DNA of 64,000 bases from Mycobacterium paraseoulense (GTDB lineage Bacteria > Actinomycetota > Actinomycetes > Mycobacteriales > Mycobacteriaceae), in assembly GCF_010731655.1 (NCBI RefSeq), contig NZ_AP022619.1, forward strand, positions 2,666,001 to 2,730,000, in the 5' to 3' direction. The stretch's first letter is position 1. Each line of letters begins with the position of its first letter. Below are positions 1 through 64,000 of the stretch, in pieces. A program made the position numbers and the translations under genes. The notes below the pieces were generated by a model. That model saw nothing but the letters and a program-made list of their open reading frames with translations. It was not told the DNA's origin and did no database searches.

Positions 1-30
1 CTGCCATCTCGCTCGCGCCTACACTCGGCG

Positions 31-1179
31 GTGATGTCCCCTCATGACACTGCCGACTTGAGCGCAGCAATCCGCACCGCACTGGGCAAGGTGATCGACC
101 CCGAACTACGGCGCCCCATCACCGAACTCGGGATGGTCAAGAGCATTGACACCGAGCCCGGCGGCGGCGTGCACGTGGCGATCTATCTGACCACCGCCGC
201 CTGCCCGAAGAAGACCGAGATCACCGACCGGGTCACCCAGGCCGTCTCCGACGTCCCGGGCACCGGGGCCGTGAAAGTCACCCTGGACGTGATGAACGAC
301 GAGCAGCGCACCGAACTGCGCAAGCAGTTGCGCGGCGATGCCCGCGAACCGGTCATCCCTTTCGCCCAGCCGAACTCGCTGACGCGGGTCTATGCGGTCG
401 CCTCCGGCAAGGGCGGGGTGGGGAAGTCCACCGTCACCGTCAACCTGGCCGCCGCGATGGCGGCCCGCGGCCTGTCGGTCGGCGTGCTCGACGCCGATAT
501 CCACGGCCACTCCATCCCGCGGATGATGGGCACCACCGACCGCCCCACGCAGGTCGAGTCGATGATCCTGCCGCCCATCGCGCATGAGGTGAAGGTCATC
601 TCCATCGCCCAGTTCACCGAGGGCAACACGCCGGTGGTGTGGCGCGGGCCGATGCTGCACCGGGCGCTGCAGCAATTCTTGGCCGACGTCTACTGGGGTG
701 ATCTGGACGTGCTGTTGCTGGATCTGCCGCCGGGCACCGGCGACATCGCGATCTCGGTGGCTCAGCTGATCCCCAGCGCCGAGATCTTGGTGGTGACGAC
801 TCCGCAGCTGGCCGCGGCCGAGGTCGCCGAGCGGGCGGGCAGCATCGCGATGCAAACCCGGCAGCGCATCGCCGGGGTGGTGGAGAACATGTCGGGTCTG
901 ACCCTCCCCGACGGCTCGACGATGCAGGTGTTCGGCGAGGGCGGCGGCCGGCAGGTGGCCGAACGCCTGTCCCGCGCGGTCGGTGCGGACGTGCCGCTGC
1001 TGGGCCAGATTCCGTTGGACCCCGCGCTGGTGGCCGCCGGCGATTCCGGCACCCCGATTGTGCTCAGCGCCCCCGACTCGCCCGCGGGCAAGGAATTGCG
1101 CAGCGTGGCCGACACCTTGTCATCGCGGCAGCGCGGATTGGCGGGCGTCTCACTCGGGCTCGATCCGACGCGACGCTAG
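31..1179 (+). CDS. mrp: Mrp/ApbC family iron-sulfur cluster carrier ATPase
   Basis: Mrp/NBP35-type P-loop ATPase, orthologue of M. tuberculosis Rv1229c, a cytosolic scaffold or carrier for Fe-S clusters. An N-terminal MIP18/DUF59 domain (about residues 10-90) precedes the ATPase. The deviant Walker A motif GKGGVGKS lies near residue 130, followed by the switch region LDADIHGHS and the DLPPGTGD motif near residue 235. The reading frame is full length (382 aa). GTG at 31 and ATG at 34 are both possible starts; no strong ribosome-binding site separates them. The gene converges on tatB across a tandem 58-bp repeat. The assignment of family and orthologue is from protein recognition; the cluster-carrier role is family knowledge. 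Confidence 0.95.
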   Translation: MMSPHDTADLSAAIRTALGKVIDPELRRPITELGMVKSIDTEPGGGVHVAIYLTTAACPKKTEITDRVTQAVSDVPGTGAVKVTLDVMNDEQRTELRKQLRGDAREPVIPFAQPNSLTRVYAVASGKGGVGKSTVTVNLAAAMAARGLSVGVLDADIHGHSIPRMMGTTDRPTQVESMILPPIAHEVKVISIAQFTEGNTPVVWRGPMLHRALQQFLADVYWGDLDVLLLDLPPGTGDIAISVAQLIPSAEILVVTTPQLAAAEVAERAGSIAMQTRQRIAGVVENMSGLTLPDGSTMQVFGEGGGRQVAERLSRAVGADVPLLGQIPLDPALVAAGDSGTPIVLSAPDSPAGKELRSVADTLSSRQRGLAGVSLGLDPTRR

Positions 1180-1293
1180 GCCTGATGGTGGCGACCCGCT
1201 TCGCCCGGCTTCGCCGCGCTTGCGATCGCCACGCGAGGCCTGATGGTGGCGACCCGCTTCGCCCGGCTTCGCCGCGCTTGCGATCGCCACGCT
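1178..1293. repeat. Tandem duplication of a 58-bp intergenic unit with internal inverted repeat
   Basis: Two nearly identical 58-bp copies (1178-1235 and 1236-1293) fill the gap between the convergent mrp and tatB stops. Each contains GTGGCGA near its start and TCGCCAC near its end, so each can fold as a hairpin around a run of GCTTCGCC-type repeats. It may act as a bidirectional transcription stop or be a dispersed mycobacterial repeat; copy number may vary between strains. Confidence 0.85.
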
Positions 1294-1699
1294 AGGTCGC
1301 GTCGGCGTCGAACGGCGCGGGGCCGGGGCGCCCGCCCGCAGGCGGTACGCCCAGTTGCGGCGGCGACGGCTCCGAAGGCGTGGCCGCAGCGCCGTTGGCC
1401 GGCCGGTCGAAGTTCCCGGTGAGGAAGGAATCGTCGCCGTCGAGCAGGTGCTTGGTCAGGGCGGCGCGCGGCGTCATCCCCCGCAGTCGCTGCAGTTCGC
1501 TGAGCGGAACGCGCAGGTCGTCGAACTCGGGCCCGAGGTCTTCGCGCAGCTGCGTGGTCACCCCGCTGAGGTAATCACGCGCCTGCCGCAGCGCGTCCGA
1601 CGTCCAGCGGATGGCACCGGGAAGCCGCTCGGGGCCGAGCACCACCAGCCCGACCACGACAAGGACCAGGATGTGTTCCCAGCTCAGGCTGCCGAACAT
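1292..1699 (-). CDS. tatB: Sec-independent protein translocase subunit TatB
   Basis: TatB of the twin-arginine export system, orthologue of Rv1224 (135 aa here, about 131 in M. tuberculosis). One N-terminal membrane helix (residues about 8-22, ending VVLGPERLP) carries the family's conserved F-G-x-x-E and GPERLP pattern. It is followed by an amphipathic helix and an acidic, Pro/Ala-rich tail. The start codon directly abuts the htrA stop (TAGATG), so the gene is probably translated from the sigE-rseA-htrA-tatB message. Tat export of folded cofactor-containing proteins is family knowledge. The stop codon lies inside the 58-bp repeat. Confidence 0.95.
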
Positions 1700-3379
<1,680 letters not shown>

Positions 3380-3413
3380 TCAGCCACGGGGGGTTCGACG
3401 AGAAGGTGCCGAG

Positions 3414-3806
3414 CTACGGACGCTTGCGCTGCTCACGGGCATCGCGGTCAGCAAATCGGTCCGCCCGGGCGGTCGCGTCGTCGGGCGAATCGTAAGGAAT
3501 CTCGGCGAGCATCCCGAGCAGCGTGCTCGGGATACGAATCGGGTGCGAGTCGCGCAGCGCCGCCCGGGCCCGGCTCTGATCGTCGACCTCGGCCGCGCAC
3601 TGCGGGCACAGCGACAGGTGATGCGCCGCCCTCAGGTGCGCGTTCATGCGCAGCTCACCGTCGACGAAGGCCGCGATGGCCTCGACGGAAAGGTGCTCGG
3701 TGGAGCCGAACTGGCGCGGCGCGCCGACGGGCGCATCGCTCTGGGAGGCGAACTGAGCGGGAAGCCAGGAGAACGCGCGTCGGAAGACATGTCCTCGATC
3801 GGCCAT
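3414..3806 (-). CDS. rseA: Anti-sigma-E factor RseA
   Basis: Zinc-associated anti-sigma factor that holds SigE inactive, orthologue of Rv1222. The ZAS signature is intact: a His in an H-x3-C-x2-C arrangement (HHLSLCPQC, residues about 61-69). The protein is soluble and short (130 aa), with no membrane helix. The start ATG has GAAAGGACC upstream. It lies between sigE and htrA on the same strand, as expected for a sigma/anti-sigma pair. Regulated degradation through phosphorylation and ClpC is known for the M. tuberculosis protein; whether it applies here is inference. Confidence 0.93.
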   Translation of the reverse strand: MADRGHVFRRAFSWLPAQFASQSDAPVGAPRQFGSTEHLSVEAIAAFVDGELRMNAHLRAAHHLSLCPQCAAEVDDQSRARAALRDSHPIRIPSTLLGMLAEIPYDSPDDATARADRFADRDAREQRKRP

Positions 3807-3939
3807 GACCGGGTCCTTTCGTTGCGCCTACCCCTCGAATGTAGCGCGGGGCGGTGCGCAATACCGCGTCAACAGACGGCAAAGCCGCTGGCTCGTCGCG
3901 GGCCGCGAACCCGGCTGCGGTGGTGCGAGCGCTCTTCGC

Positions 3940-4707
3940 CTACGCCGACTGGGCGTGCAGCGTGTCTCGCCCGGGACCGAGTTCGGGCTGCGCGGCCAGG
4001 TAGTCGCGCAACGCCTGACGTCCACGGTGAATACGGCTGCGCACTGTTCCCAGCTTCACGCCCAGCGTCGCGCCGATCTCCTCGTAGGACAGGCCCTCGA
4101 TGTCACACAGCACGACCGCGGCGCGGAACTCCGGCGGCAGCGAATCCAGCGCCGCCTGCAGATCGGGTCCAAGCCGTGAATCGTGGTAGATCTCCTCGGG
4201 ATTGGGCTCGTCGGCGGGCACCCGCTCGTAGTCCTCGGGCAGCGCCTCCATCCGGATGCGGGCGCGACGGCGAACCATGTCGAGGAACAGGTTGGTGGTG
4301 ATGCGGTGCAGCCAGCCTTCGAACGTTCCCGGCTGGTAGTTCTGCACCGACCGGAAAACCCGGATGAACGTTTCCTGGGTCAGGTCCTCCGCGTCCTGTT
4401 GATTGCCGGCGAGGCGGTAGGCCAGCCGGTACACCCGGTCGGCGTGCTGGCGCACCAGCTCGTCCCACGAGGGCATCGTGGACTTGTCCCCGGTCGCGTC
4501 GAACACCGCGGTGCCCTGCAACCCGTCGGCCGGCTCCACCCACTCGTCGGTGGGGCAGTCCTGCGCGTGCGACATGCTGGTCGGGCCCAAAAGCGTGGTG
4601 ATGATCAGATCCTCCGAATCCGCCCTGCCGAAAAGCGACACGTCGTCACCGACGGCAACACGTGGCCGCCAGTCCCTATTCCCCTGCCAACGCGCTCCGC
4701 GATCCAT
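3940..4707 (-). CDS. sigE: ECF RNA polymerase sigma factor SigE
   Basis: Group 4 (ECF) sigma factor for surface and envelope stress, orthologue of Rv1221. Region 2 includes [26 protein letters not shown] and [11 protein letters not shown]; region 4 includes [22 protein letters not shown] and the recognition helix region [11 protein letters not shown]. The open frame extends to 4785, but ATG at 4707 gives a 255-aa product, close to the 257-aa orthologue. No strong ribosome-binding site marks it, and shorter isoforms are known in M. tuberculosis. It heads the sigE-rseA-htrA-tatB operon. Confidence 0.93.
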
Positions 4708-4751
4708 AGGGACACCGTCGCGTATCGGCGTATGTGCGATATATGAGCAAT

Positions 4752-4768
4752 CTGAGCTGAGCCTGAGA
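4752..4768 (-). promoter_or_regulatory. CTCAG direct repeats upstream of sigE (candidate MprA box)
   Basis: On the minus strand the leader of sigE contains TCTCAGGCTCAGCTCAG, i.e. closely spaced CTCAG direct repeats about 45-60 nt upstream of the chosen start. MprA of mycobacteria binds loosely conserved direct repeats of this kind and controls sigE in M. tuberculosis. The match is by eye only. Confidence 0.4.
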
Positions 4769-4909
4769 AACCGGATCGTTACCATTGCTGTGCTGGACGT
4801 ATCCGCAGCGGGGTGAAGTTCAACGCAGCGGTGTCGCCGGGCGTGTCGTGACGCTGCAGCTTAGGCGCGCCACGCGGGGGTGCGCAACGAAGTGGAATAC
4901 GCTGCGGGC

Positions 4910-5578
4910 ATGGACGGCACCGACGCAGAAACCCCCGGCCAGCCGGCGCCCAGTCGAGCCGAATCCCTCTTCGCGCACGCCGAGGCGTCGATTTCAGAGG
5001 ACGCGCTGCTGGCGGCTGCCCGCGAGCGTGCGATGGACATCGGCGCGGGAGCGGTGACGCCGGCGGTGGGTGCGCTGCTGAGCCTGCTGACCAAGCTGAG
5101 CGGCGGCAAAGCCGTCGCCGAGGTGGGTACCGGCGCCGGGGTCAGCGGGCTATGGCTCTTGTCCGGCATGAGCGACGACGGCGTCTTGACGACGATCGAC
5201 ATCGAGCCGGAGTATCTGCGGCTCGCCAAGCAGGCGTTCTCCGAAGCCGGGATCGGGCAGTCGCGCACCAGGCTGATCAGCGGCCGGGCCCAAGAGGTCC
5301 TCACCCGGCTGGCAGACGCGTCCTACGACCTCGTGTTCGTCGACGCCGACCCCGTTGACCAGCCCAACTACGTCGTGGAGGGCGTGCGGTTGCTGCGACC
5401 CGGCGGCGTCATCGTCGTGCACCGGGCCGCCCTCGGCGGCCGCGCCGGCGACCCCGCCGCCCGCGACGCCGAGGTGGTCGCGGTGCGGGAAGCGGCACGA
5501 CTGATCGCCGAGGACGAGCGGCTCACCCCGGCGCTGGTGCCGCTCGGCGACGGCATTTTGGCCGCGGTCCGCGACTAG
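4910..5578 (+). CDS. SAM-dependent O-methyltransferase (Rv1220c family)
   Basis: Class I SAM-dependent O-methyltransferase of the CCoAOMT-like family, orthologue of Rv1220c. The SAM-binding glycine motif is [14 protein letters not shown] (about residues 65-78), followed by an acidic ribose-binding strand (TTIDIEPE). DLVFVDADP is the usual metal/active-site region. ATG at 4910 is preferred over the upstream GTG at 4880 because it matches the orthologue start; the product is 222 aa. It is divergent from sigE across a short region, as in M. tuberculosis. The substrate is unknown. Confidence 0.88.
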
Positions 5579-5624
5579 TTCGGGCCTTTACGAATTCTTG
5601 ACGCGGCACCTCCTTGACTTGCGA

Positions 5625-5660
5625 CTGAACACACGTTTAGTGTCCTGAACATGCGTTCAG
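5625..5660. promoter_or_regulatory. Two tandem 16-bp palindromic operators for the TetR gene
   Basis: CTGAAC-ATGC-GTTCAG (5645-5660) is a perfect inverted repeat that overlaps the ATG of the tetR gene. CTGAAC-ACAC-GTTTAG (5625-5640) is a near-perfect copy exactly 20 bp upstream, two helical turns away. A TTGACT hexamer at 5614 could serve as a -35 site, which would place transcription start at or near the ATG. Autoregulation by the TetR protein is the simplest reading; Rv1219c is known to bind upstream of its own operon. Confidence 0.85.
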
Positions 5661-6301
5661 CCGACCTGACCGCCGCCGCCCGGATCCGGGACGCGGCCAT
5701 CGAGCAGTTCGGCGAGCACGGGTTCGGCGTGGGGCTGCGCGCGATCGCCGAAGCGGCGGGGGTGAGCGCCGCGCTGGTGATCCACCACTTCGGCTCCAAG
5801 GACGGCCTGCGCAAGGCGTGCGACGACTACATCGCCGAAGAGATCCGCACCAGCAAGTCCGAGGCGCTCAAGTCCAATGACCCCGCCACGTGGTTCGCGC
5901 AGATGGCAGAGATCGAGTCGTACGCGCCGATGATGGCCTACCTGGTTCGCAGCATGCAGTCCGGCGGCGAGCTGGCGAACATGTTGTGGCGCAGGATGAT
6001 CGACAACGCCGAGGAGTACCTCGACGAGGGCGTGCGCGCCGGCACGATAAAGCCGAGTCGGGACCCGCGCGCCCGGGCCCGGTATCTGGGCATCACCGGC
6101 GGCGGCGGCTTTCTGCTCTATCTGCAGATGCACGACACGCCAACGGATGTCCGGGCGGTCCTGCGCGATTACGCCCGCGAGATGGTGCTGCCCGCGCTGG
6201 AGATCTACACCGAAGGACTGATGGTCGACCGCACCATGTACGACGCATTCCTGGCCGCAGAAGATGCCGCAGAAGATCAAGGAGAAACCCATGCCGGTTG
6301 A
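5651..6301 (+). CDS. TetR family repressor of the ABC exporter operon
   Basis: TetR-type repressor, orthologue of Rv1219c (216 aa). The N-terminal helix-turn-helix spans about residues 8-55, with [26 protein letters not shown] as the DNA-binding core. The C-terminal ligand domain is helical. The start codon is embedded in the downstream operator, leaving no room for a ribosome-binding site, so a leaderless message is likely. The stop overlaps the ABC ATPase start by several bases, making a three-gene operon. The inducing ligand is unknown. Confidence 0.92.
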
Positions 6302-7205
6302 CAATGTCGCGCCCATCGAAATCCGATGCTTGACAAAGAACTTCGGGACGGTCCGTGCGTTGGACGGTCTCGACCTCACCGTGCGCGAAGGTGAAGTGCA
6401 CGGCTTCCTCGGCCCCAACGGCGCCGGGAAGTCGACGACCATCCGCATCCTGCTGGGTCTGGTCAAGGCGGACGGCGGCAGCGTGCGGCTCTTGGGCGGC
6501 GACCCGTGGACCGACGCGGTGGAACTGCACCGCCAGATCGCCTACGTGCCAGGCGATGTCACACTGTGGCCGACGCTGACCGGCGGCGAGACCATCGACA
6601 TGCTGGCCCGCATGCGCGGTGGCATCGACCTTCGGCGTCGCGCCGAGCTGATCGAGCGCTTCGACCTCGACCCGCACAAAAAGGCACGGACCTATTCCAA
6701 GGGCAACCGGCAGAAAGTCTCCCTGATCTCCGCCTTCTCGTCGCGGGCCCGCCTGCTGCTCTTGGACGAGCCCAGCAGCGGCCTGGACCCGTTGATGGAG
6801 AACGTGTTTCAGCAGTGCGTCGCCGAGTCGCGCGACCGGGGTGCGACGGTCTTGTTGTCCAGTCACATCCTGGCCGAGACCGAAGCGCTGTGCGAAAGGG
6901 TGACCATCATCCGCGCCGGCAAGACCATCGAGAGCGGTTCGCTGGACTCGATGCGGCATCTCAGCCGCACTTCGATCAAGGCCGAAATGACCGGCGACCC
7001 CGGCGATCTCACCCGGATCAAAGGCGTGGAGGACGTCAGCGTGGAGGGCAACACGGTGCGCGCCCAGGTCGACGGCGAAAGCCTGGGGGAACTGATCCGG
7101 GCCCTCGGCGACGCCGGCGTGCGCAGCCTCGTCAGCCAGCCCCCGACGCTCGAGGAACTCTTCCTGCGCCACTACGACACGACGGAGAAGGTGTCGGCAT
7201 CATGA
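6291..7205 (+). CDS. ABC transporter ATP-binding protein (Rv1218c type)
   Basis: ATPase subunit of a drug-export ABC transporter, orthologue of Rv1218c. It shows Walker [10 protein letters not shown], a signature-like [11 protein letters not shown], Walker [14 protein letters not shown] and the H-loop SSHILAE. ATG at 6291 is chosen because AAGGAG lies just upstream; it overlaps the tetR stop. The stop overlaps the next start (ATGA at 7202). In M. tuberculosis Rv1217c-Rv1218c contributes to efflux of several drugs; substrates here are inferred only. Confidence 0.93.
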
Positions 7206-8845
7206 GCACCGCAACCTTGGACCGGTCACACCGTCCGGCCCACCCCGCCCCGCCCCGCCGGCCGAACTTCGCGGGAACGCTCGGGATGTTGCGGCTCTAC
7301 GTGCGCCGCGACCGGATCTCGCTGCCGCTGTGGGTGTTGCTGCTGTCGGTACCGCTGGCAACGGTGTACGTCGGCAGCATCGAAAAGGTCTACCCCACGC
7401 AGGCCGCCCGCGCCGGGTTCGCCGCCTCCATCATGGCGAGCCCCGCACAGCGCGCGCTCTACGGGCACGTCTACAACGACAGCCTTGGGGCCGTTGGAAT
7501 TTGGAAAGCCGGCATGTTCCACTTGCTGATCTCGGTGGCCGTCATCCTGACCGTCATCCGCCACACCCGCGCTGACGAGGAAGCCGGGCGGACCGAACTC
7601 CTGGACTCGACGGCGGTCGGCCGCTACGCCAGCCTCAGCGCCGCGCTGCTGTTGTCCTTCGGCGCCAGCATCGCCACCGGCGTCATCGGCGCGGCGGGGC
7701 TGCTCACCACCGACGTCGCCCCGGCCGGGTCGCTCGCCTTCGGCGCCGCGCTGGCCTGCTCCGGCCTGGTGTTCACCGCCGTCGCCGCGGTGACCGCGCA
7801 GTTGTCGCCGAGCGCGCGATCTGCCCGCGGTGCCGCATTCGCGGTCCTGGCGGCCGCGTTCACACTGCGCGCCCTCGGTGACGCGGGTTCCGGCGCGCTG
7901 TCGTGGCTCTCGCCGCTGGGATGGTCGCTGCAAGTCCGGCCCTACGCTGGTGACCACTGGGCGGTGCTGGCGCTGCATCTGGCGACGACCGTCGCGCTCA
8001 CCGCGGTCGCGTATCGGCTGCTGGCCGGCCGCGACGTCGGCGCCGGGCTCTTCGCCGAACGTCCCGGCCCCGGCTCCGCCGCGCCGGCGCTGGGCCACGT
8101 GTCCGGGCTGGCGTGGCGGCTGGATCGCGGCGCCCTCCTGCTCTGGACGGTGGGGCTCTGCCTCTATGGCGTCCTGATGGGCAGCGTGGTGAACGGCATC
8201 GGTGCCGAGCTCGGCAACAGCAACGCCGCGCGCGACATCGTCGTCCGGATGGGCGGCACCAGCGCGTTGGCGGAGGCGTTCATCGCCGTCGCGTTCAGCA
8301 TGATGGGCATGGCGGCTGCAGCCTTCGCCATCTCGCTGACACTGCGGTCGCACCAGGAGGAAGCGGGCCAGCGGGCCGAAACGACCCTGGCCGGCGCGGT
8401 CTCCAGAACCCGTTGGCTGGCGAGCCACCTGCTGGCGGCGCTGCTCGGATCCGCGGCGGCGATGCTGGTCAGCGGCCTGGCCGGCGGACTCGTCTACGGC
8501 GCCGCCGCCGGCGACGTGGGCGGCAAGGTGGCCGTCGTGGTGGGAAGCGCGGCCGTCCAACTGCCCGCAGTCTGGCTGCTCTCCGCGGTGACGGTCGCGT
8601 TGTTCGGTCTCGCACCGCGATTCACGCCGGTGGCCTGGGGCGTGCTGGTCGGCTTCATCGCCTTGTACCTGATCGGCTCGTTGGCCGGGTTCCCGCAGTG
8701 GGTGCTCGACCTGGAACCATTCGCGCACATTCCCCGGGTCGGCGCGAGTTTCACCGGTGTCCCACTGCTTTGGTTGTTGGCCATTGACACCGGACTGGTT
8801 ACGCTCGGTGTCATGGCTTTCCGACGCCGCGATCTGCGTAGCTAG
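7202..8845 (+). CDS. ABC transporter permease (Rv1217c type)
   Basis: Large membrane subunit of the exporter, orthologue of Rv1217c (547 aa here, 548 there). It contains about 12 hydrophobic segments in two repeated halves, beginning with [17 protein letters not shown]; the family is tetronasin-type exporters. The reading frame is open far upstream, but ATG at 7202 overlaps the ATPase stop as ATGA and matches the orthologue. It functions with the preceding ATPase in the plasma membrane. The next gene starts 7 bp after the stop, so the operon probably continues. Confidence 0.93.
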
Positions 8846-8852
8846 GAGCGTC

Positions 8853-9527
8853 GTGAAAACCGGTATTCGCGTGACGGCGACATCTGTCTGGGGGATCCTC
8901 TCTTTCGGATTGATCCTCTTTCTACCGGCCGGCACGTTCCGTTATTGGCAGGCATGGGTTTTCATCGCCGTGTTCATGGCGGCAACGCTCGTCCCGGTGA
9001 TCTACCTGGCGCGCAACAACCCGGCCGCCCTGCAGCGACGCATGAACGCCGGCCCGCGCGCCGAACCCCGGCCCGCGCAGAAGTTCATCATCACCGGCTC
9101 ATTCCTGACCCTGTTCGCAACGATGGTGGTCAGCGCGCTCGACCACCGGTTCGGCTGGTCGCCGGTGCCGGCGTGGCTGTCCATCGTCGGCGACGTCCTG
9201 GTGGCGACGGGACTCGGGGTCGCCATGCTGGTGATCGTCCAAAACGGTTATGCCGCAGCCACCGTCACCGTGGAGTCGGGCCAGACGCTGGTGTCCGACG
9301 GTCTCTATCGGTTCGTGCGCCACCCCATGTACGTCGGCAACGTGATCATGATGGTCGGCATGCCCTTGGCGCTCGGCTCCTACTGGGGGCTGCTGTTCAT
9401 CATTCCCGGTGGCCTCATGCTCGCGCTGCGCATCCTCGACGAGGAGAAGCTGCTCACCCAGGAGCTGCCCGGATACCAGGAATATCGGCAACGGGTGCGC
9501 TATCGGTTGGTGCCCTACCTCTGGTGA
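8853..9527 (+). CDS. Isoprenylcysteine methyltransferase-like membrane protein
   Basis: Membrane methyltransferase of the ICMT/phospholipid methyltransferase-like superfamily, likely Rv1216c orthologue (224 aa). Several transmembrane helices are visible. The C-terminal catalytic region contains RFVRHPMYVGN, then E in DEEKLL and YQEYRQRVRYR, which together form the SAM-binding signature (R-H-P-x-Y-x-G and E-E-x-x-L). GTG at 8853 is used because GGAG lies 5 nt upstream. It follows the ABC permease closely. The substrate is not predictable. Confidence 0.8.
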   Translation: MKTGIRVTATSVWGILSFGLILFLPAGTFRYWQAWVFIAVFMAATLVPVIYLARNNPAALQRRMNAGPRAEPRPAQKFIITGSFLTLFATMVVSALDHRFGWSPVPAWLSIVGDVLVATGLGVAMLVIVQNGYAAATVTVESGQTLVSDGLYRFVRHPMYVGNVIMMVGMPLALGSYWGLLFIIPGGLMLALRILDEEKLLTQELPGYQEYRQRVRYRLVPYLW

Positions 9528-9556
9528 CGCCCGGGCGGCCCGCCTAGGGTGTTCGC

Positions 9557-11263
9557 GTGGCCCGCAATCCCGCGCCCATTCGGGACCGGCCGTGGCGGCG
9601 GCCCGGGGCGCTTCGGTATGCAGCGGGCCGGCTGCGCGGCGTCGCCAAGCCGCCCGTCACGGTGACCGATCCGCCGGCCGGCCTGCACATCGAACGCGAC
9701 GTAGGTGTGCCGACCCGTGACGGAACAGTCCTGCGGCTCAACGTCTTCCGAGAGGCCGGAGGCACCGGCCGGCCGGTCATTCTGAGCATCCACCCCTACG
9801 GCAAGGACAATCTGCCGAAGCGGCGCCGCAACAGGTGGACCTTTTCGGCGCAGTACCGGATACTGCGCCAGCCGCAACCGGTGACCTTCTCGGCGCTGAC
9901 CGGCTGGGAGGCACCCGATCCGGCGTGGTGGGCCGCGCAGGGGTTCGTCGTGGTGAACGCCGACGCGCGGGGCTGCGGCCACTCCGAGGGCACCGGAAAG
10001 CTGTTGTCGCGCCAGGAGGCCGAGGACACCTATGACGTGGTGCAGTGGATCGCCGACCAGCCGTGGAGCGACGGACGGGTCGTCATGCTCGGGGTGTCGT
10101 ACCTGGCCATCAGCCAGTACGCCGTCGCGGCTTTGCAGCCGCCGGCCCTGCGGGCCATCTGCCCCTGGGAAGGCTTCACCGACGCCTACCGCGACCTGAC
10201 TTTCCCGGGCGGCGTCCGGGAGCGGGGCTTCACCCGGATGTGGTCTCGGCTCGTGCGACGCCGCACGCGGCAGGCCTACGACCTGGAGCGGATGCAGGAC
10301 GCCCATCCGCTGCACGACGAGTTCTGGCGCTCGCTGGTCCCTGACCTCTCGGCGATCAATGTGCCCATGCTGGTGTGCGGCAGCTTCTCGGACAACAATC
10401 TGCACGGCCGCGGCTCTCTGCGCGCGTTCATGGACACCGGCTCGGGCCACGCCCGCCTCTACACCCACCGCGCCGGCAAGTGGGCGACGTTCTACTCCGG
10501 CCCCGCCCTGGCCGAGCAGCTGAGGTTTTTCCGTGCCGTGCTGGACGGGTCGCCCGGCTCCCGCAGCGTTCGACTCGAGGTCCGCGAAGACCGCGACACC
10601 GTCGCCGCGGTCCGCGAAGAGGGCGAATGGCCGCTGGCGCGCACCCGCTGGCGGCCGCTGTATCTGGCCGGGGACGGCGCGCTGATCGCTGGGCGGCCAC
10701 CCATGGGCGGCCGCGTTGCCTTCGAATCACGTTCTGGGGCAGCATCTTTCAGCTGGACGATCCCCGCCGACGTCGAGTTGACCGGCCCGATGGCCGCGCG
10801 GTTGTGGGTCGGACTGGACGGGTGCGGCGACGCCAACCTGTTCGTCGGTGTGGAGAAGTGGCGCGACGGAAGGTTTGTCGCGTTCGAGGGGTCGTACGGC
10901 TACGGGCGCGACCGGGTGAGCACCGGCTGGCAGCGGGTCGCGTTGCGCGCGCTGGATCCCGACCTCTCGCGGCCGTGGGAACCCGTCGCGGCGTGCACCG
11001 ACCCGCAGCCCGTCCGCGCGCAGGAGGTCGTCGAGGTCAACGTCGCGCTGGGCCCGTCGGCGACCTTGTTCCGCGCCGGTGATCGCCTGCGGTTGGTGGT
11101 CGCGGGGCGCTGGTTGTGCCCCAGAAACCCGCTCACCGGTCAGCTCCCCAGCGCCTACGCCGGGTCGCCGCGCGGTCGGATCACGCTGCACTGGGGCCCG
11201 CAGCACGACGCGCACCTGCTGATCCCGGAGATTCCCGGCGCGAGCGCGGAGCGCCCCGGCTAG
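9557..11263 (+). CDS. CocE/NonD family alpha/beta hydrolase
   Basis: Serine hydrolase of the X-Pro dipeptidyl-peptidase/cocaine-esterase type, orthologue of Rv1215c (568 aa). The nucleophile lies in GVSYLAISQ (around residue 181). Candidate acid and His are in [11 protein letters not shown] and YTHRAGKW. The C-terminal half is the jelly-roll domain typical of the family ([16 protein letters not shown] onward). No signal peptide is evident. It converges with glgC, and the two coding regions overlap by 4 bp. The natural substrate is unknown. Confidence 0.85.
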
Positions 11264-12474
11264 ATCCAGACGCCTTTGCCCACCGCGACCACGCCGCCGG
11301 CGCTGATGGCGAAGCGCTCCCGGTCCTTCTCCAGGTCCACGCCGACCATCTCGCCGGGGCCCACGACGACGTTCTTGTCCAGGATGGCGTGGCGCACCAC
11401 CGCGCCCCGACCGACCCGGGCGCCCGGCATGATGACGCTGCCCTCGACGATCGCGCCGTCGTCGACCACGACGTTGGACGACAGCACCGAGTTGCGCACC
11501 GAGGCTGCCGAGATGATGCTGCCGGCGCCCACGACCGATTCCTGGGCCGAGCCGCCGTTGACGAACTTGGCCGGTGCCAGGTTTTCCGACTCGCCGCGAA
11601 TCGGCCAACGCTTGTTGTAGAGGTTGAACACCGGATGCACCGAGACCAGGTCCATGTGGGCGTCATAGAACGCGTCCAGCGTCCCCACGTCCCGCCAGTA
11701 GCCTCGGTCACGATCGGTGGCGCCCGGTACCTCGTTGTCCTTGAAGTCGTAGACCGCGGCCATGCCGTCGCCCACCAGGCGCGGGATGATGTCACCGCCC
11801 ATATCGTGGTCGGAGTGGTCGTCGTCGGCGTCGGCACGTATCGCGTCGATGAGCACCTTGGTGGTGAAGATGTAGTTGCCCATCGACACGAACGTCGCCT
11901 CGGGATCGTCCGGGGTGCCCGGCGGATCCAGCGGCTTCTCCACGAAATCGCGGATGCGGCCCGAGTCGTCGGCGTCAATGCATCCGAACGCGGTGGCCTC
12001 GCTGCGCGGCACCCGGATGCCGGCCACCGTTGCGCCCGCCCCGCTTTCGATGTGGAACTGGACCATCTGCTCGGGGTCCATCCGATACACGTGGTCGGCG
12101 CCGAAAACGACTATGTAGTCGGGGTCTTCGTCGTAGATCAGGTTGAGCGACTGATAGATCGCGTCGGCGGAGCCGGTATACCAGCGCGGACCCAGCCGCT
12201 GCTGCGCCGGCACCGGGGTGATGTACTCACCGGCCAGGCCGGACAACCGCCAATTCTGCGAAATGTGACGGTCGAGTGAATGCGACTTGTACTGAGTGAG
12301 AACGCAGATCCGCAAATAGCGCGCATTGACAAGGTTGGACAGCACAAAGTCGATCAGTCGGTAGGCGCCGCCGAAGGGAACCGCGGGCTTGGCCCGGTCC
12401 GCGGTCAGCGGATACAGCCGCTTGCCCTCACCGCCGGCCAGGACAATGCCCAGCACGTGTGGCGCTTCCCTCAT
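11260..12474 (-). CDS. glgC: Glucose-1-phosphate adenylyltransferase
   Basis: ADP-glucose pyrophosphorylase (404 aa, same length as Rv1213), making ADP-glucose for glycogen and capsular alpha-glucan. The nucleotide-binding start is [18 protein letters not shown], with the [14 protein letters not shown] motif following. A left-handed beta-helix occupies the C-terminus ([15 protein letters not shown]). Its partner enzyme gene is divergent, separated by a tandem-repeat region. No clear ribosome-binding site precedes the ATG. Confidence 0.95.
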
Positions 12475-12589
12475 GGTTCAAACCTATCGGCCGTCGGGAA
12501 ACGCTGCCAGGGGGACGACGCTATTGGCGGTGTTCTGTGCGGCTGTCCGTCAAGGTATTTGGTTCCGCGGCCCGGTCACCGATCGCCCG

Positions 12590-12787
12590 GCCCGACTCGC
12601 GGACCTCGTCGTCGGCACCCAAGTTCAATGATTCGACTCCTCCTCGGCCCGACTCGCGGACCTCGTCGTCGGCGCCCAAGTTCAATGGTTCGACTCCTCC
12701 TCGGCCCGACTCGCGGACCTCGTCGTCGGCACCCAAGTTCAATGATTCGACTCCTCCTCGGCCCGACTCGCGGACCTCGTCGTCGGC
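12590..12787. repeat. 57-bp tandem repeat (VNTR), 3.5 copies, between glgC and glgA
   Basis: Three complete 57-bp units (12590-12646, 12647-12703, 12704-12760) and a 27-bp partial copy (12761-12787) sit in the divergent glgC-glgA promoter region. Units differ at only two positions (an A/G change in CACCCAAG versus CGCCCAAG, and AATGATT versus AATGGTT). The unit is a multiple of three, so the glgA frame is open through it, but the true glgA start is downstream. It is a probable strain-variable locus and lies where promoters of both genes should be. Confidence 0.95.
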
Positions 12788-12803
12788 GAACTACGGTGCG
12801 GGT

Positions 12804-13967
12804 ATGCGGGTGGCGATGATGACGCGGGAGTACCCACCGGAGGTCTACGGGGGAGCCGGTGTACATGTCACTGAACTGGTCGCCCAACTGCGCCGACTGT
12901 GCGCGGTCGACGTGCACTGCATGGGCGCACCGCGACCGAACGCCTTCGTGCACCAGCCCGATCCGCGCTTGGGCGGAGCCAATGCGGCGTTGTCGACGTT
13001 GTCCGCGGACCTGATCATGGCCAACGCCGCGTCGGCGGCCGACGTCGTGCATTCGCACACCTGGTACACCGGCATGGCCGGGCATCTGGCCGCACTGCTC
13101 TACGACGTCCCCCACGTGCTGACCGCGCACTCGCTCGAGCCGCTGCGCCCGTGGAAGGCCGAACAGCTCGGCGGCGGCTACCGCGTGTCGACGTGGGTGG
13201 AGCGCACCGCGGTCCAGGCCGCCGACGCCGTCATCGCGGTCAGCGCCGCGATGCGCGAAGACATCCTGCGGGTCTACCCCACCCTCGATCCCAGCCTGGT
13301 GCACGTCATCCGCAACGGGGTCGACGCCGACGTCTGGCATCCGGCCGGCCCGATGCAAACCGGGTCGGTGCTGGCCGAACTCGGGGTCGACCCGCACCGG
13401 CCGATCGTGGCATTCGTCGGCCGGATCACCCGGCAGAAGGGCGTCGCTCACCTGGTGGCGGCGGCGCACCAGTTCGACCCCGCGGTGCAGGTGGTGCTGT
13501 GCGCCGGCGCCCCCGACACCCCGGAGATCGCCGACGAGATGAAGTCCGCGGTGGCGCGGCTGGCCGACAGCCGGCAGGGCGTGGTCTGGATCAGGGAGAT
13601 GCTTCCCATCGGCGAGTTGCGCGAAATCTTATCCGCGGCAACAGTTTTCGTGTGCCCCTCGGTGTACGAGCCGCTGGGCATCGTGAACCTCGAGGCGATG
13701 GCGTGCGCGACGGCTGTGGTGGCATCCGACGTCGGGGGGATACCCGAGGTGGTCGTCGACGGGGTGACCGGTTCGCTGGTGCATTACGACCCCGACGACC
13801 AGGCCGGTTACCGGACCCGGCTGGCCGACGCGGTCAACGATCTCGTCGCCGAGCCCGAGAAGGCGAAGCGCTACGGCGAGGCGGGACGCCGGCGCTGCGT
13901 CGAGGAATTCTCCTGGGCCCGCGTCGCCGAGCAGACCCTGGAGATCTATCGAAAGGTGTGTGCGTAG
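12804..13967 (+). CDS. glgA: Glycosyltransferase GlgA/GlgM (maltose-1-phosphate synthase)
   Basis: GT4-type retaining glycosyltransferase, orthologue of Rv1212c (387 aa, identical length). The Rv1212c product is reported to use ADP-glucose and glucose-1-phosphate to make maltose-1-phosphate for the GlgE pathway, so GlgM is a better functional name. Visible motifs are MTREYPPEVYGGAGVHVTEL-type N-terminus, VGRITRQKG for the nucleotide domain and CPSVYEPLGIVNLEAMAC with the two catalytic/binding glutamates. The start at 12804 is chosen by orthology. Upstream frame sequence is the 57-bp repeat. Confidence 0.93.
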   Translation: MRVAMMTREYPPEVYGGAGVHVTELVAQLRRLCAVDVHCMGAPRPNAFVHQPDPRLGGANAALSTLSADLIMANAASAADVVHSHTWYTGMAGHLAALLYDVPHVLTAHSLEPLRPWKAEQLGGGYRVSTWVERTAVQAADAVIAVSAAMREDILRVYPTLDPSLVHVIRNGVDADVWHPAGPMQTGSVLAELGVDPHRPIVAFVGRITRQKGVAHLVAAAHQFDPAVQVVLCAGAPDTPEIADEMKSAVARLADSRQGVVWIREMLPIGELREILSAATVFVCPSVYEPLGIVNLEAMACATAVVASDVGGIPEVVVDGVTGSLVHYDPDDQAGYRTRLADAVNDLVAEPEKAKRYGEAGRRRCVEEFSWARVAEQTLEIYRKVCA

Positions 13968-13997
13968 CGCGTCCGGCGGTCGGTCCGCCGGCAGGTC

Positions 13998-14171
13998 TTA
14001 GCTGGAGCTCGTGACACCCTTGAGTTCGTCACCGAGGGCCGCGGCTTCGTCGGGCGTCAGCTCAACGACCAGTCGACCGCCTCCCTCAAGTGGTACCCGC
14101 ATCACGATGCCGCGCCCCTCCTTGGTTGCTTCCAGAGGACCGTCGCCGGTCCGGGGCTTCATCGCCGCCAT
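13998..14171 (-). CDS. DUF3117 small conserved protein (Rv1211 orthologue)
   Basis: Small actinobacterial protein of unknown function, 57 aa, orthologue of Rv1211. The conserved core is MKPRTGDGPLEATKEGRG and LVVELTPDEAAALGDEL. The frame runs further upstream, but ATG at 14171 has a strong GGAGGGAG ribosome-binding site and matches the conserved start. It converges with glgA, with about 30 bp between the stops. Confidence 0.9.
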   Translation of the reverse strand: MAAMKPRTGDGPLEATKEGRGIVMRVPLEGGGRLVVELTPDEAAALGDELKGVTSSS

Positions 14172-14321
14172 CGAGTGCTCCCTCCAGGTTCGAGCTGGCC
14201 CGCCTTTGCGGACCTGGTCGGCGCCGAGCATGCCCCGCCAGCGATTTTCCAGCCATACCCGACATCGAACTGCCAAATCACCCCCCCATTGTTCCCTATC
14301 CAGGTCGCGAGTTGTACAAAG

Positions 14322-14337
14322 ACCCGGTTCTCCGGGT
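14322..14337. terminator. Short GC hairpin with flanking A and T runs
   Basis: ACCCGG-TTCT-CCGGGT, flanked by AAAG on the left and TTTAG on the right, can form a 6-bp stem in either strand. It lies between tagA and the Rv1211 orthologue. It is a plausible weak terminator; the T run is short. Confidence 0.4.
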
Positions 14338-14408
14338 TTAGCGGGCCGACAAACCCCGAATACCCGCCAGGGTGGTCACCGGGCGGGACCTGATTGCCCG
14401 TTTCCTCA

Positions 14409-14428
14409 GCGGGCCGCTCGCGGCCCGC
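14409..14428. terminator. 8-bp GC stem-loop just downstream of tagA
   Basis: GCGGGCCG-CTCG-CGGCCCGC forms a perfect 8-bp stem with a 4-nt loop, ending 4 bp before the tagA stop codon on the minus strand. Position and symmetry fit a transcription end for the minus-strand genes; there is no U tract, as is common in mycobacteria. Confidence 0.55.
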
Positions 14429-14432
14429 ATCG

Positions 14433-15011
14433 TCACCGGGCGGAAGGCACCCAACAACCGCGGATATGGTCGTCGACCATGCCGGTCGCCTGCATCAGCG
14501 CATAGGCGGTGGTCGGACCGACGAAGCGGAAACCGCGCCGCTTGAGCTCGCGGGCCATGGCCTTGGATTCGGCGCTGGCCGACGGAATTTCGGACCCGTC
14601 GGCGGGCCGGGGACGCGGTTCCGGCGCAAACGACCACAGCAGCTTCGACAGGTCCGCCGCCGTGCCCAGCTCGGCGGCGGCGCGCGCGTTGGCGATGGTC
14701 GCCTCGATCTTGGCGCGGTTGCGCACGATCCCGGCATCCGCCATCAACCGCTGCACGTCGGCATCGGTGTAGCCGGCGACCCGCTCGAAGTCGAATCCGT
14801 CGAAGGCGCGCCGGAAGTTCTCCCGTTTGCGCAGGATGATCAGCCACGACAGCCCGCTCTGGAAGGCCTCCAGGCTCATCCGCTCGAACAGCGCCACCCC
14901 GTCGTGCACCGGGCGGCCCCACTCCTGGTCGTGGTAGTCGCGGTACATCTCGAAGTCGGCCCCGGGCCGAATGACCGCCCACCCACACCGAATCAGTCCG
15001 TCATCGCTCAC
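14433..15011 (-). CDS. tagA: DNA-3-methyladenine glycosylase I
   Basis: Tag-type base-excision repair glycosylase removing 3-methyladenine, orthologue of Rv1210 (192 aa). Family features seen are RCGWA near the N-terminus, YHDQEWGRPVHD (catalytic Glu region), FERMSLEAFQSGLSW and FVGPTTAYALMQATGMVDDH. A late Cys/His pair is consistent with the structural zinc. The start overlaps the end of the upstream DivIVA-domain gene by 4 bp, indicating one transcript. Confidence 0.93.
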   Translation of the reverse strand: MSDDGLIRCGWAVIRPGADFEMYRDYHDQEWGRPVHDGVALFERMSLEAFQSGLSWLIILRKRENFRRAFDGFDFERVAGYTDADVQRLMADAGIVRNRAKIEATIANARAAAELGTAADLSKLLWSFAPEPRPRPADGSEIPSASAESKAMARELKRRGFRFVGPTTAYALMQATGMVDDHIRGCWVPSAR

Positions 15012-15361
15012 ATCTGGTCCTGACGGTTCTCGCCGTCCTCGGGTTCCACGGCTGCCGGCTCCTCCGCGGCGGGCACGGGCGCGTGAACCGCGGCCAGCTG
15101 GCCGCGCAGCGCCTCGAGTTCGCGGGCCAGCCGGTCCAGCACCCAGTCCACCTCGCTGGTCTTGTAGCCGCGCAGCACCTGGGTGAATTTGACGGCATCG
15201 ACGTCCGCACCGGTCACCCCGTAAGCCGGCAACACCGTCGCGGTGGTCCCCCGCGGCAGGGGCGGCAGCTGCTCACCGCGACCGAACAACAGACTCGCCG
15301 CGCCGAACAGCACGATCGCCACCAGCACCAGCACTACCAGGTAGAGCAACACCAACGCCAC
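15008..15361 (-). CDS. DivIVA-domain small membrane protein (Rv1209 orthologue)
   Basis: 117-aa protein with one N-terminal membrane helix (LLYLVVLVLVAIVLFGAASLLF) followed by a DivIVA-like segment (FTQVLRGYKTSEVDWVLDRLARELEALR) that should form a coiled coil, and an acidic Pro/Ala-rich tail. The topology suggests a membrane-tethered protein linked to polar or septal organisation, but no function is established. Overlap with tagA (ATGA-type) suggests co-translation. Confidence 0.85.
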   Translation of the reverse strand: MALVLLYLVVLVLVAIVLFGAASLLFGRGEQLPPLPRGTTATVLPAYGVTGADVDAVKFTQVLRGYKTSEVDWVLDRLARELEALRGQLAAVHAPVPAAEEPAAVEPEDGENRQDQM

Positions 15362-15411
15362 GTCGTCGATACTGCCCTATCAGGCCGACACCGCGATGAA
15401 GCAGCGGGGCC

Positions 15412-16389
15412 TCAGCGCGGCCGCAGGACCTTCATGGGCGGGCGGTCCGCCAGCGACACCGGCGACGTGTGCTGGGTGTAGCCCTGCCCGTCCGGTCCGT
15501 CGGCGAAGAACTGCGTCAGCCCGACCCCGGAGTCGGAAACCCCGCAACGGGAGAGCAGGGTCGCGATGACCTGGCGGCTCATCGCCCCGAGCTCGGCGAG
15601 CGGCCGGTTGCGGTGCGCGCGCACGCCGAGGTTGACCTGGGCGATCGCGTCGGCGCCCAGCCGGTCGAAGGTGTCCAGCAGCAGGCCGATCTCCACCCCG
15701 TAGCCCGGCGCGAACGGCACCGACGTCAGCAGTTCACGGGTGGCCGCGTATTCCCCGCCGAGCGGCTGCAGGATGCCGCCCAACTCCGGCCGCAGCGCCG
15801 CGAGCAGGGGCCGGGCCACCAGCTCGGTGACCCGCCCGCCCCCGGTGGCGCCCGCGGCGCCACCCACGTCGCCAACCTGCAGCGGCCGCCGGTAGAAGCT
15901 CTTGACCAGATGAATGCCGTCGCCCGTGAGCAGCGGGCCGACCAGCCACGGCACGAACATCGGGTGCGGGTTGATCAGGTCGGAGTCGACGAACACGACG
16001 ATGTCGCCGCTGGTGGCCGCGAGCGAGCGCCACAGCGCCTCCCCTTTGCCGGGCCGGATCGGCACCTCGGGCAGGGCCTGCTCACGGCTGACGACGCGGG
16101 CGCCGGCGGCGACGGCGCGGATCTCGGTGTCGTCGGTCGAGCCGGAGTCCAGCACGATCAGCTCGTCGACAAGGCCGTCGACCAGCGGGGAGATGCTGTC
16201 GACCACGGATTCGATGGTTTCTTCCTCGTCGAGCGCCGGCAGGACCACCGAGATGGTTCGCCCCGCCTTCGCGGCCTCGAGTTCGGCGACGGTCCAGCTC
16301 GGACGGTTCCAATTGCGGTCGGACAGCCAGACGTCGCCGGGCTGCGCGGCGAGCACCCCCGCGCCGGCGAGGTCTACCAGCTCCGTCAT
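15412..16389 (-). CDS. gpgS: Glucosyl-3-phosphoglycerate synthase
   Basis: GT81 glycosyltransferase (325 aa, Rv1208 orthologue) that transfers glucose from UDP-glucose to 3-phosphoglycerate, the first step of methylglucose lipopolysaccharide synthesis. Visible features are a GT-A start (ISVVLPALDEEETIESVV), VLDSGSTDDT, the metal-binding DSD in VFVDSDLINPHP, and GGEYAATRELL with the acceptor-site segment. ATG at 16389 overlaps the folP2 stop as ATGA, so I prefer it to the longer open frame. Family and pathway are established; everything else is by recognition. Confidence 0.94.
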   Translation of the reverse strand: MTELVDLAGAGVLAAQPGDVWLSDRNWNRPSWTVAELEAAKAGRTISVVLPALDEEETIESVVDSISPLVDGLVDELIVLDSGSTDDTEIRAVAAGARVVSREQALPEVPIRPGKGEALWRSLAATSGDIVVFVDSDLINPHPMFVPWLVGPLLTGDGIHLVKSFYRRPLQVGDVGGAAGATGGGRVTELVARPLLAALRPELGGILQPLGGEYAATRELLTSVPFAPGYGVEIGLLLDTFDRLGADAIAQVNLGVRAHRNRPLAELGAMSRQVIATLLSRCGVSDSGVGLTQFFADGPDGQGYTQHTSPVSLADRPPMKVLRPR

Positions 16390-17261
16390 GCCAGCCCCCT
16401 CACCGTGCGCGCCGGCGGGCGCACTCCCTGGATGGAGGCCACCATTTCCAGCACCCGCCGGGTCGCGGCGACCTCGTGCACGCGAAACATCCGGATGCCG
16501 GCCGCCGCCGCCAGCGCGGTGGCCGCCAGCGTCCCCTCGAGCCGCTCGGTCAGTTCCACACCCAAAGTCTCCCCGACGAAGTCCTTGTTGCTCAAAGCCA
16601 TGAGCACGGGCCACCCGGTCTTAACGAGATCACCCACGTGACGCAACAACAGCAGCCCGTGGAAGGTGTTCTTGCCGAAATCGTGGGCCGGGTCGATCAG
16701 CACGCGGTCGCGGGCCACCCCACGGGCGATCGCGCCCTCGGCCGCCGCCGTGACCTGGCGGATGACGTCGTCGACCACGCCGCGCGCGCTTGTTCCATAG
16801 CTCACCCGGAACGGACGCGTGCGGGGCAGCGCACCGCCGGTGTGCGAGCACACCAGGCCCGCGCCGTACTCGGCGGCGACCTCGGCCAGGGCCGGGTCGA
16901 TGCCGCCCCAGGTGTCGTTGATCAGGTCCGCCCCCGCCGCGCACGCCACCCTGGCCACCTCGGACCGCCAGGTGTCGACGCTGATCAGCTGGTCCGGATA
17001 GGCGCCGCGCAGCCATTCGATGAAGGGGATGAGCCGGGCGAGCTCGGTCTGCGCGTCGACCTCCTGGCCGGGGCCGGCCTTGACCCCCCCAACGTCGATG
17101 ACGTCGGCGCCCTCGGCGACGGCCCGGTGCGCGGCAGCCCTGGCGGCCTCGTCGCTGAAGGTCGCGCCCTTGTCGTAGAACGAGTCGGGGGTGCGGTTGA
17201 CGATCGCCATGATCAGCGGGCGATCGCCGGCGACCGGACGGCCGCACCAGGTGGATTGCAC
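16386..17261 (-). CDS. folP2: Dihydropteroate synthase paralogue FolP2
   Basis: DHPS-like TIM barrel, orthologue of Rv1207. Motifs are IMAIVNRTPDSFYDKG, VIDVGGVKAGPG, LINDTWGG and DPAHDFGKNTFHG, ending MFRVHEVAATRRVLEM. Classical DHPS has D-x-G-G-x-S/T after VIDVGG; here the residues are VKAGPG, unlike FolP1, and the M. tuberculosis FolP2 is reported not to have DHPS activity. I use GTG at 17261 as start (291 aa) because it precedes CGRPVAGDR; the frame is open further upstream, so this is uncertain. It overlaps gpgS, so it may serve that pathway rather than folate synthesis (inference). Confidence 0.88.
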   Translation of the reverse strand: MQSTWCGRPVAGDRPLIMAIVNRTPDSFYDKGATFSDEAARAAAHRAVAEGADVIDVGGVKAGPGQEVDAQTELARLIPFIEWLRGAYPDQLISVDTWRSEVARVACAAGADLINDTWGGIDPALAEVAAEYGAGLVCSHTGGALPRTRPFRVSYGTSARGVVDDVIRQVTAAAEGAIARGVARDRVLIDPAHDFGKNTFHGLLLLRHVGDLVKTGWPVLMALSNKDFVGETLGVELTERLEGTLAATALAAAAGIRMFRVHEVAATRRVLEMVASIQGVRPPARTVRGLA

Positions 17262-17359
17262 ACGTCTATGGTGCCCGGTCCCCGCGCCGGGCGCGGGCCG
17301 GGGATCCCGTGCCCGGGCGGGCCGCACGGTGAGCGCCGCACGTGCGGCTGGGCGGGCAC

Positions 17360-19144
17360 TCAGCCCCGCGGTCGCTTCCCGTCGGCCACTTCGTCGGGGT
17401 ATTCGTCGTAGTACGGCACGTAGCCCTCGTCGCGGCCGGCCAATACGTACAGCGGGTCGCGCACGTCGGAGCAGTAGGCCTGCTCGCGCAGCTCCACCTT
17501 GCGGCTCTTGAACGTCGTGGTGTGCTCCAGGGATTTGACCACCCGCACGAACAGCGGCAGCGCGTAGACGGGCAGCTGGCCGTACACCGCGCGGGCCAGC
17601 GACTTGCCGTCGAACTCCGCGCCGTCGCGCAGCTTGACCGCGGCCATCCCGGCGCGGCCGCCGGTGCGGGGAATCTCCACGCCGAAAACCGTGCATTCCT
17701 CCACGGACTCGTCGGACGCCAGCGCCGCCTCCACCTGCGTGGTGGCGACGTTCTCCCCCTTCCACCGGAACGTGTCGCCGAGGCGGTCGACGAACGCGGC
17801 GTGGCCCATGCCCTGCGGGCTCATCACGTCACCGGAGTTGAACCACACGTCGCCCTCGCGGAACGCGTTGCGCACCAACTTCTTTTCGCTCGACTCCTTG
17901 TCGGTGTAGCCGTCGAACGGCTGGAGCCGGTTGACCCGGCTCAGCAGCAGGCCGGGCTCGCCGGGGGGAACCCGGCGCACCCGCCCGTTGTCGTCGCGCA
18001 GCGGGGCCCCGGTGTCGGGGTCGTACTCCACGTAGGCCAGCGGCATCGGGAAGACGCCGGTGGTCCTGGGCACGTTGAAGATGTTGATGAACGCGGTGTT
18101 GCCCTCGCTGGAGGCGTAGAACTCGCAGACCCGGGCGATGTCGAACCGGTCGGTGAACTCGTCCCAGATCTCCGGGCGCAGCCCGTTGCCGGCGATCACC
18201 CGCACCCGGTGCGCACGGTCGGTGGCCTTGCGCGGCTGGTTGAGCAGGTACCGGCAGATCTCGCCGATGTAAATGAACGCGGTGGCTTCAGTGGCGATCA
18301 CCTCGTCCCAGAACTTCGACGCCGAGAACGACTTGCCCAGCGCCAGCGTCGCCCCGGAGTTGATCACCGACGACAACGCGACGGTCAGCGCGTTGTTGTG
18401 GTACAGCGGCAGGCAGCTGTACAGGGTGTCGGAGCTCTTCAGCCGCAGGCCGATGCCGCCGAACGCCGCCAGTGCCTTCAGCCACCGCAGGTGGGTCATC
18501 ACGCTGGCCTTCGGGAATCCCGTCGTGCCCGAAGTGAAGATGTAGAACGCGGTGTCCCTGGCCTGCACGGCCGACACCGACGCCGGGTTGGTGGCCGGGG
18601 CGCTGGCGGCCGATCGCTCCAGGTCGTCGACCGTCATGGTCTCGGTGTCGCCCGAGCCGCCGCACTCGGCGACCGCGCTGACCAGGTCGGTCTCCGCGAT
18701 CAACACCTTGGCCTTCAGCAGGCCCAGGCTGTGCGCCAGCACCTCACCGCGCTGGTGGTAGTTGAGCATCCCGGCGACGGCGCCGCACTTGACCGCGGCC
18801 AGCATCGCCAGCACCGCGTTGGGCGAGTTGCGCAGCATGATCGCCACGACGTCGCCGTGGCCGACACCGTGCGCGGCCAGCACCGCGGCGTACCTGTTGG
18901 CGGCGGCGTTGGCCTCGCCGTAGGTCAGTTGCTGGTCGCCGAACCGCAGGAAGATCCGGTCGCCGTAGCGGGCGGCGCGTTCCTGGAACACCGTGCCGAT
19001 CGACTTCTTCGAACCCGGCTGGGCCAACAGCCCGGTCATCGCCCCGCGCACGATCACCGGGATATCGGCCAGCAGCCCCGGCGCCCGCGATGCGATATCG
19101 GTCAGTTTGACCGCCGGGCGCGCTCCCCCGTCGTGGTCGGCCAC
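17360..19144 (-). CDS. fadD6: Long-chain fatty acyl-CoA ligase FadD6
   Basis: AMP-forming acyl-CoA synthetase of the FATP type (594 aa, Rv1206 orthologue). AMP-binding motif FTSGTTGFPKAS lies near residue 205, a second nucleotide motif GYTDKESSEKKL follows, then WFNSGDVMS, and FRWKGENVATTQVE with the hinge. It activates long-chain fatty acids for lipid synthesis or breakdown at the membrane. It is transcribed on the same strand as folP2 and gpgS but separated by about 100 bp. Confidence 0.93.
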   Translation of the reverse strand: MADHDGGARPAVKLTDIASRAPGLLADIPVIVRGAMTGLLAQPGSKKSIGTVFQERAARYGDRIFLRFGDQQLTYGEANAAANRYAAVLAAHGVGHGDVVAIMLRNSPNAVLAMLAAVKCGAVAGMLNYHQRGEVLAHSLGLLKAKVLIAETDLVSAVAECGGSGDTETMTVDDLERSAASAPATNPASVSAVQARDTAFYIFTSGTTGFPKASVMTHLRWLKALAAFGGIGLRLKSSDTLYSCLPLYHNNALTVALSSVINSGATLALGKSFSASKFWDEVIATEATAFIYIGEICRYLLNQPRKATDRAHRVRVIAGNGLRPEIWDEFTDRFDIARVCEFYASSEGNTAFINIFNVPRTTGVFPMPLAYVEYDPDTGAPLRDDNGRVRRVPPGEPGLLLSRVNRLQPFDGYTDKESSEKKLVRNAFREGDVWFNSGDVMSPQGMGHAAFVDRLGDTFRWKGENVATTQVEAALASDESVEECTVFGVEIPRTGGRAGMAAVKLRDGAEFDGKSLARAVYGQLPVYALPLFVRVVKSLEHTTTFKSRKVELREQAYCSDVRDPLYVLAGRDEGYVPYYDEYPDEVADGKRPRG

Positions 19145-19213
19145 GTCATCCCTCGATTCTGCGTAAACAACTCGGCGGACAGCCTAGTAGGGGTGACGAG
19201 ACCGCCGGCGCCC

Positions 19214-19777
19214 TCAGTCGGGCGCACACGCCTTCACGGCGGCGCTCACCTTGTCGACCAGCAACAACCGGTCCATCGCGGGCTGCGAGACGTACCCGCT
19301 GTCGACCAATCCACGCAGCCAGGTCCACAGGCCTTCGTAATGCCCCAGCGGATCGAGCATGACGATGGGTTTGCGGTGCAGGCCGAGGTAGCCGGTGGTC
19401 CACGAGTCCAGCAGCTCGTCCAGGGTGCCGACGCCGCCGGGGAGCACGATGAACGCGTCGGCGCGCTCCTCCATGACGTTCTTTCGCTCGTGCATGGTCT
19501 CGGTGACGATCAGTTCGTCGGCTTCGATGTCGGCGATCTCGACGCGCATCAGGACCTGGGGGATGACGCCGACGGTCCGGCCCCCGCGGGCGCGCGCCGC
19601 GGTCGCCACCGCGCCCATCGCCGACACCCGGCCGCCGCCCCACACCAGTGTCCAACCGCGCTCGGCGATCGCCTCGCCGAGTTCGGCAGCGACGGCGAGC
19701 AATTCGGGATGCTGCGGGCCGGACGCGCAGTACACACACACCGCCCAGTCGCCTGACGGCTCGCGTTCAGGGCGCAT
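19214..19777 (-). CDS. LOG family cytokinin-type phosphoribohydrolase
   Basis: Lysine-decarboxylase-like/LOG protein, orthologue of Rv1205 (187 aa). The diagnostic PGGVGTLDE motif is present near residue 113, with the Rossmann motif VWGGGRVSAMGAVA earlier and MHERKN between them. LOG enzymes release free cytokinin from its riboside monophosphate; Rv1205 is linked to cytokinin accumulation in proteasome-deficient M. tuberculosis. The start at 19777 matches the conserved N-terminus, while the open frame extends to 20164 inside the divergent gene. Confidence 0.9.
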   Translation of the reverse strand: MRPEREPSGDWAVCVYCASGPQHPELLAVAAELGEAIAERGWTLVWGGGRVSAMGAVATAARARGGRTVGVIPQVLMRVEIADIEADELIVTETMHERKNVMEERADAFIVLPGGVGTLDELLDSWTTGYLGLHRKPIVMLDPLGHYEGLWTWLRGLVDSGYVSQPAMDRLLLVDKVSAAVKACAPD

Positions 19778-19837
19778 ACAACGAAAGGTAGACCAAGCCT
19801 GCTGCGGGCGGCACGCCGCGCGCCATAAAATCCGGCG

Positions 19838-21949
19838 ATGCCGATTCGATGGAACGTCCCCCAGCACGCGTCGGCTCTCGAGCGGCTGGAGGCGGCGCTG
19901 TCGTCGCGCGGCGCCGTCGTGCTCGGACCGGACGGGTGCGGCAAGTCCACGTTGGCCCGGTTGGCCGCCGAGGGCTTCGCCCGCCGGCATCCCGGCACGC
20001 GCATCCGCTGGGTCACCGGCACCCCGACCGAACGCGCGGTTCCCTTCGGCGCCTTCAGCCACCTCGTCGAGATCGCCGACGTCGGCAAGCCGGCCGCGCT
20101 GTTGCGCGCCGCCCGGTCCTCGCTCGACGGTGACGACCTGCTGCTCGTGGTCGACGACGCCCACGACCTGGACATCCTGTCGGCCACGCTGGTGTACCAG
20201 TCGGCGCTTTCCGGCGCGGCCAGGATGATCGTCACCGGCCGCGCCGATTCGTCTCCCGAGGCCATCGCGGCGCTGTGGAGCGACGGCCTGCTCCCCCGCA
20301 TCGACATCGAAGCGCCCGGCGGGACGACCACACCGGGCGAAGTCGACGCGTTCCTCGGCGAACTACCCACCGCGGCCCGCGCGGTGCTGGACTACCTCGC
20401 CGTCGCCGAGCCGCTGTCGCTCGCCGACCTCGACGCCCTCGCCGGCGCGGACGCGGTTGCGCAGGCGGCCGATGCCGGGGCGGTGGAGACGCGGGCGCGC
20501 GGCGGGTCCTCGGACGAACCGGTGGTCTACACGGCCCACCCGCTGTTTGCCGAGCGGGCGCACGCCGCGCTCGGCGGCGACGGCGCGCGGCAACGGCGCA
20601 CCGATGTGGTCCGGCTGCTGTCCCAGCATCCGTCGGAGCACCTCAGCGACCGGCTGCGGTTGGCGGTCCTGGCCCTGGACAGCGACGCCCCGCAGCCGAC
20701 GGCCGAGGTGGTGTCCGCGGCGCAACAGGCGCTGCGGCTGGGCGATCTCGCCCTCGGCGAACGGCTGGCCTCCGCCGCGCTGGTGCGGTCCGGCGGGTTG
20801 GCGGCGCGGCTGGCGCTCGCACACGCGCTGGCGTGGCAGGGCCGCGGCCGCGAGGCCGACGCGGTGCTGGCCGGCGTGGACCCCTCCGGGTTGACCGAGG
20901 CCGCCCTGATGGACTGGGCGCTGCTGCGCGCCGCCAACCAGTTCTGGATGCTCAGCGAGCCCGAGCGGGCAACCGCGTTCTTGCGCACCATCCGCGGCCG
21001 CGTCTCGGACGCGGGCGCACGCACGACGCTCGACGCGCTGAGCGCCACGTTCGCGATGAACGCCGGCAACGTCGGGCACGCCGTGAAGGTCGCGGACGAG
21101 GTGCTGGCCACGCCGGACGCCGACGACCAGGCGGTGGCCTGGGCGGCCAGCGCGGCGGCACTGTGCGCGGCCCGGCAGGGGCGTTTCGACGACGTCGAGC
21201 CGCTGGCCCAACGCGCCCTGGCCGCCGAACATCCGGGGTTGTTGCGCTTCACGATCGGGCTTGGGCAGACCACAGCCTTGTTGATGGCGGGCCGCCTCGA
21301 CGAGGCACGCCAACTCGCGCAGCAGTTCACCGATTTCGCCGAGCTGCAACAGCCGGGCCGTGCGATCGGTGAGGTGCTGCTGGCCCACGTGCTGCTCGCC
21401 GACGGTGAATTCGCCAAAGCGGCGGCGCTACTCGGCCCGGCGGCCGCGACGTTGGAACGCACCGGCTATTCGTGGGGGCCGCTGTCGTTGACGCTGCTGG
21501 CCAGCGCGCTGGCCCAGCAGGGCGATATCGCCGCCGCGGGAAAGACATTGGGGCGGGCCGAATCCCGGCACGGAACCAAGTCGGCGCTGTTCGCACCGGA
21601 GCTGGGCGTCGCCCGGGCGTGGCGGCTGGCCTCGATGCGCGACGCGCACGGTGCGGTTGCCGCCGCCCGTGACGCCGCCCGGATGGCCGAACGTGGCGGC
21701 CAGCGGGCGGTGGCGGTGCGGGTGTGGCACGACGCCGTGCGGCTCGGCGACACCCGCGCGGCCGATCCGTTGTCCCGGCTGGGCGCCGAAATCGACTGTG
21801 CTGCGGGAAAACTCGCGCTCGCCCATGCGCAGGCCCTTGCGGCCCACGACGAGGCGGCGCTGCTCGCAGTGTCGGACGACCTGGCGGCGGTGGGGATGCG
21901 CGCGGCGGCGGCCGACGCCGCCGCGCAGGCGCAGCGGTGCGGGTCCTGA
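19838..21949 (+). CDS. STAND-type ATPase resembling LuxR regulators but lacking the HTH
   Basis: 703-aa protein with Walker [13 protein letters not shown] (about residue 31) and Walker [13 protein letters not shown], followed by a winged-helix-like region and a long TPR-like alpha-helical C-terminal half. It resembles the large LuxR/MalT-type regulators elsewhere in this window, but it ends at [14 protein letters not shown] with no LuxR DNA-binding domain. Its position between the LOG gene and dapE matches Rv1204c of M. tuberculosis, which is shorter. Function unknown; a signal-sensing ATPase acting through protein contacts is inference. Confidence 0.8.
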
Positions 21950-21959
21950 TCAGCCGCCG

Positions 21960-23024
21960 TCAGCCGGTGAGGTAACCGCGCAGCATGGCCACCGCGGCGG
22001 TGATGTTGGCGACCGGGACGCTCTCGTCGCGCCGGTGCGCGAGGTTGGGATCGCCGGGGCCGAAGTTGAGCGCCGGGATGCCCAGCGCGGCGAAGCGCGC
22101 GACGTCGGTCCACCCGTACTTCGCCCGGACCCGTCCCCCGGCTGCCTCGACCAGGGCCTTGGCCGCGGGCTGCGACAGCCCGGGCATCGCGCCCGCGGCG
22201 GCGTCGGTCTGCTCGATGCGCACGTCGAGCCCGTCGAACACCTCGTGCACGTGCTCGAGCGCGGCGGTCACCGACCGGTCGGGGGCAAACCGGAAGTTGA
22301 CCGTCACCGCCGCCGCGTCGGGGATCACGTTGCCCGCGACGCCGCCGTCGATGCGTACCGCGGACAGGCCCTCGCGATACTCGCAGCCGTCGATGTCGAC
22401 GGTGCGGGCGGAGTAGCCGGCCAGCCGGTCCAGCACGGCGCCCAGCTTGTGAATGGCGTTGTCGCCCAGCCACGGCCGCGCCGAGTGGGCGCGGGTCCCG
22501 GTGGCCGAGACCACGACGCGCAGCGTACCCTGGCAGCCTGCTTCGATGTAGCCGCCGGTCGGTTCGCCCAGGATGGCCACGTCGGCGGACAGCCAGTCCG
22601 GCAACTCGCGCTCGATGCGGCCCAAACCGTTTGCCGCCGCGTCGATTTCCTCGCAGTCATAGAACACCAGCGTCAGATCGTGCACCGGCTCGGCCACGGT
22701 GGCGGCCAGGTGCAGGAAGACCGCGTCACCCGATTTCATGTCCGCGGCGCCGCATCCATACAGGTCGCCGTTCTCCCGACGGCTGGGCAGGTTGCCGGCT
22801 ACCGGGACGGTGTCCAGGTGTCCGGCCAGCAGCACCCGGGACGGCCGCCGGCGCCGGGTGCGCGCCAGCACGGCGTTGCCGTTGCGCACGATCTCGAAGC
22901 CGGACGTCTGGGCGCGCAGCGCGGCCTCCACCTCGTCGGCCAGGCGCGCCTCGTCTCGCGATTCGCTGGGGATGTCGACCAACGCCGCGGTCAGCTCTAT
23001 CGGGTCCGCGCGCAAGTCCAGCAC
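21960..23024 (-). CDS. dapE: Succinyl-diaminopimelate desuccinylase
   Basis: Zinc metallopeptidase-family enzyme of the lysine/meso-DAP pathway (354 aa, same length as Rv1202). Metal ligand motifs are visible: [26 protein letters not shown] and ILGEPTGG. A late [11 protein letters not shown] carries the last His. The frame stays open to 24005 over dapD, but GTG at 23024 gives the orthologue's length and N-terminus ([19 protein letters not shown]). It is divergent from dapD with only about 45 bp between starts, so both may be promoted from the same short region. Confidence 0.94.
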
Positions 23025-23069
23025 GGGTCCCAGGTTATCCGCTGCCGAGCGGCAAGTAACCTGACCGCC

Positions 23070-24014
23070 GTGACTGGAGCTGTAGGCATCGGCCTGGCGA
23101 CGCTGGCCGCCGACGGATCGATCCTCGACACGTGGTTTCCCGCACCGGAACTGACCGAGTCGGGCACCGGCGGCACGTCGCGCCTCGCCCTGTCGGATGT
23201 GCCTTCGGAGCTGGCCGCGCTCGTCGGCCGGGACGACGACCGCGGCACCGAGACGATCGCCGTGCGCACGGTGATCGGTTCGCTCGAGGACGTGGCCGCC
23301 GACGCCTACGACGCCTACCTGCGACTGCATCTGCTGTCGCACCGGTTGGTGGCGCCGCATGGGCTGAACGCCGGCGGCCTGTTCGGGGTATTGACCAATG
23401 TCGTGTGGACTAACCGCGGGCCGTGCGCGATCGAGGGGTTCGAGGCGGTCCGGGCGCGGCTGCGCCGGCACGGGCCGGTGACCGTCTACGGCATCGACAA
23501 GTTCCCGCGCATGGTCGACTACGTCGTGCCCGCCGGGGTGCGCATCGCCGACGCCGATCGGGTGCGGCTGGGCGCCCACTTGGCGCCCGGGACGACGGTG
23601 ATGCACGAGGGCTTCGTCAACTACAACGCCGGCACGCTGGGCGCGTCGATGGTCGAGGGCCGCATCTCGGCCGGCGTGGTGGTGGGCGACGGGTCGGACA
23701 TCGGCGGCGGCGCGTCCATCATGGGCACGCTGTCCGGCGGGGGCACGGAGGTCATTTCGATCGGCAAACGCTGCCTGCTGGGCGCCAATGCGGGGCTGGG
23801 CATCTCGCTGGGCGACGACTGCGTCGTCGAGGCCGGCCTGTACGTGACCGCGGGCACCAAGGTCGCCACGCCCGACGGCCAGGTGCTCAAGGCCGCGGAG
23901 CTGTCCGGCGGCAACAACCTGTTGTTCCGCCGCAATTCGGTCAGCGGCGCCGTCGAGGTGGTGGCCCGCGGCGGTCAGGGCATCGCCCTCAACGAGGACC
24001 TGCACGCCAACTGA
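23070..24014 (+). CDS. dapD: Tetrahydrodipicolinate N-succinyltransferase
   Basis: DapD of the succinylase branch of lysine/DAP synthesis (314 aa; Rv1201c is 317). Hexapeptide-repeat left-handed beta-helix is visible from [20 protein letters not shown] through [15 protein letters not shown]. The GTG at 23070 is chosen by comparison with the orthologue, whose extra three N-terminal residues are absent. It supplies N-succinyl-2-amino-6-ketopimelate upstream of the reaction of its divergent neighbour dapE. Confidence 0.94.
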
Positions 24015-24021
24015 GGCGCGC

Positions 24022-25362
24022 TTACCGGTCGGCGGCGACTTCCTCGGCCGCCGGGGCGGCCCGCAGCGCGGTGCCTTTCGTTTCGGGCAGCAGGTAGACG
24101 GAGACCAAGCTGGCCACCACGAGAGTGGCCATCATGAGCCCGATCGCCCAGCTGCCGTACGTCGCCAGCAACGTGCCGGCGATCAACGGCGGCACGGCGG
24201 CGCCGAGGACACCGGCAAGGTTCATCGCGACCGCCGCGCCGCTGTAGCGGTAGCGCGTGGCGAACAGCTCGGGAACGAAGGCGCCCGTGGGCCCGTGGGC
24301 CACCGCCGCGGCGGCGAACATGCCGAGCACGGCGACCGCGTACAACACCGGCTCGCCGGTGTCCATCAGCGGGATGACCGCGAACGCCCACGGCAGGCAC
24401 GCGGCCAGCCCCCATAGCATCACCCGGCGCCGCCCGACCCGATCGGAGATCCAGGCTCCGAACGACACAAACATCATGCTGGTGAGCCCGCCCAGGGCGC
24501 CGACGCCCCAGATGAAGCTACGCGAGTAACCCAGGTGGTTGTGGGCGTACATGACGAGAAAGGTGTTGCCCAGGTAGACGAAGGCCATGCCGCCCAGGAA
24601 GCAGCCCGCGACGAGCACGATCTCACGCCGCTGGAACCGCAACAGCTCCGCGAGCGGCGCCTTGGGCACCTGCTCGCGGGCCTGCTCCTCCACGAAGAGC
24701 GGGGTTTCGTCGATGTTCAGCCGCACATACAGGGCGATGCCGATGAGACCGCTGCTGATCAGGAAGGGCACCCGCCACCCCCATTCCATGAACGCGGGGC
24801 TGTTCTCGCCCATGGTGAGGTTCACGGTCAGGAAGGTCAGGCTGGCGAGGATGCCGGCGGTGCCGCCGCCGAGCAGGGTGAACATGCCGTACCACCCGCG
24901 TTTGCCGGCGGGGGCGTACTCGGCGCTCAGCAACACCGAGCCCGCCCATTCGCCGCCGACCGCGAACCCCTGAAACAGTCGCAGGACGATGAGGATCAAC
25001 GGCGCCGCGGCGCCGATCGAGGCCGTGCTGGGGACCATGCCCACGCTCACGGTCGACACGCCCATGATCATCAGCGTTGCGACCAGGGTCTTCTTGCGGC
25101 CCAGCCGGTCCCCGAAGTAGCCGAAGACGGCCGCGCCCAAGGGGCGGGACAGGAACGCCGTCGCGAAGGTCGCCATCGAGGCGATGGTGGCCAGCGTCGA
25201 GCCCAGGCCCGGGAAGAACACCGTGGGAAACACCAGGGCGGCCGCGGTCCCGTAGATCAGGAAGTCGTAGAACTCGATGGCCGAGCCGACGAGGCAGGCG
25301 GCGGCGATACGCCGCATGGGGGTGGTGGCAGCGGCGCCCACGGACGGGGTCGTCTCACTCAT
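24022..25362 (-). CDS. MHS-family major facilitator transporter (Rv1200 orthologue)
   Basis: Metabolite:H+ symporter-type MFS permease, 446 aa, with about 12 membrane helices. Family marks are [18 protein letters not shown] near the N-terminus, GDRLGRKK in the cytoplasmic loop and the [18 protein letters not shown] segment, then [10 protein letters not shown] in the second half. Members carry organic acids or quaternary amines such as shikimate, proline or ketoglutarate; the substrate here is unknown. It converges with dapD with 7 bp between stops. Confidence 0.88.
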
Positions 25363-25471
25363 CGTGGCCGTCGGGTCGATACACGGTTACGACGGTAGGT
25401 GAACCTCCGCGGTCCCGCTCGGCCGTGAAGCTGGCAACTTGCTGCGTGTCGTGGGCGCCCGGCCGGCCGCC

Positions 25472-26893
25472 TCAGCCGTCGGTCAGCAGCTGCTTCTTGA
25501 GGACCTTGCCCATGGCGTTGCGGGGCAGCGCGTCGACGAGGCGCACCTCGCGTGGCCGTTTGTGCACCGAAAGCTCCTGGGCGACGTGGTCGATCAGGTC
25601 GTCGGCTTTCAGGTCGGCCGCCCCGACGATGAACGCGACGATGCGCTGGCCCAGGTCGGGGTCCGGCATCCCGACGACCGCCGCCTCGCGCACCCCGGGA
25701 TGACCGAGTAACGCCGTCTCGATTTCGCCGGCGCCGATCCGGTAGCCGCCGGACTTGATCAGGTCGACCGACTCGCGGCCCACGATGCGGTGCATGCCCC
25801 CGCCGTCGATGACCGCGACGTCGCCGGTGCGGTACCAGCCGTCCGTATCGAACGCCTCGGCGGTGGCCTCGGGACGGTTGAGGTAGCCGTCGAACATCAT
25901 CGGGCCCCGAACCTCAAGCTTCCCAACGGTTTCCCCGTCGTGCGGCACCTCGGCGCCGGTGTCGTCGATCAGCCGGGTCTGCACGCCGGTGAGCGGCAGG
26001 CCCACCCATCCGGCGCGTCGCTCGCCGTCGGCGCGGGTCGACAGGGTGATCAGCGATTCGGAGGCGCCGTACCGTTCGACCGGCTCGTGCCCGGTCAGGT
26101 GGGCCAGCCGCTCGAATACGGGCACCGGCAGCGGCGCGCTGCCCGAAACCAGCAGCCGCGCCGGGCGCAGCGCCCGGGCCGCCGCCTCGTCGGCCACCAC
26201 CCGTGACCACACGGTGGGCACCCCGAAAAACAGCGATCCGCCCCATTCGGCGCACGCTTGCGCGTACCCGGCCGGCGTCGGTCTTCCGGTGTGCACGAAG
26301 CGATTTCCCACCCGCAGCGACCCGAGCAATCCCAGCACCAGCCCGTGCACGTGAAACAGCGGCAGCCCGTGCACCAGCACGTCGTCGGCCGTCCACTGCC
26401 AGGCCTGCGCCAGGGCGTCGAGGTCGGCCGCGATAGCTCGGCGGCTCAGCACCACACCCTTGGGCAGGCCGGTGGTGCCCGAGGTGTAGATGATCATCGC
26501 GGTGGCGTCCGGTGACGGCTCGGGGTAGCGGTGCCAGGACCGGGCGTGCAACCGCACCGGGATGTGCGGCAGCCCCTCCGACTCGTCGGGTGTCGGACCG
26601 AGCCAGGCCCGCACCCCCGAGTCGGTGAGCATGTGTCGGCGTTCGGCCGCACCGACGTCCGCGGGCACCGGCACGAACGGGACGCCGGCGATCAGGCACC
26701 CGGTCACCGCGAGGACGGTCGCCGCGGTCGGCGTGGCCAGGATCGCCACCCGCTCCGCGCCGGCAACCCGCTCGGCCACCGACGTGGCGGCGCCGACCAG
26801 GTCGCTGCGACTGAGCACGGCGCCGTCGATGCGCACCGCATCGGCGATGTCGGTGGCGGTGACCGCCGCGGGATTCAGGGACTCCAGCAGCAC
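25472..26893 (-). CDS. fadD36: Acyl-CoA synthetase FadD36
   Basis: AMP-forming acyl-CoA synthetase of 473 aa, orthologue of Rv1193. AMP-binding motif IIYTSGTTGLPKGVVLS lies near residue 135, then LPLFHVHGLVLGL, RYGASE, GWYRTGD and KSGGYRIGAGEIE; the C-terminal lysine is in PRNAMGKVLKK. Family knowledge places short-chain or dicarboxylic acyl activation nearest to this group (malonyl-CoA synthetase-like), but substrate is not determined. It follows the MHS transporter gene directly, where M. tuberculosis carries the esx/PE/PPE genes. Confidence 0.9.
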   Translation of the reverse strand: MLLESLNPAAVTATDIADAVRIDGAVLSRSDLVGAATSVAERVAGAERVAILATPTAATVLAVTGCLIAGVPFVPVPADVGAAERRHMLTDSGVRAWLGPTPDESEGLPHIPVRLHARSWHRYPEPSPDATAMIIYTSGTTGLPKGVVLSRRAIAADLDALAQAWQWTADDVLVHGLPLFHVHGLVLGLLGSLRVGNRFVHTGRPTPAGYAQACAEWGGSLFFGVPTVWSRVVADEAAARALRPARLLVSGSAPLPVPVFERLAHLTGHEPVERYGASESLITLSTRADGERRAGWVGLPLTGVQTRLIDDTGAEVPHDGETVGKLEVRGPMMFDGYLNRPEATAEAFDTDGWYRTGDVAVIDGGGMHRIVGRESVDLIKSGGYRIGAGEIETALLGHPGVREAAVVGMPDPDLGQRIVAFIVGAADLKADDLIDHVAQELSVHKRPREVRLVDALPRNAMGKVLKKQLLTDG

Positions 26894-26921
26894 CTGAGCA
26901 GGCTACCCGGCGGGCGCGCGG

Positions 26922-27830
26922 TCAGCCTTGCTCGTCCCAGATCTTCGTCAGGGTGGACAGGATCTCCTCGCCGCGGCCCAGGCCGCCGAGGTGGCTCTCG
27001 CCCGGCAGCACGATCAGCTCGCAGTCGGGCAGCAGGGACACGACGTGCTCGCCGTGCGCGAACGGCACGATGTGGTCGCTGTCGCCGTGCCACCAGCGGA
27101 CCGGGACCTTGACCTCGTCGAGCCGGAATCCCCAGTCCTGGGTGAACAGGATGATGTCGTTGAACGGGGCCGCCAGTTGCTTGCGGCTGCCGTTGAGCAG
27201 GTCGTCGAGGAACATGGCGCCGAACTCCGGCCGGGTCAGCAGGCGCCGGTCGCCCTCGGGCGATATCGCGGCGTAGAGCAGCAGCCCGGGGTTCGCGACC
27301 GGTCGAATCATCCGGATGACCAGACTGGCGCCGATCCGCAGGGGATCGCCGCCCAGCTTCAGCAGGGGCGCCATCCGCTTGCCCAGGTTCATCAGCCCGC
27401 TGGTGATGCCCTCGTCGCCGAGGAAGGGCGCGACGCCGCCGAGGATGCCAGCCGCCACGACGCGATCGGAGAGCACGGCGGCGGCCGCCAGCGCATAGGG
27501 GCCGCCGCCGGACAGGCCGATGACGGCCATCTTGTCGATGCCCAGCGTGTCGGCGATGGTGCCCAGGTCGTCGGCGAAGGCCCGAATGTTCGGATAGCGG
27601 TGGGGCGTCGAGGAGCCGGTTCCGGGGCGGTCCAAGCCGATCAGGCGGATGTGATGGTTCTCGGCGTAGACGCGCGCCTCGACCGGGATCTGCCGGCGGG
27701 CGCCGGGCGTTCCGTGGAACCAGAACATCGCCCGCCCCTGCGGGTCGCCGAATTCGGCGAAGCCGATCTGGCGGTCCTCGCCGACGGCGATGTTTCCTTC
27801 GAGCTTGGGGCGGGCGATCTCGATGACCAT
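26922..27830 (-). CDS. Alpha/beta hydrolase (Rv1191-like)
   Basis: 302-aa alpha/beta hydrolase with an oxyanion motif FHGTPGARRQ, nucleophile Ser in GLSGGGPY (about residue 105), Asp in WWHGDSDHIVP and His in PGESHLGG. It has no signal peptide and sits 28 bp upstream of fadD36 on the same strand. It resembles Rv1191. A role as esterase or lipase with the fatty-acid ligase is plausible but not shown. Confidence 0.85.
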   Translation of the reverse strand: MVIEIARPKLEGNIAVGEDRQIGFAEFGDPQGRAMFWFHGTPGARRQIPVEARVYAENHHIRLIGLDRPGTGSSTPHRYPNIRAFADDLGTIADTLGIDKMAVIGLSGGGPYALAAAAVLSDRVVAAGILGGVAPFLGDEGITSGLMNLGKRMAPLLKLGGDPLRIGASLVIRMIRPVANPGLLLYAAISPEGDRRLLTRPEFGAMFLDDLLNGSRKQLAAPFNDIILFTQDWGFRLDEVKVPVRWWHGDSDHIVPFAHGEHVVSLLPDCELIVLPGESHLGGLGRGEEILSTLTKIWDEQG

Positions 27831-27900
27831 GTCAGCAGCCTCGCATGTGACGGGCCGTTTACCAAAGGCTCACGGATCAGGCGTTGAGCGGGCGGGGCAG

Positions 27901-28130
27901 TCAGCTGGTGACGCGAAGCCGCATTTGCTGCTCGAGCTCGGTGAACCATTCGCGCATCGGTCGCCCGGGCTCGAACAACATCTCACCGTCGATCAAGTAA
28001 CCGAATGCCGGGCGGCCCGTCAGGCGGTGTGGCGGGTGACCAAGGGCGCCCGGCAGGGCCTGGAGCTGCAAGTCGGTAAGCAGGCGTAGGCCTGGTGGCG
28101 ACTGGGGTCCCTCGACTCCCTCCGATTCGC
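27901..28130 (-). pseudogene. Open frame with protein-like C-terminus but no good start (gene remnant)
   Basis: On the minus strand a frame ending at 27901 reads GRPAFGYLIDGEMLFEPG and then PMREWFTELEQQMRLRVTS. Upstream the frame remains open (SPPGLRLLTDLQLQALPGA) but no ATG or GTG with a ribosome-binding site starts a full protein; only a TTG would. The amino-acid pattern looks like a genuine protein end, so I read it as a truncated gene at the edge of the accessory island. Family not recognised. Confidence 0.35.
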
Positions 28131-28889
28131 CTAATTGCGGCCGCTGGAGTGCGCCTCGATCCAGTCGGAGTATCGAGTGGTGAAGATGGTGGCGTTCTCG
28201 TCGGGTGCAAGGGTGTGATCGTCGATCACCGCACCGAAGTATGGCGCCTGGGGATCGGTCACGACCCGACGCTGATCACCAATGGCGGCGAGGCGCGTGC
28301 GGACAAAGGCGTCCATCCCCATTGCTTCAGGCCCAGCGATCTCCGTTACTCCGTTGATCGGGCGTCCGACGGCCGCGCGGGCTACGGCGGTGGCGACGTC
28401 GTCGGCGGCGATAGGACGAAACAACGCGGGTGGCAACCTGACCACGTCTCCGTCTGTCGCCGAATCGGCCAAGCCAACCGCGAATTCGTAGAACGGAGTT
28501 GCTCGCACGATCGAATAGGGCCGGCCCGAATCCTTGATCAAGTTTTCCTGCGCTGCTTTCGCGGTGTTGTAGCCGCTATCCGGCATGACCTGCGCGCCCA
28601 CGACCGACAACGCGACGTGGTGTTTGACTCCTGCTTCCTGTTCAGCAGAAAGGAGATTCGCGGTGGCGGTTGTGAAGAAGTGCATCACGGGTTCGTCGTC
28701 GAACAACGGCGAATCGGCGACGTCGACCAGGACATCCACGCCGGTGACGGCGTCGGCGAGGCCTTCACCGGTGAGCGAATCGACACCTGATCGACGTGAG
28801 GCGGGGATCACGTCGTGTCCCTGGGCGCTGAGCTTGGACACTACTTTCGCGCCGATAAGCCCACGGCCGCCAATGACTGCGATCTTCAT
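28131..28889 (-). CDS. NmrA-like NAD(P)-binding protein
   Basis: 252-aa atypical short-chain dehydrogenase/NmrA-type protein with Rossmann motif KIAVIGGRGLIGAKVV at the N-terminus and a central YNTAKAAQENLI segment. Such proteins bind NAD(P)H and act as redox sensors or as reductases of nucleoside-diphosphate-sugar-like substrates. It is the last gene after the RidA gene on the same strand and probably shares its promoter at about 29.9 kb. It is the first clearly intact gene of the accessory island. Confidence 0.8.
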   Translation of the reverse strand: MKIAVIGGRGLIGAKVVSKLSAQGHDVIPASRRSGVDSLTGEGLADAVTGVDVLVDVADSPLFDDEPVMHFFTTATANLLSAEQEAGVKHHVALSVVGAQVMPDSGYNTAKAAQENLIKDSGRPYSIVRATPFYEFAVGLADSATDGDVVRLPPALFRPIAADDVATAVARAAVGRPINGVTEIAGPEAMGMDAFVRTRLAAIGDQRRVVTDPQAPYFGAVIDDHTLAPDENATIFTTRYSDWIEAHSSGRN

Positions 28890-28982
28890 GATGGACCTTT
28901 CTAAGTTCGGTTGGCTGCTTCTGGTTGCTCGGGGCCGTACGCACCGGCGCCTCGGGCGATGCTCGCCGACTGGCAGCGAGGT

Positions 28983-29411
28983 CTACTTGCTACCGGATTC
29001 GACGATGGCTACGACCTCGATCTCGACGTGCTGGCCAGGCAGCGCGAGCGCCTCGACACCCACCGCGGTCCACAGCGGCAGACTTTCACCGAAGCGCTTG
29101 CGGAACTGGTCCACCATCACCGACATGTGTTGACCACCAATGGAATCGTCGGCGGTGGGGACGTGATAGGAGTGGACGTTCACGACGTCACCCCAGCTGG
29201 CGCCTGCCTCAGCGAGGGTCTTTTCGACGTTGTCGCACGCCTTGGCGATTTCGTCCTCTAGGGATGCGGTCGATAAGGTGAAGTTTGCGTCCCAGCCGCC
29301 TTGGCCGGAGATCTCGATGCGATCGCCGATGCGTAGAGCTTGGCGGTAGTGGTTGCGGGTACGGGCGATCTCTCCGTATCCGGGGGTATCGAAAAATTCG
29401 GCTTTGGACAC
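28983..29411 (-). CDS. RidA/YjgF-family protein
   Basis: RidA-family protein (142 aa); these proteins form trimers and often deaminate reactive enamine/imine intermediates. Family features are RIEISGQGGWD in the first half and SYHVPTADD, then LPLWTAVGVEALALPGQHVEIEVVAIVE at the end. The canonical catalytic Arg of the RidA subfamily (in the position before the ending motif) is not clearly present, so this is likely another YjgF subfamily. GTG at 29411 is preferred because GAGAGGAAA lies upstream; the longer frame to 29525 is not needed. Confidence 0.82.
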   Translation of the reverse strand: MSKAEFFDTPGYGEIARTRNHYRQALRIGDRIEISGQGGWDANFTLSTASLEDEIAKACDNVEKTLAEAGASWGDVVNVHSYHVPTADDSIGGQHMSVMVDQFRKRFGESLPLWTAVGVEALALPGQHVEIEVVAIVESGSK

Positions 29412-29576
29412 GCGGGGGTTTCCTCTCGTCGTTGTTTTGTCGCAGTTATGGCAGCTGCGCTGCCGGGCGAAGCGCCATCCAACCGGATCCGGATCCACGG
29501 TGGTCAGCTTGTTTCCCGCCGACATTGCCTGGGCCTAGCGGGATTTCGCAACCGACAGTTGCAATGTCAAATGGGT

Positions 29577-29699
29577 TCACCGGGGAATTTTCAAGTCGAA
29601 GTGTTGGCATAGTCCGGGGACGCTGTCGACATCCATCTCCAGTTCGTACCGCGCACAGAGTTCGTCCAGGGTCTCTGTTGCCGCGGTGATCGAGGACAT
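29577..29699 (-). CDS. 40-aa ORF resembling a protein C-terminus
   Basis: A minus-strand ORF from ATG 29699 to TGA 29577 encodes 40 aa containing TLDELCARYELEMDVDSVPG and ending QHFDLKIPR. The sequence resembles the tail of larger cupin-type or related proteins I have seen in mycobacteria, but I cannot name one. It may be a remnant or a small gene. It follows the palindromic element at 29.9 kb and precedes the RidA gene. The 615 bp from 29412 to 30026 hold only this, the element and no other supported gene. Confidence 0.35.
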   Translation of the reverse strand: MSSITAATETLDELCARYELEMDVDSVPGLCQHFDLKIPR

Positions 29700-29907
29700 C
29701 GCCGGCGACCTGCCGGCACTGCCACCGACGACAATGAACCTTCTTGTCCCCAAAACGCATACTCGGCGTCCCTTCCTGGTTCTTCTGACGGCTCCACGGG
29801 GAACCGCCGTTGTTCGTCGTTACGACGCGCAAGGCCCCAGCTGGGGCCTCCCCCAAAGGGGGTGACAATCCCAACCGCTTCTGCTCGTACTGAGAATGCG
29901 GCCGGGC

Positions 29908-29950
29908 GGGGTGAGCTGTCATCACCCCGATTAATGATTCACCCGGGTGA
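29908..29950 (-). promoter_or_regulatory. Bipartite palindromic element, copy 1
   Basis: Box A TCACCCGGGTGA (29939-29950, minus orientation), 11-bp spacer, then box B GGGTGATGACAGCTCACCCC (29908-29927 read on the minus strand). Architecture is identical to five other copies. It points towards the RidA and NmrA-like genes. Confidence 0.9.
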
Positions 29951-30026
29951 TGCGCCGCGCTGAACCCGCGCGTGGCTGGATGGTCCTGCCGGCGACCGTT
30001 TGCGGTCGCATCGATCGCACGAATGA

Positions 30027-31496
30027 TTACAGCGAAGGTGATGCGTCGCTCGCGGTCAAGGGGCTACCGGCCAGGGCTGGTTGCACACCCGGCCGGTCGC
30101 GGCACAACGCTGCGATGTCGCGGGGCACAGGTTGGCATCCATGGGTCGGATTGGTTATCAACAGTGCGGCGCACATCGCGCCCAAGACGAATAGTGTTGC
30201 GCTGAACTCTAATACGTGGGCGAACCCGGTAGCGCTCGCCGTGCCGAAGCTGATCAGGCCGATGGACCCGATCGATATCAGCGCGGCCAACCGCGAGACG
30301 GCGTTGTTGATCGCCGACGCCAGGCCGCTGTGTTCGGTCGGCACCGAGGCCAGCGTCACCGACACAAGCGGTGTGATCGTCGCGACCAGCCCGATCGCCA
30401 GGACGGTCATCCCGGGGACCAGGTCGGTGATCGCGTGGAATCCCTCGGGCTTCGGGCGGATCAGCAGCAGTCCGATCCCCGCCAAGGCGGGGCCGGCGAT
30501 CAGGAATGCGCGTGGTCCCACCCGCGCGGCGATGCGGCCGACATACGGGGCGAACACGAACGACAGCGCCGGGATGGGCAGGGTGGCCAGTCCGGCCGCG
30601 GTGGCAGAGTAGCCACCGATTTCCTGGGTGTAGAGGGCGATGGCCAGCGATCCCAGCGTCAACGCGCCGTAGACGAATGCGGTGACCAGGTTGGCGGCAG
30701 CGAAGTTGCGAAAGGCGAACAGCGGCAACGGAAGCAGCGGGTGACTGCTGCGGTGCTGCCAGCTCACGAATCCGACAAGTGCGGCGACTCCGATCAATGA
30801 GGGTGTGATGACCATCGGATTGGTCCAGCCGTAACGTTGCGATTCGATCAACGCATACACGGTCGCGGCCAGTCCTACCGCCGATAGACCAATCCCGGCG
30901 GTATCGACACGGGCTCCTACTACCCGTCCCGACATCGGGCACAGCCAGAACGTCAGCGCAAGCCCGACCACCATGGGGACCGCTGACAACACGAAAATCC
31001 AACGCCAGCCCAGATAATCGACGCATATTCCGCCCAGCAGGGGGCCCAAGGCGAAGGCTGTTCCCGTCCACCCGGTCCAGACGCCGATCGCCGCGGACCG
31101 GTGCGCTTTGTCGAAGACCGTGTTGATCAACGCAAGCGAGCCCGGGACGAGGAACGCCGCCCCCAAACCCTGGATGAGGCGCGCGGTGATCAGCATCGCC
31201 GGTGAGGCGGCAGCCGCCGCCAGAACCGAGCCCGCCCCAAAAGCCAACAGCCCGAACCGCATCACCGGGACGCGTCCGAACAGATCCGAGATGGAGCCCC
31301 CGGGCAGAATCGTGGCCGCCATCGCCAGCAGGTAGCCATCGACGATCCATTGCTGCAGCGCCAGGCCGCCGCCGAGGTCCTGCTCGGTGGCCGGCAAGGC
31401 CAGGTTGATCACGGTGGAGTCGAGGAACGCGACCATTGACACCATCACCGCCACCACCATCGCGCGGCTGGTCGGTGCCGCGTCGCGCAACGTCAC
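30027..31496 (-). CDS. DHA2-type MFS drug/proton antiporter
   Basis: EmrB/QacA-like efflux permease, 489 aa, with about 14 predicted membrane helices. It shows the DHA family motif FLDSTVINLALP at the N-terminus, GSISDLFGRVPVMRFGL (motif A) and LIQGLGAAFLVPGSLALI. It exports small toxic or signalling molecules; the substrate is unknown. It starts with GTG at 31496, just after a truncated RidA gene, and lies at the end of the long minus-strand operon controlled from 36.8 kb (inference). Confidence 0.85.
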   Translation of the reverse strand: MTLRDAAPTSRAMVVAVMVSMVAFLDSTVINLALPATEQDLGGGLALQQWIVDGYLLAMAATILPGGSISDLFGRVPVMRFGLLAFGAGSVLAAAAASPAMLITARLIQGLGAAFLVPGSLALINTVFDKAHRSAAIGVWTGWTGTAFALGPLLGGICVDYLGWRWIFVLSAVPMVVGLALTFWLCPMSGRVVGARVDTAGIGLSAVGLAATVYALIESQRYGWTNPMVITPSLIGVAALVGFVSWQHRSSHPLLPLPLFAFRNFAAANLVTAFVYGALTLGSLAIALYTQEIGGYSATAAGLATLPIPALSFVFAPYVGRIAARVGPRAFLIAGPALAGIGLLLIRPKPEGFHAITDLVPGMTVLAIGLVATITPLVSVTLASVPTEHSGLASAINNAVSRLAALISIGSIGLISFGTASATGFAHVLEFSATLFVLGAMCAALLITNPTHGCQPVPRDIAALCRDRPGVQPALAGSPLTASDASPSL

Positions 31497-31565
31497 TGCC
31501 GGCGCCGCTGGGCGCGGGACGATGACTGCGCGCCAGACAAGTTGCGTACGCTGGTCATTGGCAGA

Positions 31566-31772
31566 TCAGAGCGTCTCGGTCAAAGCTTCAGGCGAACTGG
31601 CCCAGCACTGCCGGGCTTCGTCGGTGAAGCCCTCGGGGAGGGTGCCGCCTTCGCGCACTTCCGGGGTTCCGGAGACGAAAATCTGTGTACCGGCGGCAGA
31701 TACGACGACAGCATCTGCGTATTCGCCGACGTGATCGGCCACTCCGGTGCGGATCCGGGTGATGGTGGTCAT
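31566..31772 (-). pseudogene. Truncated RidA/YjgF-like gene
   Basis: A 68-aa ORF with a good ribosome-binding site (GGAG before ATG 31772) reads YADAVVVSAAGTQIFVSGTP and FTDEARQCWASS, the first half of a RidA-family protein (usually about 130 aa). It stops at LTETL, and another frame then continues briefly (DLPMTSVRNLSG) before the MFS gene. I interpret this as loss of the second half by deletion or frameshift. A translated half-protein cannot be excluded. Confidence 0.6.
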
Positions 31773-31807
31773 CTCGATACTCCACGGTGGTGTGAGGGCG
31801 TTTTCGG

Positions 31808-32752
31808 CTAACTTCGCGAGATGCCTCTTGTGATGACCACCCCGTTGGGCTCGCGGCCCGCGACGACGTGGGCGAGGGCGTCGGCGGCCTGATCGAGGCC
31901 GCAGCTACGCGGGGTTGGCGTGCTCAAGCGACGGGAGGCGAGCAGGGCGCTCAGCCGCTCGAGTTGGGTGCCGTCGGAACGCACGTAAACCGCGGTCACG
32001 CTGATGCCGCGGGTGGGCGCGGGTGGGTCGGGCGTGATGGTGGCCAGCCGGCCGCCGCCGGCGAGCGCGGTCATCGCCGCAGCAGCGCCCCCGGGCGCGG
32101 CGTTTGCGACGGCATCGATCGAACCACTCGCCAGCGCCTTTGCGCGTTGCGGCCACATCGGATCGCGGTAGTCGATTACCTCCCGGGCGCCATACCCACG
32201 AACGCGGTCGGCGCTGTGAGGACTGGCGGTGGCGAGCACATCGACCCCGCGCAGGGTGGCCAGCTGGACAATGAGCCCGCCGGTGATTCCACCCGCGCCA
32301 TTGACGAGCAACGTTTCTCCATCCCGGAGGGCCAACGCCTCGTCCACCACCTGCTCGGCAGTCAACGCCGGCACCGGAAAGATCGCCGCGGTCTCCCACG
32401 AAACCTCGGGTGGTTTGTGGGCGAGCGATCCGACGGGTGCGATCACAAACGGCGCCCACGTGCCTTGGTCGCGCAGCGGCACGGGGTGGCACAGCACGGC
32501 ATCGCCCACAGTGAAACCGCTCGGCTCGGCTCCAACGGCGTTGATGACCCCGGCAGCCTCGACGCCGAGCGCCATCGGCGGCCCCGCGCCAATGCCCCAA
32601 CCGCCGGTGCGAATGATGTCGTCCCAGTTGCCAACCCCGGCGGCACGAACGTCGATGAGGACCTCGTCGGCCGCCAAACGTCGCGGCTCGTCCACATCGA
32701 GCAACTCCACTTTGCCACCGAGCGTGCGGACCCCCGCTATACGCATGGTCAC
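31808..32752 (-). CDS. MDR-family quinone oxidoreductase-like protein
   Basis: Medium-chain dehydrogenase/reductase of the zinc-independent quinone reductase type, 314 aa. N-terminal GroES-like domain with LGVEAAGVINAVG and a NADP-binding fold with LLVNGAGGITGGLIVQLA. No structural-zinc cysteines are seen. The GTG start overlaps the stop of a 10-codon leader ORF as GTGA, giving a coupled start. It belongs to the minus-strand operon of redox genes. Substrate unknown; quinones or enals are typical of the family. Confidence 0.85.
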   Translation of the reverse strand: MTMRIAGVRTLGGKVELLDVDEPRRLAADEVLIDVRAAGVGNWDDIIRTGGWGIGAGPPMALGVEAAGVINAVGAEPSGFTVGDAVLCHPVPLRDQGTWAPFVIAPVGSLAHKPPEVSWETAAIFPVPALTAEQVVDEALALRDGETLLVNGAGGITGGLIVQLATLRGVDVLATASPHSADRVRGYGAREVIDYRDPMWPQRAKALASGSIDAVANAAPGGAAAAMTALAGGGRLATITPDPPAPTRGISVTAVYVRSDGTQLERLSALLASRRLSTPTPRSCGLDQAADALAHVVAGREPNGVVITRGISRS

Positions 32753-32781
32753 AGCGCGACGACCGGCAAGTCGTAGTTCAT
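32749..32781 (-). CDS. 10-aa leader peptide coupled to the MDR gene
   Basis: A minimal ORF encoding MNYDLPVVAL begins with ATG at 32781, preceded by GAGAGGAACC. Its TGA overlaps the GTG start of the downstream oxidoreductase (GTGA). The strong ribosome-binding site belongs to this ORF, so it probably recruits ribosomes that then re-initiate on the enzyme gene. Confidence 0.5.
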   Translation of the reverse strand: MNYDLPVVAL

Positions 32782-32806
32782 TGTGGTTCCTCTCACGGAT
32801 CGACGT

Positions 32807-34291
32807 CTAACGAGCTTGATAAATAAGCCGATTCGCTTGAGTGCTCGTAGGTGTTTTCGGCCCGTCGTCTTCAAGGTCGTGGGCGACCAACAGATCCCAG
32901 ACCTGATTGACAGTCGGATGTGGCGCGACGGCATGGCGTAGCAGACTGACTGGGACCTTCGCGACGATGGCCAGGGTGGCTGCTTGAACCAGTTCCGAGA
33001 ACTCCGGGCCGACAAATGTCGCGCCGAGAACAGTGTTGGTCTCGACGTCGATGACCAATTTCGCCCAGGCCCGGAAGCCATCCCTGAAAAGAGCCAGGAA
33101 AGACAGGGTGCCGGGGTAACAGGCAGTTCGCGTTCTTACCGCAAACCCTTCTGCTCGCGCCTGCCTTTCGGTTCGCCCCGCAGTGGCTACCTGAGGCTCG
33201 GTGAAGATGACCTGCGCAAGACTGCCGGCGTCGCGGGCCGTCAACTCGTTCTCGGACAGTTCTCGCCCCGCGGCGCGGGCGGCGATGATGTCGGCGACGA
33301 CGTGGCCGTGATAGGTGGAGATGTGCGAAAGGCGGGCGCGTCCGGTGGTATCTCCCAAGGCGTATAGCCAGTCGCCGGTGACCCCGGCCGCTTGGAGATG
33401 GTCATTCACTGAAACGGGCTCGCCGCCCGGCAGGCCAACATTCTCCAGCCCGATGTTCTCGGTATTGGTGCGGCGTCCTGCGGCTATGACGATCTCGTCG
33501 ACCTCGATGGCCTGGCGATGAAAAGTTGCCGTGACGGGACCGCCCAGCTCCGGGCGGGCGACCGCCGACAACTCTGTCTGAAAGTGAATCGTGACGCCTT
33601 TGCTTCGCAGTGATTGCGCCACGAGCTCACGGGCTTCGGGTTCCCAGTCGCGAAGCAGGCATTTCCCACGGACCAAAAGTGTTACCGCGGAGCCCAAACC
33701 GCTCAGGATGGTCGCGAACTCCACGCTGACCGGACCGCCGCCCACCACCAGGGCGCGAGGTGGCACTCGTGTCATGGTCGTCAATTCCCGATTGGTCCAC
33801 GGGCGTGCTTGTGCCAATCCGGGTATCTCCGGCACGTGAGGACGAGTGCCGGTGGCCAAGACGACCGCGTGGCGCGCCTCCAACACGGCGTCGGTGTCAT
33901 CGGCAAGCGCCACGCGCACTGTTCGTTCGCCGCTCAACCGACCGAACCCATGAAACACTGCCACACCGGCTTGCCGCAATGATGCTATCCGGTCTTGATC
34001 CGTGAGGTGCTCGATAATCGCGTCGCGTTTAGCGAAGACGGCCGCAACGTCCAGCTCGCTACCCGTCATCGCTTCTCGCACACCAGGAACTGACTTCGCG
34101 AGGTTGAACACCTCGATCGGGCGAAGCAGTGTTTTGCTCGGGTTGCAGCCCCAGTAGTGACACTCCCCACCGACCAGACGATTCTCAACGAGCGCGACCG
34201 AAAGGCCCACGGACGCAAGCTTTCGCACGGCCGCCACACCGCCCACCCCGCCGCCTAGGACGACCACGTCGAAGTCTTTACCGACTTTCAT
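32807..34291 (-). CDS. FAD-dependent pyridine nucleotide-disulfide oxidoreductase
   Basis: Class I flavoprotein disulfide reductase (494 aa) of the mercuric reductase/lipoamide dehydrogenase type. FAD motif VVVLGGGVGGVAAVRKLA, redox dithiol in GGECHYWGCNPSKTLL (C-x4-C), NAD(P) motif RALVVGGGPVSVEFA, second FAD motif YALGDTTG and the C-terminal AVAPHPTVNQVWD containing the His of the His-Glu dyad (Glu replaced by Gln or shifted). It has no N-terminal metal-binding domain. Its physiological disulfide substrate is unknown. GCGAGGG precedes the ATG. Confidence 0.85.
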   Translation of the reverse strand: MKVGKDFDVVVLGGGVGGVAAVRKLASVGLSVALVENRLVGGECHYWGCNPSKTLLRPIEVFNLAKSVPGVREAMTGSELDVAAVFAKRDAIIEHLTDQDRIASLRQAGVAVFHGFGRLSGERTVRVALADDTDAVLEARHAVVLATGTRPHVPEIPGLAQARPWTNRELTTMTRVPPRALVVGGGPVSVEFATILSGLGSAVTLLVRGKCLLRDWEPEARELVAQSLRSKGVTIHFQTELSAVARPELGGPVTATFHRQAIEVDEIVIAAGRRTNTENIGLENVGLPGGEPVSVNDHLQAAGVTGDWLYALGDTTGRARLSHISTYHGHVVADIIAARAAGRELSENELTARDAGSLAQVIFTEPQVATAGRTERQARAEGFAVRTRTACYPGTLSFLALFRDGFRAWAKLVIDVETNTVLGATFVGPEFSELVQAATLAIVAKVPVSLLRHAVAPHPTVNQVWDLLVAHDLEDDGPKTPTSTQANRLIYQAR

Positions 34292-34339
34292 TAACCCTCG
34301 CTTCCGATGATCGGTACGCGCAGCCGTGCCTGAACCGAT

Positions 34340-34876
34340 TCACTGGGTCGGCGCAGCGCTGTGACGGCCGCTCAGCGATTGACAACGTTGGCCGGCTGAA
34401 GCGTCCGGAGTCGGTTTGCGACGGTTTCGATTGTCCGGTCTCGATACGCCGCCAGCGGTAGGTGGCGGCGAGGTTGTGCCGAGTACCGCGTAGGCCGCGG
34501 CTGCGCTCGCCGCGGAGAAGACACTGTAGCTCAGGGGTGATTCCACACCGAGCGATAGAGCCATCGCCGTTCCGAAAACAATGAGCACCGCGCACGTCGC
34601 AGCGCCGACGAGTTTTGGCCGCCAGCCGGTCAGGAGCAAGACCCCTAGTGTCGCTTCGGTGGCGGTGGCTCCCCACACGATGGCGGTCAGGAACCACCCA
34701 CAAGCAAACGGAACGAGCTGGTGGGCATACTCGGCGAACCGATTCATGCTCCCCCAGCTACCCTGCCCGAGCGGTTCCCACCAACCGAATCGGTCTGCAA
34801 TAGCGGACAGAAAGGCGGCCGCAAGCGACAATCGCAGTGCCAGCCGCACAATGGGGATCGGATCAGGGGTTCGCAT
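34340..34876 (-). CDS. DoxX-like membrane protein
   Basis: 178-aa protein with about four hydrophobic segments (LALRLSLAAAFLSAIADRFG, LVPFACGWFLTAIVWGATATEATLG, then GAATCAVLIVFGTAMALSLG) and a basic, Ser/Pro-rich tail. The pattern fits the DoxX family of membrane proteins associated with thiol/redox stress. GGGAAAAG lies upstream of the ATG. It sits between a disulfide reductase gene and an exported cupin gene on the same strand. Confidence 0.7.
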   Translation of the reverse strand: MRTPDPIPIVRLALRLSLAAAFLSAIADRFGWWEPLGQGSWGSMNRFAEYAHQLVPFACGWFLTAIVWGATATEATLGVLLLTGWRPKLVGAATCAVLIVFGTAMALSLGVESPLSYSVFSAASAAAAYAVLGTTSPPPTAGGVSRPDNRNRRKPTPDASAGQRCQSLSGRHSAAPTQ

Positions 34877-34945
34877 GGACTTTTCCCGAAGTGGTTGATG
34901 CGGCCAACTTGCCGATGCCGAAAATCTTGCTTCGGTGACGGCCGC

Positions 34946-35380
34946 TCATTTTGTCCCGTTGTCGTAGGTGGTGAGCGGACCGTCCCCGGTATCGATCAGG
35001 AAGACGGCGAGTAATTCAGCGGGTTCGGTGCCGCTGGCATTTTCGCTGATCGTGTGGTGCGCGCCGGGTACTTCACTCCACGTCTCGCCGGCGTCATAGA
35101 CGCGTGCAGGCTCGCCCTCGACTTGGCTGCGGATCTCTCCGGAGATCACGTACGCCATGATGAACGCCGATTTGGCATGATGGTGAGCACCGCTTCTAGC
35201 TCCGGGCGGATAGCTGACGGTCACTGCTTCAAGTGATTTTCCCGGAACATTGGTGGGTTGATTGAAAACTGTTCGGACATTCGGGCTTTGATCAGAATTC
35301 CCTGGCGCCGGCTCGGCGTACGCCGCAGGCGCGAGCAGCACCGCAACGGTCAGTGTTGCAAGTGGTATTTTAAGGGCCAT
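34946..35380 (-). CDS. Exported cupin-domain protein
   Basis: 144-aa single-domain cupin with an N-terminal signal peptide (LATLTVAVLLAPAAYAEPAP) and likely cleavage after AYA. Cupin motif 1 is GARSGAHHHAKSAF followed by MAYVISGEIRSQVEG; motif 2 is ETWSEVPGAHHTISEN, with His ligands suited to a metal. ATG at 35380 is chosen because it starts the signal peptide and has GGAAAGGCGGG upstream. It probably acts outside the membrane. Substrate unknown. Confidence 0.82.
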   Translation of the reverse strand: MALKIPLATLTVAVLLAPAAYAEPAPGNSDQSPNVRTVFNQPTNVPGKSLEAVTVSYPPGARSGAHHHAKSAFIMAYVISGEIRSQVEGEPARVYDAGETWSEVPGAHHTISENASGTEPAELLAVFLIDTGDGPLTTYDNGTK

Positions 35381-35563
35381 TTCGCCCGCCTTTCCCTTGG
35401 GAGACTCGACGACGAGCCGACGTGGTCGAGCGGTTCGACCCGGCGGCGACAAAGACATCGCATGCCCACCGAGTCCTGATGTGCGCCAACACGTTCGGCG
35501 AACGGTCATGGATTCCGGGCAGACGCATCACGATCACGGAGGGTTTCCTTCCAGCCTTCCGTT

Positions 35564-36484
35564 TCAGTCTTCGGCTACACGCAGAATCGTCTTGCCGGGA
35601 ATGCGCCTGCCCGGAGCGAATGCGGCGGCAGCTTCGGCGAGTGGCAGCACGTTACCCACGACCGGTTTGATACGTCCATCCCGTACTCGTGCGGCGAGGT
35701 CGGCGAGCTGGGCGCGATCGGCTTCGACCAGGAAGAAGACTGCCCGCCCATCAGGTGGCAAGGTCTTCGGCGGCTCGGCGATCGTGACGAGCGTTCCGCC
35801 GGCCCGCACCAGAGCCGCCGAGCGGGCCAGGATGTCTCCGCCGATCACGTCGAACACCACGTCGACTTCGCCTGCGTCCTCCAGCTTTTCGGTCTCCAGA
35901 TCGAGGAAGGTGTGGACGCCGAGCTCCCCGGCCCGGTCTCGGTCGGCAGTCCGGCCGGTACCGATGACGCGCGCACCGACCTCGCGGGCGAGTTGCACCG
36001 CGATCGACCCAACCCCACCCGCAGCACCGTGGATCAGAATCGTTTGTCCGGCGGCGAGGCGGCCGTGGTCGAATAGGCCCTGCCAGGCGGCTAATCCAGA
36101 GATCGGCAGCGCCGCGGCCACAGTATGGTCGATGTCCGCCGGCAGCGGTGCGAGATTGCGGGCCTCCACGGCGACGTATTCCGCGAGCGAGCCGTTGCGC
36201 GCCCAGTCCGCGAGCCCGAACACCCGCTGACCGACACTCAAAAGTGTGGTGCCGTACCCCAACTCAACCACGACGCCCGACAGCTCGTGGCCGGGCACAC
36301 TCGGTGTCCGGTCGCGGCCCGAACGGTCGATCCAAGTGTGCGGCCAGTCGAGCTCGCCGCGCGTGAAGCCCGCGGCGTGCACCCGCACGACGACGTCGTT
36401 GTCGGCCGCCTGGGGGTAGGGCAGCTCCGTCAACGACAGGCCGGCGATGCCGGCGTCGCGGTCTGAAACAGTGATGGCTTGCAT
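35564..36484 (-). CDS. MDR-family zinc-independent alcohol dehydrogenase/quinone reductase
   Basis: Second MDR enzyme of the operon, 306 aa. The N-terminal domain has VPGHELSGVVVELG, and the cofactor fold has ILIHGAAGGVGSIAVQLA. The C-terminus ends PGRRIPGKTILRV. No catalytic zinc triad is evident, which fits the quinone reductase group. Its ATG overlaps the stop of the preceding small gene by one base (TAATG), so the two are translationally linked. Acts on unknown carbonyl or quinone substrates. Confidence 0.85.
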   Translation of the reverse strand: MQAITVSDRDAGIAGLSLTELPYPQAADNDVVVRVHAAGFTRGELDWPHTWIDRSGRDRTPSVPGHELSGVVVELGYGTTLLSVGQRVFGLADWARNGSLAEYVAVEARNLAPLPADIDHTVAAALPISGLAAWQGLFDHGRLAAGQTILIHGAAGGVGSIAVQLAREVGARVIGTGRTADRDRAGELGVHTFLDLETEKLEDAGEVDVVFDVIGGDILARSAALVRAGGTLVTIAEPPKTLPPDGRAVFFLVEADRAQLADLAARVRDGRIKPVVGNVLPLAEAAAAFAPGRRIPGKTILRVAED

Positions 36485-36729
36485 TACAGGTCCTTCCTGA
36501 TGCGGGTTGTTGTCGTGGGGTTGGCCGCGGGCTCTGGTTGTACGCTGACGAGCTCAAGGCCTAAATCACGGACCCGTTCGAGGAGTCCGTAAAGCTGTGA
36601 CTGGTCGCGGATTTCACCAGTGAACACCGTTTCGGTCGCACCGGCCTCGAAGCGCATTCCTTCCAATGCGGATCCGAGCCGCTCGGTCACGCGGCCTTGA
36701 ATGCAGATCCGGTACATCGTTGGCCGCAT
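36484..36729 (-). CDS. Small conserved protein with MYRICIxGR start, first gene of the redox operon
   Basis: 81-aa hypothetical protein beginning MRPTMYRICIQGRVTERLGS and containing FTGEIRDQSQLYGLLERVRDLG, which looks like a two-strand/helix ACT-like fold. The ATG at 36729 has a strong GGAGGG site; the frame is open back into the upstream palindrome but that extension is unlikely to be translated. Overlap with the downstream MDR gene (TAATG) shows it is part of the operon. A shortened relative begins another operon at 39133. Function unknown. Confidence 0.75.
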   Translation of the reverse strand: MRPTMYRICIQGRVTERLGSALEGMRFEAGATETVFTGEIRDQSQLYGLLERVRDLGLELVSVQPEPAANPTTTTRIRKDL

Positions 36730-36771
36730 TTGCCCTCCGCTCGCCAGCTGCCGATCAGCATTCACCGGCGC

Positions 36772-36814
36772 GGGGTGAGCCGTCATCACCCGGCGAGCGA
36801 ATTCACCCGGGTGA
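36772..36814 (-). promoter_or_regulatory. Bipartite palindromic element, copy 2
   Basis: Box A TCACCCGGGTGA at 36803-36814, 11-bp spacer, box B GGGTGATGACGGCTCACCCC at 36772-36791 (minus strand). It ends 42 bp upstream of the ATG of the 81-aa gene that opens the redox operon. Confidence 0.92.
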
Positions 36815-36974
36815 GTGGACAGGCATCAGCCGTGGGCCGCCATCGGCGGCTGGCCGGCCCCAGGCTGCCGCGGCGGCCGACATCGACCCGGAGCCGGCCC
36901 GGAATACCTGCGGGCGGCGTTGATTCTGGTGACAACGCCCCGAAATCCATCTTCGAACGCTCAGGGTCCCTGGG

Positions 36975-38027
36975 TTATCCGGTCGCTTCGCGGATGTAGC
37001 GACCGATCTGACGCAGTGAGCGGGTGGCTTCGGGGATGATCGGCGCGGCTAGTTGGAACACGTGGATTTGGCCCGGCCAGACCTGGACTTCGACCGGGAC
37101 ACCGGCGGTGGCCAGTCGTTGGGCGGCGAGCTGCGCGTCGTGAAGCAGCACCTCGCAACCGGATACATGGATCAACACGGGTGGGAGGCCGGGTTGGATG
37201 TGATCGAGCGGCTCGTAGAGCGCATCGGAATGCCCGTTGGCGCCGGGGCGTGCTGCGGCGCGGGTGATCAAGCCGTGAAAGGCGTCGAACGCTCTGGGCG
37301 GAAACATCGCATCCGAGCAGATGTTGGGGTGTGTCGTTTTGGGTAGTGTGGCCAGTTCCAGCAGCGGTGACATGGCCACCAGCGCTGCGGGCTGCTCACC
37401 GTACTCGAGCAGGCGTTCGGCCAGTGCTAGCGCCAGGTATCCGCCGGCGGAATCGCCGGCCAGCACTATTTGGTCGGGCCGATAGCCTTTTCGGCGCAGC
37501 CACCGGTAGCCGTCGTGGCAGTCGTCGATCGCATCGCTGATCGAATGTTTGGGAATCTTTCGGTAGTTGGGCACCAGGACGGGGCTGTCGGCGAAAAGGG
37601 ACAGCATGGTCACCAGTCGGCCGTGCGAATAGGCGCCGCAGGTGAGGAACGCCCCGCCGTGCAGGTAGAGCACGGCCCGGCGGGTGCCGTCGGCCGGCAG
37701 CACTCCGGCAGCACGGACAAGCTGTGCGGTGCAATGCGCCAGCCGTATGTCGGCGCGCACCGTGCCTGGAGCCGGCGAGAGGGCGCGGGCGACGAACTCT
37801 ACGCCGCCCCACGGCCATGGCGCCGAGGGCAGGTAGCTGCCCACGCTCAACGCGGGCCGGATCATCAGCCGGGCGCTCAGCCACGCGATACGGGCGGCCA
37901 TGCTCGGACCGTCTTGGATGACTCTGACGACGGCGTCCGGGCGGGGCGGACACCGTCGAGCTCTTCGTGCCCGTGGCGCTGGTAAACCGGGGCGCGGTGA
38001 GCCCGACGCGGTCGCGGGTGCGCTCAT
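36975..38027 (-). CDS. HSL-family esterase/lipase
   Basis: Alpha/beta hydrolase of the hormone-sensitive-lipase group (350 aa), as in mycobacterial Lip proteins. Oxyanion motif LYLHGGAF, nucleophile Ser in LAGDSAGGYLALA (about residue 200), acid in SGCEVLLHDA (Glu in place of the usual Asp) and His in PGQIHVFQ. The first 35 residues are Arg/Pro-rich and may not be translated; an internal Met at MAARIAWLS is a possible start. It is isolated between two of the palindromic elements and reads away from them on the minus strand. Substrate unknown. Confidence 0.83.
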   Translation of the reverse strand: MSAPATASGSPRPGLPAPRARRARRCPPRPDAVVRVIQDGPSMAARIAWLSARLMIRPALSVGSYLPSAPWPWGGVEFVARALSPAPGTVRADIRLAHCTAQLVRAAGVLPADGTRRAVLYLHGGAFLTCGAYSHGRLVTMLSLFADSPVLVPNYRKIPKHSISDAIDDCHDGYRWLRRKGYRPDQIVLAGDSAGGYLALALAERLLEYGEQPAALVAMSPLLELATLPKTTHPNICSDAMFPPRAFDAFHGLITRAAARPGANGHSDALYEPLDHIQPGLPPVLIHVSGCEVLLHDAQLAAQRLATAGVPVEVQVWPGQIHVFQLAAPIIPEATRSLRQIGRYIREATG

Positions 38028-38169
38028 GTCAGCACTTCCATTTCGGGCTCATCGGGTGCCCCACGACCCCAACCGGATTCACGTGACCCGAAGGTTGGGC
38101 TCGCGGCCCAGTGGCGCTCGCGCTCCCGCTGTCCACCGCTCAGAATTGGCATTGAGACCAGCGCGGCGT

Positions 38170-38532
38170 TCATCGTGTCGGCCCCCGGTTCAGGGCCGGC
38201 GCGCAGGCTTGGCACAAGAGGCTGCGTTGCCGGTCAACGAATCTGGGCGATTCGCTTGGCTGTTGGCGCGTACCCCCGCACGACGGGCATTGCCGGTAGC
38301 CGCGGGTCGTGGCCTGCTGATCACGGCGCTGCCAGACCGCCGCGCGTGCCCGCACCATCGCTTGGCGGCGCCGGTTGTCGGCATGCCCGATCAGCCCCGC
38401 TGCGACCAACGATCCCGCGCAAACGGCGGCGGAGACGCCGAAATCGGTTAGCTGACCATAGATCAACCTGAGGGCTGCGTAATCTCCGGCGACGACAGCC
38501 AAAAACAGCGAGGCCATGCGTAGTCGGGTCAC
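38170..38532 (-). CDS. Small membrane protein with C-terminal zinc ribbon
   Basis: 120-aa protein with two hydrophobic segments (MASLFLAVVAGDYAALRLIY and SAAVCAGSLVAAGLIG), a basic linker and a C-terminal four-cysteine motif (CPSC and CQAC) typical of zinc ribbons. GTG at 38532 overlaps the stop of the upstream gene as GTGA, so translation is coupled. It is the last gene of a three-gene operon on the minus strand. Unknown function; membrane-anchored zinc-ribbon topology is what can be seen. Confidence 0.65.
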   Translation of the reverse strand: MTRLRMASLFLAVVAGDYAALRLIYGQLTDFGVSAAVCAGSLVAAGLIGHADNRRRQAMVRARAAVWQRRDQQATTRGYRQCPSCGGTRQQPSESPRFVDRQRSLLCQACAPALNRGPTR

Positions 38533-39020
38533 GATCTCAGCCCCCCGGACCCGATCTCGTGCACCGCGAAGACGCTGCGCAGGTACCCAGTGGGACGCCC
38601 GCACGTTGTACACAGCGGGCGGGTGCCGCATCGGGATGCCATCTCGCGTTTGTCGCCCACGTATGTCGCCATCGCCCACTGCACGGTGGCCAGGCAGGCT
38701 TCGCAGAGCGTCTCGACGACGTCACCGTCTGGGCTCAGCCCCATCTGATCGCACCCGTCGACTGCGTGTATCTCGGCCACTGCCACCGCCGGCGCACCGC
38801 ATGCCATACCGCCCGACACCCCCTGGGCACTACAGATCGGCTGCAGCGCGTGAAGCTGGTCCTCGATCGCTGGGACGCGGTCCATCGCGGCATCTCTCTT
38901 CCGATGCGCCCAACGCCGGGCATAGACGACGGCGTCCCGCATGCGATGCAGCAGCGATGGTGTTCGCGCGGCGGCTGATCCGTGTCCACCAGGTGATCGT
39001 TGAAATTGGCGAGGCTTCAT
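38529..39020 (-). CDS. Cysteine-rich zinc-binding-like protein
   Basis: 163-aa protein whose C-terminal half carries paired cysteines (CGAPAVAVAEIHAVDGCD, then LCEACLATV, and CGTRPLCTTCGRPTG). These suggest one or two zinc ribbons. Its ATG overlaps the stop of the upstream 38-aa gene (ATGA), and its stop overlaps the next start (GTGA). Not recognised as a named family. The N-terminal 45 residues, rich in Arg and Ser, may be non-native; an internal Met is possible. Confidence 0.6.
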   Translation of the reverse strand: MKPRQFQRSPGGHGSAAARTPSLLHRMRDAVVYARRWAHRKRDAAMDRVPAIEDQLHALQPICSAQGVSGGMACGAPAVAVAEIHAVDGCDQMGLSPDGDVVETLCEACLATVQWAMATYVGDKREMASRCGTRPLCTTCGRPTGYLRSVFAVHEIGSGGLRS

Positions 39021-39133
39021 TTGGTCTCCAATTCGTGGCGATGGCGTTCTTCGGCGATCAACGCATCCAGCCCGTCCACCGTCATCGCGGCCCGTTGCTC
39101 ACAAATGCGGCCCCGAATGCAGAGTCGGTACAT
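39017..39133 (-). CDS. 38-aa small protein with MYRLCIRGR start
   Basis: A short ORF from ATG 39133 to TGA 39017 beginning MYRLCIRGRICEQRAAM. The start matches the 81-aa protein at 36729 (MYRICIQGRVTERLG) position by position, but the rest is short and different. The stop overlaps the next gene's ATG (ATGA). It follows palindromic element copy 3 by about 57 bp. Likely a shortened paralogue serving as first gene or leader of the three-gene operon. Confidence 0.6.
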   Translation of the reverse strand: MYRLCIRGRICEQRAAMTVDGLDALIAEERHRHELETK

Positions 39134-39189
39134 TGTCGGCTTCCAAGTACCGTCCGCTCGCGATGCGTTAAGCCAGCGTTCATCGACGT

Positions 39190-39232
39190 GGGATTAGTGG
39201 TCATCACCCGGCGACCTGATTCACCCGGGTGA
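39190..39232 (-). promoter_or_regulatory. Bipartite palindromic element, copy 3
   Basis: Box A TCACCCGGGTGA at 39221-39232, 11-bp spacer, box B GGGTGATGACCACTAATCCC at 39190-39209 (minus strand; the right arm is degenerate, TAATCC for TCACCC). It precedes the 38-aa/zinc-ribbon operon. No other gene was found in the 312 bp from 39134 to 39445. Confidence 0.88.
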
Positions 39233-39445
39233 TTAACGAGATTTGACAGCGAATTTGCCGGGGCGGCCACGCGGTGCGACTCGGGAAGCGGTCAGCCCCT
39301 TATCGGGTTGCCGCAGAGGGTTTTGGCTCCAGCAGCACACCCGCGGGTTTGGCTACCCACAGCCGGTGGGCGCGAACGACGATAGACGCGGCGATTCGCG
39401 GTAATGATTGTGCGGCAACGCTTTTGGCCGATACGCGTAGGGGCG

Positions 39446-41275
39446 TTACGCGATGCCGTAGTCGTTTATCTTGCGGTAGATCGTCGCCCGCGACATTCCC
39501 AGGGCCCGAGCCGCCTCTTGCTTGTTGCCGCCGTTGTCTTGCAGGCTACGGACAATCGCGTCACGTTCGAGGGCCTCCATTTGGGTCAGCTTCCGCCGCG
39601 TGATGGACCGGCATTCCGGTGGCAACTTGTCGGCGCTGATGATGCCCGATCGTTGGCGGGCAACGGTTTCGGTGAGAACCCGCCGTAGCTGCGCGACGTT
39701 GCCCGGCCACGGCAGCCTGCTGAGTTGGCGCATAGCGTCGGGTGCCAGCTCCACACCCGCACCCCGGGTGATCTCGCGCAGCAACACCGGCACCAATTCC
39801 TTGAGGTCGTCAATCCTGTGTCGCAGCGCCGGCACTGTGACGGTATGGGTGAACAGCGGCAGCATCTCCTTGACCGGCGCCGTAGGTGACGCGGAACTTT
39901 TCGTCGCCGCGATCCAGCCCCGGCCTGCGCGCATGGCCAGCATCGAGGTTATCGATTCGAGTGTGTCGTTATCGATGTCGTCCACGTCGGCGATCACCAG
40001 TGCGAAGTCCTCGTCGCCCGACTCAGCCGCCAGCTCGGCGACAAGACGCGCCGCGCTGGGAAACGTCTCGGCGCGCAGCACCCGAACGGTTCGGCCCGGT
40101 TTCACGTACTGCCCCACCGCCTGGGCCAGGCGCGCCCGGCCGGAGCCTTTCTCCCCCTCGATCATCACCCAGTGTCGGTCGCTGCAGCACTGCCGCACCT
40201 GCTGACAGCAGCGCAGCCAGGCGCCGTCGCGACCGGCCAGGCCGGGGATTTGAACGCGCGACGAACGGGCCATTTGAGCACGCCGCAAGCTCGTTTGGGG
40301 CGAAAGATCAACGTGGAAAACGACATTGGCCCGGGCGCCGCGAATCATCGAGCGGTCGACGGCGGTGATCTTGGCGATCTGTCCGCTTGGCAGAACAGCA
40401 AGCGCCGTGCCCGAAAGCGTGGAGCTGACTAGGTCCGAAGCGTGTTCGAGCAGCACGGTCTGATCGTTACCGTGAAGCGTCCGACGCAGATAGGGGTTCA
40501 TCAACACCACGTCGCCGCCGATCGCAAGGACCCCACCGGAACATCGCCGTGCCTGCTGCAGATATGCCTCCAACAGCGCGGTCTCACCCTCATGAGCCAC
40601 CACGCGCATACGATCCTCAATTTGGCGACCGGCGCTGGTAGCCAACGCAAGCAACAATGGATAGGATTCGTCGGCCCGACAACTCAGGTTAACGGCGCCG
40701 ATTACCTTGCGCGTTATAGGATCTCGGATCGGCGTCCCCGCGCAGGTGAAACCGGTGAACATTGCGACGTAATGCTCGCCACCACGGATGAACGCGGGCC
40801 GCCCGGTCTCCAGCGCGGTGCCAATCCCGTTGGTGCCCGCCACTTCTTCGGCCAGACTATAGCCCGGTACGAGGCTCACCGTGTCCAACGCGTTGAGGAT
40901 GGATCCTTCCGCGGCGGTCCGTTCAACCACCACCCCGTCGGTTGATGTCAGGACAACGCTCACAGCCTGCGCAGCCAGGTCGTCGGCAACGCGCTGCAGC
41001 ACCGGCGCGGCCGCACGCGCCAACCGCGAGCCCGTATCGGGTTCACGCACGTACGGAAGCTCGACCCGGTCGGGGTGTACGCGCAGGGCCTGCGACCGAC
41101 GCCACGAGTCCAGGACACTCGGCTGCAGAATGTCATCACCGAGTGGGCCCACCGCGTCCACGGACACGACGGACAGGAACTTTTCTCTGGCGGTCCCTGC
41201 GTCCCAGGACCCTTCGCCCAAGAACCGCTCCCTAGCCCGGCGAATGTCGGTTTGGACGTCGGCCCGCGAGCTCAT
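39446..41275 (-). CDS. GAF-AAA-Fis transcriptional regulator (AcoR/MimR-like) with degenerate ATPase
   Basis: 609-aa regulator with an N-terminal GAF-type sensor (around LALATSAGRQIEDRM and FTCAGTPIRDP), a central NtrC-like AAA domain and a C-terminal Fis helix-turn-helix (NKQEAARALGMSRATIYRKIND). The ATPase core is eroded: Walker A reads GEKGSGRAR, lacking the Lys-Thr/Ser, and no GAFTGA loop is present. This fits the sigma54-independent actinobacterial branch. The ATG at 41275 is chosen as first good Met; the frame runs to 41320. It likely controls nearby catabolic or redox genes through binding upstream of its own promoter. Confidence 0.82.
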   Translation of the reverse strand: MSSRADVQTDIRRARERFLGEGSWDAGTAREKFLSVVSVDAVGPLGDDILQPSVLDSWRRSQALRVHPDRVELPYVREPDTGSRLARAAAPVLQRVADDLAAQAVSVVLTSTDGVVVERTAAEGSILNALDTVSLVPGYSLAEEVAGTNGIGTALETGRPAFIRGGEHYVAMFTGFTCAGTPIRDPITRKVIGAVNLSCRADESYPLLLALATSAGRQIEDRMRVVAHEGETALLEAYLQQARRCSGGVLAIGGDVVLMNPYLRRTLHGNDQTVLLEHASDLVSSTLSGTALAVLPSGQIAKITAVDRSMIRGARANVVFHVDLSPQTSLRRAQMARSSRVQIPGLAGRDGAWLRCCQQVRQCCSDRHWVMIEGEKGSGRARLAQAVGQYVKPGRTVRVLRAETFPSAARLVAELAAESGDEDFALVIADVDDIDNDTLESITSMLAMRAGRGWIAATKSSASPTAPVKEMLPLFTHTVTVPALRHRIDDLKELVPVLLREITRGAGVELAPDAMRQLSRLPWPGNVAQLRRVLTETVARQRSGIISADKLPPECRSITRRKLTQMEALERDAIVRSLQDNGGNKQEAARALGMSRATIYRKINDYGIA

Positions 41276-41329
41276 CGACGCATGTACCTCGCTCCCGCCC
41301 GTACGGTGCAGCCGCCCCACAATACCCGC

Positions 41330-41367
41330 GTCTCAGATTGAGACAAGCAACCTGCGCAGATTGAGAC
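41330..41367. promoter_or_regulatory. Operator with GTCTCA-N3-TGAGAC plus half site, upstream of the Fis regulator
   Basis: GTCTCA-GAT-TGAGAC (41330-41344) is a perfect inverted repeat; a further TGAGAC lies at 41362-41367, 23 bp from the first. The same motif and spacing occur at 50494-50531. It lies 55 bp upstream of the regulator start (minus) and about 180 bp upstream of the plus-strand 71-aa gene. Confidence 0.8.
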
Positions 41368-41545
41368 GTTCAGTATACGCCCGGGGCGGTGTCATGGATC
41401 ACATCAGCTAATACACCGGATCGGAAGGGTGACGGCGAGACAGGCAACGGCACACGACTGGCGGGCAATCCAACGCCGGCCATCCCCGTGCGAGGCCCAA
41501 GGCAACCCGACAACCCCGACATCATGCGGCGAAGGGCATGGAGAA

Positions 41546-41761
41546 ATGACTATCTATCAGTTGACCGATCGTCTCCATGACGGCCGTACCGTACGCGTCC
41601 AGGCAAACGATATCGCGCCGATGGTGGCCTCGTGGCTGGCCGAGTTGGGCGCCTGCAGTCCATTAGTAGAGTTGCTGGGCCAGGCGGTGCGCGATGGTGA
41701 CTGGCCTGCGACACACGGCATAGCCGACTATCTGTCGGTGGAAGTCCAGGTAGCAGCATGA
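41546..41761 (+). CDS. 71-aa small protein of unknown function
   Basis: Small soluble-looking protein with MTIYQLTDRLHDGRTVRV start and ASWLAELGACSPLVELLGQA in the centre. GGAG lies a few bases upstream of ATG 41546; the frame is open further back but without a clear site. It is divergent from the GAF-Fis regulator and could be its immediate target. No family recognised, no membrane segment. Confidence 0.6.
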   Translation: MTIYQLTDRLHDGRTVRVQANDIAPMVASWLAELGACSPLVELLGQAVRDGDWPATHGIADYLSVEVQVAA

Positions 41762-41876
41762 CATCCGGCCATTCGCTCACGACCGATGCTCGCTGGCGCC
41801 GGGGTGCCGACTTTGCGCTGGGGTGGTCGAACAGGCGTGACATCGGCGCCACTGCGCCGTCTGCGAGCAGGCGCCG

Positions 41877-44800
41877 ATGAGCGTCAAGCCGGCGGCTTCT
41901 GCCACGTATAATGCCTCGAATCATGCCCGCACACCCGGGCGCGCCAATGTGCCTAGTCCATCGCAACACGGTGTCGCACGCGCGATGCGTGCTGAAGCGG
42001 CCGTCCGGCCCGACAAGCCCAATCGCGCTATCCACGAGGATCCGTTCGGCTTCCGGGATTCGGAGACCGCCGACCCGGGGGCGGCGGTTCGCGTGAGCAT
42101 CGCGAGGCCGTCGGGGAAGGTGCGCATACCGCCGATTCGGGGGCGGGCAGACGAGCTGAGGGTGGTCGGCGGGCTGATCGAGGCGGTCGCTCAGGGGCGC
42201 GGGGGCGTACTGGTCATCGAGGGGCCGCCGGGCATCGGCAAGAGCCGGTTGTTGACCGAGGTCTTGGCGATCGCCGAGAAGGCCGGTGTTCGGGCACTGT
42301 TCGGCGAGGCGTTCGAGTACCAGCAGACGGTGCCGTTTTTCTCGCTCTTCATGGCGACACTGCGCGCGGATCCCCCCGTCGGTGATGCGGAGGCGTTGCG
42401 GCGCTTGGGCACGTCGGCCGATCTCCGCTTCTGGGTGGTGCGCGATCTGCAAGCCGCCATCCATGCGGCCGCGTCACGGAAACCCTTGGCGATCCTCCTC
42501 GAGGACATCCACTGGGCCGATAACGCGACCCTGGTGGCGCTGCGGTCGCTGGCCGCGACGCGGCCCGATGTCCCCGTGTTGTGGGTGCTTACCGCGCGAA
42601 CCGGCGCCGGCGGACCGGCCGTTCGCGAGACGCTGACGGCGCTGGAACGCGAGGATGCCAAATTTCTGCGGTTGACGGCCATCACACCGAACGCAGTCGC
42701 CGACATCGTGCAGGACGCCGTGCGAGCCAACGCGGATGCTTCCCTTCTAAGTCTGGCCGGCAAATCGCACGGCAACCCGTTCCTGCTAACGGAGTTGCTG
42801 CGAGGCCTGGACGAGGACGGCCGGCTCAATGTCAGTAGGGGCAGCGCGGTCGCCACTGGAGACACATTGCCGCGACGGCTCAGCGACACCATGCAGCAAC
42901 GACTCGACCAGCTTTCCGAGACTGCGAGCCAAGTCGTACGGGTAGCCGCCGTGCTGCCTGACCTATTCTCGGTTCCGTTGCTCGCCGCGATGCTGGAACG
43001 CAGACCGACCGCCCTGGTATCGGCGGTAGAAGAGGCTGTCCGCGCGGATTTGTTGATCGAAGACGGGGACCAGATGAGGTTCGGTCACGATCTGCTGCGC
43101 GAGGCGACGCGGCAATCTTTGCCCCAGTCGCTGCGCCGCGCGATGGAGCGGCAATCGGCAACCCTCATGCTGGACATGGGGGCGGCGCCCGAGGAGGTCG
43201 CAACCCAGCTCGCCCGCAGCGCTGAGGTGGGTGATCAGGCCGCGATCGCCGCCCTCCGCCAAGCGGCACAGGCGGTGGCGAATAGCGATCCCAGCGCTGC
43301 GTCCGACTTGAGCAAACGCGCGTTGGAACTATTGCCGCCGCAAGACCCAGGACGTGGGCCACTGGTGACAGAAACGATCGTGCTGCTCAATCGGGCAACA
43401 CGCTACGAGGAGGCGCAACGGTTGGCGAGCGCCACCCTGTCTGGCGCGCTGGCACCCGAAGAAGAGGCCGAGATCCGCCTCCGGATGCCGACGGTGACCA
43501 CGGATACGACGACGCGACACATCGAAGAGAACCGCCGCGCACTTCAGTTGCCCCACCTCAGCGACGTCACCCAGGCACGACATCGGGCATGGTTGGCGTA
43601 CAACCTGGCGATGTACGGCCAACACGGACAAGACAACGCATCAGCCAAGGATGCCGCGGCCGCCGCCGCTTCCACCGGCGATGTGGAGTCGCGCATTCTG
43701 TCCGGAATAGCACTCGCCTGCCTCGACTGCGCGAATGGCTACGCGGGCCGCGCCCTGCACCGCGTCGAGGAACTCCAAGCTTTGACCCCCGCGGACGATA
43801 TGACCGCACATCACCTCGCTGCGATCCACCTGACAAACCTGCTCGCCGTGGTCGGACGGTTGGAAGATGCGGCGACGCTAGTCGCGGACCGCACAGAAAA
43901 ATCCCAGAAGGAACGCGACGGCATGGCGCTTCACATCTGGGGCCTGACGGCGGGGGTGGTGCACTTGGCTGCCGGCCGGTTGTCGGCTGTCCGCGCCGCC
44001 GTCGAGCGGCTGCCAACGCCGGATCGAACGGGGTCGACCTACGTAGACACGAGGCGCATGTGCACCCTGGCGGAGGTGGCGGCGCGCACCGACGACCGAA
44101 CGTTGTTCGTAGAGACGGTGGCCGAAGCGCGCGACGCGTACTCCAACGGTTCACCAGCCGTACGTCGCGAGGTGGCGGGTGTGTTAGGGCTGGCGGCGTG
44201 GCAGCGCGACGACGTGCATGAAGCGGTGCGGTGGCTCGGGAGCGATATATCGCTGCTCGTGACACCGATGCTGCCCAGCGTCTTTGATCAGCTGACCCTG
44301 ACCGCGCGGGTGGCGTCCGCCGCCGGTGATGCCGGCCTGCGCGCACGTCTCTTGGACGCCGTTGACGTGCTCGAACGCGAGCGGCCGGGGGTTCGGTTGT
44401 TCGCCACAGTCGCCCAACACACCCGCGGGATCCTCGCGCGTGATGCCGATGCGTTGGCCGCCGCCGCGGAGTCACTCCGCTCCACGTCGCGGCCGCTCCT
44501 TTACGCAGGCGCTGCCGAAGACGCCGGCGGCGAGCTGAGTCGCACAGAGCACAACGCCGAGGCGCTCGACCAGCTGAACGCGGCATTCGACACCTATATC
44601 GAATGCGAAGCGATTGCCGATGCCCGCCGCGTCGGCCGTGTCCTGCGCCGATTAGGCGTGGAACGCCGCATCGTCACCCACCCGCGGGCAAAGACGGGCT
44701 GGGACAGCCTCACCGACTCCGAACTCACGGTCGTCCATCTCATCGCACAGGGCGCGACCAACCGCGACGTCGCGCAGCAACTGCACCTCTCCCCCCACAC

Positions 44801-44888
44801 CGTGAAGACCCACGTCCACAACGCGTTTGCCAAGCTGGGCATCACTTCCCGCAGCCAATTGGCGCAGCTCATGCGCGGCGCTGATTGA
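41877..44888 (+). CDS. STAND-type LuxR family regulator, paralogue 1
   Basis: Large ATPase regulator (up to 1003 aa). Walker A IEGPPGIGKSRLLTEV, Walker B LAILLEDIHWADN, a winged-helix region (RQSLPQSLRRAMERQS), TPR-like helices and a C-terminal LuxR HTH (LTDSELTVVHLIAQGATNRDVAQQL, then SPHTVKTHVHNAFAKLGI). The first 85 residues are low-complexity and absent in the paralogue, so the true start may be MRAEAAVRP or the GTG before SIARPSG. Signal-dependent multimerisation is family knowledge; signal and targets are unknown. The segment 42129-42410 is identical to the paralogue. Confidence 0.85.
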   Translation: MSVKPAASATYNASNHARTPGRANVPSPSQHGVARAMRAEAAVRPDKPNRAIHEDPFGFRDSETADPGAAVRVSIARPSGKVRIPPIRGRADELRVVGGLIEAVAQGRGGVLVIEGPPGIGKSRLLTEVLAIAEKAGVRALFGEAFEYQQTVPFFSLFMATLRADPPVGDAEALRRLGTSADLRFWVVRDLQAAIHAAASRKPLAILLEDIHWADNATLVALRSLAATRPDVPVLWVLTARTGAGGPAVRETLTALEREDAKFLRLTAITPNAVADIVQDAVRANADASLLSLAGKSHGNPFLLTELLRGLDEDGRLNVSRGSAVATGDTLPRRLSDTMQQRLDQLSETASQVVRVAAVLPDLFSVPLLAAMLERRPTALVSAVEEAVRADLLIEDGDQMRFGHDLLREATRQSLPQSLRRAMERQSATLMLDMGAAPEEVATQLARSAEVGDQAAIAALRQAAQAVANSDPSAASDLSKRALELLPPQDPGRGPLVTETIVLLNRATRYEEAQRLASATLSGALAPEEEAEIRLRMPTVTTDTTTRHIEENRRALQLPHLSDVTQARHRAWLAYNLAMYGQHGQDNASAKDAAAAAASTGDVESRILSGIALACLDCANGYAGRALHRVEELQALTPADDMTAHHLAAIHLTNLLAVVGRLEDAATLVADRTEKSQKERDGMALHIWGLTAGVVHLAAGRLSAVRAAVERLPTPDRTGSTYVDTRRMCTLAEVAARTDDRTLFVETVAEARDAYSNGSPAVRREVAGVLGLAAWQRDDVHEAVRWLGSDISLLVTPMLPSVFDQLTLTARVASAAGDAGLRARLLDAVDVLERERPGVRLFATVAQHTRGILARDADALAAAAESLRSTSRPLLYAGAAEDAGGELSRTEHNAEALDQLNAAFDTYIECEAIADARRVGRVLRRLGVERRIVTHPRAKTGWDSLTDSELTVVHLIAQGATNRDVAQQLHLSPHTVKTHVHNAFAKLGITSRSQLAQLMRGAD
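42129..42410. repeat. 282-bp block identical to 45028-45309
   Basis: Every base from CCGCCGATTCGGG to CGCTTGGGC matches the copy 2899 bp downstream, while flanking sequence diverges immediately on both sides (ATA versus ACT to the left, ACGTCGGCC versus GGCTCGGCG to the right). It covers the Walker A region of both LuxR paralogues. Compared by eye over the whole block. Confidence 0.9.
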
Positions 44889-44976
44889 TCGAGAGCAAAT
44901 CGGGTCGGCACCTGGGCGGGGCCTACAATGACATGCACTGCGGTGGCAGTCCGGCAAACGGTAGACAGGACATGCG

Positions 44977-47784
44977 GTGGGGCCTCGAACCGGCCTTTTT
45001 GATGTCGGCGGTCAGCGGCTGGTCACTCCGCCGATTCGGGGGCGGGCAGACGAGCTGAGGGTGGTCGGCGGGCTGATCGAGGCGGTCGCTCAGGGGCGCG
45101 GGGGCGTACTGGTCATCGAGGGGCCGCCGGGCATCGGCAAGAGCCGGTTGTTGACCGAGGTCTTGGCGATCGCCGAGAAGGCCGGTGTTCGGGCACTGTT
45201 CGGCGAGGCGTTCGAGTACCAGCAGACGGTGCCGTTTTTCTCGCTCTTCATGGCGACACTGCGCGCGGATCCCCCCGTCGGTGATGCGGAGGCGTTGCGG
45301 CGCTTGGGCGGCTCGGCGGATCTGCGCTACTGGGTGGTGCACGATTTGGCCGACGCGATCTATGCGGCGGCCGCGGAAACCCCGCTGGTGATTGTGTTGG
45401 AGGACGTCCACTGGGCCGATAACGGCACGGCCCTGGCGCTGCGGTCGCTCGCCACAGTGCGCGCAGACGTTCCGGTGTTATGGGTATTGACCGCCCGCAC
45501 CGGGGCGGGCGGTCCTGCGGTGCAGGAAACCTTGTCGGTGCTGCACCGCGCCGATGCCACATTCGTGCGATTGGCTGCCATGGCGCCGGACGCCGTCGCC
45601 GACATGGTCTGCGACGCCGTGCGGGCGAGGGCTGACGGGCCGCTTTTGGATCTGGCAGCCAAGGCACACGGAAATCCGTTTTTGGTCACCGAGCTTGTCG
45701 GAGGGTTGGGCGAGGAGGGCCGGCTCAATCTCTCCGGCGGCCGTGCGACGGTCACCGGAGACGGGCTGCCGCGGCGTCTGGGCGCGACGATGCACCAGCG
45801 GCTGGACCTGCTTTCCGGCGAGGCGTCAGAGATGGTGCGGGTGGCCGCGGTGCTGCCCGACCGGTTTTCGGCTGGCTTGTTGGCCGCGATGCTGGAACGG
45901 TCGCCCGCGTCGTTGCTGTCGGCGCTCGAGGAGGCGGTGCGCGCGGATCTGCTCGTGGAAGATGGTGAGCAGCTGAGGTTTCGGCATGACTTGCTGCGTG
46001 AGGCCACCCGGCAATCGTTGCCGCAGTCGCTGCGGCGGGCGATGGAGCGCCAATCGGCGTCGGTCATGCTGGGGATGGGCGCGGCTCCAGCCGAGGTGGC
46101 CACCCAGCTAGCGCGCAGCGCAGAGCCCGGCGACACCGAGGCGATCGGCGCGCTGCGGCAGGCCGCTCAGTCGGTGGGCCGGGGCGATGCGAGCGCGGCG
46201 GCGGACTTGTGCAAGCGCGCGCTGGAGCTGTTGCCCGCCGGTGACGCTGAGCACGGGTCATTGGTCGCTGAAGCGGTAGAGCTACTGAACCGGGCCAGCC
46301 GCTACGGCGAGGCCGAAAAATTGGCCGTTGCGGCGCTCTCGGAGGCGGCCTCTCCCGAAGAAGAGGCTGAGATTCGCCTCCGGCTCCCAACTCTCACCAA
46401 ACACAGTGCCCAGCGGCGGGTGGAGGAGAATCGCCGCGCGCTGCAGTTGGGCGGCATCAGCGAGGTCACTCGGGCACGGCACCTGGCCTTGCTGGCTTAC
46501 AACCTGCTCTTCGACCAACGGGATCAACACCGCCTCGCGGCCGAAGAGGCCGCCGCGGCCGCGGCATCGACCGGTGATCCAGAAGCGAAAATCGTGGCCG
46601 ATGTCACCCTCGCTTGTCTCGACTGTGCGGACGGGTATGCGGGCCGCGCCCTACTCCGCGTCGAAAAGGCTTGCGCACTCGCCCGCGCGAGTGTTCCGAC
46701 GGCAGCCCATGACTTGGTCGCGGCGCACCACGCGAATCTACTGGCGATAGTCGGTCGGTTGGACGACGCCGCGGCCCAGATCTCAAACGGAAAAGAGAAA
46801 GCCCGCGGGGAACGCAACGCGATGGCCCTTGATATTTGGGTTGATATCGACTCGTGGGTCCATCTCGCCGCGGGCCGGTTGTCGGCGGCTCGCGCAGCGG
46901 CTGAATCCTTGCCGCGCCATCGGCGGACAGGCGCGGCCGACCTGGATATGATCCGCATGGCGCTTCTGGCCGAAGTGGCGGTGCACACCGATGACCGAAA
47001 CCTGTTGCAGCAGATGGTCAATGATGCTCGTGACGCTTACCCTACCGGCGCATCGTTGGTACGCCGGGCGGCGGCGCAGGTGCTCGCGCTGGCGGCGTGG
47101 CAGCGCGACGACGTCCATGACGCGATGCGCTGGCTAGGTGACATCACCCTGCTCGGGACACCAATCACGCCCGAGGTTCTAGATCTGGTGATCTTGGGTG
47201 CGCGGGTGGCCTCGGCCGCCGGTGATGCCGGCTTGCGTGCACGGGTCCTGCAGGCCGCCGAGGTGCTCGAGTGTGAGCAGCCCGTGGTGCCGCTGCTGGC
47301 GGGAGTGGCCGGATATGCGCGCGGGATACTCGGGCGCGACGCCGAGGCATTGGTGGCTGCCGCGGACGTGCTTCGTACGTCTTCGCGGCCGCTGCTCTAC
47401 GCGGGCGCTGCCGAGGACGCCGGCGCTGAGCTCGCGCGCATCGACCGCGCCGACCGCGCGCTCGACCAGCTGAACGCGGCATTCGACACCTACATTGAGT
47501 GCGAAGCGCTCGTCGATGCCCGCCGCGTCGGTCGCGCGCTGCGCCGCTTGGGCGTGGAACGCCGCATCGTCACCCACCCGCGAGCAAAAACGGGCTTGGA
47601 CAGCCTCACCGATTCCGAGCTAAAGGTCGTCAATCTTATCGCTGCGGGCGCGACCAACCGCGACGTCGCCGCCGAGCTGCATCTCTCTCCCCACACGGTG
47701 AAGACGCACGTCCACAACGCATTTGCCAAACTGGGCATCGCCTCCCGCACCCAGTTGGCGCAGCTGATGCGCGGCGCTGATTGA
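44977..47784 (+). CDS. STAND-type LuxR family regulator, paralogue 2
   Basis: 935-aa homologue of the preceding gene with the same layout: Walker A GPPGIGKSRLL, Walker B VIVLEDVHWADN, helical repeats and a C-terminal LuxR HTH (LTDSELKVVNLIAAGATNRDVAAEL). Start is GTG 44977 (MGPRTGLFDVGG). Outside the identical 282-bp block the two proteins are clearly similar yet diverged. The pair looks like a tandem duplication with later conversion. Regulated genes unknown; downstream tiny genes and the hydrolase operon are candidates. Confidence 0.87.
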   Translation: MGPRTGLFDVGGQRLVTPPIRGRADELRVVGGLIEAVAQGRGGVLVIEGPPGIGKSRLLTEVLAIAEKAGVRALFGEAFEYQQTVPFFSLFMATLRADPPVGDAEALRRLGGSADLRYWVVHDLADAIYAAAAETPLVIVLEDVHWADNGTALALRSLATVRADVPVLWVLTARTGAGGPAVQETLSVLHRADATFVRLAAMAPDAVADMVCDAVRARADGPLLDLAAKAHGNPFLVTELVGGLGEEGRLNLSGGRATVTGDGLPRRLGATMHQRLDLLSGEASEMVRVAAVLPDRFSAGLLAAMLERSPASLLSALEEAVRADLLVEDGEQLRFRHDLLREATRQSLPQSLRRAMERQSASVMLGMGAAPAEVATQLARSAEPGDTEAIGALRQAAQSVGRGDASAAADLCKRALELLPAGDAEHGSLVAEAVELLNRASRYGEAEKLAVAALSEAASPEEEAEIRLRLPTLTKHSAQRRVEENRRALQLGGISEVTRARHLALLAYNLLFDQRDQHRLAAEEAAAAAASTGDPEAKIVADVTLACLDCADGYAGRALLRVEKACALARASVPTAAHDLVAAHHANLLAIVGRLDDAAAQISNGKEKARGERNAMALDIWVDIDSWVHLAAGRLSAARAAAESLPRHRRTGAADLDMIRMALLAEVAVHTDDRNLLQQMVNDARDAYPTGASLVRRAAAQVLALAAWQRDDVHDAMRWLGDITLLGTPITPEVLDLVILGARVASAAGDAGLRARVLQAAEVLECEQPVVPLLAGVAGYARGILGRDAEALVAAADVLRTSSRPLLYAGAAEDAGAELARIDRADRALDQLNAAFDTYIECEALVDARRVGRALRRLGVERRIVTHPRAKTGLDSLTDSELKVVNLIAAGATNRDVAAELHLSPHTVKTHVHNAFAKLGIASRTQLAQLMRGAD
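45028..45309. repeat. 282-bp block identical to 42129-42410
   Basis: Second copy of the perfectly conserved block shared by the two tandem LuxR genes; see the entry at 42129. It encodes residues around IRGRADELRVVGGL through DAEALRRLG of this protein. Confidence 0.9.
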
Positions 47785-48201
47785 CCGGCACGTCAAATAC
47801 GGTCATACCCGAATTGGGCTGGCGAGACGCAATAGTCACGCAACCAATCACGTTCTAACCCCGGCCTGCGCGCGATTCAATCCTGGTACCGCTGCTGTTG
47901 CTCACTGAGCGCGAACCATCCGATGCCGCCGGTGTCATGGCTGTGTTCGGCTCGGCCGTCGAATATCTCGCGGTGCTCGGGCCTGCGGTCTCCGACGATG
48001 ACCCTGAACCGTCGGCTGTTCCGGTTCCCCCGCGTCGGCCTAGTACTAAACCCATCCGGCCCTAAACATCACTCCTCGGGCGATGGTTTTGGGCTGCCCG
48101 CAGGACGACCGTGGTAGTCGACAACGAATCACATTCTCACCAAAGCGCCGGCAGAGGACCACACACCGCGCCGGTGAGCACGCAAAGGGAATGAGCGAAC
48201 A
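47785..48201. other. Intergenic region with weak coding signal
   Basis: The 417 bp hold no supported gene. A plus-strand frame from about 47886 to 48065 is open and protein-like (MAVFGSAVEYLAVLGPAVSD) but has no ribosome-binding site, and may be a remnant. Near 48060-48100 a stretch (GGCCCTAAACATCAC, then GGGCGATGGT) resembles 50255-50280 upstream of another small ORF, suggesting a duplicated promoter or leader region. Confidence 0.4.
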
Positions 48202-48282
48202 ATGTTGAACGCAGCCTACGGAATTCTGGCGATGGTGCCTGTGGTGTTTGGTGTAGCCGGGTACGCGATGGTGTCACGATGA
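48202..48282 (+). CDS. 26-aa hydrophobic peptide
   Basis: Tiny ORF with AAGGGA upstream of the ATG, encoding MLNAAYGILAMVPVVFGVAG and ending YAMVSR. It could form a single membrane helix. It is immediately followed by a 6-bp GC hairpin and then by a second small membrane protein gene. Could be a membrane peptide or a leader peptide; no family recognised. Confidence 0.5.
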   Translation: MLNAAYGILAMVPVVFGVAGYAMVSR

Positions 48283-48294
48283 CCGCCGGTCACG

Positions 48295-48310
48295 CCGGCC
48301 CTTTGGCCGG
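48295..48310 (+). terminator. Hairpin after the 26-aa ORF
   Basis: CCGGCC-CTTT-GGCCGG forms a 6-bp GC stem 13 bp after the stop of the tiny ORF and 66 bp before the next ATG. It could be a terminator or attenuator of the following genes. Confidence 0.45.
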
Positions 48311-48376
48311 GCCAGTAAGCAGGACAGTACATCTCGATGCGAGAGACAAGTCGATCTAGCTGACGGCGAAACGACA

Positions 48377-48607
48377 ATGCTCGGCTACCTGATGATTTTC
48401 GGACTGTGTTTACTGCTACTTCTCCACATCATCTCCAAGGTGTGGCAGAACCGACTGGAGAAACACAGGGCTGCAGACGACTCGGACAAAACGCGTGACA
48501 TTGCAGCACGAGGACAGCAAGCGGCTGACGACACCGAGCGCAACTCCGCAAAGACACGCCGGCCGGAATCCCGTCCCCCGAAATACTGTCTGGTGACAAA
48601 GCGATGA
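48377..48607 (+). CDS. Small single-pass membrane protein
   Basis: 76-aa protein with an N-terminal membrane helix (LGYLMIFGLCLLLLLHIISK) and a highly charged C-terminal tail (RAADDSDKTRDIAARGQQAA). The stop overlaps the start of the hydrolase gene (ATGA at 48604), so they form an operon. No known family; the tail should be cytoplasmic by the positive-inside rule. Confidence 0.6.
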   Translation: MLGYLMIFGLCLLLLLHIISKVWQNRLEKHRAADDSDKTRDIAARGQQAADDTERNSAKTRRPESRPPKYCLVTKR

Positions 48608-49758
48608 CGCCACAGACGCCACCGCCGCTATGCAGCCGTCGGCGAACGCCCGCCATCGGCGGATCGCTGGCGTGCAACCGCACGGTCACCATGAGCGATG
48701 GCATCTCACTATCCGTTCGGGACTGCGGATCTCACGCCGCTGGCCATACCGTCGTACTTCTCCACGGCTTCTGTTCGAATAAAGATTCTTGGAACATCCA
48801 GATGAAGCAGCTGATTCTTCGCTGGGGCAACAACATCCGGATCATCAGTTACGACCACCGTGGTCACGGCGACTCCGGCAGTGCGTCCATGCACACCTAC
48901 CGGATCGACCGTCTCGCCGACGACCTCGCCGAGTTGCTGGTCGCGCTTGGCGTCACGGGCCCGCTCACCCTCGCAGGGCACTCGATGGGCGGCATGACGG
49001 CCCTGGCATATCTTCACCGGCCGGCCGGCAAACGTCCCGTTGAGCCGCAGAGCCTTATCCTCATCGCCACCGCCGCAGGAAATCTCGGCTCGCGCGGCCT
49101 CGGCCGGCTGCTGAACAGCCCCGCGACAAACGTGCTGTACCACCTCGTCCACCGCCTGCCTCGCAGGAGTACCGATGATGTAGTTCAATTCCTGGCTCGG
49201 CCGGTGTGCGCGGCACTGACCAGGCATGGCGGATACGGTGAAGCCGCCGCGAAATCATCGGTCGCTGCGTCAGCGGCCGCCATGCGCGCTACCCCGTCGA
49301 CAACCAAAGTCGGCTTCCTGCGTGCTCTTAAAGAGTACGACTGCTCTCAGACCCTGAGCTCTATCACGGCCAAGACGACCATCATCAGTGGAGGAGCCGA
49401 CAAGCTCACGCCGGTGCGGCACGCCCGCGAGCTGGCCGACGGTATCCCCGGGTCGACGCTCATCCACCGGCCTACCGCAGGGCACACGCTGTTGCACGAA
49501 ATCCCGCAGGTCGTCACCGAAGCCATCAGCTCCACCGTCGCCACCGGCGGACCAGCTCTCGCTGCCGGAAGCCAGGTCAGCCGGTTGGCACAGCCCGATA
49601 CCGTCGTCCGGGTCCTCGACTGCCGCCATTCCGGAGCTAACGACCCAGGCGCGTGCGCGACACCGGAAGAGGCGCCAGGCGGCGACTTCCGTGTCGAGCG
49701 TTGCGGCGCTTCGTTACTTAAAGTGTCACCCATCGAAGGCGAGGAGCGGGCGTCATGA
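48604..49758 (+). CDS. Alpha/beta hydrolase, probable esterase
   Basis: 384-aa alpha/beta hydrolase. Oxyanion region VVLLHGFCSNKDSW, then YDHRGHGDSG, nucleophile Ser in LAGHSMGGMTALAY (about residue 127), Asp in GGADKLTP and His in PTAGHTLLHE. About 70 residues beyond the hydrolase core have no recognisable domain. ATG at 48604 overlaps the preceding stop (ATGA). Esterase or haloperoxidase-type chemistry is possible; substrate unknown. Confidence 0.8.
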   Translation: MTPQTPPPLCSRRRTPAIGGSLACNRTVTMSDGISLSVRDCGSHAAGHTVVLLHGFCSNKDSWNIQMKQLILRWGNNIRIISYDHRGHGDSGSASMHTYRIDRLADDLAELLVALGVTGPLTLAGHSMGGMTALAYLHRPAGKRPVEPQSLILIATAAGNLGSRGLGRLLNSPATNVLYHLVHRLPRRSTDDVVQFLARPVCAALTRHGGYGEAAAKSSVAASAAAMRATPSTTKVGFLRALKEYDCSQTLSSITAKTTIISGGADKLTPVRHARELADGIPGSTLIHRPTAGHTLLHEIPQVVTEAISSTVATGGPALAAGSQVSRLAQPDTVVRVLDCRHSGANDPGACATPEEAPGGDFRVERCGASLLKVSPIEGEERAS

Positions 49759-49850
49759 CCCGGCCGGGCAGAGCCTTCGCTTTAGCCGCAGCGCTCGCGG
49801 GCGATGACGTGATCCTGATGTTGACCGTCGGCGGGTTGGGGCTGCGGTGA
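49755..49850 (+). CDS. 31-aa ORF coupled to the hydrolase gene
   Basis: A short ORF beginning MTRPGRAFALAAALAGDDVI and ending LMLTVGGLGLR, whose ATG overlaps the hydrolase stop (ATGA). Moderately hydrophobic. It might be a small membrane peptide or chance; coupling is the only support. Confidence 0.3.
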   Translation: MTRPGRAFALAAALAGDDVILMLTVGGLGLR

Positions 49851-50493
49851 GCGCGTCTCAACCCGCCGAATCCCATGCGCGGACCCAACATAACGGCCTC
49901 ACCGCGGGCCGGGCTGCGCACCACCGCACTCGCCTGCTCCGGGGATCTTGGATTCGCGCCGGTGCGTTCGCCGGTGATGTTCGTCTTAGGCGAGAATTTT
50001 TGGTGGGCAACGACTCTGATCGGGCCTTGCAGCGGTCTCACCGACGCCCATGGTTCGTGGTCCGTGCCGCCCACCGATCCAGGTCAAACCTGTTGCCCCG
50101 AAGAATATTCGGGTGCGTCAATGCATCCTCTGGCCGAATGAGGTCTGCTTCGCCCACGTTCGGGCGCTGGGAAACAGCATGGCCACAACTCATCCACCGC
50201 TCGGATTGACCAACCCGTCAAATATCAAGTCCACTAGGTATACACCGGCCCGGCACTAAAGATCACCCGCTGGGCGATGGTGACGGCGGTGCCCCGCTGC
50301 CAACGTAGTCATTGAGCTCCGGATCGCCGCGACGACCGCCGGTCAGGAATCGGCGAGGACAGCAATGACACAGAGGAATTGAGAAGTCGATGATGAGCAC
50401 GGCATCGGGAACGTTCATCGTGATCCCGTTGGCGCTCGGGGTCGATAGGTGCGTGTTGGTGAACCGAGGACGACGCCGGGCCGTCCCGCCGGT
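49851..50493. other. Intergenic region without supported gene
   Basis: About 640 bp without a convincing gene. Frames open here have no ribosome-binding site or recognisable sequence. From about 50250 the sequence GGCACTAAAGATCAC with GGGCGATGGTG parallels 48060-48090, and a hydrophobic start (MMSTASGTFIVIPLALGV, ATG 50390/50393) follows about 114 bp later, as at 48202. It looks like a decayed duplicate of that tiny-gene leader. Confidence 0.4.
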
Positions 50494-50531
50494 GTCTCAC
50501 TTTGAGACGTTCAATCACCTCACGTTGAGAC
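50494..50531. promoter_or_regulatory. Operator with GTCTCA-N3-TGAGAC plus half site, upstream of MalT-like LuxR gene
   Basis: GTCTCA-CTT-TGAGAC (50494-50508) followed by TGAGAC at 50526-50531, again 23 bp apart, as at 41330-41367. TGAGACG-TTCA and TGAGACG-CTCA extend the two half sites. It lies 74 bp upstream of the regulator start at 50605. Confidence 0.8.
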
Positions 50532-50604
50532 GCTCACCATCCGCGCACCGCGGTCTCATGGGTTGCAGGAGTCATCCCATCGATGGGAACAGGGGAGAAA
50601 TACG

Positions 50605-53154
50605 GTGAGCGGGCACAGCGCGAGCGCAATTCACGAGAAAATCCTCGAGCCGTTGGCGGCAGATGCATCCGTCGGCCGAAACGGGCACCGCCGGCGTTCG
50701 CCGGATGAAATCGGGGAGAACCGATCCGATTCGCTAGGATTACCGGGATTGCCGGGCCGAACGAGCCCGCCCGAGCCTGCAGAGAATAACTGGGATGCCG
50801 AGAAGCCAGCGCCCACCCGAGCGCCGTCGACGAGGCTTCCCGCCCGGCCGCTGGGTTCCACGGATTCGCAAAGTTCGGACATGACCGGCTCGGCTGGACG
50901 CGGCGACAACCGCGCGGGCGAAGCCGGCGCGCGAGCGGTTCTGCTCGCCACCAAGCTTCACGCCCCGGCTATGGGGGCCCAGCTCATTCACCGGGCCACC
51001 CTGCTGGACGTACTGTCGGCGGGGCGCCACCGCAAGCTGACCCTGTTGAGTGCGCCGGCGGGCTGGGGCAAGACCACCGTACTGGCGCAGTGGGCCCTGG
51101 CCGCAGGCGAGGACGACCGCTTTGGCTGGTTGTCGCTTGATTCCTCCGACAACGATCCCGTGTGGTTTTGGATGTACGTGATCGCCGCCCTGCAGAACAC
51201 GAGTCCCGGGGTGGGGATCCGCGCGGTCGAACTCCTCGCGATGGGCGCCGACCCCGTGCAGGTCGTGCTGCCGACGCTGCTGAATGATCTCGACACAATC
51301 GACAGCCCGATGGTGCTGATCCTGGACGACTACCACATGGTGGTAAGACGGGCGGTCCATGACCAGCTGGCGTTCTTCGTCAGCCGGTTGCCGGCGAATC
51401 TGCACCTGGTACTAGCCACCCGATCGGATCCTTTGCTGCCGTTAGCGCGGCTGAGGGCCCGCGGCGACCTGGCCGAGATGCGAACCGACGATTTGCGTTT
51501 CGGGGCCGTTGAGGCCGAGCATCTGCTCAACGATGTCCTCGGGTTGGACTTGACTCACGCAGACGTTCGACTGCTGCACCGACGCACCGAGGGGTGGGCT
51601 GCCGGCCTCTACCTTGCAGCCCTGTCGCTTGCCGGGCGTGCTGACACCCCCACGTTCATCAAGACGTTCGCCGGGGACAACCGTCATATCGTCGACTACT
51701 TGATGGCCGAGGTGCTTGACGGTCAGCCGCCGCACCTGCGCAGCTTCTTGCTACGTACGTCGGTCTTGGGACGGCTCAGCGGTCCGCTGTGCGACGCGGT
51801 GCTGCAAACGTCTGGTTCCGCGTCGGTATTGGAGCAGATCGATTGCGAAAACCTTTTCGTGGTGCCACTGGACATGTCGCGTGAGTGGTATCGCTACCAC
51901 CAGCTGTTCGGAGAGTTGCTGCGCACCGAGCTGCGCCGCACCGAGCCCGGTCTTGTCCAAGATCTACACCGACGAGCCGCGACCTGGTTCGAGGCCGAGG
52001 GCCTCATCGATGAGGCGGTCCGCCATCTGGTCGATGGAGGCGACATCGCGCGCAGCGCTGATCTGATCGCGGCGGACTGGGCCGATGAATTCAACGGTGG
52101 CGGCGTGTCGACGGTCTCCGGCATGCTTGACCTGCTTCCCGAAGAGACCGTTCAACAGGACCCGCGGCTGAGCGTGGCCCGCGCGTGGATTGCCCTGAGC
52201 ACTGGTCAACTCGATGACGCGGCGGACTGGATCGAGGCAGTGGAGACACGATCCGGGGCCGGCACCGCGGATGGTGACGCCATCAGTGCTCAGGTCGTCT
52301 TGTTGCGTGCGGCCCACTCGTTCAAGACAGCCGAAGTCGCCGCGGCGCTTGAGACGGCGCACCGGGCGATCACCCTCGAACTCGGCGACGCGCCGCTGGG
52401 CCGAGCAAGCGCCTACTGCATCTATGGATCCGCGCTGTACTTTTCGGGCAGCACCGACGAGGCACGAGCTGCCTTCCTGCGGGCCCTGGAGCTGGCCGAG
52501 AAGGTGGGCGATCGTCGAGCCCGCTCCTACGCCTTGGGCCATCTGGCGCTGATTTCGGCCGAAGATGGCCGGCTCGCCGATGCCGAACGCCAGATCCGCC
52601 GGGCTTCCGGCAGTTCTCGGGACCTGGCGAATGCTGAACACCTCGTGGACGTGATGGTGTCGCTTGCCACGGCCGAGGTCCTGCGTGTGCGCGGCGACGC
52701 GGCGGCGGCGGCCGCTGCGGACATGGCCGTCATGGCGGCCCGCCAGGGTGGAGCAATCCTCGAGGTGGCCAAAGCGCTGGTGGTCCGGGCACAGGTCCTC
52801 GAGCATCTCGGCGACCACCAGACCGCGCAGGCCGTCCTCGACGAAGTCGGCACTCTGATGCACGATTGCGCGGACGCCGGCATCGCCTCGAGGCTGCTCG
52901 CTTCGGCCGGGTCGAGCGGGCGCGGTGCGGGCACTGCCCGCACCGGGGGGTGTATCGCGGGTGAGGAGCTGACCCCCAAGGAGCTCGAGGTTCTTCGCTT
53001 GCTCGCCACCCGGTTATCGCGACGTGAGATCGCCGAGCGGCTATACGTCTCGCTCAATACCGTCAAGACCCACCAGCGCGCGGTGTACCGCAAACTCCGC
53101 GTTGAGCACCGCGGCGCGGCGGTCAGCCGGGCGCGAGAACTCGGCCTGTTGTAA
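50605..53154 (+). CDS. MalT-like LuxR family ATP-dependent regulator
   Basis: Large LuxR regulator of the MalT type (849 aa from GTG 50605, preceded by AGGGGAGA). Walker A is SAPAGWGKTTVLAQW, Walker B MVLILDDYHMV, then the MalT-like RLRARGDLAEMRTDDLRF and EGWAAGLYLAALSLAGR. TPR-like repeats follow, and the C-terminal HTH reads LTPKELEVLRLLATRLSRRE and LYVSLNTVKTHQRAVYRKL. The first 110 residues are polar and low-complexity. Its promoter carries the same operator as the GAF-Fis regulator gene. Effector unknown. Confidence 0.88.
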   Translation: MSGHSASAIHEKILEPLAADASVGRNGHRRRSPDEIGENRSDSLGLPGLPGRTSPPEPAENNWDAEKPAPTRAPSTRLPARPLGSTDSQSSDMTGSAGRGDNRAGEAGARAVLLATKLHAPAMGAQLIHRATLLDVLSAGRHRKLTLLSAPAGWGKTTVLAQWALAAGEDDRFGWLSLDSSDNDPVWFWMYVIAALQNTSPGVGIRAVELLAMGADPVQVVLPTLLNDLDTIDSPMVLILDDYHMVVRRAVHDQLAFFVSRLPANLHLVLATRSDPLLPLARLRARGDLAEMRTDDLRFGAVEAEHLLNDVLGLDLTHADVRLLHRRTEGWAAGLYLAALSLAGRADTPTFIKTFAGDNRHIVDYLMAEVLDGQPPHLRSFLLRTSVLGRLSGPLCDAVLQTSGSASVLEQIDCENLFVVPLDMSREWYRYHQLFGELLRTELRRTEPGLVQDLHRRAATWFEAEGLIDEAVRHLVDGGDIARSADLIAADWADEFNGGGVSTVSGMLDLLPEETVQQDPRLSVARAWIALSTGQLDDAADWIEAVETRSGAGTADGDAISAQVVLLRAAHSFKTAEVAAALETAHRAITLELGDAPLGRASAYCIYGSALYFSGSTDEARAAFLRALELAEKVGDRRARSYALGHLALISAEDGRLADAERQIRRASGSSRDLANAEHLVDVMVSLATAEVLRVRGDAAAAAAADMAVMAARQGGAILEVAKALVVRAQVLEHLGDHQTAQAVLDEVGTLMHDCADAGIASRLLASAGSSGRGAGTARTGGCIAGEELTPKELEVLRLLATRLSRREIAERLYVSLNTVKTHQRAVYRKLRVEHRGAAVSRARELGLL

Positions 53155-53386
53155 CTTGCCTGTCGGCATCCCGATTGAGGACGCCGCGCATCAATACCGC
53201 GGTGTCCGCTCGCCGCCCTTTGGCTATTTGGCCTCCGCCACCTTGGCCAGGCATACGCGTGGACAATCGGCATGCTGCCCTGCGCGACTCTGGACCGTGT
53301 CTGGCTGGGTCTGATGGATAGCACCGTGGTCGCGCCGCAGAAGCTGTAATTCGGTCGGGTCGGAGGCGAAGGCCGTTGCGGCACAA

Positions 53387-53429
53387 TCACCCGGGTGAAT
53401 CGGCGACCCGGACGATGACAACTCACCCC
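53387..53429 (+). promoter_or_regulatory. Bipartite palindromic element, copy 4
   Basis: Box A TCACCCGGGTGA at 53387-53398, 11-bp spacer, box B GGACGATGACAACTCACCCC at 53410-53429. It ends 22 bp before the ATG of the degenerate SigH-like gene. The 230 bp before it (53155-53386) show no gene. Confidence 0.9.
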
Positions 53430-53451
53430 AGCCTCGGCCAGGATCTGCCCC

Positions 53452-53927
53452 ATGGCAACCGCAGTTGACCGCCCAGAAGACAACCCACTCGACCGCCCCC
53501 GCCGAAGGACTCGCAACGCCGTCGATGCCGTAGACCTCCTGCAGGAAACGATGTTGAGGGCTTGCACCGGCCTCACACCTTCTTCGACCGAACCAAGCTT
53601 CGGGCGTCGCTGTTTCGCATCATGACCAACATCTACGTCAACGGTCTGCACCCCGCGCAACACCGCCCGAGCGAGTGCCGCACCCACCGGCAGCTAGCCG
53701 GCCCGGAGCGACGCTATTCGCAAGGATTGGCCGAACTCGATGCACTGAATGTATTGCCCGACATCCAACTCCCCGGCGCGTCGGTGACATCACCAAAGCA
53801 GTTCCGGCCAGCCTTTTACTACCGCGATATCGCAGGACTTCGGCGCCGCGCGGTCGCCGAAATCGTGGCGCGCTGCGAAGGCAGCACCGCCGCTTCACGT
53901 CGGCACCGCGGGCGCCAACGATTATGA
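53452..53927 (+). pseudogene. Frameshifted ECF (SigH-like) sigma factor pseudogene
   Basis: Two frames together resemble SigH-type sigma factors. The first, from ATG 53452, has DAVDLLQETMLRA (region 2) and ends at a TGA at 53623. The second, overlapping from about 53562, reads TKLRASLFRIMTNIYVN (region 2), AELDALNVLPDIQL (linker) and KQFRPAFYYRDIAG, with a worn ending RHRGRQRL that recalls the SRLHRGRRQL of region 4. The family match is by eye. At least one frameshift lies between 53560 and 53600, and region 4 is eroded, so no functional sigma factor is made. Confidence 0.7.
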
Positions 53928-54391
53928 ACCCTGTTGCGAACCAAACAAAGACGGTCATGAGAACCAGACGTCGCCCATCCAGAGCTCAGCGAGGTCCGCT
54001 CATTGTCACCAGGCAAACAATCCTGCTGCGCGCATTGGTGCTTCTGGCATCATGGGCGATTGGACTAATGGTTGCGGCTTGGATCGTTCCCAGAGTTTCG
54101 TTGTCGGTAGCGGGATTCATCGTCGCCGTAGCGATCTTCGCGGTAACGCAGGCGATCCTGTCCTTGTCGATCTTGAAGTTGCCCCATGGGTATGCGTCCC
54201 TGCTCCTCGGGGGTACCGGCTTGGCATTGACGATCGTCGCGTTGGTCCTCGCGTCGGTATTGACGGGCGGCCTGACCATTCACGGCACGGCATCCTGGCT
54301 AGCCACGACGGTTGTGGTGTGGCTCGTGACAACGATTGGGGCGATTACGCTGCCCGAACTACTCATCCGCGACGGGGCGGGCCCGACCTGA
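53924..54391 (+). CDS. Four-helix integral membrane protein
   Basis: 155-aa protein from ATG 53924 (or 144 aa from ATG 53957) with about four hydrophobic segments: LLRALVLLASWAIGLMVAAW, VAGFIVAVAIFAVTQAIL, LLLGGTGLALTIVALVLAS and SWLATTVVVWLVTTIGAITL. The N-terminus is basic. The family is not certain; it resembles small phage-holin-like or DUF membrane proteins of actinobacteria. It follows the sigma pseudogene and precedes a UsfY-like gene, both candidates for the same promoter at 53.4 kb. Confidence 0.65.
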   Translation: MNPVANQTKTVMRTRRRPSRAQRGPLIVTRQTILLRALVLLASWAIGLMVAAWIVPRVSLSVAGFIVAVAIFAVTQAILSLSILKLPHGYASLLLGGTGLALTIVALVLASVLTGGLTIHGTASWLATTVVVWLVTTIGAITLPELLIRDGAGPT

Positions 54392-54518
54392 TCACATACA
54401 CGCCTGTGCTGACGGATGTACGTCGGTGGTTCGCGTCGGTGTTCTGCACATGTCGCGCGGGTCCGCGTACTGAGCAAGGGATTTTGAGACATATCGTCCA
54501 ACGACGAAAGGAGCGGTG

Positions 54519-54830
54519 ATGGGAGACACGCATGATGATCCGACGGATCACTCCCGGACCACGCAACCGCACGCGGGTATCGCGATGAAGGACAACTTCT
54601 TCTGGCCGGGGTTGATCCTGCTGGTCGTTGCGGCGGTCGCGCTGATAAGCACGGCGGCTACGGCCGCCTACCGGCATTACGAATGGCTTTCCACCACATT
54701 GCTCATCGCCATTCTCGGCGCCGTCGCCGGAGCACTGTGGCTCGTCATGGAGAATCGCCGCTTGACCCGCATCGATGCGCGGTGGGACGCCGCGCACCCG
54801 GATGGTCGGCCACTTCCGCGCACTCGCTGA
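54519..54830 (+). CDS. UsfY-like small membrane protein
   Basis: 103-aa protein with two membrane helices (FFWPGLILLVVAAVALIST and STTLLIAILGAVAGALWLVM) and an MGDTHDDPTDHSRTTQPHAG start that recalls UsfY, encoded beside sigF in M. tuberculosis. AAGGAG precedes ATG 54519. UsfY proteins are small stress-associated membrane proteins of unknown function. The identification is from the N-terminal pattern and topology only. Confidence 0.65.
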   Translation: MGDTHDDPTDHSRTTQPHAGIAMKDNFFWPGLILLVVAAVALISTAATAAYRHYEWLSTTLLIAILGAVAGALWLVMENRRLTRIDARWDAAHPDGRPLPRTR

Positions 54831-54845
54831 TCACAACCGAGTGTC

Positions 54846-54888
54846 TCACCCGGGTGAGCTGCACCCGCGGATGATGACAGCTCACCCC
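54846..54888 (+). promoter_or_regulatory. Bipartite palindromic element, copy 5
   Basis: Box A TCACCCGGGTGA at 54846-54857, 11-bp spacer, box B GGATGATGACAGCTCACCCC at 54869-54888. It lies about 140 bp upstream of the RclC-like gene start. Confidence 0.9.
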
Positions 54889-55030
54889 TCGCGCAGAGAT
54901 AGTGATCACTGATTTGAGCTACGAGGGCGAACCGCCTGGATCACCGTGTCGACGAACTGCGCCGCCACCGAAGGCAGTGCGAGATTCGCCGGCAGCGATG
55001 CAGCGAAACGACACAGAGAACGGAGACCGC

Positions 55031-55561
55031 ATGTCACAGCAGGAGGCCACCACCATGCCTACTCATGGTTCAGGAACGTCTCGAACGACTGGCATTGCGC
55101 CCCTGGTCGCACGGTATGGTCTGGTCGTAGTCCTGGCCTGGTTCGGCGCCATGAAGTTCACTTCCTATGAATCCCACGGCATTTCACATTGGGTGGCTAA
55201 TAGCCCATTCTTGGGTTGGGTCTACAACATGATGTCCATCGACGCCTTTGGTCGATTGAACGGATCAGTAGAACTGATTACCGCAGCACTGCTCGCGGTC
55301 AAGCCGTGGTTCCCGAAGGCTTCCGTGGTGGGCGGCGCATTAGCCTCACTGTTCTTCGTGACCACGCTGAGCTTCATGATCACGACCCCCGGGGTCGGTG
55401 AGGCATCTGCCGGCGGCTTTCCAATTTTGTCCGCCGACGGAGAGTTCTTGATGAAAGACATTGCGCTCATCGGCTTGGCGCTGTGGCTGCTGGCGGACGC
55501 GATTGACGCAACCCGGGGCAGAGGACGATCGCCGCAATGGACTGACACAACCCGCCGCTGA
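55031..55561 (+). CDS. DUF417/RclC-like inner membrane protein
   Basis: 176-aa membrane protein that resembles E. coli RclC (YkgB), a DUF417 protein needed for reactive-chlorine resistance. Matching features are FGAMKFTSYESHGISHWVAN, the NGSVELITAALLAVKPWFP helix, and TTLSFMITTPGV with GGFPILSADGEFLMKDIALIGLA. GGAGA precedes ATG 55031. The family assignment is by remembered pattern; the stress role here is inference. Confidence 0.75.
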   Translation: MSQQEATTMPTHGSGTSRTTGIAPLVARYGLVVVLAWFGAMKFTSYESHGISHWVANSPFLGWVYNMMSIDAFGRLNGSVELITAALLAVKPWFPKASVVGGALASLFFVTTLSFMITTPGVGEASAGGFPILSADGEFLMKDIALIGLALWLLADAIDATRGRGRSPQWTDTTRR

Positions 55562-55589
55562 TGATGTTGCGTACGACGAGGAGGCCGGC

Positions 55590-55973
55590 GTGAAGCGCGC
55601 CAACACGCGATTGGCGTCATCGACGACATTGAACTTCGCGAGTCGTGGTTTGCTGGCGCAATCGTGCCGCACGATTGACACGTCGATGATTTCCGACGAG
55701 GACATGGCGTGGACACTGGTCGACACGGTGGGGTCGTGTTTGACCGGCTATGAGCGCTCGAGTGCTTTCGTCGAGTTGGGCTGCGGCGAGAGCTATCTCG
55801 TGATCAAACGTATCCTCACCGCCCTGTTGTCAACCCGAATGGCTTTGCCGGCAACGCTACTCTCAAAGCTGACTGGCTGGCTGAATGGTTACGCCGGCAA
55901 CCCAGACCAGCCCCAACTGCGCATGATGATTGACGTCATTCGCCTGCAGCAGTCCGAGGCGGGTGGGTGGTGA
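55590..55973 (+). CDS. 127-aa hypothetical protein
   Basis: Soluble protein of unknown function starting at GTG 55590, with GAGGAGG directly upstream. The core is ISDEDMAWTLVDTVGSCLTG and FVELGCGESYLVIKRILTAL, then RMALPATLLSKLTGWLNGYAG. Its stop overlaps the thiolase ATG (TGATG), so they form an operon with the RclC-like gene 28 bp upstream. No family recognised; two conserved-looking cysteines flank the centre. Confidence 0.65.
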   Translation: MKRANTRLASSTTLNFASRGLLAQSCRTIDTSMISDEDMAWTLVDTVGSCLTGYERSSAFVELGCGESYLVIKRILTALLSTRMALPATLLSKLTGWLNGYAGNPDQPQLRMMIDVIRLQQSEAGGW

Positions 55974-57211
55974 TGATCGAGGCTTATGTTTTGGGTGGTG
56001 TGCGAACCCCGTTCACCCGTTATGGCGGCACACTGTCGGGTATCCGGGCCGATGACTTGCTGGGTATGACGATGAAGGGCGCCTGCGACCGGCTGGGCGT
56101 ACCGCTCGATGCCGTGGAAGACATCGTGGCGGGTTGCGTGAACCCCGCGCACGAGGGCATGGGCGACGTCGCCCGGTGGGCAGCGTTGGCTGCCGGATTT
56201 CCTGACACGGCGGCCGGATCCACCGTGAACAGATTTTGCGGATCGTCACTGAGCGCGGCGGTGACCATCAGCCACGCGATCAAGGCCGGCGACCTCGGCC
56301 TGGGTATCGCCTGTGGAGTCGAGTCGATGTCTCGATCGGGGTGGGCGCTGATGAAAGGCGATGCCGCCTTCAGTCCCCGAGGTCCGGTGATCATGCTCGA
56401 CACCATGTGGAGCGGCGCCGGCGGTCCGCCCAACCCGGTGTTACTGGCCCGCAACGCTTACATCAGCATGATCGAGACCGCGCAGAATGTCGCCGACCGC
56501 TACTCGCTGAATCGCGAGGAGATCGACGCCTTCGCGCTGCGATCCCAGCAACATGCCAAGGCTGCCCGTGATCGAGGTCGGCTAGCCAAAGAGATTATGC
56601 CCGTGACGATCCCGGCGACGAAGAAGACCCCTGCCCGGGTTGCACAACATGACGAATTCATCCGCGATGACACCACCGCCGAGGTGCTGGCGGGTTTACC
56701 TGCCCAGCCCGGCACGACCCAAATGACGGCGGCGAACTCCTCGCCTTTAAGCGATGGCGCCAGTGCCGTAGTCATCGCTTCCGGGGAGCGGGCCAGGGAA
56801 CTCGGCGTCGAGCCGCTAGCCCGAGTGGTATCGAGCGCGGTTTACGGCATCGACCCTCTCGTCATGGGCGTGGCCCCCGCATGGGCAATTCCGGCCGCGA
56901 TCCGCCGGGCAGGACTTGCTCCCGAGCAGATCGACGTGTGGGAGGTGCACGAGGCGTTCAGCGCCCAGGCGCTCGGCGTGCTGCGGGAATTGCCAAACCA
57001 GCTGGACGGTTTCGTGGTGCCCGATGACAAGCTGACGCCCAACGGTGGCGCGGTTGCGATCGGACATCCCTTCGGGGCTACCGGAACTCGCTATTTGTTG
57101 ACACTGGCGACCGAACTGCGTGAACGAGGCACCCGGTATGGCGTGATCGGGGTCTGCATCGGCTCGGGGCAGGCGGTAGCAGTGGTTTTGGAAAACGTTG
57201 GCGCAGAATAG
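55973..57211 (+). CDS. Acetyl-CoA acetyltransferase/thiolase
   Basis: Thiolase of 412 aa with the acyl-binding Cys in NRFCGSSLSAA, a His in VHEAFSAQ and the C-terminal catalytic Cys in GVCIGSGQAVA, preceded by NGGAVAIGHPFGATG. All catalytic residues are present. It catalyses reversible cleavage or formation of 3-ketoacyl-CoA in fatty acid or ketone metabolism. It follows the 127-aa gene with a one-base overlap. The substrate chain length is not predictable. Confidence 0.9.
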   Translation: MIEAYVLGGVRTPFTRYGGTLSGIRADDLLGMTMKGACDRLGVPLDAVEDIVAGCVNPAHEGMGDVARWAALAAGFPDTAAGSTVNRFCGSSLSAAVTISHAIKAGDLGLGIACGVESMSRSGWALMKGDAAFSPRGPVIMLDTMWSGAGGPPNPVLLARNAYISMIETAQNVADRYSLNREEIDAFALRSQQHAKAARDRGRLAKEIMPVTIPATKKTPARVAQHDEFIRDDTTAEVLAGLPAQPGTTQMTAANSSPLSDGASAVVIASGERARELGVEPLARVVSSAVYGIDPLVMGVAPAWAIPAAIRRAGLAPEQIDVWEVHEAFSAQALGVLRELPNQLDGFVVPDDKLTPNGGAVAIGHPFGATGTRYLLTLATELRERGTRYGVIGVCIGSGQAVAVVLENVGAE

Positions 57212-57257
57212 AAAAGTATGCGTGTACACCGCGCGAACCCGAACCCGTGGGTCGTCA

Positions 57258-57300
57258 TCACCCGGGTGAATCGGTGTCGGGGGTGATGACATCTCACCCG
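57258..57300 (+). promoter_or_regulatory. Bipartite palindromic element, copy 6
   Basis: Box A TCACCCGGGTGA at 57258-57269, 11-bp spacer, box B GGGTGATGACATCTCACCCG at 57281-57300. Both boxes are near-perfect palindromes here. It lies about 150 bp upstream of the SIS-domain gene. Confidence 0.92.
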
Positions 57301-57451
57301 CCTCGGAGGCACGCTGATAGCCGACACAACGTGCGGGCCCTTGCGGCGCGGGTGCCCGCCCGCCAGCCAGGCCGCCGTTTTGCGCCGATGGGGTCGCCGG
57401 ACACCGGGGCCAAACCACAATCATGTCGAACGACCAAAGGGGCACTAGCCG

Positions 57452-58462
57452 GTGAACCCGAGAACGACACTGCCACTTTGCGATAGACAGTTGCCGCGCC
57501 GGCATCTCTCGAGCCGAGTTCCCGTTCGCGTCGACGCCGGGGCTCAAGCTCGATCGTTGCTCGAATTCGATCAGGCGCCGATCTCGCTGGGCTTGTACCC
57601 GTTGGTCCGCGATCACCAGCGACACATCATCCTCACCGGTATGGGCACATCGCATTTTGCAGCCCTGCCGAGCTGGCGGCGGCTCGTTGCGGCCGGCAAG
57701 CCCGCGTCGTGGGTCGATACGGAAAATCTGTTAGAGAATCCGCAACTGGTCACCCGCGACTCGCTCCTGGTCGTCACGTCGCGGTCGGGCTCGGGCGGGC
57801 ACGTTTGCGCATTGACCGACGGGCTCGGCCGGACCATGAATCCGGCAGCGGTGATGGCGATCACCGACGACCCGGCCAGTCCACTCGCCGCGGTTGCTGA
57901 CTGTGAAGTTCTGCTGCGTAGCCGGACATCGGGCAGCCCGAAAGGGTTTCTGAACGCTCTCATAGCCCACGACTACGTCGCCTCGATGATTCTCAAGGAA
58001 GACAATGCCGATGTCTCTGGTACCGCGCGGATTGTCGCTACCGCGACCTTGCCGGCGAAACTTCGCGAAATAGCGGCCCGTGTTGCGGCCCAGCAGGACT
58101 CGCGCCTGGCTTACGCCGGGTGCGGCGAGCACGCGGCCGCCGCTTTATACGCGGCGTTGCTCACAAACGAGGCGACGGAGAGCGTCGCCGAGGGCCACAT
58201 CGTAGGACAACATCGACGCGACCTCGTGCGGCGCGCAGACGCAAAACTGACCGCTGTCCTTTTTGGTTCCCACCGCGGCCCTCACGCGGCTTTGCGCGCA
58301 CTGGCTGGCGATCTGTTGGCGGCGGGATCAAACGTGGTTGTCGTCGGTGGGGCTGATGTCCCCGGTTCAATCTATGTCCCCCGCCACACAGGCCACGTCG
58401 GCGCTGAAGTCGCTCACAACGTCGTGGTCATCGAGCACTTCGTGGCGGCCTTGGCCACTTGA
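57452..58462 (+). CDS. SIS-domain sugar isomerase-like protein
   Basis: 336-aa protein resembling the isomerase half of GlmS-type enzymes: two SIS domains, with LTGMGTSHFAALPSWRRLV and TRSGSGGHV in the first (sugar-phosphate binding) and GCGEHAAAALYAALLTNEA in the second. The glutaminase domain is absent. AGGGG lies upstream of GTG 57452. It might bind or isomerise a sugar phosphate, or act as a sensor; this is not determined. It opens the operon that continues with lpd and the TrxR-like gene. Confidence 0.75.
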   Translation: MNPRTTLPLCDRQLPRRHLSSRVPVRVDAGAQARSLLEFDQAPISLGLYPLVRDHQRHIILTGMGTSHFAALPSWRRLVAAGKPASWVDTENLLENPQLVTRDSLLVVTSRSGSGGHVCALTDGLGRTMNPAAVMAITDDPASPLAAVADCEVLLRSRTSGSPKGFLNALIAHDYVASMILKEDNADVSGTARIVATATLPAKLREIAARVAAQQDSRLAYAGCGEHAAAALYAALLTNEATESVAEGHIVGQHRRDLVRRADAKLTAVLFGSHRGPHAALRALAGDLLAAGSNVVVVGGADVPGSIYVPRHTGHVGAEVAHNVVVIEHFVAALAT

Positions 58463-58527
58463 GTGTGACGAATGAACGGAGCGCGATATGAGGGCCATGG
58501 GCGAGACCAAAGAGGAGGCACCCGGCG

Positions 58528-59937
58528 ATGAGCACACCAATCCCCCGCCAGTATGACCTGGTGGTCGTGGGCGCCGGCTCGGGCGGATACGTCGCCGGCA
58601 TCCGCGCGGCCCAGCTCGGCATGACCGTCGCGATCGTCGAAGAACGCTACTGGGGCGGAGTCTGCCTCAACACCGGGTGCGTTCCGTCAAAAGCCTTGCT
58701 GCGCAACGCCGAGATCGCCTCCATCCTGACCCATCAGGCAGACGAGTTCGGTATCTGCGGTGACATCAAGCTCGACTACGCCCGTGCCGTGTCACGCAGC
58801 CGTGAAGTCGCCGACGCCCGGGTGCGCGGCGTGCACTTCCTGATGCGCAAAAACAAGATCACCGAAATCGACGGTCGCGGCCGGTTCAGCGGCTCGCACA
58901 CACTCGACGTACAGCTACGTGACGGCGGCACCACCAGCCTCCGCTTCAGTCACGCCATCATCGCCACCGGCTCACGGGTGCGGATGCTGCCCGGCGTCAG
59001 CCTCAGCGAAAACATCGTGACCTATGAGCAGCAGATCCTCGACGCAACCATACCGGAGTCCATCGTCATCATCGGCGCCGGCGGAATCGGCATGGAATTC
59101 GCCTACATCCTCAACAGCTACGGCGTCGACGTCCAAATTCTCGAATACGCCGACCGCGCACTCCCCAACGAAGACGCCGACGTCTCCAAGGAATTGACTC
59201 GCCAATACCGACGCCGCGGCATCCCCATCCAGACCAACACCCGGGTGGACTCGGTGACCGACCACGGCGACCGCATCACCGTCACCCACACTGATCGCAA
59301 CGGCCACACCACCTCAGTCGACGCCGCCCGCGCGTTCATCTGCATCGGATTTTGCCCCAACGTGGAAAACCTCGGCCTCGACATGGTGGACGTAGATCTC
59401 ACCACAGGCGGGGCAGTCGCCATCGACGACTACATGCGCACCTCGGCTCCTCACGTCTTCGCGGTCGGCGACGTCACCGCCAAAGTGCAACTCGCCCACG
59501 TCGCCTCGGCCCAGGGAGTCATCGCCGCCGAAACCATCGCCGGCTCCCCGACCATGCCGTTGGACTACCGCATGATGCCACGCGTGACCTTCTGCCAACC
59601 CCAGGTCGCCAGCTTCGGTTACACCGAAGACCAGGCGCGCTCCAGCGGCCGCAATATCCGAGTGGCGACGTTTCCCATGCAGGCCAGTGCCAAAGCGCAC
59701 GGCCTGGGCGAACGGGCCGGCTTCATCAAAATCATCGCCGACGCTGCGCACGGCGAGTTGCTCGGAGCTCACCTCGTCGGGGCCGAAGTCAGCGAGCTCC
59801 TCCCCGAATTGACCGCCGCCCAACTCTGGGACCTGACCGCCACTGAGCTGGCCCGCAACGTGCACACCCACCCCACGCTCGGCGAGGGGCTACAGGAATG
59901 CTTCCACGCTCTGACCGGCCATGCCATCAACCTATGA
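58528..59937 (+). CDS. Dihydrolipoamide dehydrogenase-like flavoprotein (second Lpd)
   Basis: 469-aa paralogue of mycobacterial LpdC. FAD motif LVVVGAGSGGYVAGIRAAQL, redox dithiol GGVCLNTGCVPSKALL, NAD motif IVIIGAGGIGMEFAYIL, HVFAVGDVT, and the C-terminal HTHPTLGEG with catalytic His-Glu. It should reduce NAD+ with dihydrolipoyl or a similar disulfide. GAGGAGG precedes ATG 58528. Being in the island rather than with the pyruvate dehydrogenase genes, it may serve a stress pathway or a different disulfide. Confidence 0.85.
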   Translation: MSTPIPRQYDLVVVGAGSGGYVAGIRAAQLGMTVAIVEERYWGGVCLNTGCVPSKALLRNAEIASILTHQADEFGICGDIKLDYARAVSRSREVADARVRGVHFLMRKNKITEIDGRGRFSGSHTLDVQLRDGGTTSLRFSHAIIATGSRVRMLPGVSLSENIVTYEQQILDATIPESIVIIGAGGIGMEFAYILNSYGVDVQILEYADRALPNEDADVSKELTRQYRRRGIPIQTNTRVDSVTDHGDRITVTHTDRNGHTTSVDAARAFICIGFCPNVENLGLDMVDVDLTTGGAVAIDDYMRTSAPHVFAVGDVTAKVQLAHVASAQGVIAAETIAGSPTMPLDYRMMPRVTFCQPQVASFGYTEDQARSSGRNIRVATFPMQASAKAHGLGERAGFIKIIADAAHGELLGAHLVGAEVSELLPELTAAQLWDLTATELARNVHTHPTLGEGLQECFHALTGHAINL

Positions 59938-60962
59938 CGCCGACAGCGAGCCGGGTTCGTGACGTCATCATCGTCGGGTCGGGGCCAGCCGGGTACACGG
60001 CGGCGATCTACACGGCTCGAGCCGGGCTGGACACCCTTGTCATCGAAGGACATGAGCCCGGCGGTGCCCTCATCGCCGCCGGGCCGATAGACAACTACCC
60101 CGGTGTCGGCCCATTCGTCTCGGGTCCCGCGCTGGCGGAGGCGATGCGGCGACAAGCGCAGCGCTTCGGCGCAGAGTTATGCTCAGGCCACGTCGAGAGA
60201 TTCGACGTCCGCGACAAGCCGAAGACGGTCGGGACGAGCGATGACCAGCACCACGGCCGTGCCCTGATCCTTGCCATGGGCTCGGCCCCCCGGTCCCTCA
60301 ACGTGCCGGGCGAACGCGGGCTTCACGGCGTGAGCACAAGCGCGAAACGCGACGGCGCACGGTTCACCGGACGTGACGTCGCCGTCATCGGCGGGGGCGA
60401 CGGTGCAGTTGAAGAGGCGCTCTACCTCGCTCCGCTGGCCCGCCACGTCACCCTCATCCACCAACGCCCACGACTACGGGCATCAGCCATCGCGGTTGCG
60501 CGTCTGCAGGATCATCCCAACGTCACGATCCGGACCTCCACCGAAGTGCTTGCCCTGCACGGTAACCGACGAGTCAGCGGGGTGCGCGTACGCAGCAGGC
60601 GCCACGCCGGCGATTCCACCATCGCCGTCGCGGCCGTCTTCGTCGCTGTCGGCCAGATACCCCGCTCGGATCTCCTGATCGGACACGTCGACCTCGATGC
60701 CGGTGGCCACATCCTGACCAAAGGCGGTACGACCCGTACCTCCGCGGAGGGCGTATTCGCCGCCGGCGACCTCATCGACCGCCGCTACCGCCAAGCAGTC
60801 ACCGCCGCAGCCAGCGGCTGCGCGGCGGCACTCGATGCCGAGCGCTGGCTGAGCCGACCGCACAGTCCCCTGTTGGATTCCATTGCCAGGGAAGGAAAGA
60901 TTCCTCAGGACCCCGTCGCGACCCATCACCGTGGGCGATGCCTCGTTCACCGTATTGGTTGA
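59934..60962 (+). CDS. Thioredoxin reductase-like protein lacking the CATC redox centre
   Basis: 342-aa flavoprotein with the full TrxR fold: FAD motif VIIVGSGPAGYTAAIYTARA, NADPH motif VAVIGGGDGAVEEALYL and the end EGVFAAGDLIDRRYRQAV. At the site where TrxR has CATC, the sequence reads SAKR (60340-60351, in HGVSTSAKRDG), so both redox cysteines are missing. It cannot act as a classical thioredoxin reductase; flavin-based ferredoxin-type reduction or a sensory role is possible. The ATG overlaps the lpd stop (ATGA). The last part of the frame reads into a degraded thioredoxin. Confidence 0.85.
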   Translation: MTPTASRVRDVIIVGSGPAGYTAAIYTARAGLDTLVIEGHEPGGALIAAGPIDNYPGVGPFVSGPALAEAMRRQAQRFGAELCSGHVERFDVRDKPKTVGTSDDQHHGRALILAMGSAPRSLNVPGERGLHGVSTSAKRDGARFTGRDVAVIGGGDGAVEEALYLAPLARHVTLIHQRPRLRASAIAVARLQDHPNVTIRTSTEVLALHGNRRVSGVRVRSRRHAGDSTIAVAAVFVAVGQIPRSDLLIGHVDLDAGGHILTKGGTTRTSAEGVFAAGDLIDRRYRQAVTAAASGCAAALDAERWLSRPHSPLLDSIAREGKIPQDPVATHHRGRCLVHRIG

Positions 60963-61205
60963 TTTATGGGCCCGTGGTGCGGTCCGTGTCGCACCGATCC
61001 TCGAGTAGAATCGCCGTTGACCAGGGCGACAAATTGACCGTGGCGAGGCTCGACGTGGACGCGAATCCCCGAACTGCCCAACGGTTTCAGGTGGCGTCGA
61101 TCCCCGACCATGATCGTCACAAGGATGGCAAATCAACCATCCGCCTGGTGGGAGCGCGAGCAAAGTCGGACCTGCTCCACGAGCTTCGCGACTACCTCTG
61201 GACCC
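60917..61205 (+). pseudogene. Frameshifted thioredoxin remnant retaining WCGPC
   Basis: Directly after the TrxR-like domain, different frames together recall a thioredoxin: TVGDASFTVLVDLWA (frame 1), WCGPCR at 60975-60992 (frame 2), and VARLDVDANPRTAQRFQVAS with LVGARAKSDLLHELRDYL (frame 3). The intact protein would be a thioredoxin, possibly fused to the reductase, as in M. leprae. At least two frameshifts and a stop interrupt it. The frames look like single-base indels around 60920-61030. Confidence 0.7.
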
Positions 61206-61262
61206 AGCTGGTGCTCGACGTGTCTGCTACTCGCGCCGGGCGGCAACGCCCACCCGCGGGGC

Positions 61263-61997
61263 TCAGCGTTCAGTTTTCGCGGACGACGTGGATGGCGTTT
61301 CGTCCCGGATGGCCGCGATCGATTCCGTGTCCTCCACGGAGACCTGGCAGGCGCCTTGAAGAACGGTTCGCACATCGTTGGCGGGTATGGCGACAGCGCC
61401 CGAAGGGTCGGCGAAGATGTAGTCGCCCGGATGGATCCCCACCCCCGCCAGGACTACCGAGCGGTTGGCCTCGAAGGGGGTGACAACGTCACCACCCCAG
61501 CGTGTTGCCTCGCCTCGGCAATAGATGGCTAGGTCAGATCGCTGGAGTTCAGCGAAGTCGCGAAGTCGGCCGTCCGTGAGGATGCCTGCAAGCCGACGGT
61601 TTTGGACACGCGACAACTTCGTTCCGCCGCCAAGTGAGGTGTCGGTGTATCCGTTACTGGCCAAGACGAGGACACACCCTTCAGCACCATCGGCGATGGC
61701 CTCATAGAAGAGCCGCTTGAAGTTGTAGCGTTCGGGGGGCAGCGCGGTTCGACAGGTCGGGAAGTACGAGATTGTCACGGCCGGCCCAAAAAGCACGCGG
61801 CCGGGCGTGGGACTCACCAGATCGAGCAGATCGCTGCGATGTTGATGTAGTCGCCCCATCGCGTCCACGACGTCGGCGGTACGGACGCGACGAGCGAGCT
61901 CACCGAGCGAGTTCGTTGCCGGCCCGGGATCGCTGCCACCGCCGTGGGGCGGCTTGCGCGCACCGGTAATTGGTTTACCTCCGGCCCTGTGTGTCAT
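61263..61997 (-). CDS. RraA/HMG-aldolase family protein
   Basis: 244-aa member of the RraA-like superfamily. The signature G-G-G-T-x3-R-x2-N-R-R-x2-G-x-L-T-D-G-x-x-R-D is visible as GGGTKLSRVQNRRLAGILTDGRLRD. Members are either 4-hydroxy-4-methyl-2-oxoglutarate/oxaloacetate aldolases (needing a metal and Asp/Arg, present here) or inhibitors of RNase E. The ATG at 61997 overlaps the YetF-like stop as ATGA. Enzymatic role more likely than RNase control, but open. Confidence 0.75.
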   Translation of the reverse strand: MTHRAGGKPITGARKPPHGGGSDPGPATNSLGELARRVRTADVVDAMGRLHQHRSDLLDLVSPTPGRVLFGPAVTISYFPTCRTALPPERYNFKRLFYEAIADGAEGCVLVLASNGYTDTSLGGGTKLSRVQNRRLAGILTDGRLRDFAELQRSDLAIYCRGEATRWGGDVVTPFEANRSVVLAGVGIHPGDYIFADPSGAVAIPANDVRTVLQGACQVSVEDTESIAAIRDETPSTSSAKTER

Positions 61998-62536
61998 TCG
62001 CACTCTCTTCCCACCAGCGCATCCGGGGCGACCGCGTTAGGGTCCGTGACCCTCCCATCCTTTAACAGAATGGAGATCGCGCCTTTGGCTTCGAAGATCG
62101 CAAGGTGAATACGATCGGAGCTTCCGTGTCCGTGCTGTCGGAGCACAGCCTCGAGATCGGCGGCGGTAAGTCCGCATCGACGCAGGTTGCGTCGGTCGAC
62201 GTGTCCGTTGCGGATCAACACTTTCAGAGGCGGATCGATAAATCGTCGAATCCCCGGGATGAAGCGCAATCGCGCAAGCACCGCGTGGGTGGCCAAAAGG
62301 CAAATGAGCGCCACGGTCGCGCTGAGCCACGAGGTATCGCTGGCGGTAGCAGCCCGACCGACGACCGCTCCGGCGGCGACCGCAGCGATCCAGTCGAACG
62401 GCGCGAATTCGGCGAGTGTGCGGCGCTCCATGAAACGAAACAGGATCGCAGCCGTGAGGAACAGCGCCGAGGTCTTGATGGCAGCATCGACGGCACCGGG
62501 TGGGTAACCAATCAGGACATGAAATATTCGGTCCAT
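61994..62536 (-). CDS. YetF/DUF421-like membrane protein
   Basis: 180-aa membrane protein with three N-terminal helices (AIKTSALFLTAAILFRFMERR, DWIAAVAAGAVVGRAA and WLSATVALICLLATHAVLA) followed by a soluble domain with PPLKVLIRNGHVDRRNLRR and ILLKDGRV. Such YetF/DUF421 proteins are envelope-associated and of unknown function. ATG at 62536 is preferred over the longer frame by the GGACAGG upstream. It overlaps RraA (ATGA). Confidence 0.8.
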   Translation of the reverse strand: MDRIFHVLIGYPPGAVDAAIKTSALFLTAAILFRFMERRTLAEFAPFDWIAAVAAGAVVGRAATASDTSWLSATVALICLLATHAVLARLRFIPGIRRFIDPPLKVLIRNGHVDRRNLRRCGLTAADLEAVLRQHGHGSSDRIHLAIFEAKGAISILLKDGRVTDPNAVAPDALVGRECE

Positions 62537-62676
62537 GCGTGCCTGTCCTTCATGGTCGGCGTATCCGATGGCGCTGGCCATCGTTCAAAGCGAAATGTCT
62601 TTTCTGGGCGGCGGTTCGATCGAACAGCGCGGCGTAGAACGAGCCTGTGCAACCGCCGGCGGCTGCGGCGAAGACA

Positions 62677-62949
62677 TCACCGGACCGGGATCGGGACACG
62701 CCAGGACTGGGCGCCGCGGAAGTCGAGCCACACGTCGGTGGGCGTTTGCACCAGCTGAACGAGGATGTCTCCGCAGTTCGGACAACGCACCACGATGCCG
62801 GGCCCGCGGTGATAGACGTGACTCTCGGCGAAGGCCCCGACACGACCACAACCGGCGCAGGTCACCATCGTGGTGGTGACATCGAATCCGAGCACGTCTG
62901 CAAAGGCGCCACCGACGGCGTTGCCGTCGACGTGCGTTGGTTCGGTCAT
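62677..62949 (-). CDS. DUF6510-like zinc-ribbon protein
   Basis: 90-aa protein starting at ATG 62949, with two paired cysteines (VTCAGCGRVG and VRCPNCGDIL) forming a zinc ribbon and a tail ending VWLDFRGAQSW. The pattern matches DUF6510 proteins I know from actinobacteria next to ferredoxin reductase and molybdopterin oxidoreductase genes, as is the case here. Possibly an accessory protein of that pair. Function unproven. Confidence 0.75.
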   Translation of the reverse strand: MTEPTHVDGNAVGGAFADVLGFDVTTTMVTCAGCGRVGAFAESHVYHRGPGIVVRCPNCGDILVQLVQTPTDVWLDFRGAQSWRVPIPVR

Positions 62950-62966
62950 CGTCTCTCGCTTTCCTA

Positions 62967-63701
62967 TCATCCGCTCGGTCCGAACCGTTCGGTCCGGATA
63001 GCCGATGGTTGGTAGCCCTGCGCAATCAGAGTGGTGGTCGCCGATTCCACAAACCCCGTTGGCCCGCAAACGTAAACGCGCGTGCCGTCGGCGGGCACCC
63101 GCTCCGTCGGCGCGAGGTCAGCGGCGCGGATCCGGCCCGGCGGGCGGGCGGTCTGCGGTGCGGCCGTGCGGGTGTAGACCAGCGCGACCTGCAGCCAGTC
63201 ACATTCGCGCTCGAGCAGGCCGAGCTCTTGGGCGTAGTACACGTCCGCGGGACTGCGCACCGAATAGACCAGCCGAAAGTCGGCGCTGCCCGCCGCGAGC
63301 CGCTGCCGCTGCCGCAGCATGGCCATCAACGGCACTATTCCGGAACCGCCGCCGACAAGCAGGACGGGAGCCTCCTCGTTTGGCCGCCAGACGAACCAGC
63401 CGCCGATCGGGCCGCGAAGCTCGATCTGTTCTCCGGCAACAAGTCGCGTGAGGTAAGGCGAGACTTCCCCGTCGGGGACTTCCTGCACGGTGAGTTCGAT
63501 GCGCTCACCGTCGGCTGGTCTGCTCAGTGAGTAGCTCCGTTGTGCGCTGTATCCGTCCTCAGCGGTCAGCTTGAGATCAATGTGCTGGCCGGCCCTGTGG
63601 CCGCCCCAGCCCGGCACGGTCAGCCCGATCGATTGCGCAGTCTCGGTCTCGGGTTCCGAGCGCACCACACGCGCGACCAGCCAGCGCGACATCGATTTCA
63701 C
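62967..63701 (-). CDS. Ferredoxin reductase-type FAD/NAD(P)-binding oxidoreductase
   Basis: 244-aa flavoprotein with a ferredoxin-NADP reductase fold: FAD motif RSYSLSRPA, NAD(P) motif LVGGGSGIVPLMAML and the C-terminal YVCGPTGFVESA ending in ERFG. No 2Fe-2S cluster domain. It probably transfers electrons between NAD(P)H and the neighbouring molybdopterin enzyme. The stop is 17 bp upstream of the DUF6510 gene; the upstream neighbour ends 20 bp away. Confidence 0.85.
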   Translation of the reverse strand: MKSMSRWLVARVVRSEPETETAQSIGLTVPGWGGHRAGQHIDLKLTAEDGYSAQRSYSLSRPADGERIELTVQEVPDGEVSPYLTRLVAGEQIELRGPIGGWFVWRPNEEAPVLLVGGGSGIVPLMAMLRQRQRLAAGSADFRLVYSVRSPADVYYAQELGLLERECDWLQVALVYTRTAAPQTARPPGRIRAADLAPTERVPADGTRVYVCGPTGFVESATTTLIAQGYQPSAIRTERFGPSG

Positions 63702-63720
63702 ATGGACTCCATGGCCGTCG

Positions 63721-64000
63721 TCAGTCCCCGGCGTAGCGTTGTTCTCGCCACGGGTCGCCGTAGTTGTGGTAGCCGAATCGTTCCCAGAACCCCGCTGAGT
63801 CGCTATCCCGCAGCTCGATGGACCTCACCCACTTCGCGGACTTCCAGAAGTACAGATGCGGTACCAGCAGCCGTGCCGGGCCGCCGTGCACCGCGCTAAG
63901 CGGTGCGCCCTGGTAGCCGTGGACGATCCACGCCTTCCCGCCGCGAAGATCGCGCAACGGGAGGTTGGTCGTGTAGCCGCCGTAGGAACCGATCAGTGCG
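63721..64000 (-). CDS. Molybdopterin-dependent oxidoreductase, C-terminal part (partial)
   Basis: The visible C-terminal 92 codons read SYGGYTTNLPLRDLRGGK, then HGYQGAPLSAVHGGPARLLVPHLYFWKSAKW and ERFGYHNYGDPWREQRY. This is typical of sulfite-oxidase/YedY-type (oxidoreductase molybdopterin-binding) proteins, with HGGPARLL near the cofactor-binding site. The gene begins beyond the right edge of the window. Together with the flavin reductase and DUF6510 gene it forms a cluster. Confidence 0.85.
   Translation of the reverse strand, partial: ALIGSYGGYTTNLPLRDLRGGKAWIVHGYQGAPLSAVHGGPARLLVPHLYFWKSAKWVRSIELRDSDSAGFWERFGYHNYGDPWREQRYAGD

Follow-up and report, generated by a model that had tools for sequence, protein, structure and literature searches.

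The locus analysed here, a 64-kb stretch of mycobacterial DNA (the window), carries six copies of a bipartite palindromic element, and it raises the question of what this element does and which protein reads it. A first-pass annotation had described it as a two-box operator defining an island-wide regulon, with each copy heading a short operon and with the regulator to be sought among four candidates.

Distribution and spacing of the element

Within the window, exact matches to box A (TCACCCGGGTGA) number six, all of them at the positions named by the first-pass annotation, and each is followed, after the same 11-bp gap, by box B (GGNNGATGAC). When up to two mismatches are allowed, box A has 16 matches in the window, compared with a mean of 4.47 and a largest value of 9 in 100 shuffles. 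The motif is not common genome-wide: the exact pattern TCACCCGGGTGA-N11-GGNNGATGAC is found six times in the single 6,085,955-base contig of this genome, always inside the window, and a reversed-pattern control gave no match in the whole genome (6.09 Mb). The proposed set of six is real and too small, as four near-copies are situated 2–10 kb to the right of the window, which ends at genome position 2730000. Three of them have one or two mismatches (2731927 and 2734599 on the minus strand, 2734754 on the plus strand) and one has a 10-bp gap (2740141–2740172, minus strand), bringing the total for this genome to 10 sites. The island that contains them occupies positions 28131–64000 of the window and extends approximately 13–15 kb beyond its right edge, ending near genome position 2743100.

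Site clusters were detected in ten other genomes of the genus in a first genome sample, and a scan of named genomes gave at least 117 stretches, 80 of them listed. The spacing and the boxes persist in these relatives: counted strand-wise, box B lies at a gap of 11 from box A in 210 occurrences and at a gap of 10 in 10, and at no other gap between 0 and 40, the genomes and site copies being related rather than independent. Neither outcome that the first-pass annotation would have taken as a refutation, a motif widespread in the genome or a loss of spacing and boxes in relatives, was therefore seen. Among 232 distinct box A places, a strict box B is present at a gap of 10 or 11 in 214 and missing from 18, and at five distinct places one box A has a strict box B on either side. 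We found no mycobacterial description of the element, or of a MalT/LuxR island regulon, in the openly licensed literature, and the matches listed there for TCACCCGGGTGA and three related strings included no bacterial operator.

Architecture of a probable complete promoter

The half-site of the element is GGGTGA, with GGATGA as a variant, and the layout is a zero-gap palindrome TCACCC-GGGTGA, 10–11 bp, GGGTGA-TGAC, 3 bp, and TCACCC. Sequence downstream of the boxes was compared in 229 copies, mostly from other mycobacteria; this set excludes five chance-type two-mismatch matches (L007, L014, L019, L020, and L021) that are part of a 255-copy set and retains three nonmycobacterial records (Xylanimonas L119, L080, and L072). 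A -10-like nAnnnT, scored as A(-11) and T(-7) together, stands at one fixed place in 212 of the 229 copies; of the other registers tested (44–79), one reaches 13% and the remainder 6% or less. Box B contains a TGAC that acts like the -35: its G, A, and C are conserved at 98–100%, and the positions mirroring its TGA in the box B dyad are complementary in merely 42, 10, and 9 of 263 copies, as against 157–241 of 263 for the half-site pairs. In box B, a GGGTGA half-site runs directly into this -35-like TGAC, and a TCACCC arm and then the -10, at a set distance, come after it. Because the fixed -10 accompanies a TGAC acting as the -35, each element looks like a complete promoter. The earlier description is supported in that the element is a real cis-regulatory one, confined to the island, whose boxes are conserved and whose spacing is rigid; it falls short in that the two-box operator is only part of what looks like a whole promoter. 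Relative to the predicted start, the TCACCC/GGGTGA palindrome lies near -58, the next GGGTGA ends near -36, 35 bases from the start, and a third arm lies within the spacer. Single-arm changes in box A (TCGCCCGGGTGA in 8 copies, TCACCCGGGCGA in 7, and CCACCCGGGTGA in 5) outnumber matched two-arm changes (TCATCCGGATGA in 4 and TCGCCCGGGCGA in 1), which counts against our reading.

Three of the promoters in the window are on the minus strand. Promoter 1 (29886–29950) has box A at 29939–29950, GGGTGATGAC (half-site plus -35) at 29918–29927, the third arm TCACCC at 29909–29914, and the -10 CATTCT at 29893–29898, with a predicted +1 at about 29886; downstream are a 40-aa cupin-like frame, RidA, and an NAD(P)-binding/NmrA-like gene. 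Promoter 2 (36750–36814) has box A at 36803–36814, GGGTGATGAC at 36782–36791, TCACCC at 36773–36778, the -10 AATGCT at 36757–36762, and a predicted +1 at about 36750, ahead of an 81-aa frame (ATG at 36729, preceded by GGAGG) and then a PIG3/MDR-type oxidoreductase. Promoter 3 (39168–39232) has box A at 39221–39232, GGGTGATGAC at 39200–39209, the -10 AACGCT at 39175–39180, and a predicted +1 at about 39168; its arm is degenerate (TAATCC, 39191–39196), the downstream TCACCC arm being whole in the other five of the six window copies. It precedes the gene annotated earlier as encoding a zinc-ribbon protein, for which there is no Pfam match.

The other three promoters are on the plus strand. In promoter 4 (53387–53451), box A is at 53387–53398, GGACGATGAC at 53410–53419, TCACCC at 53423–53428, and the -10 CAGGAT at 53439–53444; an ATG at 53452 adjoins the predicted +1 (about 53451), a leaderless-type arrangement, and opens onto a 57-codon frame that by eye resembles an ECF-sigma remnant, followed by small membrane-type genes. 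Promoter 5 (54846–54910) comprises box A at 54846–54857, GGATGATGAC at 54869–54878, TCACCC at 54882–54887, and the -10 GATAGT at 54898–54903, with the +1 predicted at about 54910, and precedes a DUF417/RclC-like gene and then a thiolase. Promoter 6 (57258–57322), with box A at 57258–57269, GGGTGATGAC at 57281–57290, TCACCC at 57294–57299, the -10 CACGCT at 57310–57315, and a predicted +1 at about 57322, is followed by a SIS-domain gene and two pyridine-nucleotide-disulphide-type flavoproteins. That each copy heads a short operon is therefore only roughly correct, as the copy at 53387 leads into the 57-codon frame and that at 29908 into the 40-aa frame, which by eye resembles the last part of a cupin protein that follows such a site in another genome.

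A T at -12 is found in none of the 212 copies with the -10, where about 34 would be expected from nearby T content, and in one of the 229 overall. Such an absence is expected where promoters must stay weak when unaided, and it argues against a repressor, whether the MalT-like protein discussed below or another factor, that would block the -35 until an inducer freed the promoter. Although the operator does overlie the -35 and spacer, we consider repression improbable, since the MalT proteins of E. coli and Actinoplanes are both activators (PMC7567727).

Candidate regulators of the island

Among the four candidates, the MalT-like STAND/LAL protein encoded at 50881–53154 (plus strand) fits best, on the basis of Pfam, NCBIfam, the 8bob match, and co-occurrence with the sites. 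This 757-aa protein has an ATPase and arm region (residues 21–437), TPR-type repeats (about 438–680), and a GerE/LuxR helix-turn-helix (HTH) domain (694–757). Its ATPase part matches E. coli MalT (8bob) with E = 5.7e-58 over residues 21–437, and its Walker-type motifs PAGWGKTT and ILDDYH have PAGYGKTT and VIDDYH as their aligned counterparts in that protein; across 17 orthologues, the SAP-GWGKTT and DDYH columns do not vary. The Pfam GerE domain is above its cut-off (2.1e-13, 50.1 bits), as are TPR_8 and TPR_2, and TPR_MalT scores 33.6 bits (3.3e-8) against a cut-off of 45. The NCBIfam MalT equivalog model gives 393.2 bits, below its cut-off of 537, and the protein is accordingly MalT-like and not MalT itself. 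An AlphaFold model built on the 17 orthologues is poor (mean pLDDT 63.8) and lends no support. Close relatives, by database name, include proteins of M. intracellulare and M. scrofulaceum among the best 120 of 7,969 matches.

Orthologues (50% identity or more; two best candidates scored per genome; short fragments below E of about 1e-66 falling outside) were detected in 46 of 396 genomes of the genus, or approximately one in nine, of which 42 are full and four broken. All 46 of these genomes have at least two sites, compared with one of the 350 without an orthologue, and full-copy genomes have a median of eight sites, whereas the four with a broken orthologue have exactly two each. Of all the regulators, the MalT-like gene alone is present, at least in part, in each of the eight fetched islands (20-kb stretches in two cases). 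Against this assignment, several structural genes are also present in all eight, G129 has two sites and no detected orthologue, and G289 has only two sites despite a full orthologue. Five genomes without a detected orthologue keep one perfect site, which we read as a relic. Since regulator and sites share one island, their co-occurrence is partly linkage. The clustering and strong likeness of the copies might also reflect recent duplication of one promoter under little selection on function, which is extremely unlikely: the gap and the -10 register are kept before many different gene families in many genomes, the N11 and the 42–51 stretch vary between copies, and the number is down to two in all four genomes with a broken regulator.

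Two tandem AAA_16-GerE regulators (41985–44888 and 44977–47784, both plus strand) are also inside the island and have LuxR-type HTH domains, and could bind the element alone or together with the MalT-like protein. Scored in the same way at 59% identity or more, they are present in 36 of the 47 genomes with at least two sites. The pair nevertheless dissociates from the sites in both directions, being present in 11 genomes with no site and missing from six with 4–11 sites and a full MalT-like gene (G188, G194, G204, G348, G360, and G403), and we do not favor it, a role for it being unlikely. Short palindromes suit TetR-type dimers, and two genes at the right edge belong to the TetR family; a protein with GAF, AAA lid, and Fis-HTH domains, resembling enhancer-binding proteins, is encoded within the island (39446–41320, minus strand). 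Recognition of the palindrome by any of these is highly improbable and was rejected on distribution. Of the 11 site-bearing genomes (this genome and 10 others) of a 100-relative sample, five have the Fis-type gene at 82% identity or more or split into two pieces, its relatives at 55–61% turn up in five genomes that have no site clusters, and close homologues of the two TetR proteins (83–87%) are in one of the eight fetched islands.

The element is probably an activator-dependent class of promoter driven by the MalT-like STAND ATPase at 50881–53154. This protein would load ATP and an inducer and then oligomerize, and we infer that it binds directly, its LuxR-type DNA-binding domains settling on the GGGTGA half-sites: two back to back in box A at about -58, a third over the -35, with its end at about -36, a position from which a MalT-type activator could contact the housekeeping sigma factor, and a fourth in the spacer between -35 and -10. 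Left to themselves, the -35 (aTGAC) and the -10 (nAnnnT, T being avoided at -12) seem too weak to fire, so that the bound regulator would turn on the island operons together. This reading supplies the island with a concrete operator, a full model of its promoters, and a named candidate for its regulator, and it makes directly testable predictions about start sites, about what each half-site contributes, and about the consequences of removing a single gene.

The island encodes an RclC-like protein, RidA, MsrA/MsrB, a molybdopterin oxidoreductase, several flavoprotein reductases, and a transaldolase, and in relatives also G6PD, cytochrome bd, and glycogen phosphorylase. In many nontuberculous mycobacteria, this mobile island of mostly redox and energy genes is probably switched on by the MalT-like ATP-binding regulator encoded among the repeats. 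More tentatively, and with considerable doubt, the island might be self-contained, with its own STAND-ATPase switch and private promoter code, and carry an oxidant-defence/energy package feeding an ECF sigma cascade; it would then be a regulated defence against reactive chlorine or electrophiles, gained and lost by mycobacteria as a unit.

Relation to MalT-type systems

Control of many promoters with repeated palindromes by a single LuxR-type HTH activator is familiar from the DosR dormancy regulon of mycobacteria; DosR is a response regulator, and its box is unrelated in sequence to the present element. The view that the element has no known relative is not supported, as its half-site and promoter position match the MalT motif of Actinoplanes. 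There, MalT activates an island of 51 genes by way of TCATCC-N5-GGATGA at the same promoter position, and 34.4 ± 1.0 bases lie between the end of the GGATGA half-site and the start (PMC7567727). In both systems, many promoters of one region (10 sites here) share GGRTGA-type half-sites over the -35 at equal distance to the start, and a MalT-like LuxR ATPase is encoded inside a large variable region without maltose genes, a likeness by description rather than by protein alignment (PMC7567727); here the gene is conserved with the region, and horizontal spread is the view of the authors there. The systems differ in that the Actinoplanes motif is a single inverted repeat lacking the zero-gap box A palindrome and the arm 3′ of the -35, and in that its genes concern arginine, peptides, and amino acids, whereas those here include redox, Msr, RclC-like, and transaldolase genes (PMC7567727). 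The present system is best read as a variant form of the MalT-type island regulon, for which Actinoplanes is the characterized precedent.

E. coli MalT shares the domain plan, the ATPase alignment, and one box over the -35; its box, quoted in PMC7567727 as GGGGA(T/G)GAGG, differs (GGGGATGAGG there, GGGTGATGAC here), as do the arrangement of boxes and the targets, which are nonmaltose here. IniR (PMC5760070) is likewise a mycobacterial ATPase regulator (an activator) that has a LuxR-like DNA-binding domain and a region resembling domain III of MalT; compared by description, it differs in being iniBAC-specific and trehalose-responsive.

Exact TCATCC-N5-GGATGA is absent from this genome and from the other 10 with sites in the 100-relative sample. 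Outside the genus, five genomes have a MalT-like homologue, and in three of them (G060, 40% identity; G082, 34%; and G087, 38%) it is near TCATCC-N5-GGATGA sites. Next to those sites, an A..T pair four apart peaks at offsets 40 and 41 (9 and 6 of 35 strand-sites), against a mean of 1.08 over 50 offsets. Together with Actinoplanes, this suggests a recurring use of MalT-like STAND ATPases by actinobacteria to run mobile nonmaltose islands, in which the operator diverges between families and the promoter position stays fixed. Counting against our reading, only 6 of 26 TCATCC-N5-GGATGA places in the 100 genomes are near a homologue, and there is no such site near the homologue of G077, the most similar (47%), or of G092. 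As for the nonmycobacterial copies of the element itself, Xylanimonas L119 has no match to the island proteins, L072 has MalT-like fragments and a -10 that is off-register by eye, and L080, an Acidimicrobiales bin, has a full-consensus site with its -10 adjoining a 41%-identical MalT-like fragment.

The two-box element as a probable promoter

The first-pass annotation described six elements consisting of a palindromic box A (TCACCCGGGTGA), an 11-bp gap, and then box B (GGNNGATGAC); all six are real and as described, with box A perfect in every one. A genome-wide search for the two-box pattern returned six exact matches in 6,085,955 bases, all within the window, and the reversed-pattern control returned none. 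Three further copies (≤2 mismatches) lie to the right of the window at genome positions 2731927, 2734599, and 2734754, and an extra copy with a 10-bp gap (genome 2740141-2740172) precedes a run of short-chain dehydrogenase, MsrB, MsrA, and transaldolase genes, so that this genome holds at least 10 copies.

From the window and 170 fetched loci we collected 255 distinct copies at ≤2 mismatches, 229 of these at ≤1, which are not independent because many are orthologous. With the first base of box A numbered 0, box A occupies positions 0-11 and is followed by AT (12-13, often present), GGGTGA (23-28), TGAC (29-32), a TCACCC arm (36-41), and nAnnnT (52-57), the last having been missed in the first-pass annotation. 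Positions 53 and 57 are A and T, respectively, in 212 of the 229 copies; among the other registers between 44 and 79, the A..T pair reached 13% in one and ≤6% in the remainder. A housekeeping-type promoter would account for this pattern, with nAnnnT as the −10, ATGACa as the −35, an 18-bp spacer, and a predicted +1 at about 64. Bacterial −10 elements usually begin with T. Among the 212 copies that have the −10, not one carries T at −12 (index 52), with ∼34 expected from the nearby T content, suggesting that weak basal promoter activity was selected for. TGAC is placed outside the dyad because the three bases of its TGA face a complementary mirror base in just 42, 10, and 9 of 263 copies, compared with 157-241 for the six half-site pairs.

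The gap between box A and box B is 11 in 210 cases and 10 in 10, with no other gap among 0-40, and by eye the gap-10 copies keep the distance from the −10 to box B. A strict box B accompanies box A on at least one side at 214 of 232 distinct places, leaving 18 without. Single-arm changes in box A are commoner than matched two-arm changes, and a variant, TCATCCGGATGA, occurs. At five distinct places in the fetched loci one box A is flanked on each side by a strict box B, and a single palindrome may therefore serve two divergent promoters. Divergent promoters with a common box A are found, for example, at C1:1719476-1719529 of genome G046 (in locus L037) and also in genomes G311, G231, and G117. 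The copy at window 53387-53451 (plus strand) has an ATG at index 65, the position expected of a leaderless transcript; directly after it, a 57-codon frame (53452-53625) resembles by eye a decayed ECF sigma remnant.

Spread and apparent mobility of the island

With our own genome counted in each case, a match at ≤2 mismatches was detected in 15 of 100 relatives, two or more matches at ≤1 mismatch in 11 of 100, all of this genus, and, using a looser pattern (≤1 mismatch), any match in 56 and two or more in 47 of 396 genus genomes, over which the reversed-pattern control gave one match in one genome. A scan of named genomes returned at least 117 stretches; among the 80 matches listed, nearly all were from Mycobacterium, Mycolicibacter, or Mycolicibacterium. 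One locus with a bin label outside the mycobacteria, L080 from an Acidimicrobiales bin, has a full-consensus promoter (4756-4788) beside a MalT-like fragment; either the element has spread outside the family or the contig was misbinned.

Two genes flank the island, one at window 17360-19144 and the other at genome 2743312-2745618. The interval separating them contains sites in this genome (58 kb) and in G036 (61 kb). It is ∼10.7 kb long in the site-free G006 and ∼9 and 12.6 kb long in G010 and G017, where the sites are on another contig; the island therefore appears mobile or relocated.

A MalT-like candidate regulator

The island encodes four LuxR- or Fis-type regulators. The protein encoded at window 50881-53154 (plus strand; 757 aa) is, to judge from its sequence, a MalT-like STAND ATPase, matching the NCBIfam MalT model (E = 2.4e-117, under the model cut-off) and the E. 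coli MalT structure 8bob (E = 5.7e-58, residues 21-437). Orthologs (≥50% identity) were detected in 46 of the 396 genus genomes, 42 full-length and 4 broken, and all 46 contain at least two sites, the sole other such genome being G129. Exactly two sites occur in each genome with a broken copy, and the median is eight (range 2-16) in the 42 with a full copy. Of two broken copies inspected, one comprises residues 13-394 and 670-757, and the other 14-188, 177-460, and 693-756. Linkage accounts for part of this co-occurrence. Among the eight fetched islands (two being 20-kb stretches), no regulator other than the MalT-like gene was represented, whole or partial, in every one. Across 17 orthologs, mean pairwise identity is 88.5% in the HTH (93.5% for residues 720-740), compared with 78.3% in the ATPase and 64.7% in the repeats. 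Activation, oligomerization, and an inducer would be expected of this protein from its family.

Of the 47 site-bearing genomes, 36 contain the rival tandem AAA-LuxR pair (≥59% identity), as do 11 site-free genomes; among the 396, six that combine 4-11 sites with a full MalT-like gene were found to lack the pair. Its members (41985-44888 and 44977-47784) are 72% identical to each other and are found in most, not all, islands. Within the 100-relative sample, the Fis-type gene (39446-41320, minus strand) was detected in 5 of the 11 site-bearing genomes; five genomes lacking site clusters have a version at 55-61% identity.

According to a report on Actinoplanes (PMC7567727), a MalT there activates a 51-gene region described as lacking maltose genes via TCATCC-N5-GGATGA, backed by deletion and overexpression data. 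In Actinoplanes the distance between the 3′ end of that motif and the start site is 34.4 ± 1.0 bases, compared with 35 bases from GGGTGA to the predicted start in the mycobacterial element. The exact Actinoplanes motif was found at 26 places in 16 of the 100 relatives and in none of the 11 site-bearing mycobacteria among them. Regulator homologs (E up to 1e-80) occur in five of these relatives outside the genus. Two motif places lie ≤1.5 kb either side of the homolog in G082 (34% identity; three places in the genome), and two each lie 19-33 kb from it in G060 (40%; five places) and in G087 (38%; four places); the single motif place in G077 (47%) and in G092 (37 and 41%) is not near a homolog. 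At ≤2 mismatches, the G082, G060, and G087 neighborhoods contain, as a set, 5, 6, and 7 places versus 0-3 in shuffles. Across 35 strand-sites in the three neighborhoods, which are not independent, an A..T pair 4 apart peaks at offsets 40 and 41 (9 and 6, where the 50 offsets average 1.08). We read these sequence patterns as one probable lineage of island-borne MalT-like activators in which the operator changed between families and the promoter place stayed constant.

Genes downstream of the sites

Genes were assigned to sites with a rough script, which found a same-strand reading frame starting ≤450 bases away for 215 of 252 copies. In this and related genomes these encode short-chain dehydrogenase, PIG3/MDR-type oxidoreductase, DUF417/RclC-like protein, flavoprotein reductases, RidA, NAD(P)-binding/NmrA-like protein, SIS-domain protein, thiolase, DUF5709, DUF421, ECF sigma factor, MsrA, MsrB, and transaldolase; in relatives, G6PD, cytochrome bd subunit I, and glycogen phosphorylase are also found. 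The Pfam families naming these genes all scored above cut-offs except NmrA, and the NCBIfam models for RclC, MerA, RclA, lipoamide dehydrogenase, and PIG3 quinone oxidoreductase fell below theirs. This gene set reads most naturally as a redox and energy response, and RclC, RidA, and Msr prompt the guess that reactive chlorine or electrophiles are its theme. Locus L034 contains divergent sites at 6600-6632 (minus strand) and 6755-6787 (plus strand), the latter a TCATCCGGATGA variant preceding an ECF sigma gene (7213-7785), an arrangement that suggests a regulator-to-sigma cascade.
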